Positions 1 through 64,000 of a DNA stretch of 64,000 bases are shown here, piece after piece. A program made the position numbers and the translations under genes. The DNA is from Sideroxyarcus sp. (lineage in GTDB: Bacteria > Pseudomonadota > Gammaproteobacteria > Burkholderiales > Gallionellaceae). The stretch lies in contig JAUSBC010000071.1 in the NCBI GenBank assembly GCA_030652215.1, positions 1 to 64,000 on the forward strand, written 5' to 3'. How positions within the stretch are numbered: the first letter of the stretch is position 1; each line of letters opens with the position of its first letter. Below the pieces are notes generated by a model, which did not search any database, was not told where the DNA came from, and saw only the letters and a program-made list of their open reading frames with translations.

Positions 1-765
1 AAAGACCCGAACAATCCCGGTTCACTGGGTATGGCGATTTCCGAAGCCGTGGAAGAAGCCGCCTCGCGCGCCGACACCAACTATGCGCTGGGTTCGGTAC
101 TCAACCATGTGCTGCTGCACCAGACCATCATCGGTCTGGAAGCCAAGAAGCAATTCGAGATGGCAGGCGACTATCCCGACATGGTGTTCGCACCCTGCGG
201 CGGCGGGTCCAACTTCGGCGGCGTGGCTTTCCCGTTCTTTGCCGACAAGGCCGCAGGCAAGAACGTGCGCCTGGTCGCGGTGGAACCCACCTCATGCCCC
301 ACGCTTACCAAGGGCACCTACGCGTACGACTTCGGCGATACGGCAGGATTCACACCGCTGATGAAGATGTACACGCTGGGCAGCAATTTCATGCCGCCCA
401 GCATCCACGCGGGCGGGCTGCGCTATCACGGCGATTCGCCGCTGGTGTCGCAGCTCTATCACGAGGGTTTGATCGAGGCCGTTGCCGTGCCGCAACTGGC
501 CACGTTTGAAGCGGGCGTGCAATTCGCGCGCGCGGAAGGCATCATCCCCGCGCCGGAATCCAACCATGCCATCCGTGCCTGTATCGACGAGGCGCTGCGC
601 TGCAAGGCGACCGGAGAGAAGAAGACGCTGTTCTTCAACCTGTCCGGTCACGGCCACTTCGACATGGCTGCTTACGACAAGTACTTCGCGGGCCAGCTGG
701 ACGACCACACTTATCCGGACGAAGACCTGCGCGCCTCGCTGGCGAAACTGCCGAAAGTGGGTTGA
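1..765 (+). CDS. trpB: Tryptophan synthase beta-type protein (TrpB2-like), 3' part
   Basis: The reading frame is open from base 1, so the N-terminal part (probably with the PLP lysine) lies outside the window. About 254 C-terminal residues remain of a family usually near 420-450. The glycine-rich phosphate-binding segment APCGGGSNFGG and the final FFNLSGHGHFD are typical of the TrpB-related (TrpB2) group of PLP enzymes, which condense indole with serine. Insert segments such as LRYHGDSPLVSQLYHEG fit TrpB2 better than classical TrpB. No trpA is visible. Composition is GC-rich, unlike the island downstream, so this is probably host chromosome. Whether it is the main biosynthetic TrpB or an accessory indole-salvage enzyme cannot be judged here. 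Confidence 0.9.
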   Translation, partial: KDPNNPGSLGMAISEAVEEAASRADTNYALGSVLNHVLLHQTIIGLEAKKQFEMAGDYPDMVFAPCGGGSNFGGVAFPFFADKAAGKNVRLVAVEPTSCPTLTKGTYAYDFGDTAGFTPLMKMYTLGSNFMPPSIHAGGLRYHGDSPLVSQLYHEGLIEAVAVPQLATFEAGVQFARAEGIIPAPESNHAIRACIDEALRCKATGEKKTLFFNLSGHGHFDMAAYDKYFAGQLDDHTYPDEDLRASLAKLPKVG

Positions 766-771
766 ACCAAG

Positions 772-883
772 GTAGGGTGGGCACGTTTCATGTGCCCACG
801 CGTTGATCGTTGATTTGATCTTTGAGTTAGCCGGGGATTGTTGGGTAGTAACCGCGTGGGCACCAACAACGTGCCCACTCTAC
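772..883. repeat. Inverted pair of about 31-bp dispersed-repeat units
   Basis: The unit at 772-802 reads GTAGGGTGGGCACG, then a short spacer, then GTGCCCACGCG. The unit at 853-883 is close to its reverse complement (CGCGTGGGCAC, spacer, CGTGCCCACTCTAC). Each unit is itself a hairpin (GTGGGCAC/GTGCCCAC), and together they form a larger cruciform-capable structure about 110 bp long. It sits just after the trpB stop and before the convergent cyclase gene. This resembles REP/BIME-type intergenic repeats. It might also act as a bidirectional terminator, but there is no clear U tract. Confidence 0.75.
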
Positions 884-941
884 GCATTGCCGGCCAAAGT
901 GCATTGATGCAGGAAATCCGGGCAGTCGTCAGGCTGCCCGT

Positions 942-2051
942 TCAGTTAGAAACGGACACGCAATTCCGCCCATTTTTCTTGGCGACATACACACCCTCAT
1001 CCGCCGCCTTGATCAGCGCTTCAAAATTGGGCATTCCCGCTTTGCGCGCCGCCACGCCTATGCTGATGCTGCCGCGCCACTCGCCGCCGCCAGTGGGCAC
1101 GCGCAATTCGGCAATGGACGAACGCAGTTTTTCCGCGAGCCGCGCCGCACCGTCCAGTTGGGTGTGCGGGCAGATCACAAAAAACTCATCCCCTCCCAGC
1201 CTGCACACGATGTCATCGGTACGCACCGCGTAGCGCAAGCTTCTGGCCAATTGCCGCAACACCTCGTCTCCCGCATCGTGCCCGTGATTGTCGTTGACCT
1301 GCTTGAAGCCGTCGGCATCGACCATCATGCAGACCAGGGACGTGTCTTCCTTAATGGATTCTTCCCAGGCCAGCGCCAGCTGGCGCATGGCATGACGCCG
1401 ATTGGGCAATCCGGTGAGTACATCGGTCAATGCGATCTCTTCCAGTTGCCGGTTGGCGATGGCCAGTTCCCGGGTGCGTTCCGCAACCCGTGATTCCAGC
1501 GTCTGGTTCAGCAGGAGCAATTCCCGGTTGCGTTCCGACACTTGCCGGAACAGGCCGTTGAGCGCATGCAGCAGAGGCTCCACGGCACCTTCCTTCATGC
1601 GCTCTTCGGCCACGTAAGCCTCGGCCGCCGTTTGCCCGGCACGTATCGCGGCGACCTGTTTTGCCATGCACTGGTCCGACCCGAGAATGTGATAGGCAAG
1701 CCAATAGATCAGGAACTTCAGCAGCGGTTTCGCTGTGGCGGCATTGTCGGGCGAGATGACAGCGTGCATCTGTGCGACTTCCTGGAAGAAATTGTCGTGC
1801 TCGTGCCGGTGATGCGCAAGGTGGCGCGGGTCCAGTCCGGTCTTGTCCATGAGCGATTCTTCTTCGGCGAAATGATACTTGGCATACGCCGCCAGTTCGC
1901 TGAACACTTTCTCGATGTCATCGAATGACGCGCCTTCCGGTCGTGTCAGCAATTCCCCGAACTGGTTGATGACATCGACCAGATGGTGGTGCTGTACGTC
2001 GACTTCGGTCAGGCCGGTGACAAAATGCTTGTCCCAGACGAATGAATCCAT
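942..2051 (-). CDS. Hemerythrin-domain diguanylate cyclase
   Basis: Predicted 369-aa protein that makes c-di-GMP from GTP. Residues 1-135 form a bacteriohemerythrin domain: H60FAEE64 and H121ILGSD126 match the HxxxE and HxxxxD iron ligands, with a His-rich stretch at 77-85. A coiled coil (about 170-205) links it to a GGDEF domain with an intact GGDEF at 286-290. An RTDD motif lies five residues upstream (277-280), matching the product-inhibition I-site RxxD. The frame is open further upstream, but ATG at 2051 is chosen because AAGGAGG lies just before it. The diiron site suggests oxygen- or redox-sensitive control of cyclase activity (inference). It lies 37 bp downstream of the comM fragment, on the same strand. 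Confidence 0.9.
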   Translation of the reverse strand: MDSFVWDKHFVTGLTEVDVQHHHLVDVINQFGELLTRPEGASFDDIEKVFSELAAYAKYHFAEEESLMDKTGLDPRHLAHHRHEHDNFFQEVAQMHAVISPDNAATAKPLLKFLIYWLAYHILGSDQCMAKQVAAIRAGQTAAEAYVAEERMKEGAVEPLLHALNGLFRQVSERNRELLLLNQTLESRVAERTRELAIANRQLEEIALTDVLTGLPNRRHAMRQLALAWEESIKEDTSLVCMMVDADGFKQVNDNHGHDAGDEVLRQLARSLRYAVRTDDIVCRLGGDEFFVICPHTQLDGAARLAEKLRSSIAELRVPTGGGEWRGSISIGVAARKAGMPNFEALIKAADEGVYVAKKNGRNCVSVSN

Positions 2052-2088
2052 GCTTGTTCCTCCTTCCGCGGATTGCCGCGGATCCCTG

Positions 2089-2753
2089 TTATTGTGGGGC
2101 CAGCTTGTCCATCCTCCTGTACTGCACCGCCTCGGCAATGTGGGCGGTTTCAATTTCTTTCCTGTCTGCCAGATCGGCAATGGTGCGCGCCACCTTGAGC
2201 ACGCGGTGATAGGCGCGTGCCGACAGGTTCAGGCGCGTAATCGCCTGGCGCAGCAAAGCTTCGCCCTGTGCATCGGGGACGCACCAGCTCTCGATTTCGG
2301 TGACCGACAGTTGCGCATTGGGCTTCTCCTGCCGCACCAATTGGCGTTGCCGGGCAGCCTCCACGCGCTGCCGGATATCCGCACTGCGCTCGCCGTCCGA
2401 TTGTCCGAGCAAATCTTCCTGAGCCACGGCGGGCACTTCAATCTGGATGTCGATGCGGTCCAGCAACGGGCCGGAGATCTTGCCGCGATAGCGCGCCACC
2501 TGATCGGGTGTGCAGCGGCATTTGCCGTTGTAGTGGCCGAGGTAGCCGCAGGGACACGGGTTCATTGCGGCAAGCAATTGAAACTGCGCCTTGAAATCGG
2601 CGCGCCGCGCCGCGCGCGAGATGGTGATGCGCCCGCTTTCCAGCGGCTCGCGCAGCACCTCCAGCACACCACGATTGAATTCCGGCAACTCGTCCAGAAA
2701 CAGCACACCGTGCATCGCCACCGAAATTTCTCCGGGACGCGGGTTGCTGCCGC
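2089..2753 (-). pseudogene. comM: comM (yifB family) 3' fragment, cut by transposon insertion
   Basis: C-terminal part (about 221 of roughly 500 residues) of the ComM/YifB Mg-chelatase-like AAA+ helicase, which helps branch migration during natural transformation. Visible signatures are SNPRPGEIS, the Walker B block GVLFLDELPEF, MNPCPCGY, CRCTPDQVARYRGKISGPLLDRID, and the C-terminal chelatase helical domain. The Walker A half is missing. Reading stops being ComM-like exactly at 2753, where the transposon end begins. comM is a known preferred target of Tn6022/AbaR-type Tn7-like elements, so this is a target interruption. The 5' half of comM was not found in the window. Confidence 0.93.
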
Positions 2754-2815
2754 TGTAATTTCCATAATTATTTGCGACAATCCGATAAACCATACAGATA
2801 TATTTGCGAATGACT
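2754..2815 (+). repeat. Transposon left end with two TnsB-binding-like repeats
   Basis: After the terminal TGT, the 9-mer TATTTGCGA occurs twice in the same orientation, at 2769-2777 and 2801-2809, 32 bp apart. Each is preceded by AT-rich sequence. Repeats of this kind are where TnsB binds Tn7-type ends. The second copy ends one base before the tnsA ATG at 2810, so end binding could also repress tnsA transcription or translation (inference). Confidence 0.65.
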
Positions 2816-3481
2816 GACCATCCACACCTCCCAGTAAGAGTTATTCCCATCGGCACCCGTAGCATCACTGGGACCATGCCCGGTGGCGCAAGGTTCGAAT
2901 CGGCTCTCGAACGCGATCTGATGTACATCCTGCGCTTCGATATCAACGTTGACAAATACATAGCCCAGCCCGTAAAGATCGAATATCGGGACAAAGACGG
3001 CAAATTGAGAAGCTACACCCCAGATATTGTCATATATCACCGCAAGGATATTCTGCCGGCTAAGAATATGCCAACTATTCTTGGTGAAGTGAAGTACCGC
3101 GACGATCTACGTAAGAACTTCAAAGAACTCCGGCCGAAGTTCAAGGCGGCTATCCACTATGCCAAGGAGCGTGGCTGGCAATTCAAACTGCTTACCGACC
3201 GGGAAATTCGAACTCCCTATTTGGTGAATGCGAAATTCCTGCTGGGGTACAAAAATCCGGATCCTTATCCAAAATTCGAAATTGTGCAGATGGTGCTGGA
3301 CCGGGTACGTGAATTGCGGGAAACGGATGTGGAAACCTTGCTTGTCTCTATCTATCGGGACAAGTGGAATCAAGCTGAGTTGTTACCAGTAGTATGGCAT
3401 CTGATCGCCATACGTCGTATTGGGAACGATTTGACTCAGCCAATTACGATGCGCAGCAAGATTTGGCGCATGGGGGAATAA
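2810..3481 (+). CDS. tnsA: TnsA-like transposon endonuclease
   Basis: Predicted 223-aa protein that cuts the 5' ends of the transposon, giving cut-and-paste transposition with TnsB. The restriction-endonuclease-fold catalytic set is visible: E34 (SALERDL), D72 (TPDIVIY) and E93-x-K95 (GEVKYRDD). A TnsA C-terminal domain, which normally contacts TnsC, follows from about residue 130. ATG at 2810 is preferred over the upstream TTG at 2804, although no strong ribosome-binding site is seen for either. The start abuts the second end repeat. tnsB begins 1 bp after its stop. Confidence 0.9.
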   Translation: MTDHPHLPVRVIPIGTRSITGTMPGGARFESALERDLMYILRFDINVDKYIAQPVKIEYRDKDGKLRSYTPDIVIYHRKDILPAKNMPTILGEVKYRDDLRKNFKELRPKFKAAIHYAKERGWQFKLLTDREIRTPYLVNAKFLLGYKNPDPYPKFEIVQMVLDRVRELRETDVETLLVSIYRDKWNQAELLPVVWHLIAIRRIGNDLTQPITMRSKIWRMGE

Positions 3482-3482
3482 A

Positions 3483-5366
3483 ATGGCTTTAGGCGAAATC
3501 AAACTGATACCGGGTTACACCGTTCTCTATCAGGGCAAGCAGTACGTCATTCTCGACATAGCAGGGCTCGATGCGGTCATTGCGAAGGAAGCGGTGTCAG
3601 GCAAAACAGAGCGCCTCCCTGTCAATCAATTGATGCCGGATCTGGTAGTCGGTAAGAAGGTTGTTCGACAGGATCTGTTGACCGTCAAAGATGAAGACTG
3701 GTTGGAAGCTCGACAGCGCTTTGAGCAAATTCGTCCCCTGCTAATGCTATCTGGAGGTAACCGAACCAAAGAAAAGGTGAAACGCGTCGCTGAGGAAAAC
3801 GAAGTCAACACAGCCACCATATATCGCTGGATAAGCGCATATGAAAAGACGGAGCTTGTTTCCTCCCTGCTCCGCTCAACTCGCAAAGATGCTGGCAGTT
3901 CACGTCTCGACCCAGAAGTCGAGAAGGTCATGAGGGAAGTAATTGAAAATGAGTACCTCACTGAAGAACAGCCCTCTCCCTCAGACGTTTGGGACAGCAT
4001 CAAGGAGCGCTGCCTAAAGCTCAAACTGCCAACACCTCACCAGAACACGCTCCGGAATCGCATCGCCTTGCTTTCGGAAGAGAAGAAGTTGGAGAAGAGG
4101 AAGGGCAAGAAGGCTGCCAAAGAGAAATTCACCCCGCACAAAGGGTCATTTCCAGGGGCTGACTATCCTCTTGCCGTCGAACAGATCGATCACACGCCAA
4201 TGGACGTCATCGTTGTGGATGACCAAGATCGAAAACCAATCGGTAGACCCTATCTAACTCTTGCGATAGATGTGCATAGCAAAATGGTTGGCGGCTACTA
4301 CATCAGTCTCGATCCACCAGGTGCTCTTTCGACCGGGTTATGTATTACGCATGCCGTCCTGCCTAAGGATCAGTGGCTAGCCAAGATGGACATTTCAACC
4401 CCATGGCCGGTTTGGGGACGAATGCGCGTCATTCACACCGATAATGCAAAAGAGTTCCGCGGAACGATGTTATCTAAGGCCTGCGACGAACATAACATCC
4501 AACTAGAACAGCGACCAAAGGGTGAACCTCAGTATGGTGGACACATAGAGCGCTCTTTCCGTACTTACATGAGTAAAGTACACACTTTGCCGGGAACCAC
4601 GCGTTCAAATGTCCAGGACAAGGGAGAATATGATTCTGAGGGTAATGCATGCATGACGCTTGCCGCACTTGAAAAGTGGTTCGCCATTTTTATCGTCGAG
4701 TATTACCACCAAAAGCCACACAAGGGGAATAACGGCGTTCCGCCAATTGTCGTATGGGAACGTGGAATACTAGGTAGCGAAGACTCCCCAGGCGTGGGTT
4801 TGCCCTCAAGAATTACTGATGAAACCAAATTCAAGCTTGATTTTCTGCCGTTCGAAATGCGGACTATCCAGGAATACGGCGTCGTGATCGAGGATATCTA
4901 CTATTACCACCCGGCTTTACAGCCTTGGATGCATGCCATTGATCCGGACGACATAAAGCGGAAGCGCAAATTTATCTGTAGATATGATCCGCGAGACCTA
5001 AGCACGATCTACTTCCTCGATCCAGATACGAAGGAATATGCAGCCATTCCGTACCGCGATATTACCAGGCCACCCATTAGTATTTGGGAGTTGCGTGCTG
5101 CCAAGAAGCAATTGGCTGACGAAGGCTATACCGTAATTAACGAAGAGTTGATTTTCGGCGCTGTCAGGAAGATGAAGGATATTGTCTCTTCCGAGAAAGC
5201 CATAACCAAAAAGGTTCGGAAACAACAAGCTCGCAGTAAGGGATGGAAGAAATCCAAGGAGCATATACCCCCACCGGCACAAGAGACCAATGACACTTCC
5301 AGCGCGGTGGATGATGACATATTCTCCAAACCGATTACTGCATTTGATATTCAGGAGGCCTCATGA
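3483..5366 (+). CDS. tnsB: TnsB-like DDE transposase
   Basis: Predicted 627-aa retroviral-integrase-fold transposase that cuts and joins the 3' transposon ends. A helix-turn-helix occupies about residues 95-120 (VAEENEVNTATIYRWISAYEK). The catalytic triad is D263 (AIDVHSK), D320 (HTDNAKEF) and E356 (GGHIERS), a DD(35)E spacing. A mu-type beta-barrel domain and a basic C-terminal tail follow; in this family the tail binds TnsC. It overlaps tnsC by 4 bp, indicating translational coupling. Confidence 0.93.
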   Translation: MALGEIKLIPGYTVLYQGKQYVILDIAGLDAVIAKEAVSGKTERLPVNQLMPDLVVGKKVVRQDLLTVKDEDWLEARQRFEQIRPLLMLSGGNRTKEKVKRVAEENEVNTATIYRWISAYEKTELVSSLLRSTRKDAGSSRLDPEVEKVMREVIENEYLTEEQPSPSDVWDSIKERCLKLKLPTPHQNTLRNRIALLSEEKKLEKRKGKKAAKEKFTPHKGSFPGADYPLAVEQIDHTPMDVIVVDDQDRKPIGRPYLTLAIDVHSKMVGGYYISLDPPGALSTGLCITHAVLPKDQWLAKMDISTPWPVWGRMRVIHTDNAKEFRGTMLSKACDEHNIQLEQRPKGEPQYGGHIERSFRTYMSKVHTLPGTTRSNVQDKGEYDSEGNACMTLAALEKWFAIFIVEYYHQKPHKGNNGVPPIVVWERGILGSEDSPGVGLPSRITDETKFKLDFLPFEMRTIQEYGVVIEDIYYYHPALQPWMHAIDPDDIKRKRKFICRYDPRDLSTIYFLDPDTKEYAAIPYRDITRPPISIWELRAAKKQLADEGYTVINEELIFGAVRKMKDIVSSEKAITKKVRKQQARSKGWKKSKEHIPPPAQETNDTSSAVDDDIFSKPITAFDIQEAS

Positions 5367-6268
5367 ATACCGGCGATCACCTTGCGCCGAAGGCTAGGCA
5401 AGCATTAGCTTTCTCCAACGAAGAGCGTATTCGGTACATTCTTGAAGATCGATGGGTTGGCTACACCAGGGCAAATGAAATAATCACCCGCCTGGAAGAT
5501 CTGCTGGTTCATCCCAAGATTGGGCGGATGCCAAACATGCTGATCACTGGCAAAACCAACAATGGCAAAAGCCACTTGGTGAAGCACTTCCGTGCACTGC
5601 ATCCGGCCACAGACAATCCAGCTGGCCAGGGAATCAAGGTCCCGGTGTTATACGTGGAGGCACCGGACAAGCCGGATATCTCTCATCTATACGGCACTAT
5701 TCTGGACACGCTGTTGGTTCCCCGCAAGCCGAATGAAAAGGAAATGAACCTGCAATCACAGGTCATCGATGTTTTGAAGCGGATCGATCTCGGAATCATC
5801 GTGATTGATGAAATGAACAATCTCGTTGCAGGTACACCACTCAGCCAGCGAGCCTTCCTCAACTCCATTAAGTACCTTGGTAACCAGATTCAGCGATCAA
5901 TCGTCGGCGTGGGTACTGCAGAGGTATTGATCGCATTGCAGGTGGATAAGCAGCTCTCGAACAGGTTCTTGCCGGCCACACTCACGACCTGGCAGCTGGA
6001 CACTGAATTCCTTCGACTTCTTGCAAGCCTGGAAAAGATGTTGCCACTGAGAAGCCCATCGAATCTGACGGAAAAGCATTTGGCGATGAAGCTGCACGCT
6101 ATGTCCGAGGGCATAATCGGTGAACTGTCCCTGTTGCTTAATACTGCTGCAATTTGGGTGATACGGAACACTAAGGATGGAAAACCAGAGTGCATAGATA
6201 AAGCAGCTCTTGATGGGTGTGGATTTATCCCTTCCGCAAGTCGAAGAAGTGAGGCCAACAAGGTATGA
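5363..6268 (+). CDS. tnsC: TnsC/TniB-like AAA+ transposition regulator
   Basis: Predicted 301-aa ATPase that links the target selector to the transposase. Walker A GKTNNGKS is at 63-70, and Walker B IIVIDE ends at D149-E150, followed by the TniB-family NNL segment. At 301 aa it is nearer to TniB than to the longer TnsC of Tn7. It overlaps tnsB and tniQ by 4 bp each, so the four genes are one transcription and translation unit. Confidence 0.92.
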   Translation: MNTGDHLAPKARQALAFSNEERIRYILEDRWVGYTRANEIITRLEDLLVHPKIGRMPNMLITGKTNNGKSHLVKHFRALHPATDNPAGQGIKVPVLYVEAPDKPDISHLYGTILDTLLVPRKPNEKEMNLQSQVIDVLKRIDLGIIVIDEMNNLVAGTPLSQRAFLNSIKYLGNQIQRSIVGVGTAEVLIALQVDKQLSNRFLPATLTTWQLDTEFLRLLASLEKMLPLRSPSNLTEKHLAMKLHAMSEGIIGELSLLLNTAAIWVIRNTKDGKPECIDKAALDGCGFIPSASRRSEANKV

Positions 6269-7863
6269 CCCTTCCAGGCCTTAGCGGAAACCTTTGGCCT
6301 GTGCATCTGAAACCATTTCCGGATGAGCTGCTATCGTCCTGGCTAGTTCGCTTGGCTCATGGGCATGGCCTGAAGCTGCAGACCTTTTGCGCCCTTGTAT
6401 TCGGGCGCGACAAATCGATGTGGAACAGAGATATCGACAAGATGGCACCGGACTGGTTGATATCCAAGCTTGTTGAATGCACTGGTGCGTCACTGCAGAC
6501 GGTTGTGGAAACGACCCTGAAATCCTATGAGGGCGTTCTTTATGAGCATCATCAGCCCAATGGGAACACGAAGTGGATATTGCCGTTGGGGGTGTATCAC
6601 CGTGCGCGACGCGTACGAGGCCTACAGTTTTGCCCGCATTGCTTGGCGGAGGATGTGGAACCATATTTCCGCAAGCGCTGGCGCTTGGCCCTCTCAACTC
6701 TATGCACGAAGCATAATTGCTACTTACTGGATGCTTGCCCGCAATGTGAATCGCCCTTGGCGCCTCATCGAGCCGATATGCAAGGTAGGGAATTCTACCC
6801 TCACGGCTTTTTGATAGCTCACTGCTGGAAGTGCGGAGTCGACTTGCGGTCGGCCTCTGTAGCCAGAATTGAAGAAAGCAGTTCGGTAACTTTGCAGGTT
6901 CAGTTAGAGTCTGCGCTAGAGCATGGCTTTTCGGATTGGGCAGAAAACCCTGGCATGCACTCCATTGTGCTCTTCGAGGGATTGCGGGAGCTGATTGCGG
7001 GAATCACTTCCAAACAAACGCGCGAACGTTTGAAGAGATCGGCGCGACTAAACGGCAGAACTCTGGATGATTGGCCTCGCACGCAGTTTGAATTGGCTGC
7101 GCAGTCACATAGACGAGCTGTATTCCGAGTGCTCGCCACAGTGCTGGAGAACTGGCCAGCCAATTTCGCCCATCTGATCCATGAGTGCAAGTTGCGTTAT
7201 GCCGATTTAAAGGGGGATAGCGACCAACGGATGTTTTGGTTTGAGGATGTGATACGGCGAGAAGCTGGAAGCGGATATGCTGCAATTGGTTCGGATGAAG
7301 CCTATTCAATTTGCGATGCAGTGATTGCAAAACACGGGCGATTCTCACAAGGCAAGGCAAAAAGTCTTTCCGGGCGGGATATTTCTTTGCACCTTCCAGA
7401 TCGCAAAGTGAGTCCTGTTTCGGATGATGTGTATGAGGACCTTCTTACATTCATTGATCATCAAGTAGCTGGAACTTTGGACAAGACAAGGCGGGCCTGC
7501 CTAATCAGGGACAAGATAATGTTTGCTTGTGGCCGAATGTTGGGTTTGAGCGAAGGTGGTTTGGCTAAGCTAACAATTGATCAGATTCGTTCGATTGTTC
7601 CAGAGAAGGCTCAACTCAGTTTTGTCGATGTGGCTCGAACTCCAGGTCAAGTGCGAGGTTGGGTTGAGTGGTATTTCGACACGATGCGTCCACTCTTGTA
7701 CCCAAACCCTGATGTTGACTACGTGTTTACTTCTGTTGGAACACGAAGTGGGTTCAGTCATAGTGCAGTGTGCGCGCGATTTAGCAAGGCTGTAGATGCA
7801 GCAATGCTAAGGCGCGCAATTCCCAACTATCGATGCTGGGTTTATGGCGTGACACCGCCATAA
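6265..7863 (+). CDS. tniQ: TniQ/TnsD-like target selector with tyrosine-recombinase-like C-terminus
   Basis: Predicted 532-aa protein. The N-terminal TniQ domain (1-200) has PFPDELLSSWLVRLA and zinc ligands C123/C126, C147/H150, C158/C161 and C187/C190. Residues 408-515 look like the middle of an XerC/D-type catalytic domain: a LIRDKIMF helix start, LGLSEGGLAKLTIDQI, and YVFTS followed by a FSHSAVCARFSKAV helix. The first catalytic Arg position (GLR in recombinases) is Ser here, and the protein stops before any HxxR or Tyr, so it cannot be a working recombinase. Tn6022-like elements are reported to target comM with TnsF, an inactivated tyrosine recombinase. This protein may be a TniQ-TnsF fusion (inference). 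Confidence 0.85.
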   Translation: MTLPGLSGNLWPVHLKPFPDELLSSWLVRLAHGHGLKLQTFCALVFGRDKSMWNRDIDKMAPDWLISKLVECTGASLQTVVETTLKSYEGVLYEHHQPNGNTKWILPLGVYHRARRVRGLQFCPHCLAEDVEPYFRKRWRLALSTLCTKHNCYLLDACPQCESPLAPHRADMQGREFYPHGFLIAHCWKCGVDLRSASVARIEESSSVTLQVQLESALEHGFSDWAENPGMHSIVLFEGLRELIAGITSKQTRERLKRSARLNGRTLDDWPRTQFELAAQSHRRAVFRVLATVLENWPANFAHLIHECKLRYADLKGDSDQRMFWFEDVIRREAGSGYAAIGSDEAYSICDAVIAKHGRFSQGKAKSLSGRDISLHLPDRKVSPVSDDVYEDLLTFIDHQVAGTLDKTRRACLIRDKIMFACGRMLGLSEGGLAKLTIDQIRSIVPEKAQLSFVDVARTPGQVRGWVEWYFDTMRPLLYPNPDVDYVFTSVGTRSGFSHSAVCARFSKAVDAAMLRRAIPNYRCWVYGVTPP

Positions 7864-7932
7864 ACCAAATATTCAACCTGATATGGCTTCCATCGTTAAT
7901 AATGTTGTCTATTGAGATAAAGGAAATGGTCT

Positions 7933-8946
7933 ATGGACCTCACAGCAAGTTCAGTTCAACAGCTAGTTGTACATCGTATCGGAAATAAGTTGCGGGATGA
8001 AATTCTGAAACTATCAAATTCCGAATCACCGGTAAATGAGGAGCTGTCTGGCCTCCTTTTGGGTGGATACCTCCATGGAATCTCCTCTGATAAGAACGAA
8101 TTCCACTTTCATCATGAGACCGACCTAGCGCTCAATGAAACTCGCTTTTACGTCGGCCAATATTTTAGTGGCAAGATTGACTTCCTTGAGGCGTCACGTC
8201 GTTTAGCGACTCACCTTTATGAGAACTCTCTACATCCGAATATTAGGCAGGGCGATCTGCTTGTTATATTATTTGAAGGAATTTCCTTTAATAATCGAAC
8301 GCAGCGGGCACTTGGCATCTTCAAATCAGAGGTGTTGGATAACTACCTCACTGTTGCAGATGAGAATGGTAGTTTAAGCGTCATACCTAGCGTTGGTATT
8401 AATCCTAACCTGATTGACAAGGGCGCACTTATTCTTGAACACGAGGATATTGTTTTTGCACTCGACCGGTTTGGTAACAAGACGAAGTTCTGGATAGACG
8501 ACTTCCTTAAGGTTAAGAAATCGGCGGATGCAGCAACATGCAGCAAAATGTTGTCGTTCATTGCCGGCAAGGTCGCTGAGGCGATTCAGGATCCGTTACA
8601 GAGGCAACGTTACAGCGAGTCAATCGCAACACTGTGTGAAAGCAATGATCAGCTTGATATTGCTACGCTTGCAGATGCTTCGCGAGATTTCGTTGAGCCG
8701 GAGGCCTACGAGGCCACCCTATCGAAAGCACATCGTCGTTTCGGACTCAGTGACTCAGAAAATATCTCGGCAAATAGCACTAAGATTAGCAAAAGTCTAA
8801 CAAAAAGGCTTTCTAAGCTTGAGCTACGCCATGGCATTAGTTTGTTACTTCCAGAGGGTATCAACCTCTCAGATGTTCAAGTTGTAGAAGGTCCTGATAA
8901 CGAACTGATATTCACTATACGAATGAGGAGACAACATGAGCGGTGA
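7933..8946 (+). CDS. Nucleoid-associated protein, NA37/NdpA (YejK)-like
   Basis: Predicted 337-aa protein. The N-terminus (LVVHRIGNKLRDE) and overall plan match the 37-kDa nucleoid-associated family, which binds DNA. The family also turns up beside nucleases in several mobile defence loci. The start ATG at 7933 follows AAAGGA. It overlaps the next gene by 11 bp, so the three genes 7933-10998 are probably one operon with coupled translation. It lies 70 bp after tniQ, in the usual cargo position of a Tn7-like element. Composition is AT-richer than comM. A purely chromosomal role cannot be excluded. Confidence 0.7.
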   Translation: MDLTASSVQQLVVHRIGNKLRDEILKLSNSESPVNEELSGLLLGGYLHGISSDKNEFHFHHETDLALNETRFYVGQYFSGKIDFLEASRRLATHLYENSLHPNIRQGDLLVILFEGISFNNRTQRALGIFKSEVLDNYLTVADENGSLSVIPSVGINPNLIDKGALILEHEDIVFALDRFGNKTKFWIDDFLKVKKSADAATCSKMLSFIAGKVAEAIQDPLQRQRYSESIATLCESNDQLDIATLADASRDFVEPEAYEATLSKAHRRFGLSDSENISANSTKISKSLTKRLSKLELRHGISLLLPEGINLSDVQVVEGPDNELIFTIRMRRQHER

Positions 8947-9859
8947 GGCATCCAAGGAATCTGGGGAGATAGGAGAGGCCCTGGCTAGTGAATTGCTAAG
9001 ATTAATTGGTTGGAAGCCTACTCTCAAACCAATAAGTATCCCTTGCGCGCTCCCTGACAAGCACAATAAGACGTCACATGGAGAGGACGGATTATTTATC
9101 TATAACAGCCCATTCCTTGAGGGTGTCACTGATGTTGTGCATGTTTCGGTTAAGCACAAAAAGAATGGGTATAGCAAAGGAAGTCAAGGTATACGTTCGG
9201 AACTGAAGGGTCACCTGACTGAATTAAATACGATCATAGCGTGTGCCCAGCTTAGCCCCGATGTTAAGCGCTTCATTGTTTCACATCAGGGTAAACCAAA
9301 AAAGATTCATCGAGGATTACTTGTCTGGATGCATAGTGACAAGGAATCTTTGGAGCGAGATATTCGCCAGGACTTGGGGGGTACTCAACTTTCAACCGAG
9401 CATACCACTCCGATTTTCTTAATTGATTCTGGCAGGGCCTCATTCATTTATAACGCAATTCGTCACTATCAAGCGCTCGGCTTGGGAGATTACTCTTTCT
9501 ATTACCCGAGGCTTGGCAATTCAATCTCGACAGATCAGGAGCGATTTGGCAACATTTTGCCCCTTGAGCTAATAGCATCTGACATCATTCCAATCCGAGG
9601 CATGCAAGAGGGAAGGCCTCTGCTTCATCTCTATGTCCGTGAACATTTCAGTTCTTACGCGCTTAAAAAGGCCTACGCGATGGCACATGATTTTGGTGAC
9701 GCATGGGTGGAAAGCATATGTATCGGCTTTGATGACTATAACGAATCTCATCACAGTCAAGCTCGCGACGAGGCGTTATTTGCCTTCCAAGACATCACTA
9801 AAGTTTCAGTTTTTTCGTATAAGAGTAGTTTATTGAGCTTGCTGGAGAATAAGTCATGA
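8936..9859 (+). CDS. PD-(D/E)xK-like protein, resembles GapS4a family
   Basis: Predicted 307-aa protein. The N-terminus (ESGEIGEALASELLRLIGW) provides the usual early Glu helix of restriction-like nucleases. GEDGLFIY and VTDVVHVSVKHKK give an acidic residue and an S-x-K in place of the classic E-x-K. From memory this order and the SVK variant resemble GapS4a, half of the reported GAPS4 anti-phage pair; this is recollection, not a search result. The C-terminal half (about 150-300) is unrecognised. The middle gene overlaps its neighbours by 11 and 4 bp. Confidence 0.55.
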   Translation: MSGEASKESGEIGEALASELLRLIGWKPTLKPISIPCALPDKHNKTSHGEDGLFIYNSPFLEGVTDVVHVSVKHKKNGYSKGSQGIRSELKGHLTELNTIIACAQLSPDVKRFIVSHQGKPKKIHRGLLVWMHSDKESLERDIRQDLGGTQLSTEHTTPIFLIDSGRASFIYNAIRHYQALGLGDYSFYYPRLGNSISTDQERFGNILPLELIASDIIPIRGMQEGRPLLHLYVREHFSSYALKKAYAMAHDFGDAWVESICIGFDDYNESHHSQARDEALFAFQDITKVSVFSYKSSLLSLLENKS

Positions 9860-10998
9860 ATGCTATAGCCAAACAATTGGATTTGGATCGATGCATGCTA
9901 TGGGGAGATCGACTGAGAGTGCTTTTGAACAGCAATCACATTTCCTATGGAGAAATTAATGAACTCCTCCGAGAAAAAGGAATTTTTCTTGATAGCTCCG
10001 ATAGGTCTGTAACAGTACCTTTGTTAAGTGCCTGTTTACTCACTCCTGAAGAGTTTGGCCGCTTAATTGCAAGATCATATTCCCGCGAATCCTCAGAAAA
10101 ATATAAAACCGATAAGCTCACATTAGTATCAGATGCGGCGGATTGGCGCAGTTCAATTTTGGAAAATTTTGACACAATTGTAGGTGGTCTATCTCTAGAA
10201 TCTGGTCATGAGTTCGTTGATCAGCCAACTATTACTAGTCCCTCGCAGGATTCACTGGAAATTACATACAGACTTAAGAAGGAAGACTACAGCAAGGATT
10301 TTATTGATCAGGAGCTTCAATTTTCCGGGGGACTTACGATTTCGAAACGGTCCGATGGGGTGCTAACGCTTGAATTTCAGAGAACTCATACCTCAAAGGA
10401 AACTGATCGAATCAACGGTATATTTAGCAAATCGTGTACGAACTACTTGAAGAGTAAAGGAGTGGTTAATGAACCAACTCCGCAAAGTATTAAGTTCGAC
10501 AACTTTAACAATGAAGAGCGCATTCAGTTTTTCCTTCTCTTGACTGGAGCGACTGGCAAAGCATTAAACTTTGATGAACTCAGCGAAATCGAGATCATCA
10601 GGGATGAAAGCGCAGGGTCGCTACCGAATGACCCCGCAATAAGCTGGATGGAAGGAAAAGTTAAAAAAATTCGAGTCAGTGGCGAAAAATTGGACAAACT
10701 TGGTCTTATCACGAATAAGGGTTTCCATCGTTATTGTTTCCTCATAAAGATGAGTGCACGTTACCAGTTCCAGTCGGGGGCAAACAAAGGGTCATGCGCC
10801 GTAGATTTCTGGTTTGGTGGAAAGACCGCACATGACCGTGACTTTTCCAACACAGAAATGAATATTAGCATTGAGCGAATTTCTAAGGTGAGCAATAGGA
10901 CTGCGGAGCAAGAGGTTCGGCGCAGCATCCTTCGTAGCCTTTGTGACTTGCGAGATACCGCAATGAATACGATATTGTCAAAGCGAAGTAGCCCATAA
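9856..10998 (+). CDS. Unknown 380-aa protein, possible GapS4b-like partner
   Basis: Last gene of the three-gene operon, starting inside the previous stop (ATGA overlap). No signal peptide or membrane segment is seen. Residues 15-75 contain LRVLLNSNHISYGEINELLREKGIF and VPLLSACLLTPEEFGRL, a helical block that vaguely recalls GapS4b-type proteins (uncertain). The rest is mixed alpha/beta with many charged residues. Function is unknown; the fixed order with a nuclease-like protein suggests a partner or sensor subunit. Confidence 0.5.
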   Translation: MNAIAKQLDLDRCMLWGDRLRVLLNSNHISYGEINELLREKGIFLDSSDRSVTVPLLSACLLTPEEFGRLIARSYSRESSEKYKTDKLTLVSDAADWRSSILENFDTIVGGLSLESGHEFVDQPTITSPSQDSLEITYRLKKEDYSKDFIDQELQFSGGLTISKRSDGVLTLEFQRTHTSKETDRINGIFSKSCTNYLKSKGVVNEPTPQSIKFDNFNNEERIQFFLLLTGATGKALNFDELSEIEIIRDESAGSLPNDPAISWMEGKVKKIRVSGEKLDKLGLITNKGFHRYCFLIKMSARYQFQSGANKGSCAVDFWFGGKTAHDRDFSNTEMNISIERISKVSNRTAEQEVRRSILRSLCDLRDTAMNTILSKRSSP

Positions 10999-11138
10999 TA
11001 AGTGCTTCATTGGTTCTTAGGCGAAGTAGTTCGGACTTGTTTTCAGGCAAATCGTCCCACTGTAATCAACCAAATGCGATTATCGTTCGGGTATATGACT
11101 GCAAGATCGAGACATTTGAGCAGCATAATTGTTGCGCA

Positions 11139-11167
11139 TTGACAATTTCCTCCTCATATTAGATGAT
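11139..11167 (+). promoter_or_regulatory. Sigma-70 promoter for the leader ORF and argD
   Basis: A perfect -35 (TTGACA, 11139-11144) is followed after 17 bp by GATGAT (11162-11167, 4 of 6 matches). The predicted start of transcription falls at about 11174, on the ATG of the arginine-rich ORF, so the message would be leaderless. Confidence 0.6.
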
Positions 11168-11173
11168 CAAAAC

Positions 11174-11290
11174 ATGAATCGTGTATCCACATCTTATCAA
11201 CGCATCGCGGCGGCCCGAGCTACACGAGCTCGTAGGGCGAGCCGTGCTGCGTTCAAGAGATGCGTTGAGTCAGGTTCTGGATTGATGTAA
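11174..11290 (+). CDS. Arginine-rich 38-aa leader peptide (candidate attenuator)
   Basis: Small ORF MNRVSTSYQRIAAARA..., ending SGSGLM, with 8 Arg in 38 residues. Five of them cluster at positions 15, 18, 20, 21 and 24 and use mixed codons including CGA and AGG. It is the first ORF after the promoter at 11139 and lies 25 bp before an intrinsic terminator, which precedes an acetylornithine aminotransferase-type gene. An Arg-rich leader followed by a terminator and an arginine-pathway gene is the classic attenuation arrangement. A 6-nt segment inside the ORF (GCCGTG, 11241-11246) can pair with the terminator 5' arm (CACGGC, 11321-11326). Chance Arg richness in GC-rich DNA remains possible. Confidence 0.5.
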   Translation: MNRVSTSYQRIAAARATRARRASRAAFKRCVESGSGLM

Positions 11291-11315
11291 CCAACCACTA
11301 AATAGCAATTTCGAG

Positions 11316-11350
11316 AAGGCCACGGCACAAACCGTGGCCTTTTTGTTTTT
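11316..11350 (+). terminator. Intrinsic terminator upstream of argD
   Basis: Perfect 10-bp stem AAGGCCACGG/CCGTGGCCTT (11316-11325 and 11332-11341) with a 6-nt loop, followed by a T-rich run to 11350. It lies between the leader ORF and argD rather than after a gene, so it is either an attenuator or the end of the small upstream gene. Confidence 0.85.
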
Positions 11351-11370
11351 GCATCACAAGGAGATATTAA

Positions 11371-12555
11371 ATGCAGACCGCATCGCCGCTTTTCACCCAC
11401 AATTTGATGCCCGTTACGCAACGGCCGGACGTGATCTTCGTCCGCGGTGCGGGGGCGTACCTGTTCGACGCGCAGGGAAGACGTTATCTCGACTGGGTAC
11501 AGGGCTGGGCGGTGAACTGCCTGGGACATGCTGCGCCGGCCATAGCACATGCACTCGCACAACAAGCAACGACGCTCATCAATCCGAGTCCGGCGTTTTA
11601 CAACATGCCCTCGTTGGAGCTATCCAACCTTCTCATCCAGCACAGCTGTCTGGATCAGGTGTTCTTCGCCAACTCCGGCGCGGAGGCGAATGAAGGAGCC
11701 ATCAAGTTGGCGCGCAAGTGGGGCGAACTCAACAAGCAAGGCGCGTTCGAGATCATCACCTTTGACAACGGTTATCACGGGCGAACGCTGGCAACCATGT
11801 CTGCCAGCGGCAAGCCGGACTGGAAGCATCTGTTTGCGCCGCATGTGCCTGGCTTTCAGAAGGCAGCGCTGAATGACCTCGATTCGGTTCGTCACCTGAT
11901 TCACGCCGGCACGGTGGCGATCATGCTGGAGCCGGTTCAGGGTGAAGCGGGTGTTATTCCGGCGACAAAGGAATTTATGCGCGGACTGTGTTCGCTCTGC
12001 GATGAACATGGGCTGCTCCTGATTCTGGATGAAGTGCAAACTGGCTGCGGGCGTACAGGCTCTTTGTTTGCCTATGAACAGCTTGGTATCGAGCCGGACA
12101 TCATGACTCTGGGAAAAGGACTCGGCGGTGGTGTGCCTCTGTCGGCCTTGCTCGCGAAGAAATTCTGTTCCTGTTTTGAAATGGGCGATCAAGGTGGCAC
12201 CTATTGCGGCAACCCCTTGGTATGCGCCGCCGGGGTGGCAGTGATGCACAGCCTGCTTGCAGAGGGCTTTCTTGAAAACAGCCGCGTGAAGGGCGAGGAA
12301 CTTGCCGCGGGACTACGCGTCATCGCGAAGGAATTCGGCCTTGGCGAGGTCAGGGGAGCTGGTATGTTGCTTGCTTTGGAACTGGGCGGGAATGATGGTG
12401 CACAAGTGGTCAAACTCGCCAGAGAGGCCGGCTTGCTACTCAACGCCCCACGCCGGCATTTATTGCGCTTCATGCCTGCGCTCAACACGACCTCCCCGGA
12501 AATTGCCGAAGGGTTGGAGATTCTGCGGCAGGTCATTCGGACAGTGACCCAATAA
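11371..12555 (+). CDS. argD: Acetylornithine aminotransferase family protein
   Basis: Predicted 394-aa class-III PLP aminotransferase. It shows [45 protein letters not shown] and the PLP lysine in [14 protein letters not shown], followed by [13 protein letters not shown]. The length and the last motif fit ArgD (N-acetylornithine to N-acetylglutamate semialdehyde, arginine biosynthesis), though related omega-aminotransferases look similar. ATG at 11371 follows AAGGAG. The terminator just upstream and the arginine-rich leader suggest attenuation control. Composition is GC-rich, like the host and unlike the operon to its left. Confidence 0.85.
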
Positions 12556-12583
12556 CTTAACCTGAGAACACAAGGAAAACACC

Positions 12584-13231
12584 ATGACAAAGACTGCCAC
12601 ACCACCCTCACCCAGAACCCAGATTCGCCGGGTGCGCGAACGCGGACATTATGACCAAAAGACGATTGAGTCCATTGCACAGGAATCGCTGGTATGCCAC
12701 ATCGCATTTGCCGACGACCAGGGTGTGCACTGCATACCAACGGCCTGCTGGGTGGACCGCGGGAATTTGTATATCCACGGCTCAAACGTCAGCTGCATGA
12801 TAATGGCGTTGATGGCGGGAGAAGCGAGCGTGGCGATGACTCATCTCGACGGCATTGTCCTGGCCCGTTCAGCCTTCCATCACTCCATGAATTACCGCTC
12901 AGTCGTTGCTTACGGAAAATTCGAGAAAGTCGAATCGGAATCGGAAAAGATGGAAAGCTTCGAGGCCTTTATCGAGTTTTTGTCCCCCGGCCGCTGGTCA
13001 CAGGTGCGCCAGCCCAGCCGTAATGAGCTGGCTGCAACCACTGTGTTGCGTCTTCCGCTCACCGAGGCCGCCGCGAAAATTCGCAGCTGGGGTGTCAAAG
13101 ACGACGAGGCGGATATGCATCAAGCCGTTTGGGCCGGGGTGATTCCTCTGAGTATGGAGGCGGGCAAGCCGGAGCCGGACGCAGGATGCGAACACATGCA
13201 TGCGCCGCAACAACCGAGTTCTGGTGCGTAG
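12584..13231 (+). CDS. Pyridoxamine 5'-phosphate oxidase-like / NimA-type flavin protein
   Basis: Predicted 215-aa FMN-binding split-barrel protein (Pyridox_ox_2/NimA group). Recognisable parts are RRVRERGHYD, LVCHIAFADDQGVHCIPTACWVDRGNLYIHGS and VVAYGKFEKVE. Family members reduce nitro compounds or bind flavin/F420-type cofactors; the substrate here is unknown. The start follows AAGGA, and it lies 28 bp after argD on the same strand, so the two are probably co-transcribed. The C-terminus ends in a His/Cys-containing tail (CEHMHAPQQ). Confidence 0.8.
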   Translation: MTKTATPPSPRTQIRRVRERGHYDQKTIESIAQESLVCHIAFADDQGVHCIPTACWVDRGNLYIHGSNVSCMIMALMAGEASVAMTHLDGIVLARSAFHHSMNYRSVVAYGKFEKVESESEKMESFEAFIEFLSPGRWSQVRQPSRNELAATTVLRLPLTEAAAKIRSWGVKDDEADMHQAVWAGVIPLSMEAGKPEPDAGCEHMHAPQQPSSGA

Positions 13232-13539
13232 GTTGCAGCTCAATGGTTGCCAATGGTGGGCAAGTCAATTAGCACAAGGACGCCAAATGAATATCCACAA
13301 TTTCGTTGCATTTTTATTGAGGCCATGTATTATTGGTACAGCAAAATTTCCTGCCATGTAAGGCGGGTAACTTATTGACTTATAGCTAAACACAATATGA
13401 AACGAATTGCAGGATCTGTGAGCGGGTAGTTTTCGTACTCAATTTGGGGTCGTGAAACCTCCCGCCATTTGCCAAAGCATTTTTGGAAATAGGCGGTTTT
13501 TTGTTGCCAAAATTCTTTGAATATTTTGTTATTATATTA
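13232..13539. other. Intergenic stretch, AT-rich
   Basis: No convincing gene. One short hairpin is visible near 13350-13370 (CCTGCC/GGCGGG). GC content falls sharply after the flavin protein gene, marking a change back to accessory-type DNA. Confidence 0.4.
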
Positions 13540-13553
13540 TTGATTCTTAATAA

Positions 13554-13672
13554 GAAACGCCCATCCGCAAGGATGGGCGCAAAGCGAAGACAGTTAGAGC
13601 TGTCTTCTTGTTCAACTCACGCAAGCCGTTTAAGGAACGGCTCATCTAACCAGCTAAGGAAGTGAGAGCATG
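13554..13672 (+). ncRNA. Structured RNA leader candidate (three hairpins)
   Basis: Three perfect hairpins in a row. The first has a 9-bp stem with a GCAA tetraloop (13558-13566/13571-13579). The second has an 8-bp stem GAAGACAG/CTGTCTTC (13586-13593/13600-13607). The third is AGCCGTT/AACGGCT (13624-13630/13636-13642), enclosed by CTCAC/GTGAG (13616-13620/13662-13666). The outer stem holds the sequence just before ATG at 13670. Hairpin 1 is flanked by AAAC and GCAAAGC, which recalls the core of class-I c-di-GMP riboswitches, but the rest does not fit well. A cis-regulatory RNA is plausible; the class is unknown. Confidence 0.4.
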
Positions 13673-13729
13673 ATGTTGAACAGAAACGATCTTACGCGTA
13701 TTGAAAGAAATGTAAAGGTCTGTTCTTAA
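13670..13729 (+). CDS. 19-aa ORF at the end of the structured leader
   Basis: MMLNRNDLTRIERNVKVCS, with GGAAGTGAG just before its ATG. It could be a leader peptide for the Cys-rich ORF 68 bp downstream, or may not be expressed. Only its position after the RNA hairpins supports it. Confidence 0.25.
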   Translation: MMLNRNDLTRIERNVKVCS

Positions 13730-13797
13730 AGCTAAAAGAAACTCATGCGCACCACTTCTCATGTTTTCTAACCAATTTCGGGAAACCGGAGGAAGTT

Positions 13798-13977
13798 ATG
13801 AGCGCGGAAATAACAAGTAGTGAATTCACGGTTGAACCGTGTCTATGCAAGTGCCACTGTCAGCCCAACTGCAATCGAAGGAAGCCCGGAAACGACAGGC
13901 GGATACCCCAAGCTAGCGTGCTTGATGAATATTTGCAAACCATGAACGAAGATCTTCGTCTTAGCGTTGGGGGGTAA
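13798..13977 (+). CDS. 59-aa cysteine-rich peptide
   Basis: MSAEITSSEFTVEPCLCKCH... with C15, C17, C19, C21 and C25 in a CxCxCxCxxxC cluster and a His among them. A basic NRRKPGNDRR segment and an acidic tail follow. A strong Shine-Dalgarno (GGAGGAAG) lies 5 bp before the ATG. Not recognised. The cluster could bind metal, or the peptide could be a RiPP-type precursor, but no maturase gene is next to it. It converges with the helicase gene at 14125. Confidence 0.5.
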   Translation: MSAEITSSEFTVEPCLCKCHCQPNCNRRKPGNDRRIPQASVLDEYLQTMNEDLRLSVGG

Positions 13978-14124
13978 TTTGTGCAGTTTCGGGGACTCGG
14001 ATCAGTTTGGTCAAGCACCCCTTGAAGGGCTTTTCTATAGACTTTGGACTTATTCCAACACCACATTATTCGCGGAGGTAATAAATAGCAGAACAATCCT
14101 ATGAGGATGCCCATTGGGATTTTC

Positions 14125-16872
14125 TTAATTTGCATCTTGTGTGTGGTTGCATGCAGGGTACTTCGAGCACCCCAAAAAATCGCCTTTCCTTCCTTTTCTC
14201 ATTCGCAAATATCCTTCCTTGCATTTAGGACAACGAGCACGTGCTTGAGAGTTCACATCTGTGCCTGTAACAGCATTCATTGTTGGGCTTATAGTTTTTA
14301 CTCCTTGCAGATCGTCTAGAAAGCAAGATGGCGAGTACTTCCCCCCCAACACATAGACCATGTGCTTTGCCCTAGTCAGTGCCACATAGAACAAGCGGCG
14401 CTCCTCAGCATGAGCAAAAGTTTCCGGCGTCGGCATCACCATTTGAAGAAGTGGGTCGTCTGCCATTTCGGAAGGGAATGAGTTCTTTCCGGAATGCAGC
14501 CCGACCAAGATCACACAGTCTGCTTGCAACCCTTTTGAGGAATGGATTGTCTTGAATTCGATATCAAGGCCGGCAAATTGCTCATTCCAGTGCGGCAGTT
14601 TTTCTGGGGCCTGATTGCGATAGCGTCCAAGGATAAATACCTTCACCTGTTTCATTGTCGCCCTGGCCTCAGCATCCAATTCCCTGAGCGACTCTTCTAT
14701 GAGGCTTTCCATTTCTTGCATGCGCTCGTACTGGCGCAGTACCACCACGTTGTCGACGGTCTTATCTATCGCCTTTACCGATTTCTTCAACTGACTTGGG
14801 TTGCGTTGCACAAAGTTGGCAGCAATGTCGGCGATGCCCTGATTGGAACGGAAGGTCTGGGTCAGGAAGTTTGTCGCCGTATAACCGAAGGTATTCTGAA
14901 AGTCGGTGAAGATCGCAATGTCAGATCCGGCAAAACGGTAGATCGACTGCCAGTCATCACCCACGGCAAACAGTTGGCATTCAGGGGTTTTGTTTAGAAG
15001 CGAGAGTAGCAGCTTTGCCCGGCCACGAGAGATGTCCTGGAACTCGTCAACCAGGATCAGTTTGTAGGGGTGCTTGAAATCTTCGCCCGCCGCCCTGCGA
15101 GCCGCATCTACGATCAGGTCTTCAAAATCCACTTCGTTGCTATCCTGGAGTTTCTTTTCATAGGAGCTCATCACCTTGCCGGCGATATTGGCGAACAGTC
15201 TGGCCCGGAATGGATTGAGCGTGGTATTGGCTTTGGACGCCAACTCATCCGCCTTCATTTCATTGGATTTGGCATGCTTGATGAAAGTCCTGAGCAGGGA
15301 ACTAATCTCGCCATCCAGCTTTGGCAGGTTTATGTTTTTGATTACTTCGGCATGGCTGCGTGGCTTGAGCATGACACCGCGTTGAGTTAGTTCTTTTTCA
15401 AGTTTTTCGAATAACACACCTGACGTGAACTCTGCGAACGTTGTCTCAAACACATCGGTGCCCTTGACTGCATGCAGGTGTTGCTTCCATATTCTGGAAT
15501 CGCGGTATTTCTCACCAAAGGCTTTAGGCGGGTTGCCCTTTGCATCCAGTGCGTAATGCTCCAGATAGCAGTTGATATCAGGGAAGTAGAAGTCTGGCTT
15601 GTATTGCCGGTGGTGCTGGTCAGCGGTTTCGTACTGATAGGCCCTTTCATATTCGTAACCCACCCCGCTTATATATAGCCAGTTTGCGATCGCAAGCTCA
15701 CCCTGTGATTTGACGATCTCTCCGTTTAGCGTCAAATACCCGGGTTGCTTGTTATGATAGACGCCCGTTTCCTTTACATAGCTTTGCCACTCCTGAACAG
15801 ACCCGAACTCGGCCGGATTCTTGGCTGGCTTGCGGCATAACGACATGAACAGTGTCCACTGCATGAGAAAGTCCATGTCTGAACTCAGCAGCGAGTTAAT
15901 CAGACCAGTACTCAATTGGACATCCGCAATTTCCCCGCCGGATGCGAAGTTTGCGATGGTTGGTTTCTTGCCGGTGGCTTCAGCGATCACATCCAGGCCA
16001 AGCGCGTGGAAAGTCTTGACCTTGATCTGTCGTCCGTAAAGAAGTGGCTTGAGCCTTTCCTGAATGCGTTCTTCAAGTTCACGCGCGGCATTGTTGTTGA
16101 ACGCCAGGACCAGAATCTCTTCTGGCGCCATCAGCTTTTTGGTCAGCGCGTAGCCAATTTTCCCGACTACGGTGGAAGTTTTGCCAGAACCTGCTGCCGC
16201 AACCAGCAGGTTGCGGTCTTCCATGACTATGGAGGCGATTCGCTGCTCCTGAGTCAGGGGAGTTTTCTCGACCGAATCGAACAGCGCCCTTTGAGCAATC
16301 ATTTCTCTTTCAACAAACTCACTGTTTCGTTTCTTCAGGAGATCAGCGTTGTCGGAGAAGACATCAAGCAATTGGGTCATGCCTGTGCGCAGTTCAGGAC
16401 TAAGCTTGTTCATAGGGGCAAAGGGATGGTGTAGTACGCCCAATGTTGTTTTAACTGATTCGTCATGACTTGATTCATGACGTGCAAACCACTGCGTGAC
16501 GTCTCGATGAGCAAGGTACTTCGGCAAATTCAGGAACACATCCAGCGATTCAGCAAGAGTGCGGACAGCGGGGGCGTTTCGATTCAAGATGTCCAACAAA
16601 CTGTCAGAGACCCGCTCTATCAGGTTTCCCTTAAACAGCCTAGCGTGGCTGTTTGTGATGCCGCCGAGTTCAATTTCAAGATCGGACGAGCGAATTCTGA
16701 CTTTGGACCAGATTGCGCCACGTGTAAGAGTTACTGAGGTGACGGATGGATAGAAGATTCGCCTCGTGAGGCTGCCTCCATGCTGAATCGACAACTCTTG
16801 ATGATCAAGATTGACTTTCCAGCGTCCAGAACCAGTTAACAGGGAACCAAAGAAACCGGTAGAGAATTGCAT
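14125..16872 (-). CDS. UvrD/HelD-like superfamily 1 helicase with nuclease-like insert and zinc finger
   Basis: Predicted 915-aa protein, much longer than E. coli helicase IV (684 aa). An N-terminal HelD-type region (1-190) is followed by Walker A LVAAAGSGKT near residue 227, LILVDEFQDI near 606, VGDDWQSIYRF, TIHSSKGLQAD and YVALTRAKH. Between the motor motifs, near residues 405-450, lies YKPDFYFPDINCYLEHYALD, the PD-(D/E)xK-like insert seen in some HelD relatives. The C-terminus has a topoisomerase-type zinc ribbon (CPKC...GCSKYPAC). Start ATG follows AAGGAG. It probably unwinds or processes DNA; in an island a defence role is possible (inference). Confidence 0.85.
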   Translation of the reverse strand: MQFSTGFFGSLLTGSGRWKVNLDHQELSIQHGGSLTRRIFYPSVTSVTLTRGAIWSKVRIRSSDLEIELGGITNSHARLFKGNLIERVSDSLLDILNRNAPAVRTLAESLDVFLNLPKYLAHRDVTQWFARHESSHDESVKTTLGVLHHPFAPMNKLSPELRTGMTQLLDVFSDNADLLKKRNSEFVEREMIAQRALFDSVEKTPLTQEQRIASIVMEDRNLLVAAAGSGKTSTVVGKIGYALTKKLMAPEEILVLAFNNNAARELEERIQERLKPLLYGRQIKVKTFHALGLDVIAEATGKKPTIANFASGGEIADVQLSTGLINSLLSSDMDFLMQWTLFMSLCRKPAKNPAEFGSVQEWQSYVKETGVYHNKQPGYLTLNGEIVKSQGELAIANWLYISGVGYEYERAYQYETADQHHRQYKPDFYFPDINCYLEHYALDAKGNPPKAFGEKYRDSRIWKQHLHAVKGTDVFETTFAEFTSGVLFEKLEKELTQRGVMLKPRSHAEVIKNINLPKLDGEISSLLRTFIKHAKSNEMKADELASKANTTLNPFRARLFANIAGKVMSSYEKKLQDSNEVDFEDLIVDAARRAAGEDFKHPYKLILVDEFQDISRGRAKLLLSLLNKTPECQLFAVGDDWQSIYRFAGSDIAIFTDFQNTFGYTATNFLTQTFRSNQGIADIAANFVQRNPSQLKKSVKAIDKTVDNVVVLRQYERMQEMESLIEESLRELDAEARATMKQVKVFILGRYRNQAPEKLPHWNEQFAGLDIEFKTIHSSKGLQADCVILVGLHSGKNSFPSEMADDPLLQMVMPTPETFAHAEERRLFYVALTRAKHMVYVLGGKYSPSCFLDDLQGVKTISPTMNAVTGTDVNSQARARCPKCKEGYLRMRKGRKGDFLGCSKYPACNHTQDAN

Positions 16873-17048
16873 GTTTTGAACTCCTTACCGTTCACGGCAG
16901 GAATAATGGTCAATGTTTGCAGAAGAAGAGCGGATTGCAGTATTGCTGATAATAAAATCAAAGATCGACCTGAACGCCCACTTTGCTGGCGCATGTAGAT
17001 CGGCAATGTATTCAATTCCACAATTAGACAAACCAACCGGCTGCCTGC

Positions 17049-17579
17049 TCATTTTGGCGAGGTGATCGCCATGATTGCCTCACAAAAGGTATCAGTCCTT
17101 GGGCAATTTAGAACATGCAATGGAATACCAAGTATGTGGCAGACCGTTTCTGCCTGTTGACGTTCGACGGCAATAAACTCTGCTATATGCTTGATGTCTT
17201 CCTTGCGGTCGTCTCGCTCTTGGATTCTCTGCGCAATGGTTTGAGGGGCGTCTTCTAGCAGTATCACGCCATTCAGATTTAGGGAAGCAAAGACTGTTGG
17301 TTCCAGGCGCGAGAATTCCCGTTGATCGTTCAACAGTACAAAGTGCCCATCTAGCAAGAGCCTTGTACCAGCCGTGTTGTGACGCTTGACTGCCGTTGCT
17401 AATGCGGCCTGATTGCCGTCAATGTCGTTTACTTTTTTGTCCGCCCCCCAATTTGGCATCGCGCGCTCTTCTCTTATCAGCTTACTTGCCGATGTGTGAG
17501 TCATACCAAAAGCCTCTGGTAGTCGAGAGGCCAAATGTGTCTTTCCGACCCCGTGCACACCAGCAACGAAGATATTCAT
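17049..17579 (-). CDS. P-loop kinase-like ATPase
   Basis: Predicted 176-aa protein with Walker A GVHGVGKTHLAS at residues 8-19 and LLLDGHFVLL as a possible Walker B. The size and plan resemble small nucleoside/adenylate-kinase-like or AAA_33 proteins that phosphorylate small molecules or nucleic-acid ends; the substrate is unknown. Last gene of a leftward operon: its ATG overlaps the ASCH gene stop by 4 bp. Confidence 0.75.
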   Translation of the reverse strand: MNIFVAGVHGVGKTHLASRLPEAFGMTHTSASKLIREERAMPNWGADKKVNDIDGNQAALATAVKRHNTAGTRLLLDGHFVLLNDQREFSRLEPTVFASLNLNGVILLEDAPQTIAQRIQERDDRKEDIKHIAEFIAVERQQAETVCHILGIPLHVLNCPRTDTFCEAIMAITSPK

Positions 17580-18043
17580 ACCAAAACCTCTGATGGAAAC
17601 ATAGTACGCATCACCCGTTGGAAATCGGCTGGACCAAGATATAGGAACGATTGAGGGGGAGTAAAGTCTGAAAAAAGTTCTTTGGGGTCAACTTCAACCT
17701 CGGCGACCTTTACCCGACTAATCATTACACCAAAGGAAGTCTTCTTATTTCCGACATACGCTTTCAATTCATCGAAAGTTACTCCACCACCGTTGGCCTC
17801 GGCGATTGCCCAAAGGTGATCAAGGTCGCATTCGTTAATGCGGTCAATAAAGGCCAAGCCGACCAATTTTTGGATTGGTGCCGACGAGTAGATTACCATT
17901 ACACCGATATCGTTAGATGGCCAGCTGCGACGTAGTTCGACACGCTTCGTACCAGCAAGAATCAAATTGGCATATTTCGGCTTGATCGACAATAAAACGG
18001 CTCTACCGCTCGGTTGTTCTGTGGATTCTGGAAAAAGACTCAT
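17576..18043 (-). CDS. ASCH/PUA-like domain protein
   Basis: Predicted 155-aa protein. LLSIKPKYANLILAGTKRVELRR is the ASCH signature, followed by VIYSSAPIQKLVGLAFI. The PUA-like fold of this family binds RNA or modified nucleic acids. It overlaps the upstream PIN-GNAT gene by 41 bp and the kinase gene by 4 bp. In this operon it probably recognises an RNA or a modified base (inference). Confidence 0.8.
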   Translation of the reverse strand: MSLFPESTEQPSGRAVLLSIKPKYANLILAGTKRVELRRSWPSNDIGVMVIYSSAPIQKLVGLAFIDRINECDLDHLWAIAEANGGGVTFDELKAYVGNKKTSFGVMISRVKVAEVEVDPKELFSDFTPPQSFLYLGPADFQRVMRTMFPSEVLV

Positions 18044-19481
18044 CGGATATGTTCGTTATTGATTGAATTGGGCCCCTGACAACACGCATGCGTTTCAAAT
18101 CCGCATACGACAGGGGATTGTCGAAATGGCAAATGAGTCGGAAAAGCATCACTTTAGTCTCAGTTTCGGCCATTTCCTCTATTTGACGATCTGAATACAC
18201 AGTCCTGCGACTAACAATCCGTGCAATTTCATCGGCTGAGTCGGACCACACGTATTTTTCCACAACTCCGAGCGTTGTTAATGCGCGCATATCATGGCTA
18301 CGGTAGAACAGCACGATGTCGCCAGGACGAGGCCGTTTACTCAGCGTGTTACACAGGTACGCCAGCTTGATGGCGTTCCCAACATGACGTTGTGGATGGC
18401 CGTTAGGGAGCGCTCGCCCGGGACTTTGGTAGTCTGGAAACAGAATATCGTGAAACTCAGGCAGGATCGGCACCAGAAATTTTTGAACATCCTCGCCGCA
18501 CATGTAGTGCGGATAATACATACGTACATACTGAAAAGGGTCCATTGTCAGAGCAGGCGGGTCAACTGGGTGCGCTTTGACATAGACCCCGTCTCCCTGA
18601 TAAAGGCCCTCATAGCGAAAGCCAAAGTCCTCAATCAACTTTTTCAGATGAATCTGTTGCTCGTCATTTGCATGCAAAAAAATCGATTCACATTGGTGAT
18701 TTGTCGCGTATTGGAAGGCCGCGCGCAGAAACAGTTCGCCAATCTTTCGCCCACGCGCAGAGTCACCGACCTTAAAGGTGCAGAGCTTTAGAGCATCTCC
18801 TTCCAACACTGTTCCATCATCGGTAATCGACTCATCCGTCTGGACCGTATAGATGCAGATTGCAGAGATCGTCGTATTCGCTCCATCGCGGTAGACCCAC
18901 GCGCGCCGCCCTTCTCTCGCCTTACGCTGAAACCAATCATCGAAACCCGAATAGTCCCCCCTTATACTGTCAAAGAAAGTGCCATCAAGCTGATCAGCAA
19001 GCGCGTGGAGTTCAACATCTGAAATGTTAGGAAGTTGGACATCACCAGGCTCATGCAAACGGCGTAGCCAGTCATCGGCGGACTGGATGAAGTACACCCG
19101 CTCACTTAGTCCGCGGTCGCGCGCCTTGCGATGCAGCCCTTGATCCTCGGTCACAAGAGCATGTGCGGCATTGCGCTCTAGTGCGTACAGGATTTCGTTA
19201 TCACATGCGTCATTGGCTGAAATTCCTGGTGTATTCCAAGGGCAAACTGGGCCCGTCTGCAAACGGGTGTATTGGTCCAACCTTGCAAGCGTACGTTCGC
19301 GGCGACTCCTATTGCTGTCGCGGCTGATGTCATCGATTGAGGCCGGATGATAGAGCAACTCATGCCCATGTGCGTTACACAGCCGTTTGAAATTCGTAAG
19401 ACTAGGCTGAAGCACGACCATCGAATCCTCAAGAGGAATCAGAATATTGGTGTCCAATAAAAAACGGAAGCGTAGTGCCAA
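18003..19481 (-). CDS. PIN-GNAT-PUA-like fusion protein
   Basis: Predicted 492-aa three-part protein. Residues 1-135 form a PIN-type nuclease domain: D10 in LLDTNILIPLED, ANDACDNEI, and VTEDQGLHRKA. Residues 150-300 look like a GNAT acetyltransferase (LCTFKVGDSARGRKIGELFLRAAF, FGFRYEGLYQG). Residues 310-480 look like an EVE/ASCH-type PUA domain (RPRPGDIVLFYRSHDMRALTTLGVVEKYVW). The start is TTG at 19481, with AGGAG 8 bp upstream and no nearby ATG. First gene of a leftward operon with ASCH and kinase genes. The mix suggests an RNA-targeting conflict system (inference). Confidence 0.75.
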   Translation of the reverse strand: MALRFRFLLDTNILIPLEDSMVVLQPSLTNFKRLCNAHGHELLYHPASIDDISRDSNRSRRERTLARLDQYTRLQTGPVCPWNTPGISANDACDNEILYALERNAAHALVTEDQGLHRKARDRGLSERVYFIQSADDWLRRLHEPGDVQLPNISDVELHALADQLDGTFFDSIRGDYSGFDDWFQRKAREGRRAWVYRDGANTTISAICIYTVQTDESITDDGTVLEGDALKLCTFKVGDSARGRKIGELFLRAAFQYATNHQCESIFLHANDEQQIHLKKLIEDFGFRYEGLYQGDGVYVKAHPVDPPALTMDPFQYVRMYYPHYMCGEDVQKFLVPILPEFHDILFPDYQSPGRALPNGHPQRHVGNAIKLAYLCNTLSKRPRPGDIVLFYRSHDMRALTTLGVVEKYVWSDSADEIARIVSRRTVYSDRQIEEMAETETKVMLFRLICHFDNPLSYADLKRMRVVRGPIQSITNISDESFSRIHRTTER

Positions 19482-19656
19482 AAGTTGCTCCTAGGATATC
19501 TACTCGGAACCGCCAAATCTGCGCTCCAGAAAGCTTTGGTTAACTAGACAACTTCAACAATATCAGATTCATTCTATGTCATCGCTATTTTGATAACAAC
19601 ATTTCACATGAGCGCCTTTCTGTGCGGTCGCGCTGTCGACGCCACGAAGGTGATAC

Positions 19657-19707
19657 AACTATGCTATTAATCGCATAGTTTCGTGTGAGATATAATCACT
19701 ACTATGC
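19657..19707 (+). promoter_or_regulatory. Operator/promoter region of the restriction operon
   Basis: A perfect inverted repeat AACTATGC-N8-GCATAGTT (19657-19680) is followed by a consensus -10 TATAAT (19691-19696) and a further half site ACTATGC (19701-19707). The operator occupies the -35 region. The adjacent HTH protein is the likely binder, which would delay or balance restriction expression. Confidence 0.7.
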
Positions 19708-19722
19708 TATTATTGACACAAG

Positions 19723-20229
19723 ATGAGATCTTGTCAGGTATTTCACACGTCACAATTGATTCGCGCACTAGATGCGCAGCCTCATGAGTTGCGGGCTTGG
19801 TTGCGAATGGAGCCTCTTGCCTCGCGAGAGAGGAAAAGACGTTCGGCTACAGAATTCACTGCGCTCGATGTGTTGTTTCTTATGGTGATCAAGAAGCTTG
19901 ATAGTGCGGGCATAGCTCCCAAAGTGCTGCAGACGTTTTCTGAAAGCATTTATAAAGTACTTCAGCGACCAATGTCGGCTTTAGGAAATTCGGATGAACT
20001 GGTTCTGTATAGAAAAGATGGCGGCGTCTGGAAGACAGGAACGCCCCCGATGGATTCAGCGGCTATTGAGTTGAGGATTCCTCTGCGAAATGCTAGGGCA
20101 CAGTTGCTGCGATACACCGGTGCGCATTTGATTTCTGGTACAACCGAAATGAGTTTGTTGGCATCAATTCAGGACACAGGCTCTCTGGCCGCTAGGGCTG
20201 TCCGTAGCGGCAGAAGAAAGTCGCAATGA
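19723..20229 (+). CDS. MerR-like HTH regulator of the restriction operon
   Basis: Predicted 168-aa protein. FHTSQLIRALDAQPHELRAWLRM and FTALDVLFLMVIKKL resemble the winged-helix start of MerR-like proteins. No metal-binding motif is seen. Its ATG lies 16 bp after an operator half site, and its stop overlaps the methyltransferase start by 4 bp (ATGA). Probably an autoregulating controller protein (inference from the operator and operon). Confidence 0.65.
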   Translation: MRSCQVFHTSQLIRALDAQPHELRAWLRMEPLASRERKRRSATEFTALDVLFLMVIKKLDSAGIAPKVLQTFSESIYKVLQRPMSALGNSDELVLYRKDGGVWKTGTPPMDSAAIELRIPLRNARAQLLRYTGAHLISGTTEMSLLASIQDTGSLAARAVRSGRRKSQ

Positions 20230-23200
20230 TGCTGAATCTAAAGACTGAACTCTGTCGTTACGGCGCTGCTGAAGGAGCGGTTAAACTCCTTGACGCCACG
20301 GATGATGCGACGCTTCTTCGATATGTTGATCTCTTCCCGGAAAGTGCAACACGCAAGGGTGTTCAATGCTCTTCCATGCCAGTTGGTGTAGTTGAATACG
20401 ATGACCGCCCACTAATATATCTGTATCGAGCAGACGTTCTTGCGATTTCCCCCGATGAATCGGCAAGTGTGGTGGCAGGATTGGTCCGTACACTCGCCTG
20501 TCGTGGGGAAGGACACTATCTTGCAGTCGTTTTCCCTGGGGAGTTGGTCGTCTATCCTATCGGCTTAATTGAGACGAAGCCGACCTCGGAAACATTCCTT
20601 GCGGATAGCGCACGGGCATCCCTTCTGATTCCTGAGCTGGCCGCCGGTGATGCACCTCAATCTCTCAAACAGCAGTTGGCAACCGCAAGGTCTTTGCACG
20701 AATTGCTGTTTGAGCTGATCACATCAGTGGCGCAATCACTGAGAGACAGTAAGGCACTGTCTATCACTCGTGAACGTGACGAAGTTCTTCCACTTGTAGG
20801 CAGAGCCGTTTTTGCGCGCTTCCTGATTGATCGCGGGATCATCAATGCAAGGACGTTCCCGAAATTGTATACATCAGGTCGCAAGCCTGAAGACGCATTC
20901 TCAACGCCGGAGTTGGCTGCTCTAACCTGTGTCTGGCTCGACAGCAAATTCAACGGCGAACTGTTGCCGTTGCTTTTCGAGGTTCACAAGCCCACGTATG
21001 CCGATTACCTCGCATTCTTTTCAAATAACAAGGTGGTCAAGGGGCGCGTATTACATCATCTTACGAACGTCATGTTCCGAGCTCCCAATGGCCGGTTAGC
21101 ACTGGCACTATCATGGGAAGGTGTTGACTTCGCTCACGTGCCGATTGGTCTGCTCAGCGAAGTATATGAAGAATATGCGCATCAGTTCTACCGCGATGAT
21201 GCTTTGAGGGAGAGCGTGCGCTATACGCCGCGACACTTGGCGGAATTTACGATTGCGCATGCATTTGAAGGATTGCCCGAGAAAGGACGTGATGTTGCAC
21301 GCGTACTCGACCCGGCGGCGGGCGCAGGTATTTTTCTTGTTCTGGCATTGCAACGCTTGGTAGCGGAAAGATGGAGAGCCACCGGGAGGCGGCCTGATAC
21401 TCAAGAAATTCGTGACATCCTAAACGGTCAGATTCGTGGATACGATATTAACCACTCCGCATTGACACTAGCGGCCTTGAGTCTCTATCTCACTGCTCTT
21501 GAGTTAGATCCTGACCCATTTCCTCCTGAGAAGCTGCGCTTTGACCGTCTTATGGGCAGCGTATTACGCAATATGCGTGCTGCGGACGAGACATATCCTT
21601 ACAGCCGACTGGTACTTGGAAGTCTTGGTGAATTGGGCGATCCCAAGCCCAAAGAACTTCCGTTCGACATCGTGACCGGCAACCCTCCTTGGACTTCATT
21701 TAAAGAATGGGGAGACACAAAATACGACTTTAACGACTATGTCAGGGACATGGTGCGTCGTATTCTAGCGAAGCGCAGAAGCGGTGTTCAGCATCTGCAG
21801 AATGTTGCCAAAAATTACGAGCATAACGATTTGTTGCCCGATACCGCGTTTATGTGGCGAGCAATTGAATGGGCTAAAGATGGTGGCGTGATTGCTTTTA
21901 TCGTTGCGGGACGCCTGCTATTCAAAAGAGGCGGCTCCGGGGCCCGCGTACGTAACTCTTTGTTCCAGTCCATGCGTGTTACTGGAGTTCTAAATGGAGC
22001 TCTACTGATGCCGTTATGGCCACAAATCAACCAGCCATTTTGTATCGTGTTCGCACGCAATAGCGTGCCAACACCCAAAGACCACTTCATTTTCGTTACC
22101 CCAACTCTTGATTCCGGGCCTGCAGGTCAATTTCGCATGCGCATCGATTCGGAGGTACGGCAGCCAGTCGAATTGAAAATGATACTTGAGCGACCACATC
22201 TCCTCAAGGTGCTAACTCGTGGAGGGCGATTAGACGTCGATATTGTGGAACGCATCCAGAAACTTGCGCGGCCTGATGTCGATGAACAGTTTGAAGACGT
22301 CCAACAAACTAGCCTGATGGCACCTTCCCCTGTAATGCAGTCAATCGCAACGTATTGGAAAGAATGGAACAATAACAAGAAGCGTTTCGGCCAAGGTTAC
22401 ATTCCGCCTGGGAAAAAGACCAATACGCAATCTCGGGAGACGCATTTACGCGTGCTGGAATTGTTGCGCCGCGAGGCACTGTTGCTAACAAGCGATGACC
22501 TTTATGACGAAAATGGAGGGATACGCATTGGATTGCGCGTCAATCCGCGGCAACTTAATCGTTTCACTGCAATGAAGCTTTACCGCTTGGCTGATCCAGA
22601 TGTTTTCAATCCGCCGCTTGTGCTGATAAATGAGGGATTTGGAGAATCGCCACAAGGCGTGCGCGCGCGACTTTATCTCGGTAAAGCGCCACTAGTGTTT
22701 CGTCGCAATTTCTATGGCTTTTCATGTGCTGGACATCCGAAGGCTCAGCAGATGGCAAAATATTTGTTCTGCATTATTAACAGCGATTTGTTTGGATATT
22801 ACACACTACAGGTCAGCGCAAAATTTGGACTAGAACGTCGGACCCTTTTAGTTGAGGATATTGAGGACTTTCCAATCCTTCATGCACTTACCGACAGGCA
22901 ATTCAATGCAGTTGAGAAGGTTGCGGACGAGCTAAATCTTAACGATCCCAAAACATGGCTTGCAATGAACCATTGTATTAACAAGCTATACGGTCTGACT
23001 TCAGCTGATGAGCAGGTGATGAAGGACACGCTTGTCACGATGATGCCATACAAGACGGCACAGATGAGAGCACGCAGCCCTGCACAGGGCAGCGACTTGA
23101 AAATGTTTCGAGCACGTTTGGAATCCCTGCTGCAGCCGTTTTTCGATTTGGATAGTGAGAAGGTTGCAGTGTTACACCATGAACTCCCCGTAAATGGATG

Positions 23201-23450
23201 GGTCGCGTTCGACATAACCATTGGTGGTAAGACGCTCGGCACTGCTCGTGACGATACAGCTACGCGCATTGCCGCACAGCTTGCTAACGATGAAGGGGCA
23301 AGCCGCTTGTTCCATGTGGTTGGCGAGGGACACCTGCGAGTGGCGATCTGTAACCAGTACCGCTACCTTACGTTATCACGAGCGCGCTTGTGTGCGCTTG
23401 ATTCACTACGTGAGCATGGCAATGTTTTTCCTATCCGGGATGATGCGTGA
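20226..23450 (+). CDS. Large N6-adenine DNA methyltransferase (type IIG/Eco57I-like)
   Basis: Predicted 1074-aa protein. SAM motif I is DPAAGAGIF at residue 362, and catalytic motif IV NPPW is at 486. A long N-terminal region (1-340) and a C-terminal target-recognition-like region (650-950, LRVNPRQLNRFTAMKLYRL, PLVFRRNFYGFSCAGHP) flank the methylase core, as in Eco57I/PglX-type enzymes. No clear nuclease motif is seen in the N-terminus, and a separate nuclease gene follows with 4 bp overlap. Most likely the modification and specificity subunit. Confidence 0.85.
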   Translation: MMLNLKTELCRYGAAEGAVKLLDATDDATLLRYVDLFPESATRKGVQCSSMPVGVVEYDDRPLIYLYRADVLAISPDESASVVAGLVRTLACRGEGHYLAVVFPGELVVYPIGLIETKPTSETFLADSARASLLIPELAAGDAPQSLKQQLATARSLHELLFELITSVAQSLRDSKALSITRERDEVLPLVGRAVFARFLIDRGIINARTFPKLYTSGRKPEDAFSTPELAALTCVWLDSKFNGELLPLLFEVHKPTYADYLAFFSNNKVVKGRVLHHLTNVMFRAPNGRLALALSWEGVDFAHVPIGLLSEVYEEYAHQFYRDDALRESVRYTPRHLAEFTIAHAFEGLPEKGRDVARVLDPAAGAGIFLVLALQRLVAERWRATGRRPDTQEIRDILNGQIRGYDINHSALTLAALSLYLTALELDPDPFPPEKLRFDRLMGSVLRNMRAADETYPYSRLVLGSLGELGDPKPKELPFDIVTGNPPWTSFKEWGDTKYDFNDYVRDMVRRILAKRRSGVQHLQNVAKNYEHNDLLPDTAFMWRAIEWAKDGGVIAFIVAGRLLFKRGGSGARVRNSLFQSMRVTGVLNGALLMPLWPQINQPFCIVFARNSVPTPKDHFIFVTPTLDSGPAGQFRMRIDSEVRQPVELKMILERPHLLKVLTRGGRLDVDIVERIQKLARPDVDEQFEDVQQTSLMAPSPVMQSIATYWKEWNNNKKRFGQGYIPPGKKTNTQSRETHLRVLELLRREALLLTSDDLYDENGGIRIGLRVNPRQLNRFTAMKLYRLADPDVFNPPLVLINEGFGESPQGVRARLYLGKAPLVFRRNFYGFSCAGHPKAQQMAKYLFCIINSDLFGYYTLQVSAKFGLERRTLLVEDIEDFPILHALTDRQFNAVEKVADELNLNDPKTWLAMNHCINKLYGLTSADEQVMKDTLVTMMPYKTAQMRARSPAQGSDLKMFRARLESLLQPFFDLDSEKVAVLHHELPVNGWVAFDITIGGKTLGTARDDTATRIAAQLANDEGASRLFHVVGEGHLRVAICNQYRYLTLSRARLCALDSLREHGNVFPIRDDA

Positions 23451-24172
23451 AGAACGTCTTCGCCGAAATTAACGACAATATTGGGGCTTGGGCGTCTAGC
23501 CCTCCATTTGATCAGCGTCACCTCCGCGCCATTGAACTAGCTCTTCGGGCAGCTTGGAACGCACTGCAAAACGATTTCGCGAAAGCAAATCAGCTTTCAA
23601 CAATTAGCGAAGAGCGTATATCCCACCTATTGCGTGAAGAACTTAACAAACTGCGCGAAAGGGAGCAAGGGGGCATTAAGGACTATACCTGTCAAATTTT
23701 TGAACGCCCTCAAGTGGGGGCTGAAATAATAACTCCTGACGGGAAGATCAGAAAACCGGATATCGTATTTGCACTGTCTGGTAATCGTCGACCGGGTGTG
23801 TCTGACGGATTGAAAGATGGTATTTTCGTCGAGTGCAAGATTCTTGAGCAGGGAACGAAGAAGAATATCTCAGCATACTGCAATGCAGGCGTCCATCGTT
23901 TCGTTGAGGGTTCCTATTCAGCCTGGATGCGCGAGGGCATGATGCTGGCATACGTGAGAACTAGTCAAACCCTTTCTGTGAATCTCGCAAATGCGCTAAA
24001 GAAAGAGGCGATGAAAACCCATTTGGCTTGCAACGGCAAGCTAAAACAGTGCACTTTGACGAAGATTGCGCCACGTGTATACATATCTGTTCATAAGCGA
24101 GCGTGGCCCTATCCCGACGGAAGTGGATATCCAGGCCCCATCGAAATTCGTCATCTCTGGTTTTCCATCTAA
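23447..24172 (+). CDS. PD-(D/E)xK restriction endonuclease
   Basis: Predicted 241-aa nuclease. The catalytic triad is readable as D105 (RKPDIVF) and E129-x-K131 (FVECKIL). It overlaps the methyltransferase stop by 4 bp, so its synthesis is coupled to that of the protecting methylase. Start is GTG at 23447. Sequence specificity cannot be inferred. Confidence 0.8.
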   Translation: MKNVFAEINDNIGAWASSPPFDQRHLRAIELALRAAWNALQNDFAKANQLSTISEERISHLLREELNKLREREQGGIKDYTCQIFERPQVGAEIITPDGKIRKPDIVFALSGNRRPGVSDGLKDGIFVECKILEQGTKKNISAYCNAGVHRFVEGSYSAWMREGMMLAYVRTSQTLSVNLANALKKEAMKTHLACNGKLKQCTLTKIAPRVYISVHKRAWPYPDGSGYPGPIEIRHLWFSI

Positions 24173-24288
24173 CCGGAGTCGGATAGACTCGTTTAGAGGG
24201 TGATGCCAATAAAGCACGCGATTGCGCTCTAATTCGGCAACCAAGAGGGCCAGCGCAAAAGAGCAGCCTATTTTTTACGACAAATCCA

Positions 24289-24849
24289 ATGACTGAACTT
24301 ACATCGTCAATCATTTCGGCACTCGCAGTACTTATGGGGGTCGCACTTACCCTCTTTGGACAATCTTTCATTGCGCACAGGAATCGATTGTTCGATCTGG
24401 AAAAAGAGCGAATGAAACTCGCCCATGAAAGCTCCGAAAAGCGTCTGTGGCTTGTTCGAGAGCGCCTTGAAAGATTGCACCTACTTGTCGGAGAAATTGG
24501 TCGCGAATTTTCACAAACGTTTCTCACAATTGACTGGGAAGCAACTCTAAAGCGCACTGAATACCATGAAAAGTATCGGTTGTTCAGCGCCAAGCTAGAA
24601 GAATCCCAAATGATTGCAGACTTGTATATGCAAGACGTCTCGGAACTTCTTGCAACCATAGACGGAGAGATGAGCTGCTATTGGGGAAATTTCTCTCAAA
24701 TGCTTTATCTCGAAGAACAGGGTAAGAAGGTCGATCATACAAGTCAATGTTATAAAGATGCCTTCAAATATTCACGGTCAATTCCAAGTAAGGTGACTGA
24801 CGTTCAGCGAGAAATTAGATCTCGATCAGCAAGGATTATGAATCCATGA
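24289..24849 (+). CDS. Unknown protein with one N-terminal membrane helix
   Basis: Predicted 186-aa protein. Residues 8-30 (IISALAVLMGVALTLFGQSFIA) form a membrane helix, followed by a long charged coiled coil (32-75). No family recognised. It stands alone, 116 bp after the nuclease gene, and no strong ribosome-binding site is seen. It might be an extra component of the preceding restriction locus. Confidence 0.6.
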   Translation: MTELTSSIISALAVLMGVALTLFGQSFIAHRNRLFDLEKERMKLAHESSEKRLWLVRERLERLHLLVGEIGREFSQTFLTIDWEATLKRTEYHEKYRLFSAKLEESQMIADLYMQDVSELLATIDGEMSCYWGNFSQMLYLEEQGKKVDHTSQCYKDAFKYSRSIPSKVTDVQREIRSRSARIMNP

Positions 24850-25023
24850 CCAAGCTATCCTCTTTGGATTGTTGAGTACGAACTGCTTAAAGGTCTATGC
24901 TTTTTCAAGAAAGATATAGATCTTTTATCAGGTAGCGTATTTGTGTATTTTGATGATATGGTCGGTTCTGCCTCAGTGTTACTTCGATGATGAGATTATA
25001 CTTTCGCTTACTTAGGTGTTGAG

Positions 25024-25893
25024 ATGAATACATTCTTGCAAAGAAACAGGTGGCTAATTGTTGCTGCTTTGGCATTTGTGCAGGTCGGTTGCGGAAGTAT
25101 CCCAACAGGTCGTTATCAGGCGTTCAGTGCAGCAGGTGAAGACATCCAGTCAGCGATTTCGGACACGGATATCCGAATTGAAAAGCGGCTACGCGATTTT
25201 GTAGTTCTCACCGCACCCGATAAGCTCATTACTGCAAAAACATTCAGTCCGAATATCGATGGTAATAGTTTCGACATTACCGGCCAGCTAAGATCAAGAG
25301 AAGCGGCGCTGGATGTGTTGGTTAAGTATTCAAACACTCTTGAGTCCTTGGCCGGGAAAGATTTGTCTACCGATGTTGAAAAATCAGCACAAAACCTTGC
25401 AGCCAGCCTAAATGGTCTCCCGTCTGTCGGAGAAGGCTCTAATGCAGGAAAACTGTTAGCTACTATCGCAGACAGCATAGCGGTTGGCGTTACTGAATCA
25501 AAGCGCAGGGGCGCTTTGAAAAGTGCAATGACTACGGCACAACCTGCAGTGGAATCAATCTGCAAACTTTTGCAGCGAGACTATGACAAGATATCGTCGT
25601 ATGTGAATTTGATGCGCGATCGGTATATCGGTCATGCCAATGCTAACAGACCAAAATATGGAACGTGGCAAAGATACAAATTCGACGGCGAGATTGCTGC
25701 AGACCTGGAGGAGTTTCAACAGATCAATGATGCACTGGCTTCCGCATCTGCGGCAATTCAAAAAATGCCGGTTGCGCATCGGCAGCTATTGGAAGGCTTG
25801 GATAGCAAGGAGCCGCCGTTGGATGCTCTACGAGATGTAATCTACAAAGCGCAACATCTTCGCAGTTTCTATGGCGATTTGCCCTCAAAATAA
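25024..25893 (+). CDS. Predicted lipoprotein, unknown function
   Basis: Predicted 289-aa protein with a type II signal peptide: a basic start (LQRNRW), a hydrophobic core and lipobox VQVGC with Cys at residue 23. The mature part is largely helical and has no recognised domain. Serine follows the Cys, which favours outer-membrane sorting. It is 14 bp before a small helical protein gene and probably co-transcribed with it. Confidence 0.7.
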   Translation: MNTFLQRNRWLIVAALAFVQVGCGSIPTGRYQAFSAAGEDIQSAISDTDIRIEKRLRDFVVLTAPDKLITAKTFSPNIDGNSFDITGQLRSREAALDVLVKYSNTLESLAGKDLSTDVEKSAQNLAASLNGLPSVGEGSNAGKLLATIADSIAVGVTESKRRGALKSAMTTAQPAVESICKLLQRDYDKISSYVNLMRDRYIGHANANRPKYGTWQRYKFDGEIAADLEEFQQINDALASASAAIQKMPVAHRQLLEGLDSKEPPLDALRDVIYKAQHLRSFYGDLPSK

Positions 25894-25907
25894 CATAAGG
25901 AAATCAC

Positions 25908-26213
25908 ATGGATCCCCATACCCTAGTGGAACAGACAACTGGACTTGCCTCTCGCGTGAACAATCTTGTAGTGCAGACCAAAGGGCAAAAATGTCGGCAG
26001 CTTATGGAGCAGCAGGATAATCTTACTAAGCTCGCTATGGCGGCCATTGTAAAAGACTTGGATGCCGGACAAGCCGACTATACAAATGCGGTAGCCCTCT
26101 TAACAAGCGCTAATACCCAGGCCGATGCCGCTTTAACCGACGCTGCGCAAGTGGCAAAGACGATTCAATTAGTCTCCCAAGCTATCAGCGCGGTTGCAAA
26201 AGTAGTGGGATAA
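25908..26213 (+). CDS. Small helical protein, unknown
   Basis: Predicted 101-aa all-helical protein, Ala/Gln-rich with heptad-like spacing and no signal peptide. ATG follows TAAGGAAATCAC, a good ribosome-binding site. Probably works with the upstream lipoprotein. A hairpin (GATAAGC/GCTTATC) lies about 35 bp after its stop but lacks a T tract. Confidence 0.6.
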   Translation: MDPHTLVEQTTGLASRVNNLVVQTKGQKCRQLMEQQDNLTKLAMAAIVKDLDAGQADYTNAVALLTSANTQADAALTDAAQVAKTIQLVSQAISAVAKVVG

Positions 26214-26339
26214 AAGTCATTGTCAGCCACATGAAATATAGTAGATAAGCGACACGAGCTTATCCATGCGCAAACTATCCAACCACTGCTAAATTTGGAT
26301 ACTCCATGGCCATGCTAAACCTCGTCTCATCAGCTTTGC

Positions 26340-26786
26340 TCAATAGAAAATATGCGGCACCCCCAACATTTCACCGATACCCCAGTTATGGAACTGGACG
26401 CAGATATGCAGGAGGATGTCAGTCTCCGGTTCGCCTTCACCTTTTGTGCCCAACTTGTAAATGCTACCACTCCTGGTCAGTGCAAGACCATGCTCCAGGT
26501 CGACGCCCACGATGACTGATGTTGACCACACACAGTTTTGAGCTTCGTGGATACCCGTTAGCAAATGTGACTTCATCCCATTGTTGTTCACGCACACAAA
26601 GCGCCAATTGTTCAACTTGGCGCGGATCGTCTTCGGTTTTATCGCCACATCAACGATCATCGGCAACTCATCAAGATCGTCGCTCGTTGAAAGGCTCAGG
26701 GAGCACTCATCCCTCTTGTCGCGGATAATATCGTCCAGCGACTTGGGGATTAATTCGTTAATGGCCTGGTTGAGTTCATTCGTCAT
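26340..26786 (-). CDS. Unknown 148-aa protein
   Basis: ATG at 26786 (MTNELNQAIN) is chosen over an upstream TTG at 26801. No signal peptide or membrane helix. Composition is balanced and the fold looks alpha/beta; it contains VGVDLEHGLALTRSGSIYKL. Not recognised. Nearest upstream sequence on this strand (26787-26906) is empty. Confidence 0.5.
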   Translation of the reverse strand: MTNELNQAINELIPKSLDDIIRDKRDECSLSLSTSDDLDELPMIVDVAIKPKTIRAKLNNWRFVCVNNNGMKSHLLTGIHEAQNCVWSTSVIVGVDLEHGLALTRSGSIYKLGTKGEGEPETDILLHICVQFHNWGIGEMLGVPHIFY

Positions 26787-26906
26787 GATAAATCTCGACA
26801 ATCTTCAAGGAATCGACTTCAACATTGTCCGGCTTATGAAAGTCTCATACCAGCCCTGATTGCAGCCGTCACGATCATCGAGACTCTTCCGAAGCCCTGT
26901 CAATGA

Positions 26907-27344
26907 CTATTGGCCATAAACCGCTTCGACCGCCTTGTTTCTGGGCACATACCTGTCGCTGACGTAGACTGCATTCGGAGTCAGTACGTATCGCATGCCC
27001 GCTTTGACGACCAGCTTGTAGGGTTTGCCAGGCCTGCAGGTGGCAGTATTGTCACAACCTATCCCCACCTGGAATTCATATTCGCCTGGAAGCATGTTCA
27101 AGGCTTCTCTGGCCGGGAAGATGGACTTGCCATTGATCCAACTGATGTTGGCAGTGTTTTCGAACCCGCGCCGAGAATCGGGCAACGTATCCATATTGCT
27201 GCCGCGCAAGCCGATGCGAGACGCGACTTGAGCATATTCGCCCAGTTTCTCCGGAGGAATCCCATCGCCCATCATGGCGCAGCCTGACAAAGCGGTTACG
27301 CCGATCATGAACGGCAACACCAATTTCAATAGCCCTTTACGCAT
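26907..27344 (-). CDS. Predicted lipoprotein A
   Basis: Predicted 145-aa lipoprotein. The chosen start at 27344 gives MRKGLLKLVLPFMIGVTALSGC with a lipobox ALSGC. The frame is open 13 codons upstream, but AGGTAGGA lies just before this ATG. The mature part has DGIPPEKLGEYAQ and a possible disulphide pair (CDNTATC). It is related to the next upstream lipoprotein (IPPEQMAKLA; CGNRHC), so the two look like diverged paralogues. Confidence 0.7.
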   Translation of the reverse strand: MRKGLLKLVLPFMIGVTALSGCAMMGDGIPPEKLGEYAQVASRIGLRGSNMDTLPDSRRGFENTANISWINGKSIFPAREALNMLPGEYEFQVGIGCDNTATCRPGKPYKLVVKAGMRYVLTPNAVYVSDRYVPRNKAVEAVYGQ

Positions 27345-27438
27345 TCCAGTCCTACCTTTCGTCTTGTTGGGCCACGCTGTCATCGTTCAAAGCGTGATGC
27401 GTCAAACGATGTGCCCGGTCGTGGCAGCCAGGCATCAA

Positions 27439-28173
27439 CTATTCGCACAAATCCCAGTTAAGCGGAGAATCCCAGACGACGCTCGGAGCGAAGTCGCCAA
27501 GGTGGACATTGTGGTTCTCATTCACGACCGCATCGGCCACACGGATCTGTAGTTTCTCGTCAGCGAGTGACTCGACGAATCCGATGTACAGAATCTGGCC
27601 TTGAAGCTGGCAGATCCTGGCACCCACCTTTCTGATCAAGGGTAGATTCTGTCGTCTGCGTTCGAGCTGGGCAGCTCTGGCTGCCTGGGCTTGATTCACC
27701 ACATTCCGGGCATAGCCCTGCTGTTCTTCTCGGGTAACGTATACGAACACCCCACCCTGGTTAACAGGATGGAGCTCATCTACCTTGCGTTGATACCGGT
27801 CGTTGCGGTCCAGCACGGCGATCGAATTGCTCGGCAAGAGTCGGTAGAGATAGCCAGGTTTGGCATTAAATCGGTATATGGCGCTTGGGCAGTGTCGGTT
27901 ACCGCAATTCGCCGAAATCTCTATGCTATGCATGCCGGAAGACACATTTACCGAGCTTTGGAATACACCAACGCTCTCTGCATCCACAGAGCGTAACGAG
28001 TAGAAATCAGCGCATTCTACGGTTGCCAGTTTTGCCATCTGCTCCGGCGGTATGCTGCTTCCAATACCGGCGCATCCTGACAAAACAAGCACCGCGAACG
28101 TGTATCGCGCGGACCTGGCAGATCTGCGAAGCATCCCAAGGACACTAAGAACATTCACTTTGACCGCGCTCAT
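27439..28173 (-). CDS. Predicted lipoprotein B, paralogue of A
   Basis: Predicted 244-aa lipoprotein with lipobox VLSGC after a long N-region. Start ATG 28173 follows AGAGG; a shorter start at the internal MLRRSAR is also plausible. It shares SIPPEQMAKLA and a CGNRHCPS motif with lipoprotein A and adds a coiled-coil-like segment (QAQAARAAQLERRRQ) and a C-terminal domain. It is divergent from the XRE regulator gene, whose two operators lie between them, so it is probably regulated by that protein. Confidence 0.7.
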   Translation of the reverse strand: MSAVKVNVLSVLGMLRRSARSARYTFAVLVLSGCAGIGSSIPPEQMAKLATVECADFYSLRSVDAESVGVFQSSVNVSSGMHSIEISANCGNRHCPSAIYRFNAKPGYLYRLLPSNSIAVLDRNDRYQRKVDELHPVNQGGVFVYVTREEQQGYARNVVNQAQAARAAQLERRRQNLPLIRKVGARICQLQGQILYIGFVESLADEKLQIRVADAVVNENHNVHLGDFAPSVVWDSPLNWDLCE

Positions 28174-28262
28174 TTGCTGCCTCTTTTGATCGAATTCATT
28201 GTGTTCGGCCCCACCAATAGTTCAAATTCCGATATCGGGCTGCATTTTGCAGCGATACGAAC

Positions 28263-28313
28263 ACTAAGTATTCCTTAGTATCGTGTCAAGGGAAAAACTA
28301 AGACTATCTTAGT
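28263..28313 (+). promoter_or_regulatory. Paired XRE operators and leaderless promoter
   Basis: Two perfect palindromes ACTAAG-N5-CTTAGT at 28263-28279 and 28297-28313, centres 34 bp apart. Between and under them, GTGTCA (28283-28288) and TATCTT (28305-28310) form a possible -35/-10 pair. It would start transcription at the ATG of the XRE gene (28315), so the message would be leaderless. The second operator covers the -10, as expected for autorepression. Confidence 0.75.
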
Positions 28314-28314
28314 C

Positions 28315-28650
28315 ATGGGAAGCCCTGCCGAAGCATCACAAACTCTATTTACGCGCCGTTTGAAGGCTGCGCGTAGAAATATGGGCATTGCGCAGAAGGA
28401 ACTTGGGATTCGCGCAGGGATTGACGAGTACTGCGCATCGGCCAGGATCAACCAATACGAGCGTGGCAAGCACGTGCCCGACTTCTTGACGGTGCAGAAC
28501 CTTGCGAAAGTGCTTAAAGTGCCGACGGCCTATTTCTTTGCGGAAGACGACAAACTAGCCGAACTGATCGCTGCATATGGAGTATTGAAGGCGGCAGACC
28601 GGAAATCGCTGCTCGCAATGGCCAATTCGCTGTCGGATCAAAGCAACTAA
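28315..28650 (+). CDS. XRE-family transcriptional regulator
   Basis: Predicted 111-aa protein. The HTH covers residues 10-65 (LFTRRLKAARRNMGIAQKELGIRAG ... INQYERGKHVPDFLTVQNLAKVLKVPTAYFFAEDD). The rest is a short helical dimerisation tail. The start is fixed by the HTH, which begins right after it. It is divergent from the lipoprotein genes and probably binds the ACTAAG-N5-CTTAGT operators. Confidence 0.85.
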   Translation: MGSPAEASQTLFTRRLKAARRNMGIAQKELGIRAGIDEYCASARINQYERGKHVPDFLTVQNLAKVLKVPTAYFFAEDDKLAELIAAYGVLKAADRKSLLAMANSLSDQSN

Positions 28651-28983
28651 ATCCCGGGTAGTCTTTCAAAATGTGAGCTGACGCAATTCGCGGCATTACC
28701 AATTATTGCCGTCACATGCTTCGTTCTCCGTATTACATCCCAAACCTGCCACCTGGAATAGCGGCAAATCCCTACTTAGCTTGAACTACTGCCGGTATCA
28801 ACTTGCGCAGCCTTACAACGCCACGCTTGAAAAAAGAATATAGGCCAAGGTATAGGCCAAAAGGCATATATGCAGAAGCGGTTTTTCATGTAAGTATCCG
28901 CCGCGATTTAATTGGCAGTACTCAATAGGGGGCATAGAGGGTTGGCCCTGTTTTTTTGATCTGAACAAACGCGGACAAAGACC
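28651..28983. repeat. Intergenic stretch with a short direct repeat
   Basis: No gene seen. The 10-mer TATAGGCCAA occurs twice (28839-28848 and 28851-28860), followed by a third partial copy (AAAAGGC). Such clustered short repeats could be a recombination or binding site; nothing more can be supported. Confidence 0.4.
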
Positions 28984-29245
28984 ATGGAATCCATACCGAA
29001 GAAACTAAACAGCATCTACCAGCAAGCCAATTCCGCCCGCGCCACCAGCACCCACTTCCTCTTCAGAGTCACCAGCTACCCCGAATCCACTTTCAAAGTC
29101 ATGCACTGGCAAGGCACCGAAGCCATCGCCGTCAGCTACCGCTTCACCCTGAGCCTCGCTGCCAACGGCCTGATCGACACAGAACAATTCACTGGCAAAG
29201 ACGCCACCCTGAGCATAGACCAGGACGGAGAAATGCGCGTAATAC
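28984..29245 (+). pseudogene. vgrG 5' fragment (T6SS spike)
   Basis: About 85 residues of a VgrG/Rhs-type N-terminus (THFLFRVTSYPESTFKVMHWQG, YRFTLSLAA, GKDATLSID). The frame then continues into unrelated low-quality sequence and stops at 29355, because a deletion joins it out of frame to an effector remnant. A full VgrG has 600 or more residues. It is a non-functional leftover of a T6SS vgrG island. Confidence 0.8.
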
Positions 29246-29863
29246 ACGGCCGAAACTGGTTAACCTCGCGAAGATCGCCCAGGAGTTCGCCGACAACAAA
29301 CGAACACTCGGCGAATTGGCCGCAGCAAGCTGCTCAACTTCCGCCGCGCTTATAGATATTGCCGCCAATGCGGCCAAGCATCTCGTGGGCGAAAAGGTCT
29401 CTATTACTTTCCAGATGCTCAAAGTGGGTGGGGGCGTTTTTAGCGCGGGGGCGGGGTATTACTCGGCAGTGCAGGATTCGGATAAAGTTCAAAAAGAACG
29501 GATGAAGGGTTACTACGCTATCGCGTGGGCGTACAAAATGAAAGTTGCTACTCAATTCGGTTCTGCCACGCTTGGCTTGCTCGCTAGCATTTCCTATGCT
29601 GCACCGTTAATGCAGACATCAAGCAGTCAGGCGGTCAAATTGATAGGTGGTCGTTTGCTGTTTACTGCCTGTTCTGCATGACTTGGGTGGTGCGGCTCAA
29701 CATGGTTGGGTTGGCGATTTCGTTGTTGGTTTGGACTTTTGCCGACAACGAACTGCAAGACTGGTGTGAGGAATGCCCGTTTGGCGAACGCAGCCAAAAA
29801 GGCACCAAAGATCCCAAGAAGCTGATGGATGAATTAGGCGAAGCACTCAAGGAAATTGCGTAA
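29246..29863 (+). pseudogene. C-terminal remnant of a large T6SS membrane effector
   Basis: Reading in the frame of 29250, LVNLAKIAQEFADNKRTLG continues into a hydrophobic, glycine-rich region (GGGVFSAGAGYYSAVQDSDKVQKER) and stops at 29681. A further shift at about 29675 continues as VVRLNMVGLAISLLVWTFADN, LQDWCEECPFG. This matches the C-terminal end of large VasX/BTH_I2691-like T6SS effectors. At least one internal frameshift and the missing N-terminus make it a pseudogene. Confidence 0.65.
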
Positions 29864-29882
29864 TCAATAAAGGAAAATTACC

Positions 29883-30584
29883 GTGACAATTCGGCAACCG
29901 CAATACGATGTGATTGAAGGTCGAATCAGTAACCTGACAATTATTCCGGCAAACGTTCACACCCTCAAAACGATCAAACACAAGCAGAAAATTGCTGGGT
30001 CTGTTGCCGTTGGTCAAGCAATGGCTGAGCAGGCAGGCGCGGTGTTCAGCGCACAGGCAGCAATGGATGAAGGCGACCCGGTCGAGAGCTTTTCGATGGA
30101 CGTCTCTGGGAAAATGGTGACCGGTAGCTTCTGGAAAACAACATTTCAAAACGGTGACTATGTGCAAGTTGTTGGATCAAAGTTCAATCAAGATATGCGG
30201 GCTACAGCAATAGTGGCTGCTGAGAAGCGGATTATCTGGGTACAACCGCATAGCGAGCGAGGTACCCGCGCACAAGGGCGCGTGGTTTTGAAAAGAGCCT
30301 TTATTGCAACTTTTGTTCTTTTTGCTCTAGCCCCATTGATGTCATGGTACTTGGAGGAACCCCAGTGGTTTAGTATTGCTAGCGTAGCAGGCATTGCTTC
30401 TCTTATTTGGGGGGTCATGGTGCTTTTGAGCTGGCCGGATTTCATGGCCTTCTCCCGAGAAATGAATGCCGTCGCGACCGCCCTTGGCTGGTCAAATCCT
30501 GCGGAGACTGATCTATTCAAAATAACCCGCGCCGTACGCAAAGCAGGCAAGCCTGAGTTGCCGATGGGTGTGCATTACTACTGA
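29883..30584 (+). CDS. Putative T6SS effector-associated membrane protein
   Basis: Predicted 233-aa protein of the group annotated as putative type VI secretion system effector. Typical parts are YDVIEGRISNLTIIPANVHTLKTIK, KIAGSVAVGQAMAEQ, GKMVTGSFWKTTFQNGDYVQVVG and the ending KPELPMGVHYY. Two membrane helices lie near residues 140-190. Genes like this sit directly downstream of vgrG/effector genes; it may be an immunity or adaptor protein. GTG start at 29883. Confidence 0.7.
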   Translation: MTIRQPQYDVIEGRISNLTIIPANVHTLKTIKHKQKIAGSVAVGQAMAEQAGAVFSAQAAMDEGDPVESFSMDVSGKMVTGSFWKTTFQNGDYVQVVGSKFNQDMRATAIVAAEKRIIWVQPHSERGTRAQGRVVLKRAFIATFVLFALAPLMSWYLEEPQWFSIASVAGIASLIWGVMVLLSWPDFMAFSREMNAVATALGWSNPAETDLFKITRAVRKAGKPELPMGVHYY

Positions 30585-30847
30585 TGGGGTTTTTGGGGAT
30601 AATTAGTACTTCGGGGAACGATTCACTACGAATAGCTTACTTCTACGGTCGCGTTAGGGACATCGGTCACCCTGCCCCGCTTTCAGGCAAACATTCAAAA
30701 GCTGAACTGATTAGAGCAATTCAAACCGCTGAGGGCAACATCGTCTGCTTTGCAACCGCCCACGACGGTGTGTGCGATCAGGCTGGCTGCAGTTGGCGCG
30801 AAGACTGCTTTGATGCCGCTCGTACTGGGTGTCATTTGCTGAATTAA
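30584..30847 (+). CDS. Small unknown protein downstream of the T6SS remnant
   Basis: Predicted 87-aa ORF starting in the previous stop (TGATG overlap). Five Cys are present, four of them within the last 25 residues (CDQAGCSWREDCFDAARTGC). Not recognised. Coupling to the upstream gene supports it, but it could also be a fragment. Confidence 0.4.
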   Translation: MGFLGIISTSGNDSLRIAYFYGRVRDIGHPAPLSGKHSKAELIRAIQTAEGNIVCFATAHDGVCDQAGCSWREDCFDAARTGCHLLN

Positions 30848-30914
30848 TGCGATAAAGTTAACCAACTTTCAACTAGTTACGCCGCATATTTCTGATTAAG
30901 AGTGATTTCATTCG

Positions 30915-31988
30915 CTATTTGATGCGGGAGCGCACGAACCCGCTTGCATAATCCGTCCCGACAGTGATGACCATGACGACCAAGATGTAGACCGACGCGC
31001 TGCTGTAGGCTAGGGATGAAAGATATTCGTGGATGGGCATGCCTATGCCCTGTGCACCGATCAAGCCCAGCACCGTTGCGCTGTGAATGTTGATTTCCAG
31101 ACAGTAGAGCGAAATCGCGATGAACACCGTCTGCAGTTGCGGAAAAACCGAGAAGAGGATCACGTGGAAGAGATTGGCGCCGGTCGCGGTTGCCGCTTCG
31201 ATTGGACCTGGGTTCACCGACTCGATCGCTTCCGACAACAGCTTGGTCATCAAGGCACCAGAGAAGACAGTGATGGCCAACACACCAGGAAAGGGACCCA
31301 GACCCACCCATGCGACGAACATCAGTCCGAGCAGGAAGGTCGGCGAGGCACGCACCACCGCCATCCCCCAGCGTGCCACGTAGTACACCAAGCGGGTCGA
31401 CGGCGTCGCCTGCATCAGGTTCTTCGCGCAGAACACCGACACCGGTACGGCGATCAGGATGCCGCACAAGGTTCCCAGGATGGCGATCGCAATCGTCTGC
31501 ATCGCATACTTCAAGGCGTTCGGCAGATGGGACCAGTCGGGCGAGAGAAAATCCTTCGCCATATCCAGCGCGCCCGGCGCGCCCATAACGATCTGCATCC
31601 AGGACAATTCCGTCTCGCGCGACAGATACGCCACCACCATGGCAACCACCACGATATACAGCCAAGGCCAGTTGAGCACGCTCACCCACCAGCGTGGCTT
31701 GAGCATCGCGATCATGCCCAGCGGATCGAGGGTTTTTCGGCCGCCCACCGCCCGGCCTGCCTGCTGGAAGAACGGAGCCGACATGTGCACCACATAGGCC
31801 ATGCGATACGCCGAACTCGCCATCACCAGCAGCGCGAGAAGCGCGCTGTCCGCCGACAAGAGCGCCCGTCCGGTGACGAGAACGATGATGAAACATGCCA
31901 GATCGAGCGCGCCGCGCAGATATTTGCCGCGATGCATGTACCCCACGCCGGGCAGCAGATTGAGTGCGATGGAAAGATTGGAATTCAT
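30915..31988 (-). CDS. phnE: Phosphonate/phosphite ABC transporter permease
   Basis: Predicted 357-aa inner-membrane permease. About six to eight membrane helices are visible. The binding-protein-dependent transport loop is EAIESVNPGPIEAATATGANLFHVILFSVFPQL. The N-terminal 100 residues (two or three extra helices, MNSNLSIALNLLPGVGYMHRGKYLRG) are longer than in typical PhnE. It overlaps phnC by 4 bp. It transports phosphonate, phosphite or a related anion. Confidence 0.88.
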   Translation of the reverse strand: MNSNLSIALNLLPGVGYMHRGKYLRGALDLACFIIVLVTGRALLSADSALLALLVMASSAYRMAYVVHMSAPFFQQAGRAVGGRKTLDPLGMIAMLKPRWWVSVLNWPWLYIVVVAMVVAYLSRETELSWMQIVMGAPGALDMAKDFLSPDWSHLPNALKYAMQTIAIAILGTLCGILIAVPVSVFCAKNLMQATPSTRLVYYVARWGMAVVRASPTFLLGLMFVAWVGLGPFPGVLAITVFSGALMTKLLSEAIESVNPGPIEAATATGANLFHVILFSVFPQLQTVFIAISLYCLEINIHSATVLGLIGAQGIGMPIHEYLSSLAYSSASVYILVVMVITVGTDYASGFVRSRIK

Positions 31989-32725
31989 GATGCCGCCGCC
32001 ACGAAAACTCTTCGATAATGCTCGTCCATGAACTCCTCACCGGTGCCGTAAAAGACCATGCGTCCCGCCTTGAACGCCACGATGGTGTTGGCGTACTTCC
32101 TCGCGAGATCAATCTGGTGCAGATTCACGAGCACGGTCACGCCGTCCTGCTGATTGATGTCCATCAGAAGCTCCATGACCTTGGCGGCATTCTCGGGGTC
32201 TAGACTGGCCACGGGCTCGTCGGCAAGCAGCACTTCGGCTTCCTGCGCGAGTGCCCTGGCGATGGCCACGCGCTGCTGCTGTCCGCCCGACAGGCTGACG
32301 CAGGGCGTGACCGCGTACTCGAGCATGCCGACGCGATCAAGCGCGGTGAGCGCCTTCATCCTGTCCTCGTGCCTGAAACACGGAAACAATGCGCGCCTGC
32401 CGACCATAAAGCCCAGCCGCCCGATCAGCACGTTGTCGAGCGCGCTCAAGCGCGGCACGAGATTGGGCTGCTGGAACACCATCGCGATGCGCTGCCTCAA
32501 TTCGCGCTTGCACATCGATGAAATGCACTGCCCGTTGATGAAGATCTTACCTTCGGATGGCTCGATCATGCGGTTCATGCAGCGCAGGAAAGTCGTCTTT
32601 CCCGCGCCCGAGGGGCCGATCACGGCAACGAACTGCCCGCGGCCGAAGACAAGGTCCGTCGGCGCCAGCGCGTATTCCGCAGCGCCGAATCGCTTGGCCA
32701 ATCCAGCTATCCGGAGAAATTCCAT
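31985..32725 (-). CDS. phnC: Phosphonate ABC transporter ATP-binding protein
   Basis: Predicted 246-aa ATPase: Walker A GPSGAGKTTF, Q-loop VFQQPNLV, signature LSGGQQQRVAIARAL, Walker B VLLADEPVASLDP, and H-loop NLHQIDLA. PhnC-family length. It is the second gene of the phnD-phnC-phnE operon and uses a GC-rich codon style unlike the biosynthetic cluster next door. Confidence 0.92.
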   Translation of the reverse strand: MEFLRIAGLAKRFGAAEYALAPTDLVFGRGQFVAVIGPSGAGKTTFLRCMNRMIEPSEGKIFINGQCISSMCKRELRQRIAMVFQQPNLVPRLSALDNVLIGRLGFMVGRRALFPCFRHEDRMKALTALDRVGMLEYAVTPCVSLSGGQQQRVAIARALAQEAEVLLADEPVASLDPENAAKVMELLMDINQQDGVTVLVNLHQIDLARKYANTIVAFKAGRMVFYGTGEEFMDEHYRRVFVAAAS

Positions 32726-32744
32726 CAGTATCCGACTCGAATGA

Positions 32745-33623
32745 TCAAGGATTTAACAGCATTGGATTGACCTCGCGAATCACGCGGCGCAGCTCGTCGT
32801 AGTCGACGTCGTCCGCCGCCGCTAGCCGGTCGATGCCGAACAATTCCTTCAACCACTTCTTGCCGTTGCCGTCGGACGACAATGCAAGCAATGCCCTCTT
32901 CAGCGTCTGCACCTGACCCGGATTCAGATCCTTGCGCACGATCTGCGGGTCGGCCGGAATGGTCTCCGTCATATGAATCACCCTCGTCTCATTCATGATA
33001 TTGGGAAAGCGCGCCGCGACCTCGGGATTCTTGCGGGCGTCCTGATATACTGCGCCCGCATCGACCTTGCCTTGCACGACCGACACCACGATCGCGCTGG
33101 CGCTGCTTAGTGTCATTGCCCTGACGTCCTCGACGCCGGCCTTGATCATCGCGGACTTGGGATAGAGGTTCGACGACGCCGACAGCGGGTCGCCCAAGGC
33201 GACCGTTTTGCCTTTCAAGTCTTTGAGATCGGTGATGCCGCCATCCTTACGCACAATTATGATGCCGTTGTATCCCTTTTTGCCATCGCGGACTGATGCG
33301 GTAATCGGATAAGCGCCATTCTTGATGTGGCCGACGACGTAATCGAGCGGCCCAAGAAATGCGATGTCGATGGTCTTATTGCTCATGCCGACGACGATGG
33401 CCGCATAGCTCTGGACGGTAATCGCCTTGATGCGGTAGCCGGTCTGCTCGGACAGGTAGTGTGCGATGCGATCCGCGGAAAGCTGGATCTGACTCACATC
33501 GCGGCTGGGAACGAAACCCATCACAAGCTCCTGCTTGGGTACTTCCGCTGCAAAGCACGCTGGCTGCGTCATCGTGGCGAGCAATAGCATCGCGCCGCAT
33601 ATCAAATATATCCATTTTTTCAT
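32745..33623 (-). CDS. phnD: Phosphonate/phosphite periplasmic binding protein
   Basis: Predicted 292-aa protein with signal peptide (MKKWIYLICGAMLLLATM, cleavage near CFAAE). The mature protein has LVMGFVPSRD, IDIAFLGPLDYVVGHIK and GKTVALGDPLSASSNLYPK, typical of PhnD/PtxB/HtxB. The ATG follows GAGGAGAGT. First gene of the operon. Phosphite, hypophosphite or phosphonate preference cannot be read from sequence, and no catabolic gene (ptxD, phnX, C-P lyase) is present in the window. Confidence 0.9.
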   Translation of the reverse strand: MKKWIYLICGAMLLLATMTQPACFAAEVPKQELVMGFVPSRDVSQIQLSADRIAHYLSEQTGYRIKAITVQSYAAIVVGMSNKTIDIAFLGPLDYVVGHIKNGAYPITASVRDGKKGYNGIIIVRKDGGITDLKDLKGKTVALGDPLSASSNLYPKSAMIKAGVEDVRAMTLSSASAIVVSVVQGKVDAGAVYQDARKNPEVAARFPNIMNETRVIHMTETIPADPQIVRKDLNPGQVQTLKRALLALSSDGNGKKWLKELFGIDRLAAADDVDYDELRRVIREVNPMLLNP

Positions 33624-33776
33624 GCCACTCTCCTCATCAAAATGAATGAACTATACAAAAAATTACAAGCTGAAACGCAAGCGCGCTTCTACCGCTGCTA
33701 GCGCAGCAAAACGCTTCGCTGCTATTTCCAGCATGGTATTCGCCTTATGACGGGAGCCAATGTCATACTCCCCCCG

Positions 33777-34604
33777 CTAGCACGCCAATACAGACAAACA
33801 GGTGTCTGAATTTTGGAACCGCCAAACCTCAATCCACCAACGGCTACCCGCGACAAATTCGCCGCCTACCCCTTCCGTGATTTCAAGTGCAAGCCGAACC
33901 TCTGGCCCATGGTCGGCAGGAAGGAACTCGTAGCCACACAAACGAGCCTCCGAGAAACCGAAGAAGCGGCGTACACTTGGGAATGCCGCTTTGTACAAGC
34001 ATTCTTTCGCGCTAAAGACGTGCGTAACATGGGGGTACAGATCAGGCTGGCCGGCCGCTTCGCAGAGGCGTTGCAGCAATGCTAGTTCTGCACTGTCGAG
34101 CGCAAAAGTGCGCAACGCCCGCTGTGCATTGCCGCGCGCGGTCTGCTCAAGATCAATCCCTAGGTAGCGCCACGAATTTGCTGGTACTACCGCAGCCCCC
34201 GCCAGGCCGGGAACATGCGTGATGCTTCCCAGTACGCACTCTGGCCAAAGCGGCTCTCGATCACCGCCGATAGGTACCAATGCGCTTGCCAGCGCGGGAG
34301 AGAGTTGCGTTAGCGCATGTCGCGCGGCAAGTCGACCAAATACGAACTCAGCCTGACGACAGGACACGCTGCGCTCTATCTGTTTAGGCCACGATAATCC
34401 GGCTCGAGTTTCACCACTGGCGTGCCCAGAGACCGCGCTCGCGAATGCAACAAAATGCACCGCGAGCTCTACGACGGGTTGGTCTGGTTGGGTGCTTTTG
34501 ATGAGCATAGCCCAAGCACCTTCGAACCCATGTGGCGCAGGCTCGGTTTGAGGTAGGTTGGCAATAGTGCAGTCCAACGAATTAAACACCGATCCATTTT
34601 GCAT
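33777..34604 (-). CDS. 4'-phosphopantetheinyl transferase
   Basis: Predicted about 275-aa EntD-like transferase that loads the phosphopantetheine arm on carrier proteins. Metal/CoA motifs GIDLEQ and FSAKECLYKAAFP are clear. Start is uncertain: ATG 34604 (MQNGSVFNSL) is chosen, but the frame opens at 34661. Last gene of the leftward cluster. Its natural substrate is the ACP part of the ACP-GNAT fusion at 42514, which makes the pathway self-sufficient. Confidence 0.85.
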   Translation of the reverse strand: MQNGSVFNSLDCTIANLPQTEPAPHGFEGAWAMLIKSTQPDQPVVELAVHFVAFASAVSGHASGETRAGLSWPKQIERSVSCRQAEFVFGRLAARHALTQLSPALASALVPIGGDREPLWPECVLGSITHVPGLAGAAVVPANSWRYLGIDLEQTARGNAQRALRTFALDSAELALLQRLCEAAGQPDLYPHVTHVFSAKECLYKAAFPSVRRFFGFSEARLCGYEFLPADHGPEVRLALEITEGVGGEFVAGSRWWIEVWRFQNSDTCLSVLAC

Positions 34605-34709
34605 TGTACGGTTGTATGAAGGTTGAGGAGTTAAAAGCTCGCAGCAAACCCACAGGCACAATCGCGGGGCGAATACAGCCTAAAAGCAGCGCATCCACAT
34701 GAAGCACTA

Positions 34710-36221
34710 CTAGTGCACTCCCAATTCCTGGAGCCTTACTCTGAATTTTTGGTGGACACGATCTCGAACAATCTTCCCCTGCGCATTTCTCAGGCCGCTC
34801 TCGTTTGAGAAGGAATGCTTTACGATTAAGTATGTTCCAATGCGTTCTTCAGGCGCAAGCGTACTATTCACCTGTGCTAAACGCTTCACGACAAGCTCCT
34901 CGGAGAGAGTCGAATCTATAACGGCTAACAACCTTCCCGCGGATGACGCGAAGAGTACACACGCCTCGATGTCAACATCAGATGCAACTGCTGCTTCGAT
35001 CGGCTCCGGGTTGATCTTCCGTCCACTCGATAGAACAATAAGGTTCTTTAATCTCCCGGTGATGTAAAGGAATCCATCATCATCGAAATAGCCAAGATCG
35101 CCGGTTGGGAAAAATCCGTTGCCATCAAGAAAGCACTGCCCGACATTGAAAATGGCGCCTACACAGTAGTGCGTGTTGAGCTCGGCATGGGCACGCGCCA
35201 GGATCTCTCCAGATTGGTTGATCTTGATTTCTCGTCCCGGTAGGACACGGCCGACACTGCCGAGGCGATTATTTCCGGGTACGTTTTTGGTTAGAATTCC
35301 GGTTTCCGCAGTCCCGTAGCCCTGATAGACCGGAATTCCCAGCGCTTTGTATCGATTGAGAAGGTCAATCGATATGGGAGCAGAGCCCGTCCATAGATAG
35401 CGCAACCGCTTGCCAAAGATAGCTGCAGACACTTGCGAGTTTAAGCCCGTATCAACATTTGCCGCTTCGATATTCGCCTGATGATAGCGCTGAATTAGAG
35501 TGTCCAAAAAATGAGGCACAGCCATCACAACCGTCGGATGTAAAGTCGAGATGGCCGAGAAAGAGTGGATGTACGGTACAACGACAAGAGGGATGTCGAA
35601 CAAAATTGACGAGTAGATGAAGTACCGCTGCTGGAGCAGATAGAGTGGGAGAAACGAAAGTATCAAGTCGTCGGCACAATGATGCATTGCATCTTGAATA
35701 ACGTGCACACAATCGGCAATGTTTTGGGCCTTAGCCGGAATTCCTTTTGGCAGGCTAGTCGTCCCTGAAGTAAACTTCATGCATACGACTGAGTCAGCGT
35801 CGTATTGGAAGAACGGTGTATCGTCCTCACCGAGAGAATTTCTGTGTTCCAAGAGGGCACATAATGGGATTGCGTTACGATGCTTAGCCTCTCCTGGCCG
35901 ATCATGGAATAGTGCTTTCAGTCCATAGTGATCGATAAGGACCTCTGGCGGTTCCTGAACTTTCGGGTCGAAAGGTACAAGTACAATACCCAATGAAAGG
36001 CATGCCAGGTCAAGGAGTATCCACTCGTAACTGTTGTCGGCGAGGACGCCAATGGAACATCCGGGCTGGTGGCCAAGATAGTTAAGGTGTGAGCGCGCAC
36101 GGAGAACATCCTCAAATACCTCTGGATAGGTATAGCAGCGTCTATTACCCTGCGAGATGGTGTGCAGAGTTCCGGCGCTTTGTCGCATTCGCGCGACCAC
36201 TGTATTAAGGAGTTCAAGCAT
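34710..36221 (-). CDS. AMP-dependent acyl synthetase/ligase
   Basis: Predicted 503-aa adenylating enzyme. A5-type FTSGTTSLPKGIPAKA, YQGYGTAETG, FFPTGDLGYFDDDGFLYITGRLKN and a C-terminal lid ending NAQGKIVRDRV are visible; the last has the catalytic Lys. It activates a carboxylic acid and in this operon probably loads the ACP-GNAT protein (inference). The substrate could be a fatty acid or an amino or aryl acid; the pocket is not diagnostic. Confidence 0.87.
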   Translation of the reverse strand: MLELLNTVVARMRQSAGTLHTISQGNRRCYTYPEVFEDVLRARSHLNYLGHQPGCSIGVLADNSYEWILLDLACLSLGIVLVPFDPKVQEPPEVLIDHYGLKALFHDRPGEAKHRNAIPLCALLEHRNSLGEDDTPFFQYDADSVVCMKFTSGTTSLPKGIPAKAQNIADCVHVIQDAMHHCADDLILSFLPLYLLQQRYFIYSSILFDIPLVVVPYIHSFSAISTLHPTVVMAVPHFLDTLIQRYHQANIEAANVDTGLNSQVSAAIFGKRLRYLWTGSAPISIDLLNRYKALGIPVYQGYGTAETGILTKNVPGNNRLGSVGRVLPGREIKINQSGEILARAHAELNTHYCVGAIFNVGQCFLDGNGFFPTGDLGYFDDDGFLYITGRLKNLIVLSSGRKINPEPIEAAVASDVDIEACVLFASSAGRLLAVIDSTLSEELVVKRLAQVNSTLAPEERIGTYLIVKHSFSNESGLRNAQGKIVRDRVHQKFRVRLQELGVH

Positions 36222-36301
36222 GTGAATAGCGTAGTAAAAGTTAGATTCTTGAGCGCCTTAACCGACACTCGGTTTACATCAAGGTGTTCAGCGGGGCTGC
36301 A

Positions 36302-36994
36302 TTAATACCAGTTGGTGCGCACCCCCAAATATTGCGTTACCCCACGCTGGCCGAGATATCCGTTTGTCTGGCTCACATCGTTTATCCGATAGTAGACATC
36401 GAACATGTCATTCAGCGAGTAAATCAGGTCTGCCCATGAATTGCGTACAAACCCATTCTCCCCTGCGTTGTTGAACACGTTGTATCCTCTGAGCATTATG
36501 TGTTTTGGGACAATGTCGACACTATAGTAATGAAGAACTTCGCAATCTCCGAAATAAGGATCACTGGTGTTGCGAAGCACTTGCACGAAGGTTGTTATCC
36601 CGCTCTTTTTAAGCACAGGTCCCAATCCAAGCAATTCATTGAAGCTCAACTGTAGCCCCGCAGCTGCAACTGAGCCTTCTTGGTAATACGATCTGCCTCG
36701 CACGACCCATCCCAGCGGACTGTCGGAAAAGGGACCACCTAGGTTCACTTCGATTCGCCCATTGGTGTTGCGTCGCCCTTGGTCCATTTGGTAGTCGAGA
36801 ATTCCCAGCAAGTATGTTTTGTTCTTAGCCTGCAAAAAAGATGAGAAGGTAAAACTTGTAATGTCATTTTCGTCTATCGTATGGCGCATCTGAAGGCGGG
36901 TGATGCTGCTCGCAATCGAAAACCCGTCTTCCTCTGCGACTGCCTCCCAAGGCAGCCCGCACGCAATCAGTAGGCAGATCACTCTTGCTGACAT
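36302..36994 (-). CDS. Secreted outer-membrane beta-barrel-like protein
   Basis: Predicted 230-aa protein with signal peptide (MSARVICLLIACGLPWEAVAEE). The mature part has alternating beta strands and an aromatic last residue (VRTNWY), as in outer-membrane barrels. No named family recognised. Starts at 37018 or 37039 are also open. In the cluster it could export or sense the product, or alter the envelope. Confidence 0.6.
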   Translation of the reverse strand: MSARVICLLIACGLPWEAVAEEDGFSIASSITRLQMRHTIDENDITSFTFSSFLQAKNKTYLLGILDYQMDQGRRNTNGRIEVNLGGPFSDSPLGWVVRGRSYYQEGSVAAAGLQLSFNELLGLGPVLKKSGITTFVQVLRNTSDPYFGDCEVLHYYSVDIVPKHIMLRGYNVFNNAGENGFVRNSWADLIYSLNDMFDVYYRINDVSQTNGYLGQRGVTQYLGVRTNWY

Positions 36995-37061
36995 GTATAT
37001 ATTCTTACCAATCATGGTCTCTAACAGCATAACCGTCATCGCACGTCCTCATGCCGATAAA

Positions 37062-38204
37062 TCAAGGCTCTTCCGGCAGCATCGCTCGTAGCCTGCTGCC
37101 TTCGGGGTCATAAAATGTCCTTTCGACGAAGGACACCAGCCACTGACGATTACCTCTGCGCACGTAGCACGGACAATCCTCACTAATTGACGCATCAATC
37201 AAGCCCATCCCAATAACACGGCTTAATGTGGGGCTATTACAACAACTGGTAACTCGACCTACCGCTCTCTCTTGCGCATAGATCTCTGTGCCGCTGGGTA
37301 CGGCCTCCGCCCCCTCAACATAGAATCGGCGGAAGCGCCTCTCCACGCCTTTAGTCTTCACGCGTGAAAGCTCAATCTTCCCCAGAAATTTTTCCTTATC
37401 CGTGCAAACCGTCCAACCAAGGCCCATTTCATAGGGATTGTTTTGACTACTCATATCTACACCATGCAGTGCGTACCCTTTCTCAATTCGCAGAAATTGA
37501 GCCGCCATGATTCCGAATGGCACGATACCGAATTCCTCACCGGATTTAAGTAGGTGCCGCCATAGATGAGCTGCATGGCGGGCATCAGTGAAAAGCTCAA
37601 ATCCCCCCTCCCCAGTATATCCAGTGCGGGTCAAGAACACAGGAACGCCGAGAAGCGATGTCTGCGTAAAATGCATGTGTTTAAGGCCGGCCTCTTTCGC
37701 CCCCATCTCTTTGCGAACGAGTTCTAGGCTGCGCGGCCCCTGTAAAGCAAATTGTGTTTCTAATGTACTGACATCACGCATTTGAACTTCCAAACCACTT
37801 TCTTGGACCCACCGACTGATCCAAGCGCCCAGAATTTCCGCAGTCGCAACACTCGAAGTGACCAGAAACTCTTCGGCCGTCCTCGGGAAGATCAATACGT
37901 CGTCAATGATTCCTCCCTGCTCATCGCAAAAACAAGTGTACTGTGCAACGGACTTGCCTACAGCCAGCTGTACGTCGCTCGTCACCAAGAGCTGCATAAA
38001 GGCAAGTGCTTCGGGACCTGTAATGATGTGCCGACTCATTGGGTGGAGATCGAAAAGCCCGAGCGCGGTCCGAATAGCACGAACCTCTGTGTCAGGTGAG
38101 CCGTAGTGAAGTGGCCTGACCCATCCAGAGATGGGCATCAATCTACCACCGGCCTTCACGTGTTCGTCGTGAAACGGGGTTCTTACTCCATTGGCTATTG
38201 GCAT
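37062..38204 (-). CDS. GcvT-like aminomethyltransferase
   Basis: Predicted 380-aa protein with folate-binding GcvT architecture: TPFHDEHVKAGGRLMPISGW, GLFDLHPMSRHIITGPEA, CDEQGGIIDDVLIF, SVTRTGYTGE-type motif LTRTGYTGEGGFELF and the C-terminal barrel. It has no GcvH or GcvP partner here, so this is not the glycine cleavage system. In a biosynthetic setting it may transfer or remove a one-carbon unit with tetrahydrofolate (inference). ATG 38204 follows an alternative TTG. Confidence 0.85.
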   Translation of the reverse strand: MPIANGVRTPFHDEHVKAGGRLMPISGWVRPLHYGSPDTEVRAIRTALGLFDLHPMSRHIITGPEALAFMQLLVTSDVQLAVGKSVAQYTCFCDEQGGIIDDVLIFPRTAEEFLVTSSVATAEILGAWISRWVQESGLEVQMRDVSTLETQFALQGPRSLELVRKEMGAKEAGLKHMHFTQTSLLGVPVFLTRTGYTGEGGFELFTDARHAAHLWRHLLKSGEEFGIVPFGIMAAQFLRIEKGYALHGVDMSSQNNPYEMGLGWTVCTDKEKFLGKIELSRVKTKGVERRFRRFYVEGAEAVPSGTEIYAQERAVGRVTSCCNSPTLSRVIGMGLIDASISEDCPCYVRRGNRQWLVSFVERTFYDPEGSRLRAMLPEEP

Positions 38205-38363
38205 CAATATTACATTCTAATAATCAAATTTAACTTGCCGCATCTTGTTTTGGCATCAGCCAGAGACCGCCGTACTTGCTTACAGACCACGTAATAGAAA
38301 GCACAGCTGGAAGCCGGGTAGGTCAGTGCAGACTACGACTTCGTGTTTGAATCTGAGCCTCTC

Positions 38364-39521
38364 TCAGACGCTTTCCCTCGCGATCGCCAGGGCGGGTTTC
38401 CATTGTAGTAATAGCATAGATCCGACGACACAAAGCCCCCCCATAAATACCCAGGCTCCCGTAGGGCTATACTGAAAAATAGCAGGGAGCAGAAAGGCTA
38501 AAGAGACGGTAAATACTTCGGTAATACTACCGAATGAACCAATCATTGGCCCGCGCAAAGGGTGATTATCAACCGCGACAGCAAATACTTTCGTACCCGC
38601 AGGCAACATAATCGAGAACAGTAGTGTTTCCGCTAGAAAGGCAACCAAAAAGGTTTCAACCGAATTCGTGAAACCGCAGATGCCGATCAGGATGCCCATG
38701 CCAGCAAGACACCACACAGCTAACCTCTTGGAATCAAAACGATCCGCCAGCTTTCCTGTAAATACCATACATGCCGTTGAAATTATTCCAGAAGCGGTGA
38801 ACAGTAAGCCGACGCTTTGCGCCGACAACCCTAATCGATCCGTAGCAAATAACGGCACAATAATCATGAACGAGAAAAATAGCGCTCTCCGAAGTAAACT
38901 GGGGATGTACGGAATGAGGTAACTTAAATTAGCTGCAAGCTCCTTTATGCTTGCTTCCGATGGCGCAGACTCCTTATACCTTTGCGGCAACATAACGCTT
39001 ACAACTACTCCGAGTAAGCCGATAGCTCCGCCAACAATGAACATGCCCGTTGTACCAACGGTTTCGAGGGCTACCCAGCCGATCGTTGGGCCGATAATGA
39101 AGCCCATGCCGAATGCTGCTGAGAAATAGCCCATCAGAACCCCGCGGTTTTGTAGCCCAGTCGTCATCACGATTGCATAATGTGTGAGAACAACACCTCC
39201 TACACCTTCGGCAAATCCCTCCAGTATTCTCAGAAAAATAAAACCGGTTGGATTATTGCAGATTGGGTACAAGAAAAATGCAAGTGAGTAAACGACGAAG
39301 ACCGCCAACATAAGGTTGCGCCCACCCAGACGATTGAGTGCAACGCCCGCCCACGGCTTGGAAATGATCCGTGCAATGATCAGAGCGGCGAAAGGTAGCG
39401 ACAACCCAAGCGTGCTAAAGCCATATTCTTTGAGAAGAGTTGGAATTACGGGAATAATCATTCCCATGCCAGTATTGATTACTACCGTCAGAAAGAGGAC
39501 TGTCAGAAATGTTCTAGGCAT
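38364..39521 (-). CDS. MFS transporter
   Basis: Predicted 385-aa major-facilitator protein with about 12 membrane helices. VIPTLLKEYGFSTLGL and GVALNRLGGRNLMLA (loop 2-3) resemble drug/arabinose-type exporters. Located inside the biosynthetic operon, it most likely exports the product or gives self-resistance (inference). No clear ribosome-binding site precedes the ATG. Confidence 0.85.
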   Translation of the reverse strand: MPRTFLTVLFLTVVINTGMGMIIPVIPTLLKEYGFSTLGLSLPFAALIIARIISKPWAGVALNRLGGRNLMLAVFVVYSLAFFLYPICNNPTGFIFLRILEGFAEGVGGVVLTHYAIVMTTGLQNRGVLMGYFSAAFGMGFIIGPTIGWVALETVGTTGMFIVGGAIGLLGVVVSVMLPQRYKESAPSEASIKELAANLSYLIPYIPSLLRRALFFSFMIIVPLFATDRLGLSAQSVGLLFTASGIISTACMVFTGKLADRFDSKRLAVWCLAGMGILIGICGFTNSVETFLVAFLAETLLFSIMLPAGTKVFAVAVDNHPLRGPMIGSFGSITEVFTVSLAFLLPAIFQYSPTGAWVFMGGLCVVGSMLLLQWKPALAIARESV

Positions 39522-39644
39522 TGGAGTATGTCAGCACTAAAGAATTGAAAGATGCCTGCGTAATTTGCCAACATACCTTCGCGAGTATGGCATCGCTATT
39601 ACAAACCTGTGATTGGGGAATAGCATGTGCTCCATGCGATCTCC

Positions 39645-40298
39645 TCATACGCGACACGCATCAATAACAACTGAAGCTGGAATCGCCGATTCTCGAAGTA
39701 TCCTTGGCGCTGCACCAGTGCAGTCGACAATTGTCGACGGCACGCTATGCCTCAGAAGGTTGTCTCCTCCAACAGCGATATCTACCTGCTCGGCAAACTC
39801 CCATGCATCGTCGATCTTGGTAATTTCTGGCATGCCGGAAATATTGCAAGTCGTTCCAAACATAACTGAGCTGCAGGCACGCATCACCTCCGAGATAAAG
39901 TCCCCACTAGCCGTCATCACTGCGACCGTATCCTTGCCGTCGGTAAAACCACTTGGGACGATATCCCTTTTAGGCAGAACCAGTGCAAGCGCCTGATGTG
40001 GCCAAAACTGCTCAATCAACCGCCGCGCCATTGGGTTGAGGTAGGCGACACGCTCGACCTCGGATGCGACCGTATAAATGACAAAGGGCTTCCGACGTTC
40101 TCGCCTCTTGATTTCGTAGACGCGCTCATACGATTTTGGATCGAGTGCGTTGCCGAAAAATCCGTACACCGTATCAGCAGGAAAGAGAGCAACGCCTCCC
40201 TGATCTACGCATTGCGCAACCCTGTACGATACTTCCGAGGTCGGAGTGGAGTACCACTCTTTTGTGGCTCTCGTTTCGGTTTTCCCAAAGGTGGTCAT
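39645..40298 (-). CDS. YrdC/Sua5-like carbamoyl-AMP-forming protein
   Basis: Predicted 217-aa protein with YrdC signatures: GGVALFPADTVYGFFGNA, IKRRERRKPF, FWPHQALALVLP, TVAVMTASGDF, and TTCNISGMPE. Family members use ATP, bicarbonate and threonine for tRNA modification, or activate carbamoyl groups in antibiotic tailoring. As a stand-alone copy in a biosynthetic cluster, with no TsaD-type partner, it probably makes a (threonyl)carbamoyl-AMP building block (inference). The start at 40298 (MTTFGK) is preferred over 40376. Confidence 0.8.
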   Translation of the reverse strand: MTTFGKTETRATKEWYSTPTSEVSYRVAQCVDQGGVALFPADTVYGFFGNALDPKSYERVYEIKRRERRKPFVIYTVASEVERVAYLNPMARRLIEQFWPHQALALVLPKRDIVPSGFTDGKDTVAVMTASGDFISEVMRACSSVMFGTTCNISGMPEITKIDDAWEFAEQVDIAVGGDNLLRHSVPSTIVDCTGAAPRILRESAIPASVVIDACRV

Positions 40299-40388
40299 AC
40301 GTGTCTGTTTCTCATATTTGTTTATCACGACCACATCCCCGCAGAATGCAGCGCTGGCAAATCCCCAATAATGCACATGCTGGCGTAT

Positions 40389-41234
40389 TCATGGCTGGGA
40401 AAGGCTTCTAGCGATAAGTGCTGCAGCCGCTTGCCCATCATCCTGCACAAAGAAGTGCCCAGCACCCGGAACATCAACCAACGCCCAGGGCTCTTCTGAA
40501 TGGGTGTCGATTATTTGGCGCGTGGTCTTCCGCACATCGTCCGGATCATGCTCAGCTATAACGAAAGTCATCGCGATACCGGTGCGCAAAGGTTCGGTAT
40601 AACTGAAGGCGCGCGATAGCTCGAAGGCGCGGAGCAGTGCTTCGAGTCGGCTAAAGTCACGCAACCACTCCCGCATTACGCCAACAGCGGACAGGGGAGA
40701 GTAGCCAACAACTATCGACTGAACCACACTCATGAATCCAGAGTCTTCTCGTGCGCGCTGAAGCAAAGCCTCGGAGCCAATAGGCTGCCCCGCGCCGTAC
40801 CTCGCGGAGATTAAGCAGACGTGGGACGGCGGCGTATTCAGGTGTTTCAAGCTCACAACTACAGGAGAAACACCACTGGAGTGCGCAACCATGCAGTACT
40901 CTCGGAATCCGAGCGAGTTGATAAGCTCAGCCAAATCCTCCGCGCGACGCTGAACAGTTAAAGCGACCGGATCTTGGGGCGTCGGTCCCTCGCCCCCCCC
41001 CCTAGTGAAAACAAAAATTAACTTGAAATCAACCGACAACGCCAATATCGCAGGTAGCCAGGATGCATAGGGTGTCCCCAAGGCAGGCGAGACCACAAGC
41101 GGCCTCCCACTACCATGCTCAACCCATCGGATTTTTTCGCCATCCGAGGCGGTGATCTCCCTTGTCGTGTTCATCAGTGCTTTGGGTGAAAGCTCTGCTG
41201 CGTCAGAACTCGGGAATTGTATCCTGTGATTCAT
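40389..41234 (-). CDS. Alpha/beta hydrolase
   Basis: Predicted 281-aa hydrolase. The nucleophile elbow is VAHSSGVSP, the acid is in VIAEHDPDDV, and the catalytic His in GAGHFFVQDDG. ATG 41234 is set by GAGGAGG 12 bp upstream. It could be a thioesterase releasing acyl groups from the ACP, or an acyltransferase. A run of C residues at about 40996 lies in its coding strand complement; the frame is intact. Confidence 0.85.
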   Translation of the reverse strand: MNHRIQFPSSDAAELSPKALMNTTREITASDGEKIRWVEHGSGRPLVVSPALGTPYASWLPAILALSVDFKLIFVFTRGGGEGPTPQDPVALTVQRRAEDLAELINSLGFREYCMVAHSSGVSPVVVSLKHLNTPPSHVCLISARYGAGQPIGSEALLQRAREDSGFMSVVQSIVVGYSPLSAVGVMREWLRDFSRLEALLRAFELSRAFSYTEPLRTGIAMTFVIAEHDPDDVRKTTRQIIDTHSEEPWALVDVPGAGHFFVQDDGQAAAALIARSLSQP

Positions 41235-41268
41235 ATCTGAATGACCTCCTCGGTTTGAGCTCACTGCA

Positions 41269-42393
41269 TCAAGACAACTCAGCGGTTACGCGTTGAGTCG
41301 CTGCGGCAATTACTCCCACATCGGGCTTGGCTTTCTGGTCGGCTAGCGTGTATTTCTCAATTTTATGGGCGCAGCATGGCATTCCCTTCCGGACGTACAT
41401 CGTTCCTGTCGTCGGATGCATTACAACCGTGGCAACTGTTTCCGTTCGGCGCAGGTCACCGTCGGAGTGACTACACAACCCGACTGGGTAGTTTTCGTGA
41501 TCTGCGAAGAGATCGAATAGGTCGCTAGTGGTTGGGGCGCTTGGGAGCTTTATAGTTAACTCCCGGAGCTTCGATAGCCGCTGCACGGAGGAGTGTCGCG
41601 CCAAAAAATTGATGGTGTCCTTAGGAATCAAATCAGGGGATAAATAGTGATTTGTGTGAAACAATTCCTTCCCTTCCAGAACCGTGAACGAAGTCGCGGT
41701 CATTTCGACCGTAACACTGCGTTTCGAGTCGCAGATAGTTAGGCTGCGGGAACTGCTCCGCCGAATACTAGCTATTGCCTGAAGACACTCCTCAACTGTG
41801 TGCAGTTCGAGCAAGTGCCGCACCAACAGATAGGGAGGCACGCCGGGCCGCCAATCGTCGGAAGACACCATGTTGATTGCAATGGCTAAGCCACTCGAGT
41901 TCATGCCCAAGTACCCTAGCAAGCCGGCAAAAGAAAACATCAGGATTTCTGGTGTTCCGCACCATGGTGCGATTTTGAATACCGTGCCAAATTCCGCGAA
42001 GGAGCTATTAAGATCAACAGTTTGGGCAATAACTCGTGAATTTATAGGCAGCGAAAATGAGGAGCAGTCGCTGTTAGCTCCGTTACGTATCCGCATTAGA
42101 ACTTCACGCCGGACCTGGAGGAGTACCGCTTGCTCATAAGAAATCTCCGCACCCTCGGCGAGTCCTTCAATCTCTGCCGCGATCGAAGGCAACTCCAGTT
42201 CTATTTCAGAAGCGAATGACTTCACGTAAGCGTAGATCTGCTCCTCGGGAACCGGGCGTGGCAAATGGCAATTGATCCGCGCGCAGTCGTCAGAAAGAAG
42301 CCGTTTGATTTGTAGAGCCAACTTTCGCCCATGCTCGACCCCGCGGGATCTCGGATCACCTGATAGCCGTACAACATCTTCTACCATTTGCAT
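41269..42393 (-). CDS. C45-type acyltransferase (isopenicillin-N acyltransferase-like)
   Basis: Predicted 374-aa Ntn-hydrolase. The family RGxxHG-type start is RSRGVEHGRKLA, and the autoprocessing nucleophile is Cys in NSDCSSFSL at about residue 110. FAGLLGYLGMNSSGLAIAIN is typical of C45. The enzyme should cleave itself before Cys and transfer or hydrolyse an acyl group on an amide. It may acylate, deacylate or trim the product (inference). Confidence 0.85.
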   Translation of the reverse strand: MQMVEDVVRLSGDPRSRGVEHGRKLALQIKRLLSDDCARINCHLPRPVPEEQIYAYVKSFASEIELELPSIAAEIEGLAEGAEISYEQAVLLQVRREVLMRIRNGANSDCSSFSLPINSRVIAQTVDLNSSFAEFGTVFKIAPWCGTPEILMFSFAGLLGYLGMNSSGLAIAINMVSSDDWRPGVPPYLLVRHLLELHTVEECLQAIASIRRSSSRSLTICDSKRSVTVEMTATSFTVLEGKELFHTNHYLSPDLIPKDTINFLARHSSVQRLSKLRELTIKLPSAPTTSDLFDLFADHENYPVGLCSHSDGDLRRTETVATVVMHPTTGTMYVRKGMPCCAHKIEKYTLADQKAKPDVGVIAAATQRVTAELS

Positions 42394-42513
42394 TTTGAAC
42401 CTCTACGCGAGGAAATCTCGCTGTTGGAACGCTGTCACGGTTACTGATGAACTCATTACCTTCATTTCATCACTCAGCAAGAAATACGTTTTGGGAGGGC
42501 AAGGTCAATCGTC

Positions 42514-43395
42514 CTAGTATCCAACCCGGTACTCATGCTTCCCACTCGTTATCCGCTGACCAAGCGCCGAGCTCACTTGAGCCCACTCTTCGTTGAGTAA
42601 GGAGTAGTACACCGTATCGCGATAGCGCCCATCATGCATTAAGGTGTGTGAACGCAACACACCATCCCGCTTCGCACCAATCTTTTCAAGTGCTCCGCAG
42701 GATCGGGGGTTTGCATTATCAGTCTTGAACTCTATACGGTGCGCGTCGAGTTCCTCAAAGTAATACTTCAACATGAGGTACTTGACGACATTGTTTAGCC
42801 CTTTCCCGTGATATTCTGGGGCTAACCAGGTCCAACCGATTTCGACCCGGCGGTCCTTTGCAGACAGATTCCCGAAGCTAGAGCTACCAACAATAGCGCC
42901 GCTGTCTTTTAGGCAAATTGCGAAAGAATAGCGCTTACCGGCTTCCCGGTCAGCAATAGCCCGTGAAACATACTTGCGAACGTCGTCCTTGTTCGAAAGC
43001 GCCTCAGTCGTATACTTCCAAATAAGCGGGTCTGTAGCAGACTCGACAATCTTCCCAACGTCCTGTTCCACCCAAGGCCTGAGTACAACCCCCCATCCTT
43101 CCAATACAATATCGGAATTGAAATCGAGCATATTTTTTTCTTGTATGGGAAGCTTCGAGGCAATTACGCGTTCTAAATCGCCTACCGTATGGGCAGAAAG
43201 GATATCCCTCTCTGAGAACTTCATCAGGTCAATGCCCAGCACCACCGCAACATCTGTCAAGATGGTAATGTACTCCATTGACGAAATGCCTAAATCATCC
43301 TTGATGGAGCTCTCAGCGGACACCGAAGTCTCTTGGAGACCCTTGACGGCTGCAATCTTACGTCGGACTATTTCAGACAACTTCAAGTGGTTCAT
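42514..43395 (-). CDS. ACP-GNAT fusion protein
   Basis: Predicted 293-aa protein. Residues 1-82 form an acyl carrier protein with attachment Ser39 in DLGISSMEY (SSM in place of the usual DSL). Residues 95-275 form a RimJ/RimL-like GNAT N-acyltransferase: LRPWVEQDV, RRVEIGWTWLAPEYHGKGLNN, FKTDNANPRSCGALEKIGAKRDG. The ATG follows GAGGAGAAACG. Such a fusion could pass the acyl group from its own carrier to an amine. LuxI enzymes share the GNAT-like fold, so it could be a signal or amide synthase (inference). Confidence 0.85.
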   Translation of the reverse strand: MNHLKLSEIVRRKIAAVKGLQETSVSAESSIKDDLGISSMEYITILTDVAVVLGIDLMKFSERDILSAHTVGDLERVIASKLPIQEKNMLDFNSDIVLEGWGVVLRPWVEQDVGKIVESATDPLIWKYTTEALSNKDDVRKYVSRAIADREAGKRYSFAICLKDSGAIVGSSSFGNLSAKDRRVEIGWTWLAPEYHGKGLNNVVKYLMLKYYFEELDAHRIEFKTDNANPRSCGALEKIGAKRDGVLRSHTLMHDGRYRDTVYYSLLNEEWAQVSSALGQRITSGKHEYRVGY

Positions 43396-43508
43396 TTTGC
43401 GTTTCTCCTCATATCGCGAATCTGTAGTGAATCCGGCTTGATCGCATCATGCGACGCCGACAGGGCCTTAGCATGGCGGTGCCCTACTTGGTGTAATGGA
43501 AAATAATT

Positions 43509-43844
43509 TCACATTTTTGGTTGGAGCAAGAATTCTCTTTTATTACTCACAGTTCGCCAATGCTCACGGTCTGGTAGTGGAGCCGAGACACCGGCAATAG
43601 CACGTGGCCATATTTGAGAGAGTTGTCTATTTATTTCGATGAATTCTTTTTGAGCTTCTGGCAGATCTTTATCTTGATAAATAGCCTCGACTGGACATTC
43701 CACCGCACAAGAATTGCATTCGATGCATACATCAGGATTGATAACCAAAAACTCGGGTCCTTCATGGAAGCAATCTACAGGACAAGGATTAATGCAGTCC
43801 GTGAATTTACAGCGAATACATTTTTCAGTAACGACAAATGCCAT
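43509..43844 (-). CDS. fdxA: 7Fe-8S ferredoxin (FdxA-like)
   Basis: Predicted 111-aa ferredoxin. CIRCKFTDCINPCPVDCF and CIECNSCAVECPVEAI supply the ligands for one 3Fe-4S and one 4Fe-4S cluster; the C-terminal extension is typical of FdxA. Start at 43844 (MAFVV). In this cluster it probably supplies electrons to the diiron oxygenase at 46480 (inference). Confidence 0.9.
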   Translation of the reverse strand: MAFVVTEKCIRCKFTDCINPCPVDCFHEGPEFLVINPDVCIECNSCAVECPVEAIYQDKDLPEAQKEFIEINRQLSQIWPRAIAGVSAPLPDREHWRTVSNKREFLLQPKM

Positions 43845-43869
43845 ATCTCTACCCACCTATATGTGTAAA

Positions 43870-45609
43870 CTACGCGATTGTAGTAACCATTTCTGATCTT
43901 TTTGGTGAGTAGACTTTATCGAACCATTTTTTATCTCCAAACGAAAATACAAAGTTTTTGTTTTCTTTCAGTACAAAATTCATCAAGCTTTGATATATGA
44001 ATTGAAGAGCTTCAGTGTAGGCAATGGCTGTGACTAAGTCTTCACGGCTATACGGATCGCCAGACTGACGCATTAACCTCAAATCAATAAATCCTGGGAG
44101 CATAGTTTCTCTTATACAAATGGGCAGTGGTGATCTGATACTGTAACGAACAGTGGCATGCATATGGCCGGTATGATGATGATCAGAGCAGTCTGCAATA
44201 TCAGCCATTCGTGGAGCATAAAACCAGCCACGGTCAGCAGGAATACTTTCAATTTTGAAATAGCTTGGTGCGTAATGCCAAGCGTTGAAGCGCATGCGTC
44301 CAGATATTGCACTGAGAATCATTGTGAGCGTCTTTGGTGGATACTCTGCTTTCATTTTTTCGTTTGGAACTACGTGGCAAATATACTCTGCCTGCCCCCA
44401 CGCACAAACAAGTTCGGCTTGACCTTGACACAAGGCCGTGGAGAATTTAAGAAAATCACGCGCACATCGAGTCATACCAAAGTCAGACCGTGTACTGCGC
44501 ACAGCCTCTGCTACCACATAATCAACCAAAGACTCAAGACGAGACGGAAACGGAACTTCTTCTGAAGCAATCAATTCCTTGAGTAGCTCTCCAAAAGAGC
44601 TAGGAAGAAACGCTTGTTGGGCAGACCCGCTTTGCCCCATCCAACGCTGTAGTAAGGCCATGGTGCGCGCAGAGGGGTTCACGGACGCTAGTGAAGCATT
44701 TGCTTGGACGGGTGGAATTGGAAGTATAACTTCCTTCTTACACAGATTCACACTATTGATATGGCGACTAAAACGACTAGTAGTAGATTCGACGGATTTC
44801 CGCATATCAGCAAGCAATACAGCCTTTTTTTCCAAGGAGGACGAGGAAAACATGGAGAAGGCATTTACATCAGAGCGGATGCCACCAGTTTTCTGATAGA
44901 TGCCATATTGGACATCCAAATATTTATCTAGAACAGGTCGAGACAGTTGGCTCGAATTTAATTCTTCGAGGCGCGTATAGCTTCCAGAATGCAAAAGCAA
45001 ATGCATACAATAGGCTGTGGTCAGAGACTCAATAGAGGAACTTTTGCGCTGTTCGATAACCTCTTTTAAGGTTTGCGCCAAGGTACTTTCTAATTTGAAA
45101 CCAGATTTGCCAATGTCGTAGAAATTGGAAACACAGCGTTCGCCAACGTAATAAATCAAAGGGGCCATATGGACGGATAAGGCCAACAGTTCCCCGCAAA
45201 CATTTTCGACCCCATGCCGGACCAAGTAGTTCAGGATGACAGTTCGTTCTTGCTCCAACGCACATTGTTCTGACTGCTTTAGTGCCAGGTATGTAAGCAG
45301 TTCATCTTCTGAAAGTTCAACGTGCCCAAGTAAGGTAAGAAACTCTGAGTGAGCTTCAAAATCCTTCCTCGGCAGAAAATACAATCTCCCATGCGGTCGG
45401 AAAGCTAAACTAATTTGACCATTGGTAGAGAATCTGTGGTGCCTATTCGTTATGCATTCGATTGCGTAACATTCTGCTGATGTTAATGGCGCAAGCTTAT
45501 CCTCTTCTGGGATACACCCATCCAACGTAAGAGCACGTTGAACCAGAATAAATGCCGGTATTTTTTCAACCTGGGTGACCAGATCCGCGATTAATTTCTC
45601 TATTGACAT
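43870..45609 (-). CDS. Unknown 579-aa cluster protein
   Basis: First large gene of the leftward operon. No signal peptide or membrane helix is evident. A His-rich stretch at about residue 480 (DCSDHHHTGHMHATVRYS) could bind metal. The N-terminal half is helical and rich in Leu/Ser; several Cys are scattered. No family recognised. Its position next to the promoter and beside the ferredoxin and ACP-GNAT genes suggests a core biosynthetic role. Confidence 0.6.
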   Translation of the reverse strand: MSIEKLIADLVTQVEKIPAFILVQRALTLDGCIPEEDKLAPLTSAECYAIECITNRHHRFSTNGQISLAFRPHGRLYFLPRKDFEAHSEFLTLLGHVELSEDELLTYLALKQSEQCALEQERTVILNYLVRHGVENVCGELLALSVHMAPLIYYVGERCVSNFYDIGKSGFKLESTLAQTLKEVIEQRKSSSIESLTTAYCMHLLLHSGSYTRLEELNSSQLSRPVLDKYLDVQYGIYQKTGGIRSDVNAFSMFSSSSLEKKAVLLADMRKSVESTTSRFSRHINSVNLCKKEVILPIPPVQANASLASVNPSARTMALLQRWMGQSGSAQQAFLPSSFGELLKELIASEEVPFPSRLESLVDYVVAEAVRSTRSDFGMTRCARDFLKFSTALCQGQAELVCAWGQAEYICHVVPNEKMKAEYPPKTLTMILSAISGRMRFNAWHYAPSYFKIESIPADRGWFYAPRMADIADCSDHHHTGHMHATVRYSIRSPLPICIRETMLPGFIDLRLMRQSGDPYSREDLVTAIAYTEALQFIYQSLMNFVLKENKNFVFSFGDKKWFDKVYSPKRSEMVTTIA

Positions 45610-45811
45610 GATTCACCAATCGATTCTAGATGATTTGAGATTTTCGTTTTTGTCGTTAGCATTAAAGGTTCCCTATTGTCTTACAGCATCAGCCAGAATT
45701 TCGTTTTGCTTGTAAGGCGCAGAACAAACATGAGTGCATCGTGCACAGCCAGACTCCACCAAAAAGCGCAAATATTGCTATCTCTTGTACCAAGTTATTG
45801 CTTTGCCGAAA

Positions 45812-45973
45812 CTATGCGCCTATCTTCAACAACACATTATGCATTTTGCATAACCTGGCCTTTTGAGCAAAACCCCACAAGTTCTCTGTAGAGCGCGTTG
45901 TTTCTGCATTCTGTAAAAAACTAATCAACGATTCGAAACTCCTTGTTTCGTGCGCCAATTCCATTTCGTTCAT
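45812..45973 (-). CDS. 53-aa ORF in the long leader of the leftward operon
   Basis: First ORF downstream of the predicted lux-box promoter on this strand: MNEMELAHETRSFESLISFL..., ending LLKIGA. A TAG lies just before the ATG, and GGGG lies about 9 bp upstream as a weak ribosome-binding site. The sequence looks protein-like (charged, amphipathic), but there is no homology. It could be a precursor or leader peptide, or chance. Confidence 0.35.
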   Translation of the reverse strand: MNEMELAHETRSFESLISFLQNAETTRSTENLWGFAQKARLCKMHNVLLKIGA

Positions 45974-46132
45974 CTAAATGCCCCAATCGTTCTACGATTT
46001 AGTGTCATTGAAACTCGTAACTTCACTTCGGCCAGGCTTTCTCGGGGCCGACCTACTACGATAGATGCGCGGCATTGGAACATGATCGCGAACCACTACC
46101 TAAGCCCAAATGACACATGGCATGACAACTGA

Positions 46133-46179
46133 ATTCTATGCGAGGAAGAATAATTGCGTACCTATCAAGACAGATAGTT
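46133..46179 (-). promoter_or_regulatory. Lux-box-like operator and promoter for the leftward operon
   Basis: A 20-bp imperfect palindrome ACCTATC-N6-GATAGTT lies at 46160-46179. On the minus strand a -10 TAGAAT (46133-46138, 5 of 6 matches) lies 21 bp from its edge, so the box is centred near -43 as in class-II LuxR promoters. Predicted start is about 46126, giving a leader of about 517 nt before the 579-aa gene. Confidence 0.7.
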
Positions 46180-46227
46180 GTCCACCAACGCCTATCGTTG
46201 ACGCAACCACCGGAATAGCCTGCACAT

Positions 46228-46274
46228 ACCTATCAGTTTGGATAGTTATCACAATTACCCATCTCGCATATGTT
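46228..46274 (+). promoter_or_regulatory. Lux-box-like operator and promoter for the rightward operon
   Basis: The second box ACCTATC-N6-GATAGTT (46228-46247) shares both 7-bp arms with the first. On the plus strand a -10 TATGTT (46269-46274) again lies 21 bp away; predicted start about 46281. The two boxes are 68 bp apart, and the promoters face away from each other. An isolated half site (CCTATC) lies between them at 46191. Confidence 0.7.
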
Positions 46275-46479
46275 CTTATACCAAGGTAATGCTGTTACGC
46301 ACTCGGGCCAGCCAGAAAGATGCGGTTTGGAAATTTTCATAGCGCTAGATATTGATCTCAGACATCAATGGCATTAGGCACTTTGAGGAGCGTACTCCTA
46401 CCCAGCAATTTGATTGAGATATGCTCCCAATTCATGCGGGGTGAACTCGTCAGAATTTACAACGTGAATAAGGAAATTG

Positions 46480-47256
46480 ATGATGAGTAGATCAAGCACC
46501 CTCGAGACAGGCCATGAATTTGTTACCGCACTATGTGAAGAAGCTCGCAATCATCGCGCAGTCAATCACCCGTACCTGCAGCAATTAATCGCCGGCGACG
46601 TTCCTGACATCAAGGGCGCGCTAAAAGACTTCGTATTTCAGTACTCTGCGTATTCTATGGATTTTATCCGCTATCTCACCGCCACCATTGCGCAGCTCGA
46701 GAGAGGGGAGCACCGCAAGGCCCTCATGAAGAACCTGGTTGAGGAGACCGGCAAAATTGATGCAGAGAATGCCGCACTCCTCGGGACGATAGGCATCGAT
46801 TTGGAGTGGGTTGACGGGATTTCCCACCCCGAACTCTTCTCGCGCTACATGAATGCAGCAGGTATAGACAAAGAATTCCTGCGAAATAATCAGTACGCGG
46901 ATGAGGCTGTCGTTTGGCGAGACCTATTCTTCTCTCTGTGCTCCAAGGAAGGCCCCACTCGAGCTCTCGGTGCAATCGGACTCGGTACCGAGAACATCGT
47001 CAAATACATCTACCGCCCCTTCATCAAGGCGATTGAGCGGCACCTCGATATCTCGCTGCGTGATCGCGTATTTTTCGACCTCCACGCCGCGCTCGATGAT
47101 CAGCATGGTGAGGCGTTAACGAATATAGCTATCGATTACGCAGAAAATTGGGAGCATCGAAAGCAGATTCGCGATGGCATGCACATGGCCCTCAGCATCA
47201 GGAACGCGTTTTTCGACGCATTGCAAGCCAAAGCTCTGGCCATGAAGCCTACTTGA
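46480..47256 (+). CDS. Heme-oxygenase-like diiron oxidase (HDO/TenA-PqqC fold)
   Basis: Predicted 258-aa all-helical protein. NLVEETGKIDAEN, ELFSRYMNAAG, GTENIVKYIYRPF and DLHAALDDQHGEALTNIA supply Glu/His/Asp candidates for a diiron site, as in SznF, UndA and related N-oxygenases or decarboxylases. ATG at 46480 follows AAGGAAATTG; the frame could start at TTG 46477. First gene of the rightward operon. It probably oxidises an amine, guanidine or acyl substrate (inference). Confidence 0.75.
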   Translation: MMSRSSTLETGHEFVTALCEEARNHRAVNHPYLQQLIAGDVPDIKGALKDFVFQYSAYSMDFIRYLTATIAQLERGEHRKALMKNLVEETGKIDAENAALLGTIGIDLEWVDGISHPELFSRYMNAAGIDKEFLRNNQYADEAVVWRDLFFSLCSKEGPTRALGAIGLGTENIVKYIYRPFIKAIERHLDISLRDRVFFDLHAALDDQHGEALTNIAIDYAENWEHRKQIRDGMHMALSIRNAFFDALQAKALAMKPT

Positions 47257-47331
47257 TGGCTACGCGCCATCAATGGAAAAAACCCACAAGTAGCAGCAGT
47301 TTATTATGAACTATCCAAGAAAGACTTGACC

Positions 47332-47799
47332 ATGAAACCAGACAACTACATCTACTCTTCACGCGATTTCGGCGAAACCATTGCTACACTCGACATCGCC
47401 AGACCGGACCGGCCCCTCATCCACAAAGATGTGACCGGCACCAAAAACAAAGCCAATCAAGGATTCACCGAAGACAGAAAGCATCCTGTGCACATTGTGG
47501 ATTTGCCGAGCAGAGCCGTCAGCGTGTCCATCGGAGGGATTCTCGGTGGAGGCAGAACCCGCAAACACCGCCACACCTATGAAACCATCATCTACATTTT
47601 GAAAGGCAAGGGATACAGTATTGTCGAAGGAGTGCGCGCTGACTGGGAAGCCGGCGATGCGGTACTGGTTCCCCGCTGGAATTGGCACCAACACTTCAAC
47701 TTGAGCGAGACGGAATATGCTGAGTATCTGGGAGCCGAGAACGCACCTATGCTGCAGAATCTGGGGTTGGCATTGCGCGAAGAAGCCGAGAAGTGGTGA
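47332..47799 (+). CDS. Cupin-domain protein
   Basis: Predicted 155-aa single-domain cupin. Motif 1 is HRHTYETIIYILKGKGYSIVEG, and motif 2 is GDAVLVPRWNWHQHFN, giving three or more His and a Glu for metal binding. It lies 75 bp after the diiron gene on the same strand. In SznF a diiron HDO and a cupin are fused and form an N-nitroso product; the split pair here may act in sequence too (inference). Confidence 0.85.
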   Translation: MKPDNYIYSSRDFGETIATLDIARPDRPLIHKDVTGTKNKANQGFTEDRKHPVHIVDLPSRAVSVSIGGILGGGRTRKHRHTYETIIYILKGKGYSIVEGVRADWEAGDAVLVPRWNWHQHFNLSETEYAEYLGAENAPMLQNLGLALREEAEKW

Positions 47800-48191
47800 G
47801 TTGCATTTACTTAAGTAGATCCAGGGTGCCCGCACACTGAGACCGTCCGAATCGCGTCGCGAGTGTCTCTGAAATTTCGCGTCACGATCAGCGTTCGCAC
47901 GGAGTCAACCTCAACTGCATTGTTAAGCGTGAAAACCGTCACGATGTAGATTGGATTGACCAGCCGGGCGGGCTTCTTGGGGCGCACGTAAAAGGATTGG
48001 ACCAACAATTGCGAGCAATCCATATCGTTGTGGCCGCTCCAACTTTTGCGCGTTTGCGTTGCATTCTTGTGTCCTACTGTTGTTTTTTGTTGCAACCATT
48101 TAGATTGACAATTACTCTTAGCCACATGCGTACCAATGGTGGTGGATCACGTACTAGAGCTTCTTATAAGGAAGCCAAATATTTCTTGGAT
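47800..48191. other. Intergenic stretch before luxR
   Basis: About 390 bp without a supported gene. A 104-codon open frame on the minus strand has unlikely composition and no ribosome-binding site. No lux-box-like palindrome was seen, so luxR may have its own weak promoter or be read from the upstream operon. Confidence 0.4.
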
Positions 48192-48216
48192 AGGAGGAGA
48201 TCATATGCACTGAGTG
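48192..48216 (+). promoter_or_regulatory. luxR translation start with a two-codon ORF
   Basis: A strong Shine-Dalgarno AGGAGGAG (48192-48199) leads to ATG-CAC-TGA (48205-48213), a complete two-codon ORF. The luxR GTG follows immediately (48214-48216). Translation of LuxR may depend on restart at GTG, or on the internal ATG at 48229, which would keep the level of the regulator low. Confidence 0.55.
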
Positions 48217-48951
48217 GAATTATTGTCTATGAAATTTTTCGAACGAAGTCTTTCTTTGCTGGACTGTACAACAGAAGAAGCATTGGAAAACGAGGTAATT
48301 CAAATTGGGAGTGACTTGGGATTTGAACAGATATTAATGGCTAAGACCTTCCGCCTCCCTGTCTCCTTAGATACGGCATCAATTCTCGGAAACTTTTCTG
48401 ATAAATGGTTCAATTACTATTGCCGCGAGCAGTTGGTCAACATTGACCCAAGGGTCGCTCACAGCAAAACTCACTCAACTCCCTTGCTCTGGGATCCGTC
48501 CATTTTCGTAAGCAAGGACCAGAAAGAAATGTACGAACAAGCTGCAAGTCACGGCCTGTCCTCTGGAATTACACTCCCGTTCCATGGGGCGAAAGGTGAG
48601 GTAGGAATGCTAAGTTTTTCAACATCAGCCAAGCCAGGCCTCAATACACAACGGGATCTCTGCCATGTATTGCCCATACTTTCCATGATACGTGATTTCG
48701 CTTTCGATGCTTCTTTTCGCTTTGCCAAACGAGTCAATCACGAACCCACTCCACCCATCACTCTACGCGAGCTTGAATGTCTAAAATGGTGTGCCAGCGG
48801 GAAAAGTTCCTGGGAGATATCAACAATATTCGGTTGTTCGGAAGCGGCGGTGAATTTTCATTTTAGCAATTTGAGGAGAAAGTTTAATGTCCACTCCCGT
48901 AGGGATGTAGTGGTCAAAGCAATTCTTCATGGATTACTAAATGTGCGTTAA
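48214..48951 (+). CDS. LuxR-type quorum-sensing regulator (solo)
   Basis: Predicted 245-aa AHL-type receptor. The N-terminal pocket has WFNYYCREQLVNIDP (Trp, Tyr, Asp-Pro), PLLWD and GLSSGITLPF, the usual acyl-homoserine-lactone contacts. The C-terminal HTH has TLRELECLKWCASGKSSWEIS and VNFHFSNLRRKF. No luxI is present in the window, so the ligand is unknown; it could be an exogenous AHL or the cluster product. It probably binds the two lux-box-like sites at 46160 and 46228. Confidence 0.9.
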   Translation: MELLSMKFFERSLSLLDCTTEEALENEVIQIGSDLGFEQILMAKTFRLPVSLDTASILGNFSDKWFNYYCREQLVNIDPRVAHSKTHSTPLLWDPSIFVSKDQKEMYEQAASHGLSSGITLPFHGAKGEVGMLSFSTSAKPGLNTQRDLCHVLPILSMIRDFAFDASFRFAKRVNHEPTPPITLRELECLKWCASGKSSWEISTIFGCSEAAVNFHFSNLRRKFNVHSRRDVVVKAILHGLLNVR

Positions 48952-48952
48952 T

Positions 48953-48970
48953 TGCGCGATTTTTCGCGCA
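48953..48970 (+). terminator. Hairpin directly after luxR
   Basis: Perfect 7-bp stem TGCGCGA/TCGCGCA with a TTTT loop, beginning 2 bp after the luxR stop. It lacks a T tract after the stem, so termination is uncertain. Confidence 0.4.
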
Positions 48971-49094
48971 GGTCGCTTTGAACTTAATGTAAGAACTCAA
49001 CACCGCCGAAGGTTCGACATAAACTCGGGATTTCTGAGCGCAAAGGCAATGAGCCCTTCCAAGGGGTTCAATTCTGGGTGATATAGATCATTAG

Positions 49095-49649
49095 CTGAGC
49101 AATCCCGATTTCGCTTTGCAGGGGCCGATAGAATATGACATCAGCTTCAAGTACCAGCCCTCCACATCAGTCCTGCGGGGCGGGGCATTTGACTCGGTCG
49201 AGTTCACCAAGCTAAAGAAATACTACGACGTCATCTGGAAGGTTGACCCGCCCCACGATATGTACGGCAAGGTTGTCAGCGTGGATGAATGGTGCAATGG
49301 CAGGCCTGTGGTCATCAGTAACATGGGGGCATTCATCAAGAAGCACTTGGCGTACATCTTGCGTACCGAAGGGCGGGAAACAACGAGCAAGGCAGCAAAG
49401 GCCATGCTTGCAGCCGAGTACGTGAGCCTCGCACAAACGGCACGCGCCTCAGGCCACCTCAAGGAGGCGGAAGAACTCTACGAAAAAGGGGCGGCCGAGT
49501 TCTCAGAGGCTGGTCAAAAGGAGAAGCAGGCGGGCGCACTGCGCGGGCTTTTGGGTATTTACCGGCAGGCAGGTGTAACAGACAAGGCCGCAGGCGTCGA
49601 AAAGATGCTCGCGAAGGTTGTGACCAACAAGCAGAAGGGCATCAAGTAG
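49095..49649 (+). pseudogene. Probable 5'-truncated gene, unknown
   Basis: The frame is open from 49095 to 49649 but has no ATG near its start; a TTG lies at 49116. The C-terminal half (LEEAEELYEKGAAEFSEAGQKEKQAG-like helical repeats, residues 110-165) resembles a TPR pair. The N-terminal part contains GPIEYDISFKYQPSTSVLRGGAFDSVEFTKLKKYYDV. The lack of a start and ribosome-binding site suggests a remnant. Confidence 0.45.
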
Positions 49650-49727
49650 GCGGCGGTGAGGGCTTTGCGGGGATGACCGGGGTACGCCCACAATCTCGGG
49701 CGTGCCTCTCCCCATCAGAATAGGGTC

Positions 49728-49972
49728 ATAGACAACAACCCGGTTGAGAATGCGATCCTTCCGATAGTGCTAAGAAAAAAGAACTGGCAATTTGTGGGCA
49801 GTGACGCGCCGGAAAAAGAGTGGCTGCAATACAAAGCCTATTTGCCACCGCAAAGCTCAACGGTATCGAGCCTGCCCCCTATCTGAAAAATACGCTGATA
49901 AAACCTCCTGTCTGGACCATGAGACTGATCGACGTACTCCTGCCGCTCAAATCAACAACACAAATCGTTTGA
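49728..49972 (+). pseudogene. IS66-family transposase C-terminal remnant
   Basis: Frame 1 reads IDNNPVENAILPIVLRKKNW, the conserved IS66 TnpC block (DNN-ENAI-P...RKNW). After a shift near 49815 the second frame reads IQSLFATAKLNGIEPAPYLK and ends LIDVLLPL, the standard end of the same protein. Only the last 80 or so codons survive, and no inverted repeats were found, so it is a dead fragment marking past insertion activity. Confidence 0.85.
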
Positions 49973-50010
49973 ATTAAACAGGTGGCGCGGCTGGACGCTT
50001 GCATTTGAAT

Positions 50011-50304
50011 TCACTTTTGGGTGGCGGAAAAAATATCTTTATAAATACCCTGAGCTGACACCACGAAAACAGCGATGCCACCAATGAATATGTAGATGTC
50101 GATGCCCTTGAGATATGCTTTTGCAGGCTCATAAATGCACCCCGCCATTAACAGCAGCCCACAAACAATACCGCTGGATAACAGAAACGTATTAACGATT
50201 ACTCCAAGGTTAAGGCTTTCCCTGTTTTGGTGGCAGCGAAGAACATAAAACAAGACGAAAACAACTCCAAGAGCAACGGAAGGAAGAAGAACTATTGAAT
50301 CCAC
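50011..50304 (-). CDS. Small two- or three-helix membrane protein
   Basis: Predicted 97-aa protein with GTG start at 50304, chosen because AAAGGGGGG lies 6-10 bp upstream. Hydrophobic stretches at about 5-22, 35-60 and 70-88 suggest three membrane helices. It starts one base after the stop of the glycine-zipper gene, so the two are coupled. Not recognised. Confidence 0.55.
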   Translation of the reverse strand: MDSIVLLPSVALGVVFVLFYVLRCHQNRESLNLGVIVNTFLLSSGIVCGLLLMAGCIYEPAKAYLKGIDIYIFIGGIAVFVVSAQGIYKDIFSATQK

Positions 50305-50305
50305 T

Positions 50306-50500
50306 CTATTTCCCCCCTTTGCGCTTGTCTTCGTTTGCCTTTTCCCCAATAAGAAGGCCGAGGAATCCACCAATGATGGCACCCGCTGGCCCGCCTACTG
50401 AAGCGCCCAAGATGGCCCCCCCCAAGCCCGCTCCCGCAAGACGATTTGACTCTTCCTCTGGGCGTTTTGGTTGTGGCATGTCTGGCTTATCGGGTTCCAT
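50306..50500 (-). CDS. Glycine-zipper small membrane protein
   Basis: Predicted 64-aa protein. The core AGAGLGGAILGASVGGPAGA continues IIGGFLGLLIG, a glycine-zipper able to pack in membranes. It is flanked by an acidic/Pro N-terminus and a basic C-terminus (EKANEDKRKGGK). Glycine-zipper peptides can form pores or anchor to membranes. With the coupled membrane gene after it, it could be a toxin-like pair (inference). Confidence 0.6.
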   Translation of the reverse strand: MEPDKPDMPQPKRPEEESNRLAGAGLGGAILGASVGGPAGAIIGGFLGLLIGEKANEDKRKGGK

Positions 50501-50566
50501 GGTGCACCTACTCCCTTAATTGTGTTTTAACTATGCTGTAGTCATAATTTATCAATAGCACGCATC

Positions 50567-50770
50567 GTGCCGCGAACCAAGCGAAATATCAAGGTTGATG
50601 CCAAAACAATGTTTTGGCGAAAAACGACCGCCGACGCTTTGGCTGATTGCTGCGTTGATGTATGCTTTGGTGAGCTAAGTCACCGGATTCCGATAGGTGA
50701 TGTGTTGCCCGCAAAGGCCGAGTTGGCGACCTGCCAAATTGTAGTACTCAAGACGGGGTTGGAAAAATGA
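50567..50770 (+). CDS. 67-aa unknown protein
   Basis: GTG start at 50567 (MPRTKRNIKVDAK). Three Cys are present. Overlaps the next gene by 4 bp (ATGA), which supports translation. No family recognised. Confidence 0.45.
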   Translation: MPRTKRNIKVDAKTMFWRKTTADALADCCVDVCFGELSHRIPIGDVLPAKAELATCQIVVLKTGLEK

Positions 50771-51024
50771 GTTGGACAACACTTTCCATTGCACTTCTCT
50801 ATTCAGCCGTCATGGCATACTTAGTTCTCGTGAAGGACTGGTCGATATTTGATGCAGGACTAGTCATGATCGGCCTTGGTCTCTCAGTGATGGCCATAAT
50901 TGTGCTGGTAATAGTGCGCATGCCAGGAGAGGATAGAAAGACCGTTTGGCAGTCATTCCATGTCACTTGGCGCAGGGAGTTGCGAGAAGTTATGGGCTTA
51001 CTACTGTTTCGAGGGAGGAAATAA
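50767..51024 (+). CDS. 85-aa membrane protein
   Basis: Two membrane helices (LSIALLYSAVMAYLVLV and AGLVMIGLGLSVMAIIVLVIV) followed by a basic cytoplasmic tail (EDRKTVWQSFHVTWRRELRE). Coupled to the upstream ORF. Not recognised. Confidence 0.55.
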   Translation: MSWTTLSIALLYSAVMAYLVLVKDWSIFDAGLVMIGLGLSVMAIIVLVIVRMPGEDRKTVWQSFHVTWRRELREVMGLLLFRGRK

Positions 51025-51057
51025 TTGCATCACACTCTGCAAGTCTGACCGGCCAGT

Positions 51058-51504
51058 ATGATTCTATTTCTTGATTTCGATGGAGTGCTCCACCCTGTAA
51101 GCCCCTTCAACAGGGACGTGGGTGTTCTCTGTCATCTCCAACGGTTTGAGGAGGTCATGCGGGATTTCCCAGAGTGGAAAATTGTGATCAGTAGCAGTTG
51201 GCGCGAGGAGTTCACACTTGATGTCCTACGGGATTTCTTCAGCACTGATATTGCAGCACGAGTCATTGGGGTCACGCCAATCGTTCTGTCCAACGGAGAT
51301 TTCTTGCGTGAAGTAGAGATCAGGCAGTACTTGTCTGCGGCCGGTCCACAGACAACGCCTTGGCTTGCCCTGGATGACGCCGCTCATGGTTTTCAGGACA
51401 AGAGTCACTTGGTTCTATGTTCGCCGGAAATTGGATTTGACGATGTCGCTGCCAAGAAGCTTCGAAATGAACTGACGGTTAAAACCGGTGCTGATGCCGC
51501 ATGA
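51058..51504 (+). CDS. HAD-family phosphatase-like protein
   Basis: Predicted 148-aa protein. Motif I is FLDFDGVLHP (nucleophile Asp, then Asp), motif II ISSSW, and motif IV LALDDA. It fits the stand-alone HAD domain known from Swiss-army-knife RNA repair proteins, usually a phosphatase for nucleic-acid ends or small phosphates. Lies 33 bp after the membrane gene. Confidence 0.8.
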   Translation: MILFLDFDGVLHPVSPFNRDVGVLCHLQRFEEVMRDFPEWKIVISSSWREEFTLDVLRDFFSTDIAARVIGVTPIVLSNGDFLREVEIRQYLSAAGPQTTPWLALDDAAHGFQDKSHLVLCSPEIGFDDVAAKKLRNELTVKTGADAA

Positions 51505-51890
51505 CATAAAGATGTGAGGAACAATCAATTACGCAGCCGAATTTAAGCCGGCAAAAGGACCGGCAGTGTTACTGATGAGACAGGCCAGACTTCCTCTGAT
51601 AGGCATCGCCCGATGTTCGGAACAGTCCTTCGCGAACGGCAGCTTTAGCGAAGGCAATTTCGAAACTTGAGCTACTGCAATGTTTCAATTACAGTCGGTC
51701 AAGCGGCGTGGAATTGTGCTGGTACGAAGGCCGTCCTTCGGCCACAACCGAATGATCCAGATTGCCATACCATCTGCTTAGGGGGCATGATGCACGTAGA
51801 AATTTCGAATACTATGGTATCGAGTTGGTGCAAACATGGCTTATGACAATGCACTTTTCAAAATCTATTAGATATGAACGGGGAAGAGAT
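51505..51890. other. Intergenic stretch before the caspase gene
   Basis: No gene supported. One hairpin (GGCCG/CGGCC near 51728-51742) is visible. The caspase reading frame is open from 51762, but the ribosome-binding site points to 51891. Confidence 0.4.
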
Positions 51891-52601
51891 ATGAAGCGTA
51901 AAGCACTACTCATCGGCAACACTGGTGGTTTAAATGGCGTGGCGTTAGACGTAGAAAGAATGGCAGAGTTTCTGAAAAGCCGCACAGGTGGTGCGTGGCT
52001 GGACCATGAAATCGAACCGCTCATGAACCCCAAGAAGGCCGCTCTTCAATCCAGCATTCAACGGATAAAAGCACAGGCACCCGATTACTTGGTACTTTTG
52101 TTTAGTGGGCACGGAGCCCATGACGGCCAAACGATCCTGGAATTAAATGGAAATGGGGAAACGATTGAAGAATCTGCGTTGCAAAAACTGGCCCTCCGGC
52201 AACTCAGCATCTTCGATTGCTGCCGTGTGGGTTCGGAGCAGGTGAAAAAGGCGATGCTTGCTATGGATTCTCTTGCTTTCCGTGAATCCTTCGACCCCGT
52301 AAGAGAGCGGTACGATAATAGAATTATGCAGGCTATCCCGCAACAGGTAAGACTCTATGCATGCGCAGTCGATCAATGTTCATATGACACTCCGAACGGA
52401 GCCTTGTACCTAAACAATCTGCTGACATCCGCTCAGACCATCGATACGAGTGCGACGTTTAAGACGGTCGAACTTGCGCACGCAGAGGCTCGGGAAAAGA
52501 CTGTGGCGCAAGCTAAGTATAATAAAGATGGGCCTCAGACGCCCCAGGCATACTTGCCAAAATGCCTAACAACTCAGCAACTCATCATTTCACTGAAATG
52601 A
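51891..52601 (+). CDS. Caspase-like (C14/metacaspase) protease
   Basis: Predicted 236-aa peptidase. The catalytic His is in LVLLFSGHGAHDG, the catalytic Cys in LSIFDCCRVGS, and the N-terminus KRKALLIGNTGG ... LDVERMAEFL is the usual caspase beta-strand start. ATG 51891 follows GGGGAAGAG. It overlaps the membrane protein gene. Bacterial caspase-like proteases often act as cell-suicide effectors in phage defence; with the membrane partner this could be such a pair (inference). Confidence 0.85.
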   Translation: MKRKALLIGNTGGLNGVALDVERMAEFLKSRTGGAWLDHEIEPLMNPKKAALQSSIQRIKAQAPDYLVLLFSGHGAHDGQTILELNGNGETIEESALQKLALRQLSIFDCCRVGSEQVKKAMLAMDSLAFRESFDPVRERYDNRIMQAIPQQVRLYACAVDQCSYDTPNGALYLNNLLTSAQTIDTSATFKTVELAHAEAREKTVAQAKYNKDGPQTPQAYLPKCLTTQQLIISLK

Positions 52602-53437
52602 GTTCCGATGTTGTTGATGAACAAGGTTCGTCGCCTACCCTAGTGGGCGGCCATTATCACCTCAAGGCTGGCGATATTGACCCAGAGCTAAACAAAAAGA
52701 TTGAGGAGATTGTCCTCAGCACAAAGGACTTCATTGTCTATGTGGACAGCGAGCAGGCAGTTCAGTGGCGGACTACGGATCATCACAAGATGCCGGAATA
52801 TTGCGGTGAAGTGCTGAATACGGTCGCCGCACTAGAAGCAAAGTCGCAGTTTATTTCAGCCCCCCAAACTCTTCGTGTGGTCCGTCGCCGCATAGCTGAG
52901 GGACTTGCCCGCTGCCTTGATGGGTATCCGCGTGAAAATTCTTTTGCCATCATGCGCGAGGTAGAGTTTGAACTAAAGATTCGAAACAAAGAAATTTCCT
53001 GGAAATGGTATTTCCTCTCGGCAATGACGCTAACGGCAGTATTGGTCATTAGCTTTGCTGCTCTTTGGCTATTGCGAGACCAAGCCAGAGCGTGTGTTGG
53101 AGCGGCTGCATTCGAGGTAATTCTTGGCACTATCTGCGGTGCCCTTGGTGCGCTGCTTTCGGTGATGTCCCGTAGCAATCGCCTCATCATGGATGCGAAC
53201 GCAGGTAAGGCCCTTCACCAACTAGAAGGACTTTCGAGAATTGGGGCTGGATTGATTGGTGCACTACTGGTTGCGCTGTCAATTAAGGCCGGAATCATTC
53301 TCGGTGGAATCCGCTTCTCGGGTAATCCCCAAGCCCTCCTATTCGCTTTTTGTATTGTGGCCGGCACAAGCGAGCGCCTAGTGCCATCGCTTATTGCAAC
53401 TTTCGAAAGAAACGCAACACCGAAAACGCAACCATAG
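52598..53437 (+). CDS. Membrane protein partner of the caspase
   Basis: Predicted 279-aa protein. The soluble N-terminal region (1-135) includes VGGHYHLKAGDIDPELNKKIEEIVL. Membrane helices follow at about 140-160, 170-190, 218-235 and 245-262. Start ATG 52598 gives an ATGA overlap with the caspase stop; ATG 52562 in the same frame is an alternative. It could be a pore-forming or sensor protein cut by the caspase (inference). Confidence 0.7.
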   Translation: MSSDVVDEQGSSPTLVGGHYHLKAGDIDPELNKKIEEIVLSTKDFIVYVDSEQAVQWRTTDHHKMPEYCGEVLNTVAALEAKSQFISAPQTLRVVRRRIAEGLARCLDGYPRENSFAIMREVEFELKIRNKEISWKWYFLSAMTLTAVLVISFAALWLLRDQARACVGAAAFEVILGTICGALGALLSVMSRSNRLIMDANAGKALHQLEGLSRIGAGLIGALLVALSIKAGIILGGIRFSGNPQALLFAFCIVAGTSERLVPSLIATFERNATPKTQP

Positions 53438-53822
53438 TAATTGAGGGCTATCGTCACTGTAATCAGTGATGGCTATCCTTGGAGGGAAAGCTTCGCAATA
53501 AAGCCGCATCGCGCCCGCAAACTAGAACGTTCAATCAGCCGATTCGGAGGCAGTCGATTGACCGGATTGGGTTGCGGAAGCAACATCCACAAATTCTCAT
53601 TGACCGCATCGGACGAATTCCTTCCAGTCAGCAATGCAGCCACAGCCGTCCGCTTCAAGATACGTTACTCTCACGTGTCTCCTTTCGGGCAGTCTATAAA
53701 GTAGGTATGATTTCCAAATCCGAACAGTAAAAATCATTCAGTATTGAAACAAAGTTGTCAATTGAACCAAACAACAATAGAGCCGAAGATGACGTATTTG
53801 TTAATTTCCGTAGGAGGGTAAA
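53438..53822. other. Intergenic stretch, no supported gene
   Basis: Two overlapping open frames exist on both strands but lack ribosome-binding sites and have unlikely composition. No repeat or terminator was recognised. Confidence 0.4.
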
Positions 53823-54260
53823 TTGTCAAACTTAACATCGGTACTGAAAGAAGAAATCACAAGGCTGTCCCGTAAGGAAACGCGAAGCGAAACCGATAAA
53901 CTCAGGAAAGCATCCACGCTATACCGTTCCGAAATTGCCGCATTGAAACGGCGTACTGCAGCACTGGAACAGCAAATATCCAGATTGGAGAAACTGCTGC
54001 CTCAGAAAGTCCGGGAACAGGAAGAGCCGGAAGCAAAGTCCAGCGCAAGGTTCACAGCCAAGGGATTCAAGACGCTTAGAAAGCGGCTGGGATTGACTGC
54101 TGAGGCAACAGCAGCTCTTCTTGGGGTGTCCGCACAGACAATTTACAATTGGGAAGCTGGTAACTCCAGTCCTCGTGAACAGCAAATGGTTAGGATCGTG
54201 ATGCTTAGGGGTATGGGAAAGAAGGAAGTTGGAGCAATACTGCAAAATCTGGCTGGATAA
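53823..54260 (+). CDS. HTH protein with N-terminal coiled coil
   Basis: Predicted 145-aa protein. Residues 1-65 form a charged coiled coil (KASTLYRSEIAALKRRTAALEQQISRLEKLL), and residues 78-140 hold an XRE-type HTH (LRKRLGLTAEATAALLGVSAQTIYNWEAGNSSPR). TTG start with GGAGGG 4 bp upstream; no ATG is near. Probably a DNA-binding regulator. Confidence 0.75.
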   Translation: MSNLTSVLKEEITRLSRKETRSETDKLRKASTLYRSEIAALKRRTAALEQQISRLEKLLPQKVREQEEPEAKSSARFTAKGFKTLRKRLGLTAEATAALLGVSAQTIYNWEAGNSSPREQQMVRIVMLRGMGKKEVGAILQNLAG

Positions 54261-54412
54261 GACTTCCTTGAAGAAAATGAGGCTGCCTTCGACTGGCCGA
54301 TAGTAGATTAGTAGCGGTCGAAAATGCTCTCAAAGACAAATGGGCACTTGTCGTCCAGAGACAGCCCGGCAGAGTGACGAGATGAGACCTGAATAACTGA
54401 TTCCAACAGCGA

Positions 54413-56038
54413 ATGAATGGAAAAATGAGCGTGGTTAGAAAGCCCTACCACTTATTGCAGCAAACGCTGAAACGGATTATTTCTGCGTTGCTCAAGCTAA
54501 CTACCTTGCAGGTGGCATCGTTGTTCGTAACAGTGGCAGTTCTGGTTTCGATGGTACTTGTCTCGATCATCGATTTTTTGTGGTACGGCGGCTTCCGCTT
54601 CAATACCGAACTACAATTTGCAGGAATCGTTGTTCCTTTCATCGACAGCGTGTTGATTGTTGGTTTGCTAGTGTCGTTGCTTGATGAACTCCGTAATGGT
54701 GTGAAGCAGCGCGCAGTTTCTGCAGAAACGATTAAAGATTTGGCATACCACGATCCGATCACTGGATTGCCCAACCGGCGACTTCTTTTAGACCGTCTCC
54801 ATCAGGCTTTTGCAACCAGCGTACGTAGCGGTCGAGAAGGTGCACTGCTGTTCATTGACCTGGACAATTTCAAGAGTCTCAACGACACCCTCGGTCATAA
54901 TTTCGGAGATTTACTGCTGCGGCTGACCGCGCGTCGTCTGAAATCCTGCGTCCGTGAAAGCGACACCGTGGCTTGTCTGGGAGGCGACGACTTTGTGGTA
55001 ATGCTGGAAGAGTTGAGCGAGCAACCTGTTGAGGCCGCGACACAGATTAAAGTCGTCGGCGACAAAATTCTTGCTGCGCTCAGCCAGCCTTACCAACTTC
55101 ACACGCACGAATACCGCGGGACCTCTTGTATCGGCGCAGCCATTTTCAGCAACCACGGACAGTCTGAAGAAGAGCTACTGAAGCAAGCTGACATAGCGAT
55201 GTATCAGGCCAAGAAAGCAGGCCATAACGTTCTTCGCTTCTTCAATCAGCAGATGCAGGATGCCATCAATGATCGGGTAACACTCGAAGGCGAATTACTC
55301 TCCGCACTTGAAAATCAGCAGTTCCACTTGTATTACCAAATCCAGACCGACAGTTCTCGGCGTCCGTTTGGAGCTGAAGCATTGATCCGGTGGGTACATC
55401 CCAAGCGGGGTTTAGTATCGCCTGACCAATTCATTCGACTGGCAGAGGAAACGGGGTTGATCCTGCATATCGGCCAATGGGTGCTGGAGACCGCTTGCGC
55501 CCAACTAAAGGCTTGGGAGCAAAACACACTTACCCGTGACCTCGTGCTGGCAGTCAACGTGAGTGCCAAGCAATTTCACCAAACGGATTTCGTCGCTCAA
55601 GTGCAAGCTGTCATTAGCCACTATGCCATTAAGCCGAACCTGCTCAAGCTTGAACTGACGGAAAGCATGTTGCTGGAAAATGTAGAGAACACCAGAGCGA
55701 CTATGCTCGCATTGAGAGAAATCGCCATTCGCCTCTCTTTGGACGACTTTGGAACCGGTTATTCATCCTTGCAATACCTTAAACGTTTGCCGCTCGATCA
55801 ACTTAAAATCGATCAGTCATTCGTACGTGACATTGCCAAAGATGGCAGCGATAGAGCAATCGTGCGTACCATCATTGCTATGGCACAAAGCCTGAACCTG
55901 GACGTCATTGCCGAAGGGGTTGAAACAGAAGAGCAATGTCAAATCCTGCTGAGTAATGGCTGTGTTCACTTCCAAGGGTATTTATTTGGGAAGCCTATGC
56001 CGATCGAACAGTTCGATACTCTGTTAAAGCAGAGATAA
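54413..56038 (+). CDS. GGDEF-EAL c-di-GMP signalling protein
   Basis: Predicted 541-aa protein. Two membrane helices (about 25-55 and 65-88) precede a GGDEF domain whose signature is GGDDF near residue 190, and an EAL domain with EALIRW, ELTESMLL, DDFGTGYSSL and the late EGVETEEQ. The EAL part looks active. The GGDDF change may weaken cyclase activity, leaving mainly phosphodiesterase output (inference). No sensor domain besides the membrane segment is seen. Confidence 0.9.
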   Translation: MNGKMSVVRKPYHLLQQTLKRIISALLKLTTLQVASLFVTVAVLVSMVLVSIIDFLWYGGFRFNTELQFAGIVVPFIDSVLIVGLLVSLLDELRNGVKQRAVSAETIKDLAYHDPITGLPNRRLLLDRLHQAFATSVRSGREGALLFIDLDNFKSLNDTLGHNFGDLLLRLTARRLKSCVRESDTVACLGGDDFVVMLEELSEQPVEAATQIKVVGDKILAALSQPYQLHTHEYRGTSCIGAAIFSNHGQSEEELLKQADIAMYQAKKAGHNVLRFFNQQMQDAINDRVTLEGELLSALENQQFHLYYQIQTDSSRRPFGAEALIRWVHPKRGLVSPDQFIRLAEETGLILHIGQWVLETACAQLKAWEQNTLTRDLVLAVNVSAKQFHQTDFVAQVQAVISHYAIKPNLLKLELTESMLLENVENTRATMLALREIAIRLSLDDFGTGYSSLQYLKRLPLDQLKIDQSFVRDIAKDGSDRAIVRTIIAMAQSLNLDVIAEGVETEEQCQILLSNGCVHFQGYLFGKPMPIEQFDTLLKQR

Positions 56039-56170
56039 ATACTTTGCGAGTTCCGTGCTCAAGTGCTTGTGAATATCCGGAACATGCACACAAATTTCTT
56101 TTGCCAACAAGTCTCATATCCATAACAATCCGTACTAGCACTTCAACCACAACCAAAGGAGCTGACACAC

Positions 56171-56455
56171 ATGAACCGCCAAGAACTGATCTCAGCACTG
56201 GCAGCCAAAACTGGCAGCAGCAAGGCTGACGCGGACCGTAGTATCGCAGCAATGATTGAAGTCGTTTCAAATACATTGAAGAAGGGCGACAACGTCCAAT
56301 TGGTTGGCTTTGGCACCTTTGAGGTACGCAAGCGCGCAGCCCGCAACGGCCGCAACCCAGCCACCGGTGCCGCCATCAAGATCAAAGCATCCAAGCAACC
56401 CGCTTTCAAAGCCGGTGCAGGTCTCAAGGCTGCTGTGAATGGCGCCAAGAAATAG
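56171..56455 (+). CDS. hup: HU-type DNA-binding protein
   Basis: Predicted 94-aa HU: MNRQELISALAAKTGSSKADA, then VGFGTFEVRKRAARNGRNP and the DNA-contact proline arm. It ends in a short Lys-rich tail. The ATG is preceded by AAAGGAG. Extra HU copies are common in genomic islands, and this could be one. It bends and compacts DNA. Confidence 0.92.
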   Translation: MNRQELISALAAKTGSSKADADRSIAAMIEVVSNTLKKGDNVQLVGFGTFEVRKRAARNGRNPATGAAIKIKASKQPAFKAGAGLKAAVNGAKK

Positions 56456-56650
56456 TCAATGAAACGCCAGCTTCAAACGCTGTGTGGTAGCTGTTGCACA
56501 AACTGTATTGAGTGCAATTTAATGCCTCCCATGGCAGCAAGGAGGAACGAAAAGCGGTTTGTTCCTCACTTGGTGAATTTGCAAGGCTAAAGCTGACCAG
56601 CAATAGGCGGTGGTTTAAACCTTGTGATCGACAATTAACAACAAAAGAAA

Positions 56651-57583
56651 TTATTTGACTGGATAAGGTTGCTTTGTCATACCCAACGCATGATCAATTT
56701 TGGCAATCAGAGTGGCTTGATCGAAAGGTTTCACCACAAAATTCGCAGCGCCGGCCTTCAAGCTGTCGCTTACGACCTGCCCTTCGCTCTTGCCGGTAAT
56801 CATAATCACAGGAATCATGGCGAGCTGTGGCATGGCCTTCAAATTCCGCAGGGCTTCTAAACCATCCATATCGGGCATCATGACGTCCATGAGAATGATA
56901 TCCGGCTGCATCTTGCGCAAGAGATTCAAGGCTTCGCCGCCACTCGCGGCAAAAACGAGATTGTAATTTTGCTTCTCCAGAAGTTTGCCGATTAGTTTGT
57001 GCTGGAACTCATCGTCATCCACTACCAGAATAGTCGGGCTGATTGGCTCGGCCCGGTCCATAGCACGGTTTGACGCATCATCCTGCACCCTCTGTTGACT
57101 CAGCATCAGCTCCATTTCCGCCAAAGGGCGTGAGTGAATGGAAAATTCAGCTACCTGATGCCCGACGGACTTGAAGACAGCCAATTCACGTAGTGCATTG
57201 TGGACGGACATATTCAGGCGGGGTGCATCATAGGTCATCGGCCAGAACAGAATGTAATCGTCAAAAATATCCTTCATGCACAACTCATATGCTCGCTTCA
57301 CTTCGTCCTTGTTGCTCAAGACGACGGTACGATGAGGATGCTTGTTTATAGCTGGGCAAAGACGATACAGACTTAAATAGTAGCGTTCTGATTTATCCAA
57401 TGAGTTAAACGCCAGCACCAGCACGTCGGGTTGATAGCGCATGAAGTCCACCGTCGCTTGGTCAGGTTCGGTGGAACAATACACGTGGTCGAATACTTCA
57501 TTCAGAATTCCCTTCGCCAGTTCGGCGTCGCCGATGATGTCTGTGGCAACTAAAATATTGGCTGTTGGGGTAAGCGTGACCAT
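56651..57583 (-). CDS. Double receiver-domain response regulator
   Basis: Predicted 310-aa protein. Residues 1-145 form a degenerate receiver (NILVATDIIGDAELAKGIL... PDVLVLAFN, no phospho-Asp). Residues 185-305 form an intact receiver: ILVVDDDEFQHKLIG, phospho-Asp in IILMDVMMPDMDG, and KPFDQATL. There is no output domain, so it works through protein contacts or phosphotransfer. It starts 15 bp after the REC-EAL gene in the same operon. Confidence 0.85.
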   Translation of the reverse strand: MVTLTPTANILVATDIIGDAELAKGILNEVFDHVYCSTEPDQATVDFMRYQPDVLVLAFNSLDKSERYYLSLYRLCPAINKHPHRTVVLSNKDEVKRAYELCMKDIFDDYILFWPMTYDAPRLNMSVHNALRELAVFKSVGHQVAEFSIHSRPLAEMELMLSQQRVQDDASNRAMDRAEPISPTILVVDDDEFQHKLIGKLLEKQNYNLVFAASGGEALNLLRKMQPDIILMDVMMPDMDGLEALRNLKAMPQLAMIPVIMITGKSEGQVVSDSLKAGAANFVVKPFDQATLIAKIDHALGMTKQPYPVK

Positions 57584-57597
57584 GGCTGATTCGATCC

Positions 57598-58824
57598 CTA
57601 ATGGAATGGCTCAATGCGCTTTCTCAAGTTGGAGAAAGCCTGGTTCCAGGACTCTATCCATGCAGGAAGTTCGGCAGCTGGCATAGGTTTGGCAATAAAA
57701 TAACCTTGGGCAATATCACAACCCCGATTGCGCACAAAATCCCAATCGGCTTGGTCTTCAACCCCTTCCGCCACAACTTCCATCTTGAGTTGCTTTGCCA
57801 AGCTGAGGCAGGAATCGAACATCGCCCACAACTTTTCGCTATTGCAGGCACCGTGCACGAAGCTCTGATCGATCTTGAGTTCATCGAAAGGGAGATCACG
57901 CAATTGCGCCAGAGTGGAATTGCCAATGCCATAATCATCAATTGACAGCCGAAAACGTTTCAGGCGCAGCCGAGTCAGAATCTCCAACGGAGTTCGCAAA
58001 TCCTCCATCAGCCGGGTTTCCGTCACTTCCAACACCATCATCTGCGGCGGCACCCCTGATTTAACTGCAAGCCCAACAACCCAATCCACAAAATCCATGG
58101 ACATCAAGTTGTCCATGGACAGGTTAACGGACACCTGCAACATCAGCCCCGATTCCCGCCAGAGCGCGGATTGTGTGAACGCGTCAGTCAGGACCACCCG
58201 GGTCAAATCGTCGATCAGGCCGTGCGCTTCTGCCACACCGATGAACTGATCTGGGAACACCATTCCATCCTGAGGATGGCGCCAACGCACCAGTGTTTCC
58301 ACGCCCATCACACGGCCAGTGCCAGTCAACACCTTGGGCTGATAATAATTGACCAGTTCGCCATTAGTAATTGCTGAACGTAGTTCGGCCGCACCGTAGG
58401 TCCTCTTCTCCACACGAGGTTTGGACTGCGATGGCCCGGTCCATTTTCCAATAAGCTCCGCTAAACCTGCTGGCGTAACAGGTTTGTGCAAATGGCCCAG
58501 CACATCAATTTTGTGGGCTCTGGCCAATTTTTCGGCGGCCTGCCGCATACGCTCATCCTCTCCGCTGACCAAGATGAGACTGCCATTAAAGTTCCGCTCA
58601 ACCAGACGACGAATGAACTCAAGCCCATCCATTTCTGGCATATTGATATCCAGCAGAATCAGATCAGGCGATTCGTTTGGATTAGCAAACAACTCCAGAG
58701 CAGCATATCCGCTCTCACAGGTGGTAACAGCGTGGTATCCCAAGTTTGCCACCATGTGCCCATGCATCTTGAGCAAGAACGGGTCATCATCGAGTGCCAA
58801 AATCTTGATTGTGAAATCATTCAC
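57598..58824 (-). CDS. REC-EAL c-di-GMP phosphodiesterase
   Basis: Predicted 408-aa protein. Receiver 1-125 has ILALDDDPFLLKMHG, phospho-Asp in LILLDINMPEMDG, and HKPVTPAG. EAL 150-400 starts with the variant GVETLVRW (ETL instead of EAL). It keeps SVNLSMDNL, ELK/EVTETRLM, DDYGIGNSTLAQLRDLPFDELKIDQSFV, and EGVEDQADW. It probably degrades c-di-GMP under control of the neighbouring hybrid kinase. Confidence 0.88.
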   Translation of the reverse strand: MNDFTIKILALDDDPFLLKMHGHMVANLGYHAVTTCESGYAALELFANPNESPDLILLDINMPEMDGLEFIRRLVERNFNGSLILVSGEDERMRQAAEKLARAHKIDVLGHLHKPVTPAGLAELIGKWTGPSQSKPRVEKRTYGAAELRSAITNGELVNYYQPKVLTGTGRVMGVETLVRWRHPQDGMVFPDQFIGVAEAHGLIDDLTRVVLTDAFTQSALWRESGLMLQVSVNLSMDNLMSMDFVDWVVGLAVKSGVPPQMMVLEVTETRLMEDLRTPLEILTRLRLKRFRLSIDDYGIGNSTLAQLRDLPFDELKIDQSFVHGACNSEKLWAMFDSCLSLAKQLKMEVVAEGVEDQADWDFVRNRGCDIAQGYFIAKPMPAAELPAWIESWNQAFSNLRKRIEPFH

Positions 58825-58909
58825 GATTGCTCACCTTAAATTTATCAGTTCTGCTATCCGCAGAAAATATTGAATAACCGTCGATTCACGCCCCATGCGA
58901 ATGTGAACC

Positions 58910-61900
58910 TTAATACCCCTCAAGAAAACGGGCAACGTTTGCCAGCTCTTGCTCGAACTTGGGCAACAGCATCGTTAGCGCTTCACTATCACCCTCCTTG
59001 CCGGACTTCTCCATCTCTGCGCACAGCTCACCCAGCACCAGCGCACCCACCGAGCGGGCCGAGGATTTAAGCTTGTGCGCCGATGCACTGGCAGCTTCTG
59101 CCTGGTCAGCCGCACAGGCCGTGCGCAGTTCGGCAGCTATTTTTGCCGCGCTGATATGGAAGTCATGCAAGAAGCCTCGTACGGTCGCCTCATCGTCGCC
59201 CACCAGTGCTTTGAGCACATTCACGTCAACTGGCTTAGTCACAGCTGCGGGTACAAAGTTTGTTTCGTTAGGAGTGGTCTCGACGGCTGCAGACAGCCAT
59301 TGGTTCAGCATAGCTTTAAGATTGACCAGTTGTACCGGCTTGCTCAGGTAATCGTCCATGCCAACGGCGCGACAATGATCTGCTTCTCCCTTGAGTGCAT
59401 TGGCGGTGAAAGCAATAATGGGTATGCGTGCCTTGCCGGTCTCGGCAGCCCGGATGGCGGCGGTCAACTCGTAGCCGTCCATTTCGGGCATGTGTAAATC
59501 GGTGAGCAGAAGACTGTAACCACCACCTTGCCAGAGTTGCAGCGCCGCGCGGCCATTGCCGACAATGTCCGCCGTCTGCCCGAGCAACTTGAGTTGTTGC
59601 AGGACAACCTTCTGGTTGATCTCGTTGTCTTCGGCGATCAGGATTAATCTGCCTTGCCGGCGCGCCTCCTCGCGGGACAGCGACACGGGGGTCGCTTTGA
59701 AGACCTCGTGCAGACCTGTCCTGTCCCGCGCTTTAGCTCTGCCGGCAGCTACCGCCACCGCATTCAGCAAGACCCTGCGTGAAAGCACGTTGCCATCCAC
59801 CAAGACCAGATCGTCTTCCTCTACACGCGGCTCCCGTCTATGCCCGCGCCGGATGACGACGAAATGAGTATTCTGTTCAGGGTGGGCGCGGGCTGCGGCG
59901 CGCAGCTGGTCCAGCGGCAAGTTGGGGACAGCGGTGTCGATAACCACGATGCACAGGCCGGGTGGACGGCTGGCTATCCATGAATTGACCTCCTCCAATT
60001 CAGCCTTTCGCTCGACCAGTACACCCGCATGCAAAAGATAGGCGGCGAGATCATCGGAAAGCCCCTCACTGCCGCCTGTGACAAGACAGTGCAACCCCTC
60101 CACCAGATTTCCGGCTGCATCCGCTTGCTCCGGCATCCGTTTGAGAGTCAGGTGTACGATGAACGTAGAACCTTTGCCCGGCACGCTGTGTACGGAAATA
60201 TCGCCACCCATGATGTTCGCCAACTGGCGCGAGATAGCTAATCCCAACCCGGTACCGCCATAAGTCCGGGTCGTGGAAGAGTCAGCCTGGACAAAGGGAG
60301 TGAACAGTCGCGCCTGGGTTGCCTCATCCATGCCAATGCCGTTGTCGCTCACGCGAAACTCCAGCTTGACCTGTTCTGCCGTGCATTCTACCGACAAGGT
60401 GCGCACGGACACCTTTCCCTGCCGGGGTTGTCCGCTGCAAAACTTGACGGCGTTGTTGATCAAATTGACCAGTACCTGGCGCAAGCGTCCCGGATCGCAC
60501 ATGACTTGTGACGGTATGTTTGGGTCGGTGAACAGCGTCAGTTCCACATCTTTATGCAAGGCGATATGGCTCATGGTTTCGCATGCCGATGTCACCACAT
60601 GTTCGACAGACATAGGCACGTTTTCAATCTGCAGTTTGCCCGCCTCGATTTTTGAAAAATCAAGAATGTCGTCGATGATGGCGAGCAAGGCAAACGCCGA
60701 ATCGTGAATGATGATGGCCATCTCCATCTGCGTGTTATTCAGGCTGCTCTGCTGCAGCACATCAACCATGCCGATCACGCCGTTCATCGGGGTGCGTATC
60801 TCGTGACTCATGGTGGAAAGAAAGGCCGACTTTGCGTCATTGGCTTGTTCGGCAATGTGTCGGGCCTGCTCCAAATCGGCCAAGTTGCGTACCCGTTCGC
60901 GAATGTCTCGCAGCATACCGGTATAAAAGAGTCGCCCTTGAACAATGTATTTGCTGACGGTGAGCTCCATTGCAATGTGCTCGCCGCTCTTGTGTTTACC
61001 TACGACCTCGCGCGCGATGCCGATGACGCGAACTTCGTCGTTGTGGAGAAAGTGCTCCAAGTGACTATCGTGGGCGGATTGATCGGGTTCAGGCATAAGC
61101 ATTGATACGTTTTGCCCGACAACCTCATCATGAGAGTAGCCGAAAACTTTTTCCACCGCCGGATTGGCGGAACGGATGATGCCATGTTCGTCTATGGTGA
61201 CGACACAATCCATCATGTGATCAACTACGGAACGAATTTCTTCTTCCCTTCTGCTTATGTTCAAATTCATTTGCGCCAACTCGGCGGTGCGCGATATTAC
61301 TTTTTCTTCCAACTCTTCGTTGAGCTTGGATATTGCCTCCTGCGCCTGCTTGAATTGAGTGATATCTTCATTGATAGACAAATAATGGCTCACGTTACCG
61401 TCGGGTTGGCGCACAGGCGAGACCAAAACTGATTCAATATATTCGCTCCCATTCTTGCGCTGGTTGATGAGTTCGCCCCTCCACACCTCGCCACGATTCA
61501 AGTGTGCCCACATGGCGTCGTAAGTTGTCGTCGGGGTTTTACCTGACTGCAGCAAGCGCGGGTTTTTACCGATGACCTCGTCTGAACTATAGCCGGTTGA
61601 TTTAACAAAAGCTGCATTGACGAATTCGATGTTTGCATCAAGGTCGGTGATGAAAATAGAACTAGGACTCTGTTCTACGGCCAGAGAGAGCTTGCGCAAT
61701 GCCCCTTCAGTTTTCTTGCGTTCGGTGACATTGTCGAACACGGCGACAAAATATTCCTTTTTCGGACAGTAAACCGAAATCGAAAACCAGATTTTCAAGG
61801 CATCCACGTAGCTTTCGAAGTGTTCCGGTTGACCGGTCAGTGCGACCCGTCCGTAGATTTCAAACATTTCCGGGTTGGATTCGCGAATACCCGGGATAAC

Positions 61901-63748
61901 TTCACTGACATTTTTTCCAACCACATCCTTCAGCCCGGTCAAGTTACCGAAAGCGTGATTGACATCTATATAGACAAAGTCGCGGGGCATGCCTTGCTCT
62001 AAAATAATCCTGCAATACGCATACCCTTCCAGCATGTTCTCAAACAGGGAGCGGAAATACTTTTCACTTTCCGATAATTTTTGCTCTGCTTGCTTACGTT
62101 CGGTGATGTCGCGGATGAGTGCTGTGAAAAATAATCCGGTATCGACTCTCCATTGCGCCATCGAGATTTCCAGTGGGAATTCGCTGCCGTCCTTGCGCAG
62201 TCCGGCAAGCTCAACGGTTTTCCCTTTCAGATGCTGAGCTCCAGCCTCTGCCACTCTTGCCAAGCCCTCCCGATGGAGGTCGCGGTATCGTTCCGGCACC
62301 AACCTGGTCGCAGGCAGTCCGCCGATCTCGGCTAGGGTATAACCAAACAGCCTTTCGGCACTCGGATTCCAGTCCACGATATTGCCCGCGCTGTCGGCAG
62401 TGATGATGGCATCATTGGCAGACTGCGCCACTGCCTGAAAACGCCGCTCGCTTTCCTCGGTTACCGCAGCCGACTGCGCCACCAGTTCCAGTCGCTGCGT
62501 TCGCTGCTGCTGGCGCCACAGCATTATCATCACCGCACCAATTGTGGCGATGGCGAAAAATGCAATCAGGCCAATTATGAGAGCCATGAATCGCAACGGT
62601 GCCAATACTTCGTTGTGGTCTAGCTCGGCGACAATATGCCAGTTTGTCCCCGCCACTGGTCGGTAAGCAGCCAACACTTCCACACCGCGGTAATTCTTGC
62701 CCATTGCTGTGCCCGGTTGGTTCGCGCGGATGGCGATAGCAGTGGGCAGTTCTGGTTCGGACAAGGGCAGTTTCAGGGTCAAAGGAGCATCCGCGCGATG
62801 ACGCAGTTCGTTGATATAGAGCACGGATGCGCCATCGCGACGCACCAGCAAGGATTCCGCACTGGCGCTGGCAGTCGGCCAAGTGTTGATCAGGGGGAAA
62901 ATAAAGTTTTGGGCTGTGACACGCAATACCACTGTGGCCACCGCATGTTTATTTGGCAAAGACGTGATGTAAATCGGCACTATCCAATCTATGTGGATAT
63001 TCCCTGTTTCGTCACGGTATAGATCGCCGCGTTGCACCTGTTTGCTACGCATGGCTTGACGCATCTGCACTTGCATGGCGGGTGTGCTATCCATGTCATT
63101 TCCATGAATAAGCAACAATTTCCCGCTGCGATCGAACAACAGAATGCTGTTGTAGCTGTATCCCTCTTTCAGATTGGCAAACTCGTCTAGAATGAGCCTG
63201 GTCAGTCCGGCATGGTGTTTTCGGTGCACGAACTGGTCAACCTCTGCGGCAAAACCCGTGTTGGCGGCCAGTGCCATAGCATCCCCGTCGCGCTCGTCCA
63301 ACCAATTTTTGATTTGTCCGGCCTTGAGATCAGCGACAGCCTGTAGATTGGAATAGGCTTCCTTTTCGATTTGCGGGCCATATAGCTTAATAACCATCAG
63401 CCCGATCAGGGGCACAGACAGTGTAAATGCGACAAACAACAGCACCAACCGCCTTGTTCGAAGGGTGGTCTGCACGAGTGTTAAATCGTCCACCGAATTA
63501 TCTGTGAAAATGGACTCGCGCCATCCTTTGAGCAGCAGATAGAGTAATCCGCTGGTAATAGCGACGAATGCCAAGCCCTTGGCCAATTCGATGTGATCGC
63601 GGAGAAGTGGGTTTTCGATTAAATACGCTAACAGTTGTCCTGAACCAATAATCCACAGCGTGGCAAAAAACGCGTAGAGCATGACAACTCTGGCAGGAGT
63701 AAGCCGAGTTGACTGAGAAGATTTCTGATGGGATAGAGTCAATTTCAT
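58910..63748 (-). CDS. Hybrid sensor histidine kinase with PAS repeats, receiver and Hpt
   Basis: Predicted 1612-aa membrane kinase. Membrane helices at about 20-42, 55-75 and 100-120, then a periplasmic Cache-like sensor (125-375) and a further helix at about 385-410. At least four PAS domains follow (430-980, e.g. [21 protein letters not shown] and [19 protein letters not shown]). HisKA has the phospho-His in [13 protein letters not shown] near residue 1000, and HATPase has DNGIGM and [10 protein letters not shown] degenerate receiver, an intact receiver ([14 protein letters not shown]) and an Hpt domain with His in [13 protein letters not shown] complete a full phosphorelay. Confidence 0.92.
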
Positions 63749-64000
63749 ATCATAGGAAAAACTGGCGATATTTACCTCTTCAAAGTTTTATGAAAATGTA
63801 ATTCACTTTGCGATGCGATATTGTTTCTTACAACTTATCGTTTGAGCACATGTTGGATTTTCCAAACAAAGGTAACTGATATGTCGCAAGGTTCATATAC
63901 AGAATGAAATTGCATACTTTCAAAACAGCCCTATGAGTAATTATTCATACTCTGTCAGTTAATATCCTCTACGTTCACAACATTCTGTGCGCTATTACAC
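63749..64000. other. Upstream region of the hybrid kinase
   Basis: AT-rich sequence with no supported gene. It should hold the promoter for the leftward kinase operon, but no convincing -35/-10 pair stands out. Confidence 0.4.

What the first reader, a model, noticed from the sequence alone, without database searches (positions are those of the whole stretch)
33777..48951. Quorum-sensing-controlled biosynthetic cluster of unfamiliar composition
Fourteen genes combine an AMP ligase, phosphopantetheinyl transferase, ACP-GNAT fusion, C45 acyltransferase, hydrolase, YrdC and GcvT-like enzymes. They also include a ferredoxin, a diiron HDO, a cupin, an MFS exporter, an outer-membrane protein and a 579-aa unknown, with a LuxR receptor. 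There is no PKS or NRPS. The set suggests an acylated, N-oxidised or carbamoylated small molecule made on demand. I do not know a described pathway with this gene set.
Basis: partly seen in the sequence, partly recalled or inferred. Interest (0 to 1): 0.88.

Follow-up and report, generated by a model that had tools for sequence, protein, structure and literature searches.

The report
LuxR-linked nitrogen-nitrogen bond gene cluster
A bacterial gene set that looked like a jumble is best read as a quorum-sensing-linked pathway that joins nitrite to an amino acid to make a nitrogen-nitrogen (hydrazine) compound, and relatives show that two unexpected enzymes (YrdC-type and GcvT-type) repeatedly travel with this chemistry.

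Summary
The fourteen genes are there. The 579-aa "unknown" is the key: it belongs to the KinJ/FzmP/NegJ heme enzymes (described 2025), which with a ferredoxin join nitrite to an amino acid to form a hydrazine. Nine of nine KinJ residues tested are kept; its predicted fold is nearest, weakly, to heme GAF domains (DosT). The neighbouring ferredoxin is FdxA-type. The ACP-GNAT fusion, AMP ligase and C45 hydrolase are closest to azaserine-type enzymes that load succinyl-hydrazinoacetate on a carrier protein. So this is most likely an N-N bond cluster. It lacks the acyl-CoA-dehydrogenase, NRPS/PKS and lysine-based N-N enzymes of azaserine clusters; a diiron HDO and a cupin (fused in Trinickia) may do the oxidation. 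A KinJ-YrdC-GcvT run recurs in Paenibacillus, Hydrogenophilus and an actinomycete MAG, KinJ-YrdC in Thiomargarita; our searches found no report of it. Cluster YrdCs share motif changes against threonylcarbamoyl-AMP synthases. Two 20-bp palindromes, exact nowhere else in the genome, sit in the divergent promoter; LuxR looks like a solo. Product and roles of YrdC and GcvT are unknown. New variant of a known kind.

The parts
33777..34661 (-). Sfp-type phosphopantetheinyl transferase (activates the carrier protein)
   Evidence: PF17837, PF01648 over cut-off
34710..36221 (-). AMP ligase of the azaserine-type succinyl-hydrazinoacetate loading kind
   Evidence: PF00501; 35-38% identity to ligases of azaserine-type and Burkholderia KinJ clusters; one side of a 100% SH-aLRT branch with them in a 16-row quick tree
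36302..37039 (-).
   Evidence: 0 Pfam families
37062..38207 (-). GcvT-like folate-binding enzyme, extra copy besides the genome's own GcvT
   Evidence: PF01571, PF08669; two further matches elsewhere in the genome; 35-36% identity to GcvTs beside KinJ and YrdC in L012, L041, L059
38364..39521 (-). MFS transporter, probable exporter
   Evidence: PF07690
39645..40376 (-). YrdC-family enzyme with altered motifs, extra copy besides the genome's TsaC
   Evidence: PF01300; 45-53% identity to YrdCs beside KinJ in L009, L012, L041, L059
40389..41264 (-). alpha/beta hydrolase, possible product release
   Evidence: PF12697; role inferred
41269..42393 (-). C45 (N-terminal-nucleophile) hydrolase, desuccinylase of azaserine type
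   Evidence: PF03417, NF040521; 36-42% identity; DC[ST] cysteine kept
42514..43395 (-). carrier protein fused to GNAT (hydrazinoacetate succinyltransferase type)
   Evidence: PF13302, weak PF00550; GNAT part 41-46% identical to relatives in N-N clusters, first rows listed
43509..43856 (-). FdxA-type ferredoxin, partner of the heme enzyme
   Evidence: NF045490 136.9 bits, cut-off 135; 52-63% identity to ferredoxins beside KinJ in Burkholderia, Trinickia, Ramlibacter
43870..45609 (-). KinJ/FzmP/NegJ-family heme enzyme (the 579-aa unknown), proposed N-N bond former
   Evidence: homologues, tree, residues, fold
46160..46179 (+). 20-bp palindrome 1 (lux-box-like)
46228..46247 (+). 20-bp palindrome 2 (lux-box-like), 68 bp from the first
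46477..47256 (+). heme-oxygenase-like diiron oxidase/oxygenase (HDO)
   Evidence: PF14518; model pLDDT 77, best fold match N-oxygenase HrmI
47326..47799 (+). cupin, fused to the HDO in Trinickia
   Evidence: PF07883; fusion in L007
48214..48951 (+). LuxR receptor, probably a solo
   Evidence: PF03472, PF00196; no LuxI found in the genome, with ringing controls

Best explanation
A horizontally acquired, LuxR-linked biosynthetic cluster for a small exported molecule with a nitrogen-nitrogen bond. Proposed steps: (1) the KinJ-type heme enzyme with its ferredoxin reduces nitrite and joins it to an amino acid, most likely glycine, giving hydrazinoacetate; (2) the GNAT domain succinylates the hydrazine, the AMP ligase loads it on the fused carrier protein (activated by the PPTase), and the C45 enzyme removes the succinyl group; (3) the diiron HDO with the cupin oxidises the hydrazine to a hydrazone, diazo or N-oxygenated form, in place of the acyl-CoA-dehydrogenase-type enzyme of azaserine clusters; (4) YrdC activates the amine or hydrazine as a carboxy-adenylate and GcvT moves a folate-borne one-carbon unit; (5) the alpha/beta hydrolase releases the product and the MFS protein exports it. 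Shown: gene content, family membership, conserved residues, fold, recurring sub-operons, palindromes. Inferred: every reaction in this organism. My odds by step: KinJ family 0.95, hydrazine formation 0.85, carrier module 0.75, glycine as substrate 0.6, HDO/cupin oxidation 0.5, the stated roles of YrdC and GcvT 0.2.
For: KinJ family: tblastn hits in 8 plasmid records, 80 loci kept of 101 related stretches in named genomes, 9 of 9 tested KinJ residues present, model with pLDDT 89.0 and pTM 0.89 whose best PDB match is the heme GAF domain of DosT, the same distant match that the KinJ paper reports. A FdxA-type ferredoxin lies directly downstream, as the paper says of Burkholderia clusters. Carrier module: identities and tree; C45 cysteine and carrier serine region kept; same gene order AMP-ACP-GNAT-C45 in azaserine-type and Burkholderia clusters. 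HDO and cupin fused in one protein two genes after KinJ in Trinickia. YrdC and GcvT follow KinJ in other genomes.
Against: No acyl-CoA-dehydrogenase-type enzyme among the fourteen genes, so the known hydrazone step is missing; the rest of the genome was not searched for one. No nitrite-making CreDE pair among them (the paper says most KinJ clusters lack it). Foldseek's best match has E 0.043 and none is below 0.001. KinJ residue numbers were carried over from a Streptomyces relative (L001), not from KinJ itself. Trees are quick, with long branches; the GNAT and C45 trees have few or no outgroups. Carrier-module homologues sit in only some KinJ loci (GNAT 12, C45 9, HDO 5, cupin 1 of 84), and none of those with YrdC has the module.
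Confidence: 0.65

Rival explanations
1. Same N-N cluster, but KinJ acts on another amino acid (for example aspartate, as in kinamycin), and the carrier module handles a different hydrazino acid or only protects the hydrazine by acylation.
For: Kinamycin-like clusters carry related GNAT and sometimes C45 without the AMP ligase (L001, L039, L054, L065, L076), so these two can serve another hydrazine; the arginines thought to bind substrate are the same in all 18 rows and cannot tell glycine from aspartate.
Against: The AMP ligase, the step that reads the hydrazino acid, groups with azaserine-type ligases at 100%; the glutamine-synthetase-like, PurB-like and amidase genes of the kinamycin route are not among the fourteen.
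Confidence: 0.17
2. One reading: an acylated, N-oxidised or carbamoylated metabolite without an N-N bond; the KinJ relative has another function.
For: No activity can be shown here; the family is 23-45% identical across the A2 rows and functions may differ.
Against: Nine of nine KinJ residues, adjacent ferredoxin and the hydrazinoacetate-type carrier module together.
Confidence: 0.08
3. YrdC and GcvT are hitchhikers that supply general metabolism and take no part in the N-N pathway.
For: Both belong to housekeeping families; no reaction is known for them with hydrazines in the papers seen.
Against: They follow KinJ directly in other genomes (YrdC in 4 and GcvT in 3 of 84 loci, all 3 with YrdC; L009 ends inside YrdC), the genome has its own TsaC and GcvT, and the cluster YrdCs share motif changes.
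Confidence: 0.1
4. A silent or misbinned foreign fragment that makes nothing in this organism.
For: Foreign GC, draft genome of 128 contigs with 2.7% contamination, KinJ in 0 of 33 other genomes of the genus and 0 of 60 relatives searched.
Against: All fourteen frames are open and key residues are intact. Rarity and foreign GC also fit recent transfer.
Confidence: 0.08

Closest known systems
KinIJ / FzmP / NegJ heme-ferredoxin hydrazine-forming system (PMC12154649)
   Same: Heme-enzyme family, conserved residues, GAF-like fold, adjacent low-potential-type ferredoxin; that paper also mentions KinJ clusters with Tri31/Tri29 homologues.
   Different: The kinamycin/fosfazinomycin partners (glutamine-synthetase-like, PurB-like, amidase) are absent; YrdC, GcvT, HDO, cupin and LuxR are present; the words YrdC and GcvT do not occur in the paper's main text.
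Azaserine (azs/aza) and dob clusters (PMC10445470, PMC13061610)
   Same: AMP ligase, carrier protein, GNAT, C45, PPTase; an HDO and a LuxR-family regulator also occur in azs.
   Different: KinJ + ferredoxin instead of lysine N-oxygenase, FAD enzyme and MetRS-cupin; no acyl-CoA-dehydrogenase-type oxidase, KAS III, NRPS or PKS; ACP fused to GNAT.
Burkholderia stagnalis/ubonensis LuxR-KinJ clusters (L004, L073, L083, L086)
   Same: LuxR, KinJ, AMP ligase, ACP, GNAT, C45, FdxA, MFS, HDO.
   Different: They add ketosynthases, an AurF-type diiron enzyme and an acyl-CoA dehydrogenase, have no YrdC or GcvT hit, and their KinJ is distant from the window's.
Trinickia diaoshuihuensis KinJ-Fdx-[HDO-cupin] locus (L007)
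   Same: Close KinJ (40%), ferredoxin (57%), HDO and cupin.
   Different: HDO and cupin fused; no carrier module, YrdC or GcvT hit within the fetched 21.7 kb.
Paenibacillus sp. MMS18-CY102 KinJ-YrdC-GcvT-MFS operon (L012)
   Same: KinJ, YrdC, GcvT and an MFS transporter in a row.
   Different: No ferredoxin, carrier module, HDO or cupin hit beside it.
N-nitroglycine pathway (PMC13274452)
   Same: Hydrazinoacetate-based; HDO and alpha/beta hydrolase are required or implicated.
   Different: Uses P450s, NRPS and lysine-based N-N formation, none of which is among the fourteen genes.

Membership tests
KinJ/FzmP/NegJ heme hydrazine-forming family | Sequence homology to the family | tested here: met
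   Relatives in kinamycin/lomaiviticin-like regions and others; 84-row tree. Named KinJ, FzmP and NegJ sequences themselves were not in hand.
KinJ/FzmP/NegJ heme hydrazine-forming family | Residues C468, R497, M498, N501, H504, H541, R551, R570, K356 (KinJ numbers) | tested here: met
   9 of 9 in the window protein: C411, R438, M439, N442, H445, H482, R492, R511, K291
KinJ/FzmP/NegJ heme hydrazine-forming family | C-terminal domain with distant likeness to heme GAF domains | tested here: met
   Best match DosT GAF 2vzw, E 0.043, probability 0.98; weak by E-value
KinJ/FzmP/NegJ heme hydrazine-forming family | Ferredoxin partner | tested here: met
   FdxA-type ferredoxin 13 bp downstream
KinJ/FzmP/NegJ heme hydrazine-forming family | Heme binding and nitrite-dependent hydrazine formation | not testable with these tools
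   needs protein
Azaserine/triacsin-type cluster | Succinyl-hydrazinoacetate carrier module (GNAT, AMP ligase, ACP, C45, PPTase) | tested here: met
Azaserine/triacsin-type cluster | Acyl-CoA-dehydrogenase-type hydrazone-forming oxidase | tested here: not met
   no such family among the fourteen genes
Azaserine/triacsin-type cluster | Lysine N-oxygenase, FAD enzyme and MetRS-cupin | tested here: not met
   absent among the fourteen genes
Azaserine/triacsin-type cluster | NRPS or PKS | tested here: not met
   absent among the fourteen genes
Kinamycin/fosfazinomycin hydrazino cassette | Glutamine-synthetase-like, PurB-like and amidase genes | tested here: not met
   absent among the fourteen genes
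Threonylcarbamoyl-AMP synthase (TsaC/Sua5) | PT, VAVR and SAN motifs as in solved members | tested here: not met
   Window has PAD, AVMTA and TTCN; the five printed solved relatives and the genome's TsaC have PT, arginine and SAN. What these positions do was not tested.
Glycine cleavage T-protein (GcvT) | Folate-binding and C-terminal barrel domains | tested here: met
   PF01571, PF08669; but below NCBIfam's GcvT cut-offs (275.9 against 300; 222.8 against 235.85)
HDO (heme-oxygenase-like diiron enzymes) | Fold and E/H/D ligand-type residues | tested here: met
   PF14518; fold; E89/E90, H117, E172, H203, D207, H210 invariant in 5 rows; which of them bind metal is by recall
LuxR quorum-sensing receptor | Autoinducer-binding and GerE domains, lux-box targets | tested here: inconclusive
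   Domains met; two palindromes found; ligand and DNA binding untested

The most novel reading that the evidence does not exclude
KinJ-YrdC-GcvT is an undescribed three-enzyme route, found in Pseudomonadota, Bacillota and Actinomycetota, in which a nitrite-derived hydrazine is N-carboxylated and adenylated by a repurposed YrdC and gains or loses a folate-borne one-carbon unit through a repurposed GcvT. The window's cluster grafts this route onto an azaserine-type carrier module and an HDO-cupin oxidase under quorum control, giving a new class of N-N natural product.
Probability: 0.4. Interest if true: 0.88.

Novelty: new variant of a known kind. Interest (0 to 1): 0.74.

Why it matters
The KinJ enzymes were described only in 2025 and more than half of their gene clusters were outside the known product types. 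The recurring KinJ-YrdC-GcvT(-MFS) run is small enough to express whole, so an orphan N-N pathway seen in three phyla becomes directly testable, and it hints at new chemistry for two housekeeping folds. The window also fits the suggestion of the KinJ authors that KinJ can stand in for the azaserine-type N-N enzymes, here in a Gram-negative cluster with a LuxR receptor.

Tried and rejected
Genome scan with the 579-aa protein alone found nothing; the alignment scan worked. Idea that the host is an ammonia oxidiser feeding its own nitrite to KinJ: PF02461 gave 0 of 1 and 0 of 34 genomes; the search rang in no control genome, so it is weak, but the idea was dropped. More KinJ by class and phylum: only the window itself in 369 and in 398 genomes; IMG/VR none. 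A CTG-N12-CAG scan was uninformative (25 against 17.5 expected; 4 of 100 shuffles reach it) and a stricter lux-box-like pattern gave 0. The palindromes were seen by eye, so the test (5 matches at up to 3 mismatches, four of them the two sites read on both strands; 0 of 100 shuffles reach 5) is after the fact; at up to 2 mismatches the genome has one further place, and the backward control pattern also has one. SznF-type nitrosation was considered because of HDO + cupin: no SznF among the solved-structure hits listed for either protein. Host not identified: no 16S found; Burkholderiales is only my guess from sizes of related genomes. The first neighbourhood script used a gapped alignment row as the window and was discarded. 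Repeats that could mark transposon ends: only weak pairs. Passages of PMC12797225 said nothing on NegJ. Lux-box consensus, conserved LuxR residues, HDO ligand roles and '7Fe' for FdxA in general are recalled; the statement on Burkholderia 7Fe ferredoxins is from PMC12154649.
Full report
Observation. Fourteen ORFs lie at 33777-48951: eleven on the minus strand, from the KinJ-like gene to the PPTase, and HDO, cupin and LuxR on the plus strand. The cluster has 49.4% GC, while four stretches elsewhere in the genome have 58-62% and the adjoining phnCDE genes 59.2%, so it is probably acquired DNA. The genome is an unnamed 3.64-Mb draft in 128 contigs, 89.85% complete.

The 579-aa unknown. tblastn against plasmids found distant relatives in 8 records, seven of Streptomyces and one of Burkholderia. 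I opened four. The three Streptomyces regions are aromatic-polyketide-type regions with a ferredoxin, glutamine-synthetase-like, PurB-like and GNAT genes, two of them with an amidase; the Burkholderia region has LuxR, AMP ligase, ACP, GNAT, C45, FdxA and HDO. A paper search led to Kenney et al. 2025 (PMC12154649; outline, parts 1-2 and sections 9, 10, 11 and 16 read): KinJ, FzmP and NegJ are heme enzymes which with a ferredoxin make hydrazines from nitrite and an amino acid; their sequence gave no guide to function. All nine KinJ residues that I tested are present in the window protein. Eight of them were also read across the 18 rows of A2, where they are the same in each row apart from the cysteine in L086 and five positions in L011, a row that leaves its frame there. 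The numbering was carried over from L001, a Streptomyces relative. AlphaFold2 gave pLDDT 89.0 and pTM 0.89, and Foldseek's best PDB match is the heme-bound GAF domain of DosT, at E 0.043 and with no match below 0.001; the paper reports the same distant match for KinJ. No solved structure matches by sequence up to E 1. I regard family membership as firm and the reaction as inferred.

The carrier module. Among the rows listed the GNAT part is 41-46% identical to GNATs of azaserine-type, Burkholderia KinJ and kinamycin-like clusters and one Rhizobium N-N region; C45 is 36-42% and the AMP ligase 35-38% identical to the module's ligases. In a 16-row quick tree the ligase falls with the 7 azaserine-type and Burkholderia ligases at 100% SH-aLRT; the GNAT tree (18 rows) and C45 tree (13 rows) agree but have few or no outgroups and long branches. 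The C45 cysteine and the carrier serine region are kept. Functions are known from PMC10445470 (outline and sections 6, 9, 10 read) and PMC13061610 (outline and sections 7, 8, 9, 26, 60 read): GNAT succinylates hydrazinoacetate, the ligase loads it, C45 removes succinyl, and an acyl-CoA-dehydrogenase-type enzyme makes the hydrazone. That last enzyme is not among the fourteen genes, nor are the lysine-based N-N enzymes or an NRPS or PKS. PMC12154649 notes KinJ clusters with homologues of the GNAT and ligase and suggests glycine as substrate there; the window fits.

HDO and cupin. Both are real by family and, for the HDO, by fold: model pLDDT 77.1, best matches HrmI (an N-oxygenase), CADD, UndA and BesC. 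The cupin's nearest solved relatives are gentisate dioxygenases. In Trinickia, whose KinJ falls in the window's 4-row clade, the order is KinJ, ferredoxin, then one protein that fuses HDO and cupin. HDOs are candidates for late N-oxidation in azaserine and N-nitroglycine biosynthesis (PMC13274452, section 15 and passages). I propose that HDO and cupin do the oxidation; this is inference.

YrdC and GcvT. Of 84 KinJ loci outside the own genome, 4 have a YrdC hit (L009 Thiomargarita, L012 Paenibacillus, L041 Hydrogenophilus, L059 Actinomycetales MAG) and 3 a GcvT hit (L012, L041, L059), each with YrdC; L009 ends inside YrdC. In these YrdC directly follows KinJ, and GcvT follows YrdC where the contig goes on. 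The 84 loci include near-copies and short contigs, and the hypergeometric p of 4e-5 ignores relatedness. In the quick tree the L059 KinJ stands far from the others, but the program warns of long branches; the link may be old or made more than once. None of these four loci has the carrier module, HDO, cupin or ferredoxin hit, so the window is the only place seen that combines them. The genome also holds two other YrdC-family matches (one with a 193-aa frame, TsaC-like; one with a 781-aa frame, HypF-like by size) and two other GcvT-family matches. The cluster YrdCs that cover the sites (window, L012, L041, L059) share PAD, AVMTA and GTT[CV]N where the genome's TsaC and the five printed solved relatives have PT, an arginine and SAN. 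This suggests another substrate. In L012 an MFS gene follows, and a methylene-tetrahydrofolate-reductase-like gene lies about 0.7 kb upstream of KinJ. What the pair does is the open question; my guess is carboxylation and adenylation of a hydrazine or amine by YrdC and folate one-carbon transfer by GcvT.

Regulation. Two copies of ACCTATCA-N5-GATAGTT, 68 bp apart, lie in the 867-bp divergent gap; no other place in the genome matches without mismatch, and one matches with two. The pattern was derived from the sites, so this shows uniqueness, not function. No LuxI was found in the genome, while the same search rings in 4 of the 8 other genomes searched with it: Trinickia, two Burkholderia and Ramlibacter. 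With a genome about 90% complete, LuxR is probably a solo.

Novelty. Full-text searches: YrdC with aminomethyltransferase, gene cluster and hydrazine (0 papers with 3 of 4 terms); LuxR, hydrazine, diazo, Burkholderia, quorum (33 papers with 5 of 6 terms, 10 listed, none on such a cluster by title and abstract start); KinJ, NegJ, FzmP, hydrazinoacetic (3,810 papers, nearly all for unrelated words among the 15 listed); YrdC with N-N bonds and natural products (2 papers, neither on this by title and abstract start). The main texts of PMC12154649 and PMC13061610 do not hold YrdC or GcvT. Supplements and subscription papers were not seen; the KinJ paper's neighbourhood figure was seen only as a legend. 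I call it a new variant of a known kind: known families in a combination, and with an associated gene pair, that I did not find described.

Noticed in passing
2804-7863: Tn7-like transposition genes in a row: TnsA-like (2804-3481), Mu-transpos_C (3483-5366), TniB (5363-6268) and TniQ (6265-7863). GC falls from 60% to about 50% here. Transposon ends were not found, so whether the biosynthetic cluster is its cargo is open.
   Followed up: partly
14125-24172: UvrD-like helicase, unknown 492-aa protein and N6-methylase/Eco57I-like 1074-aa protein: looks like a defence-type region.
   Followed up: no
51762-53437: Caspase-like peptidase C14 protein overlapping a 291-aa protein with no search made.
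   Followed up: no
30915-33623: phnCDE-like phosphonate transporter genes with host-like 59% GC (GC3 0.75-0.80) directly beside the 49%-GC cluster, inside an otherwise low-GC stretch.
   Followed up: partly
L041:9728-12020: Hydrogenophilus KinJ is broken: it is split between frames, and its C-terminal part runs in one frame into YrdC. Described only.
   Followed up: no
L004:349-30305: Burkholderia stagnalis replicon: LuxR-KinJ-carrier module with ketosynthases, HDO, AurF-type diiron enzyme and, upstream, three radical SAM proteins; looks like an uncharacterised N-N polyketide cluster.
   Followed up: partly
L094:2223-18189: Azaserine-type cluster with a 767-aa HDO-family protein on a conjugative Sinorhizobium meliloti plasmid.
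   Followed up: no
L012:7926-8930: Methylene-tetrahydrofolate-reductase-like gene about 0.7 kb upstream of the Paenibacillus KinJ-YrdC-GcvT-MFS run, a possible folate link.
   Followed up: no
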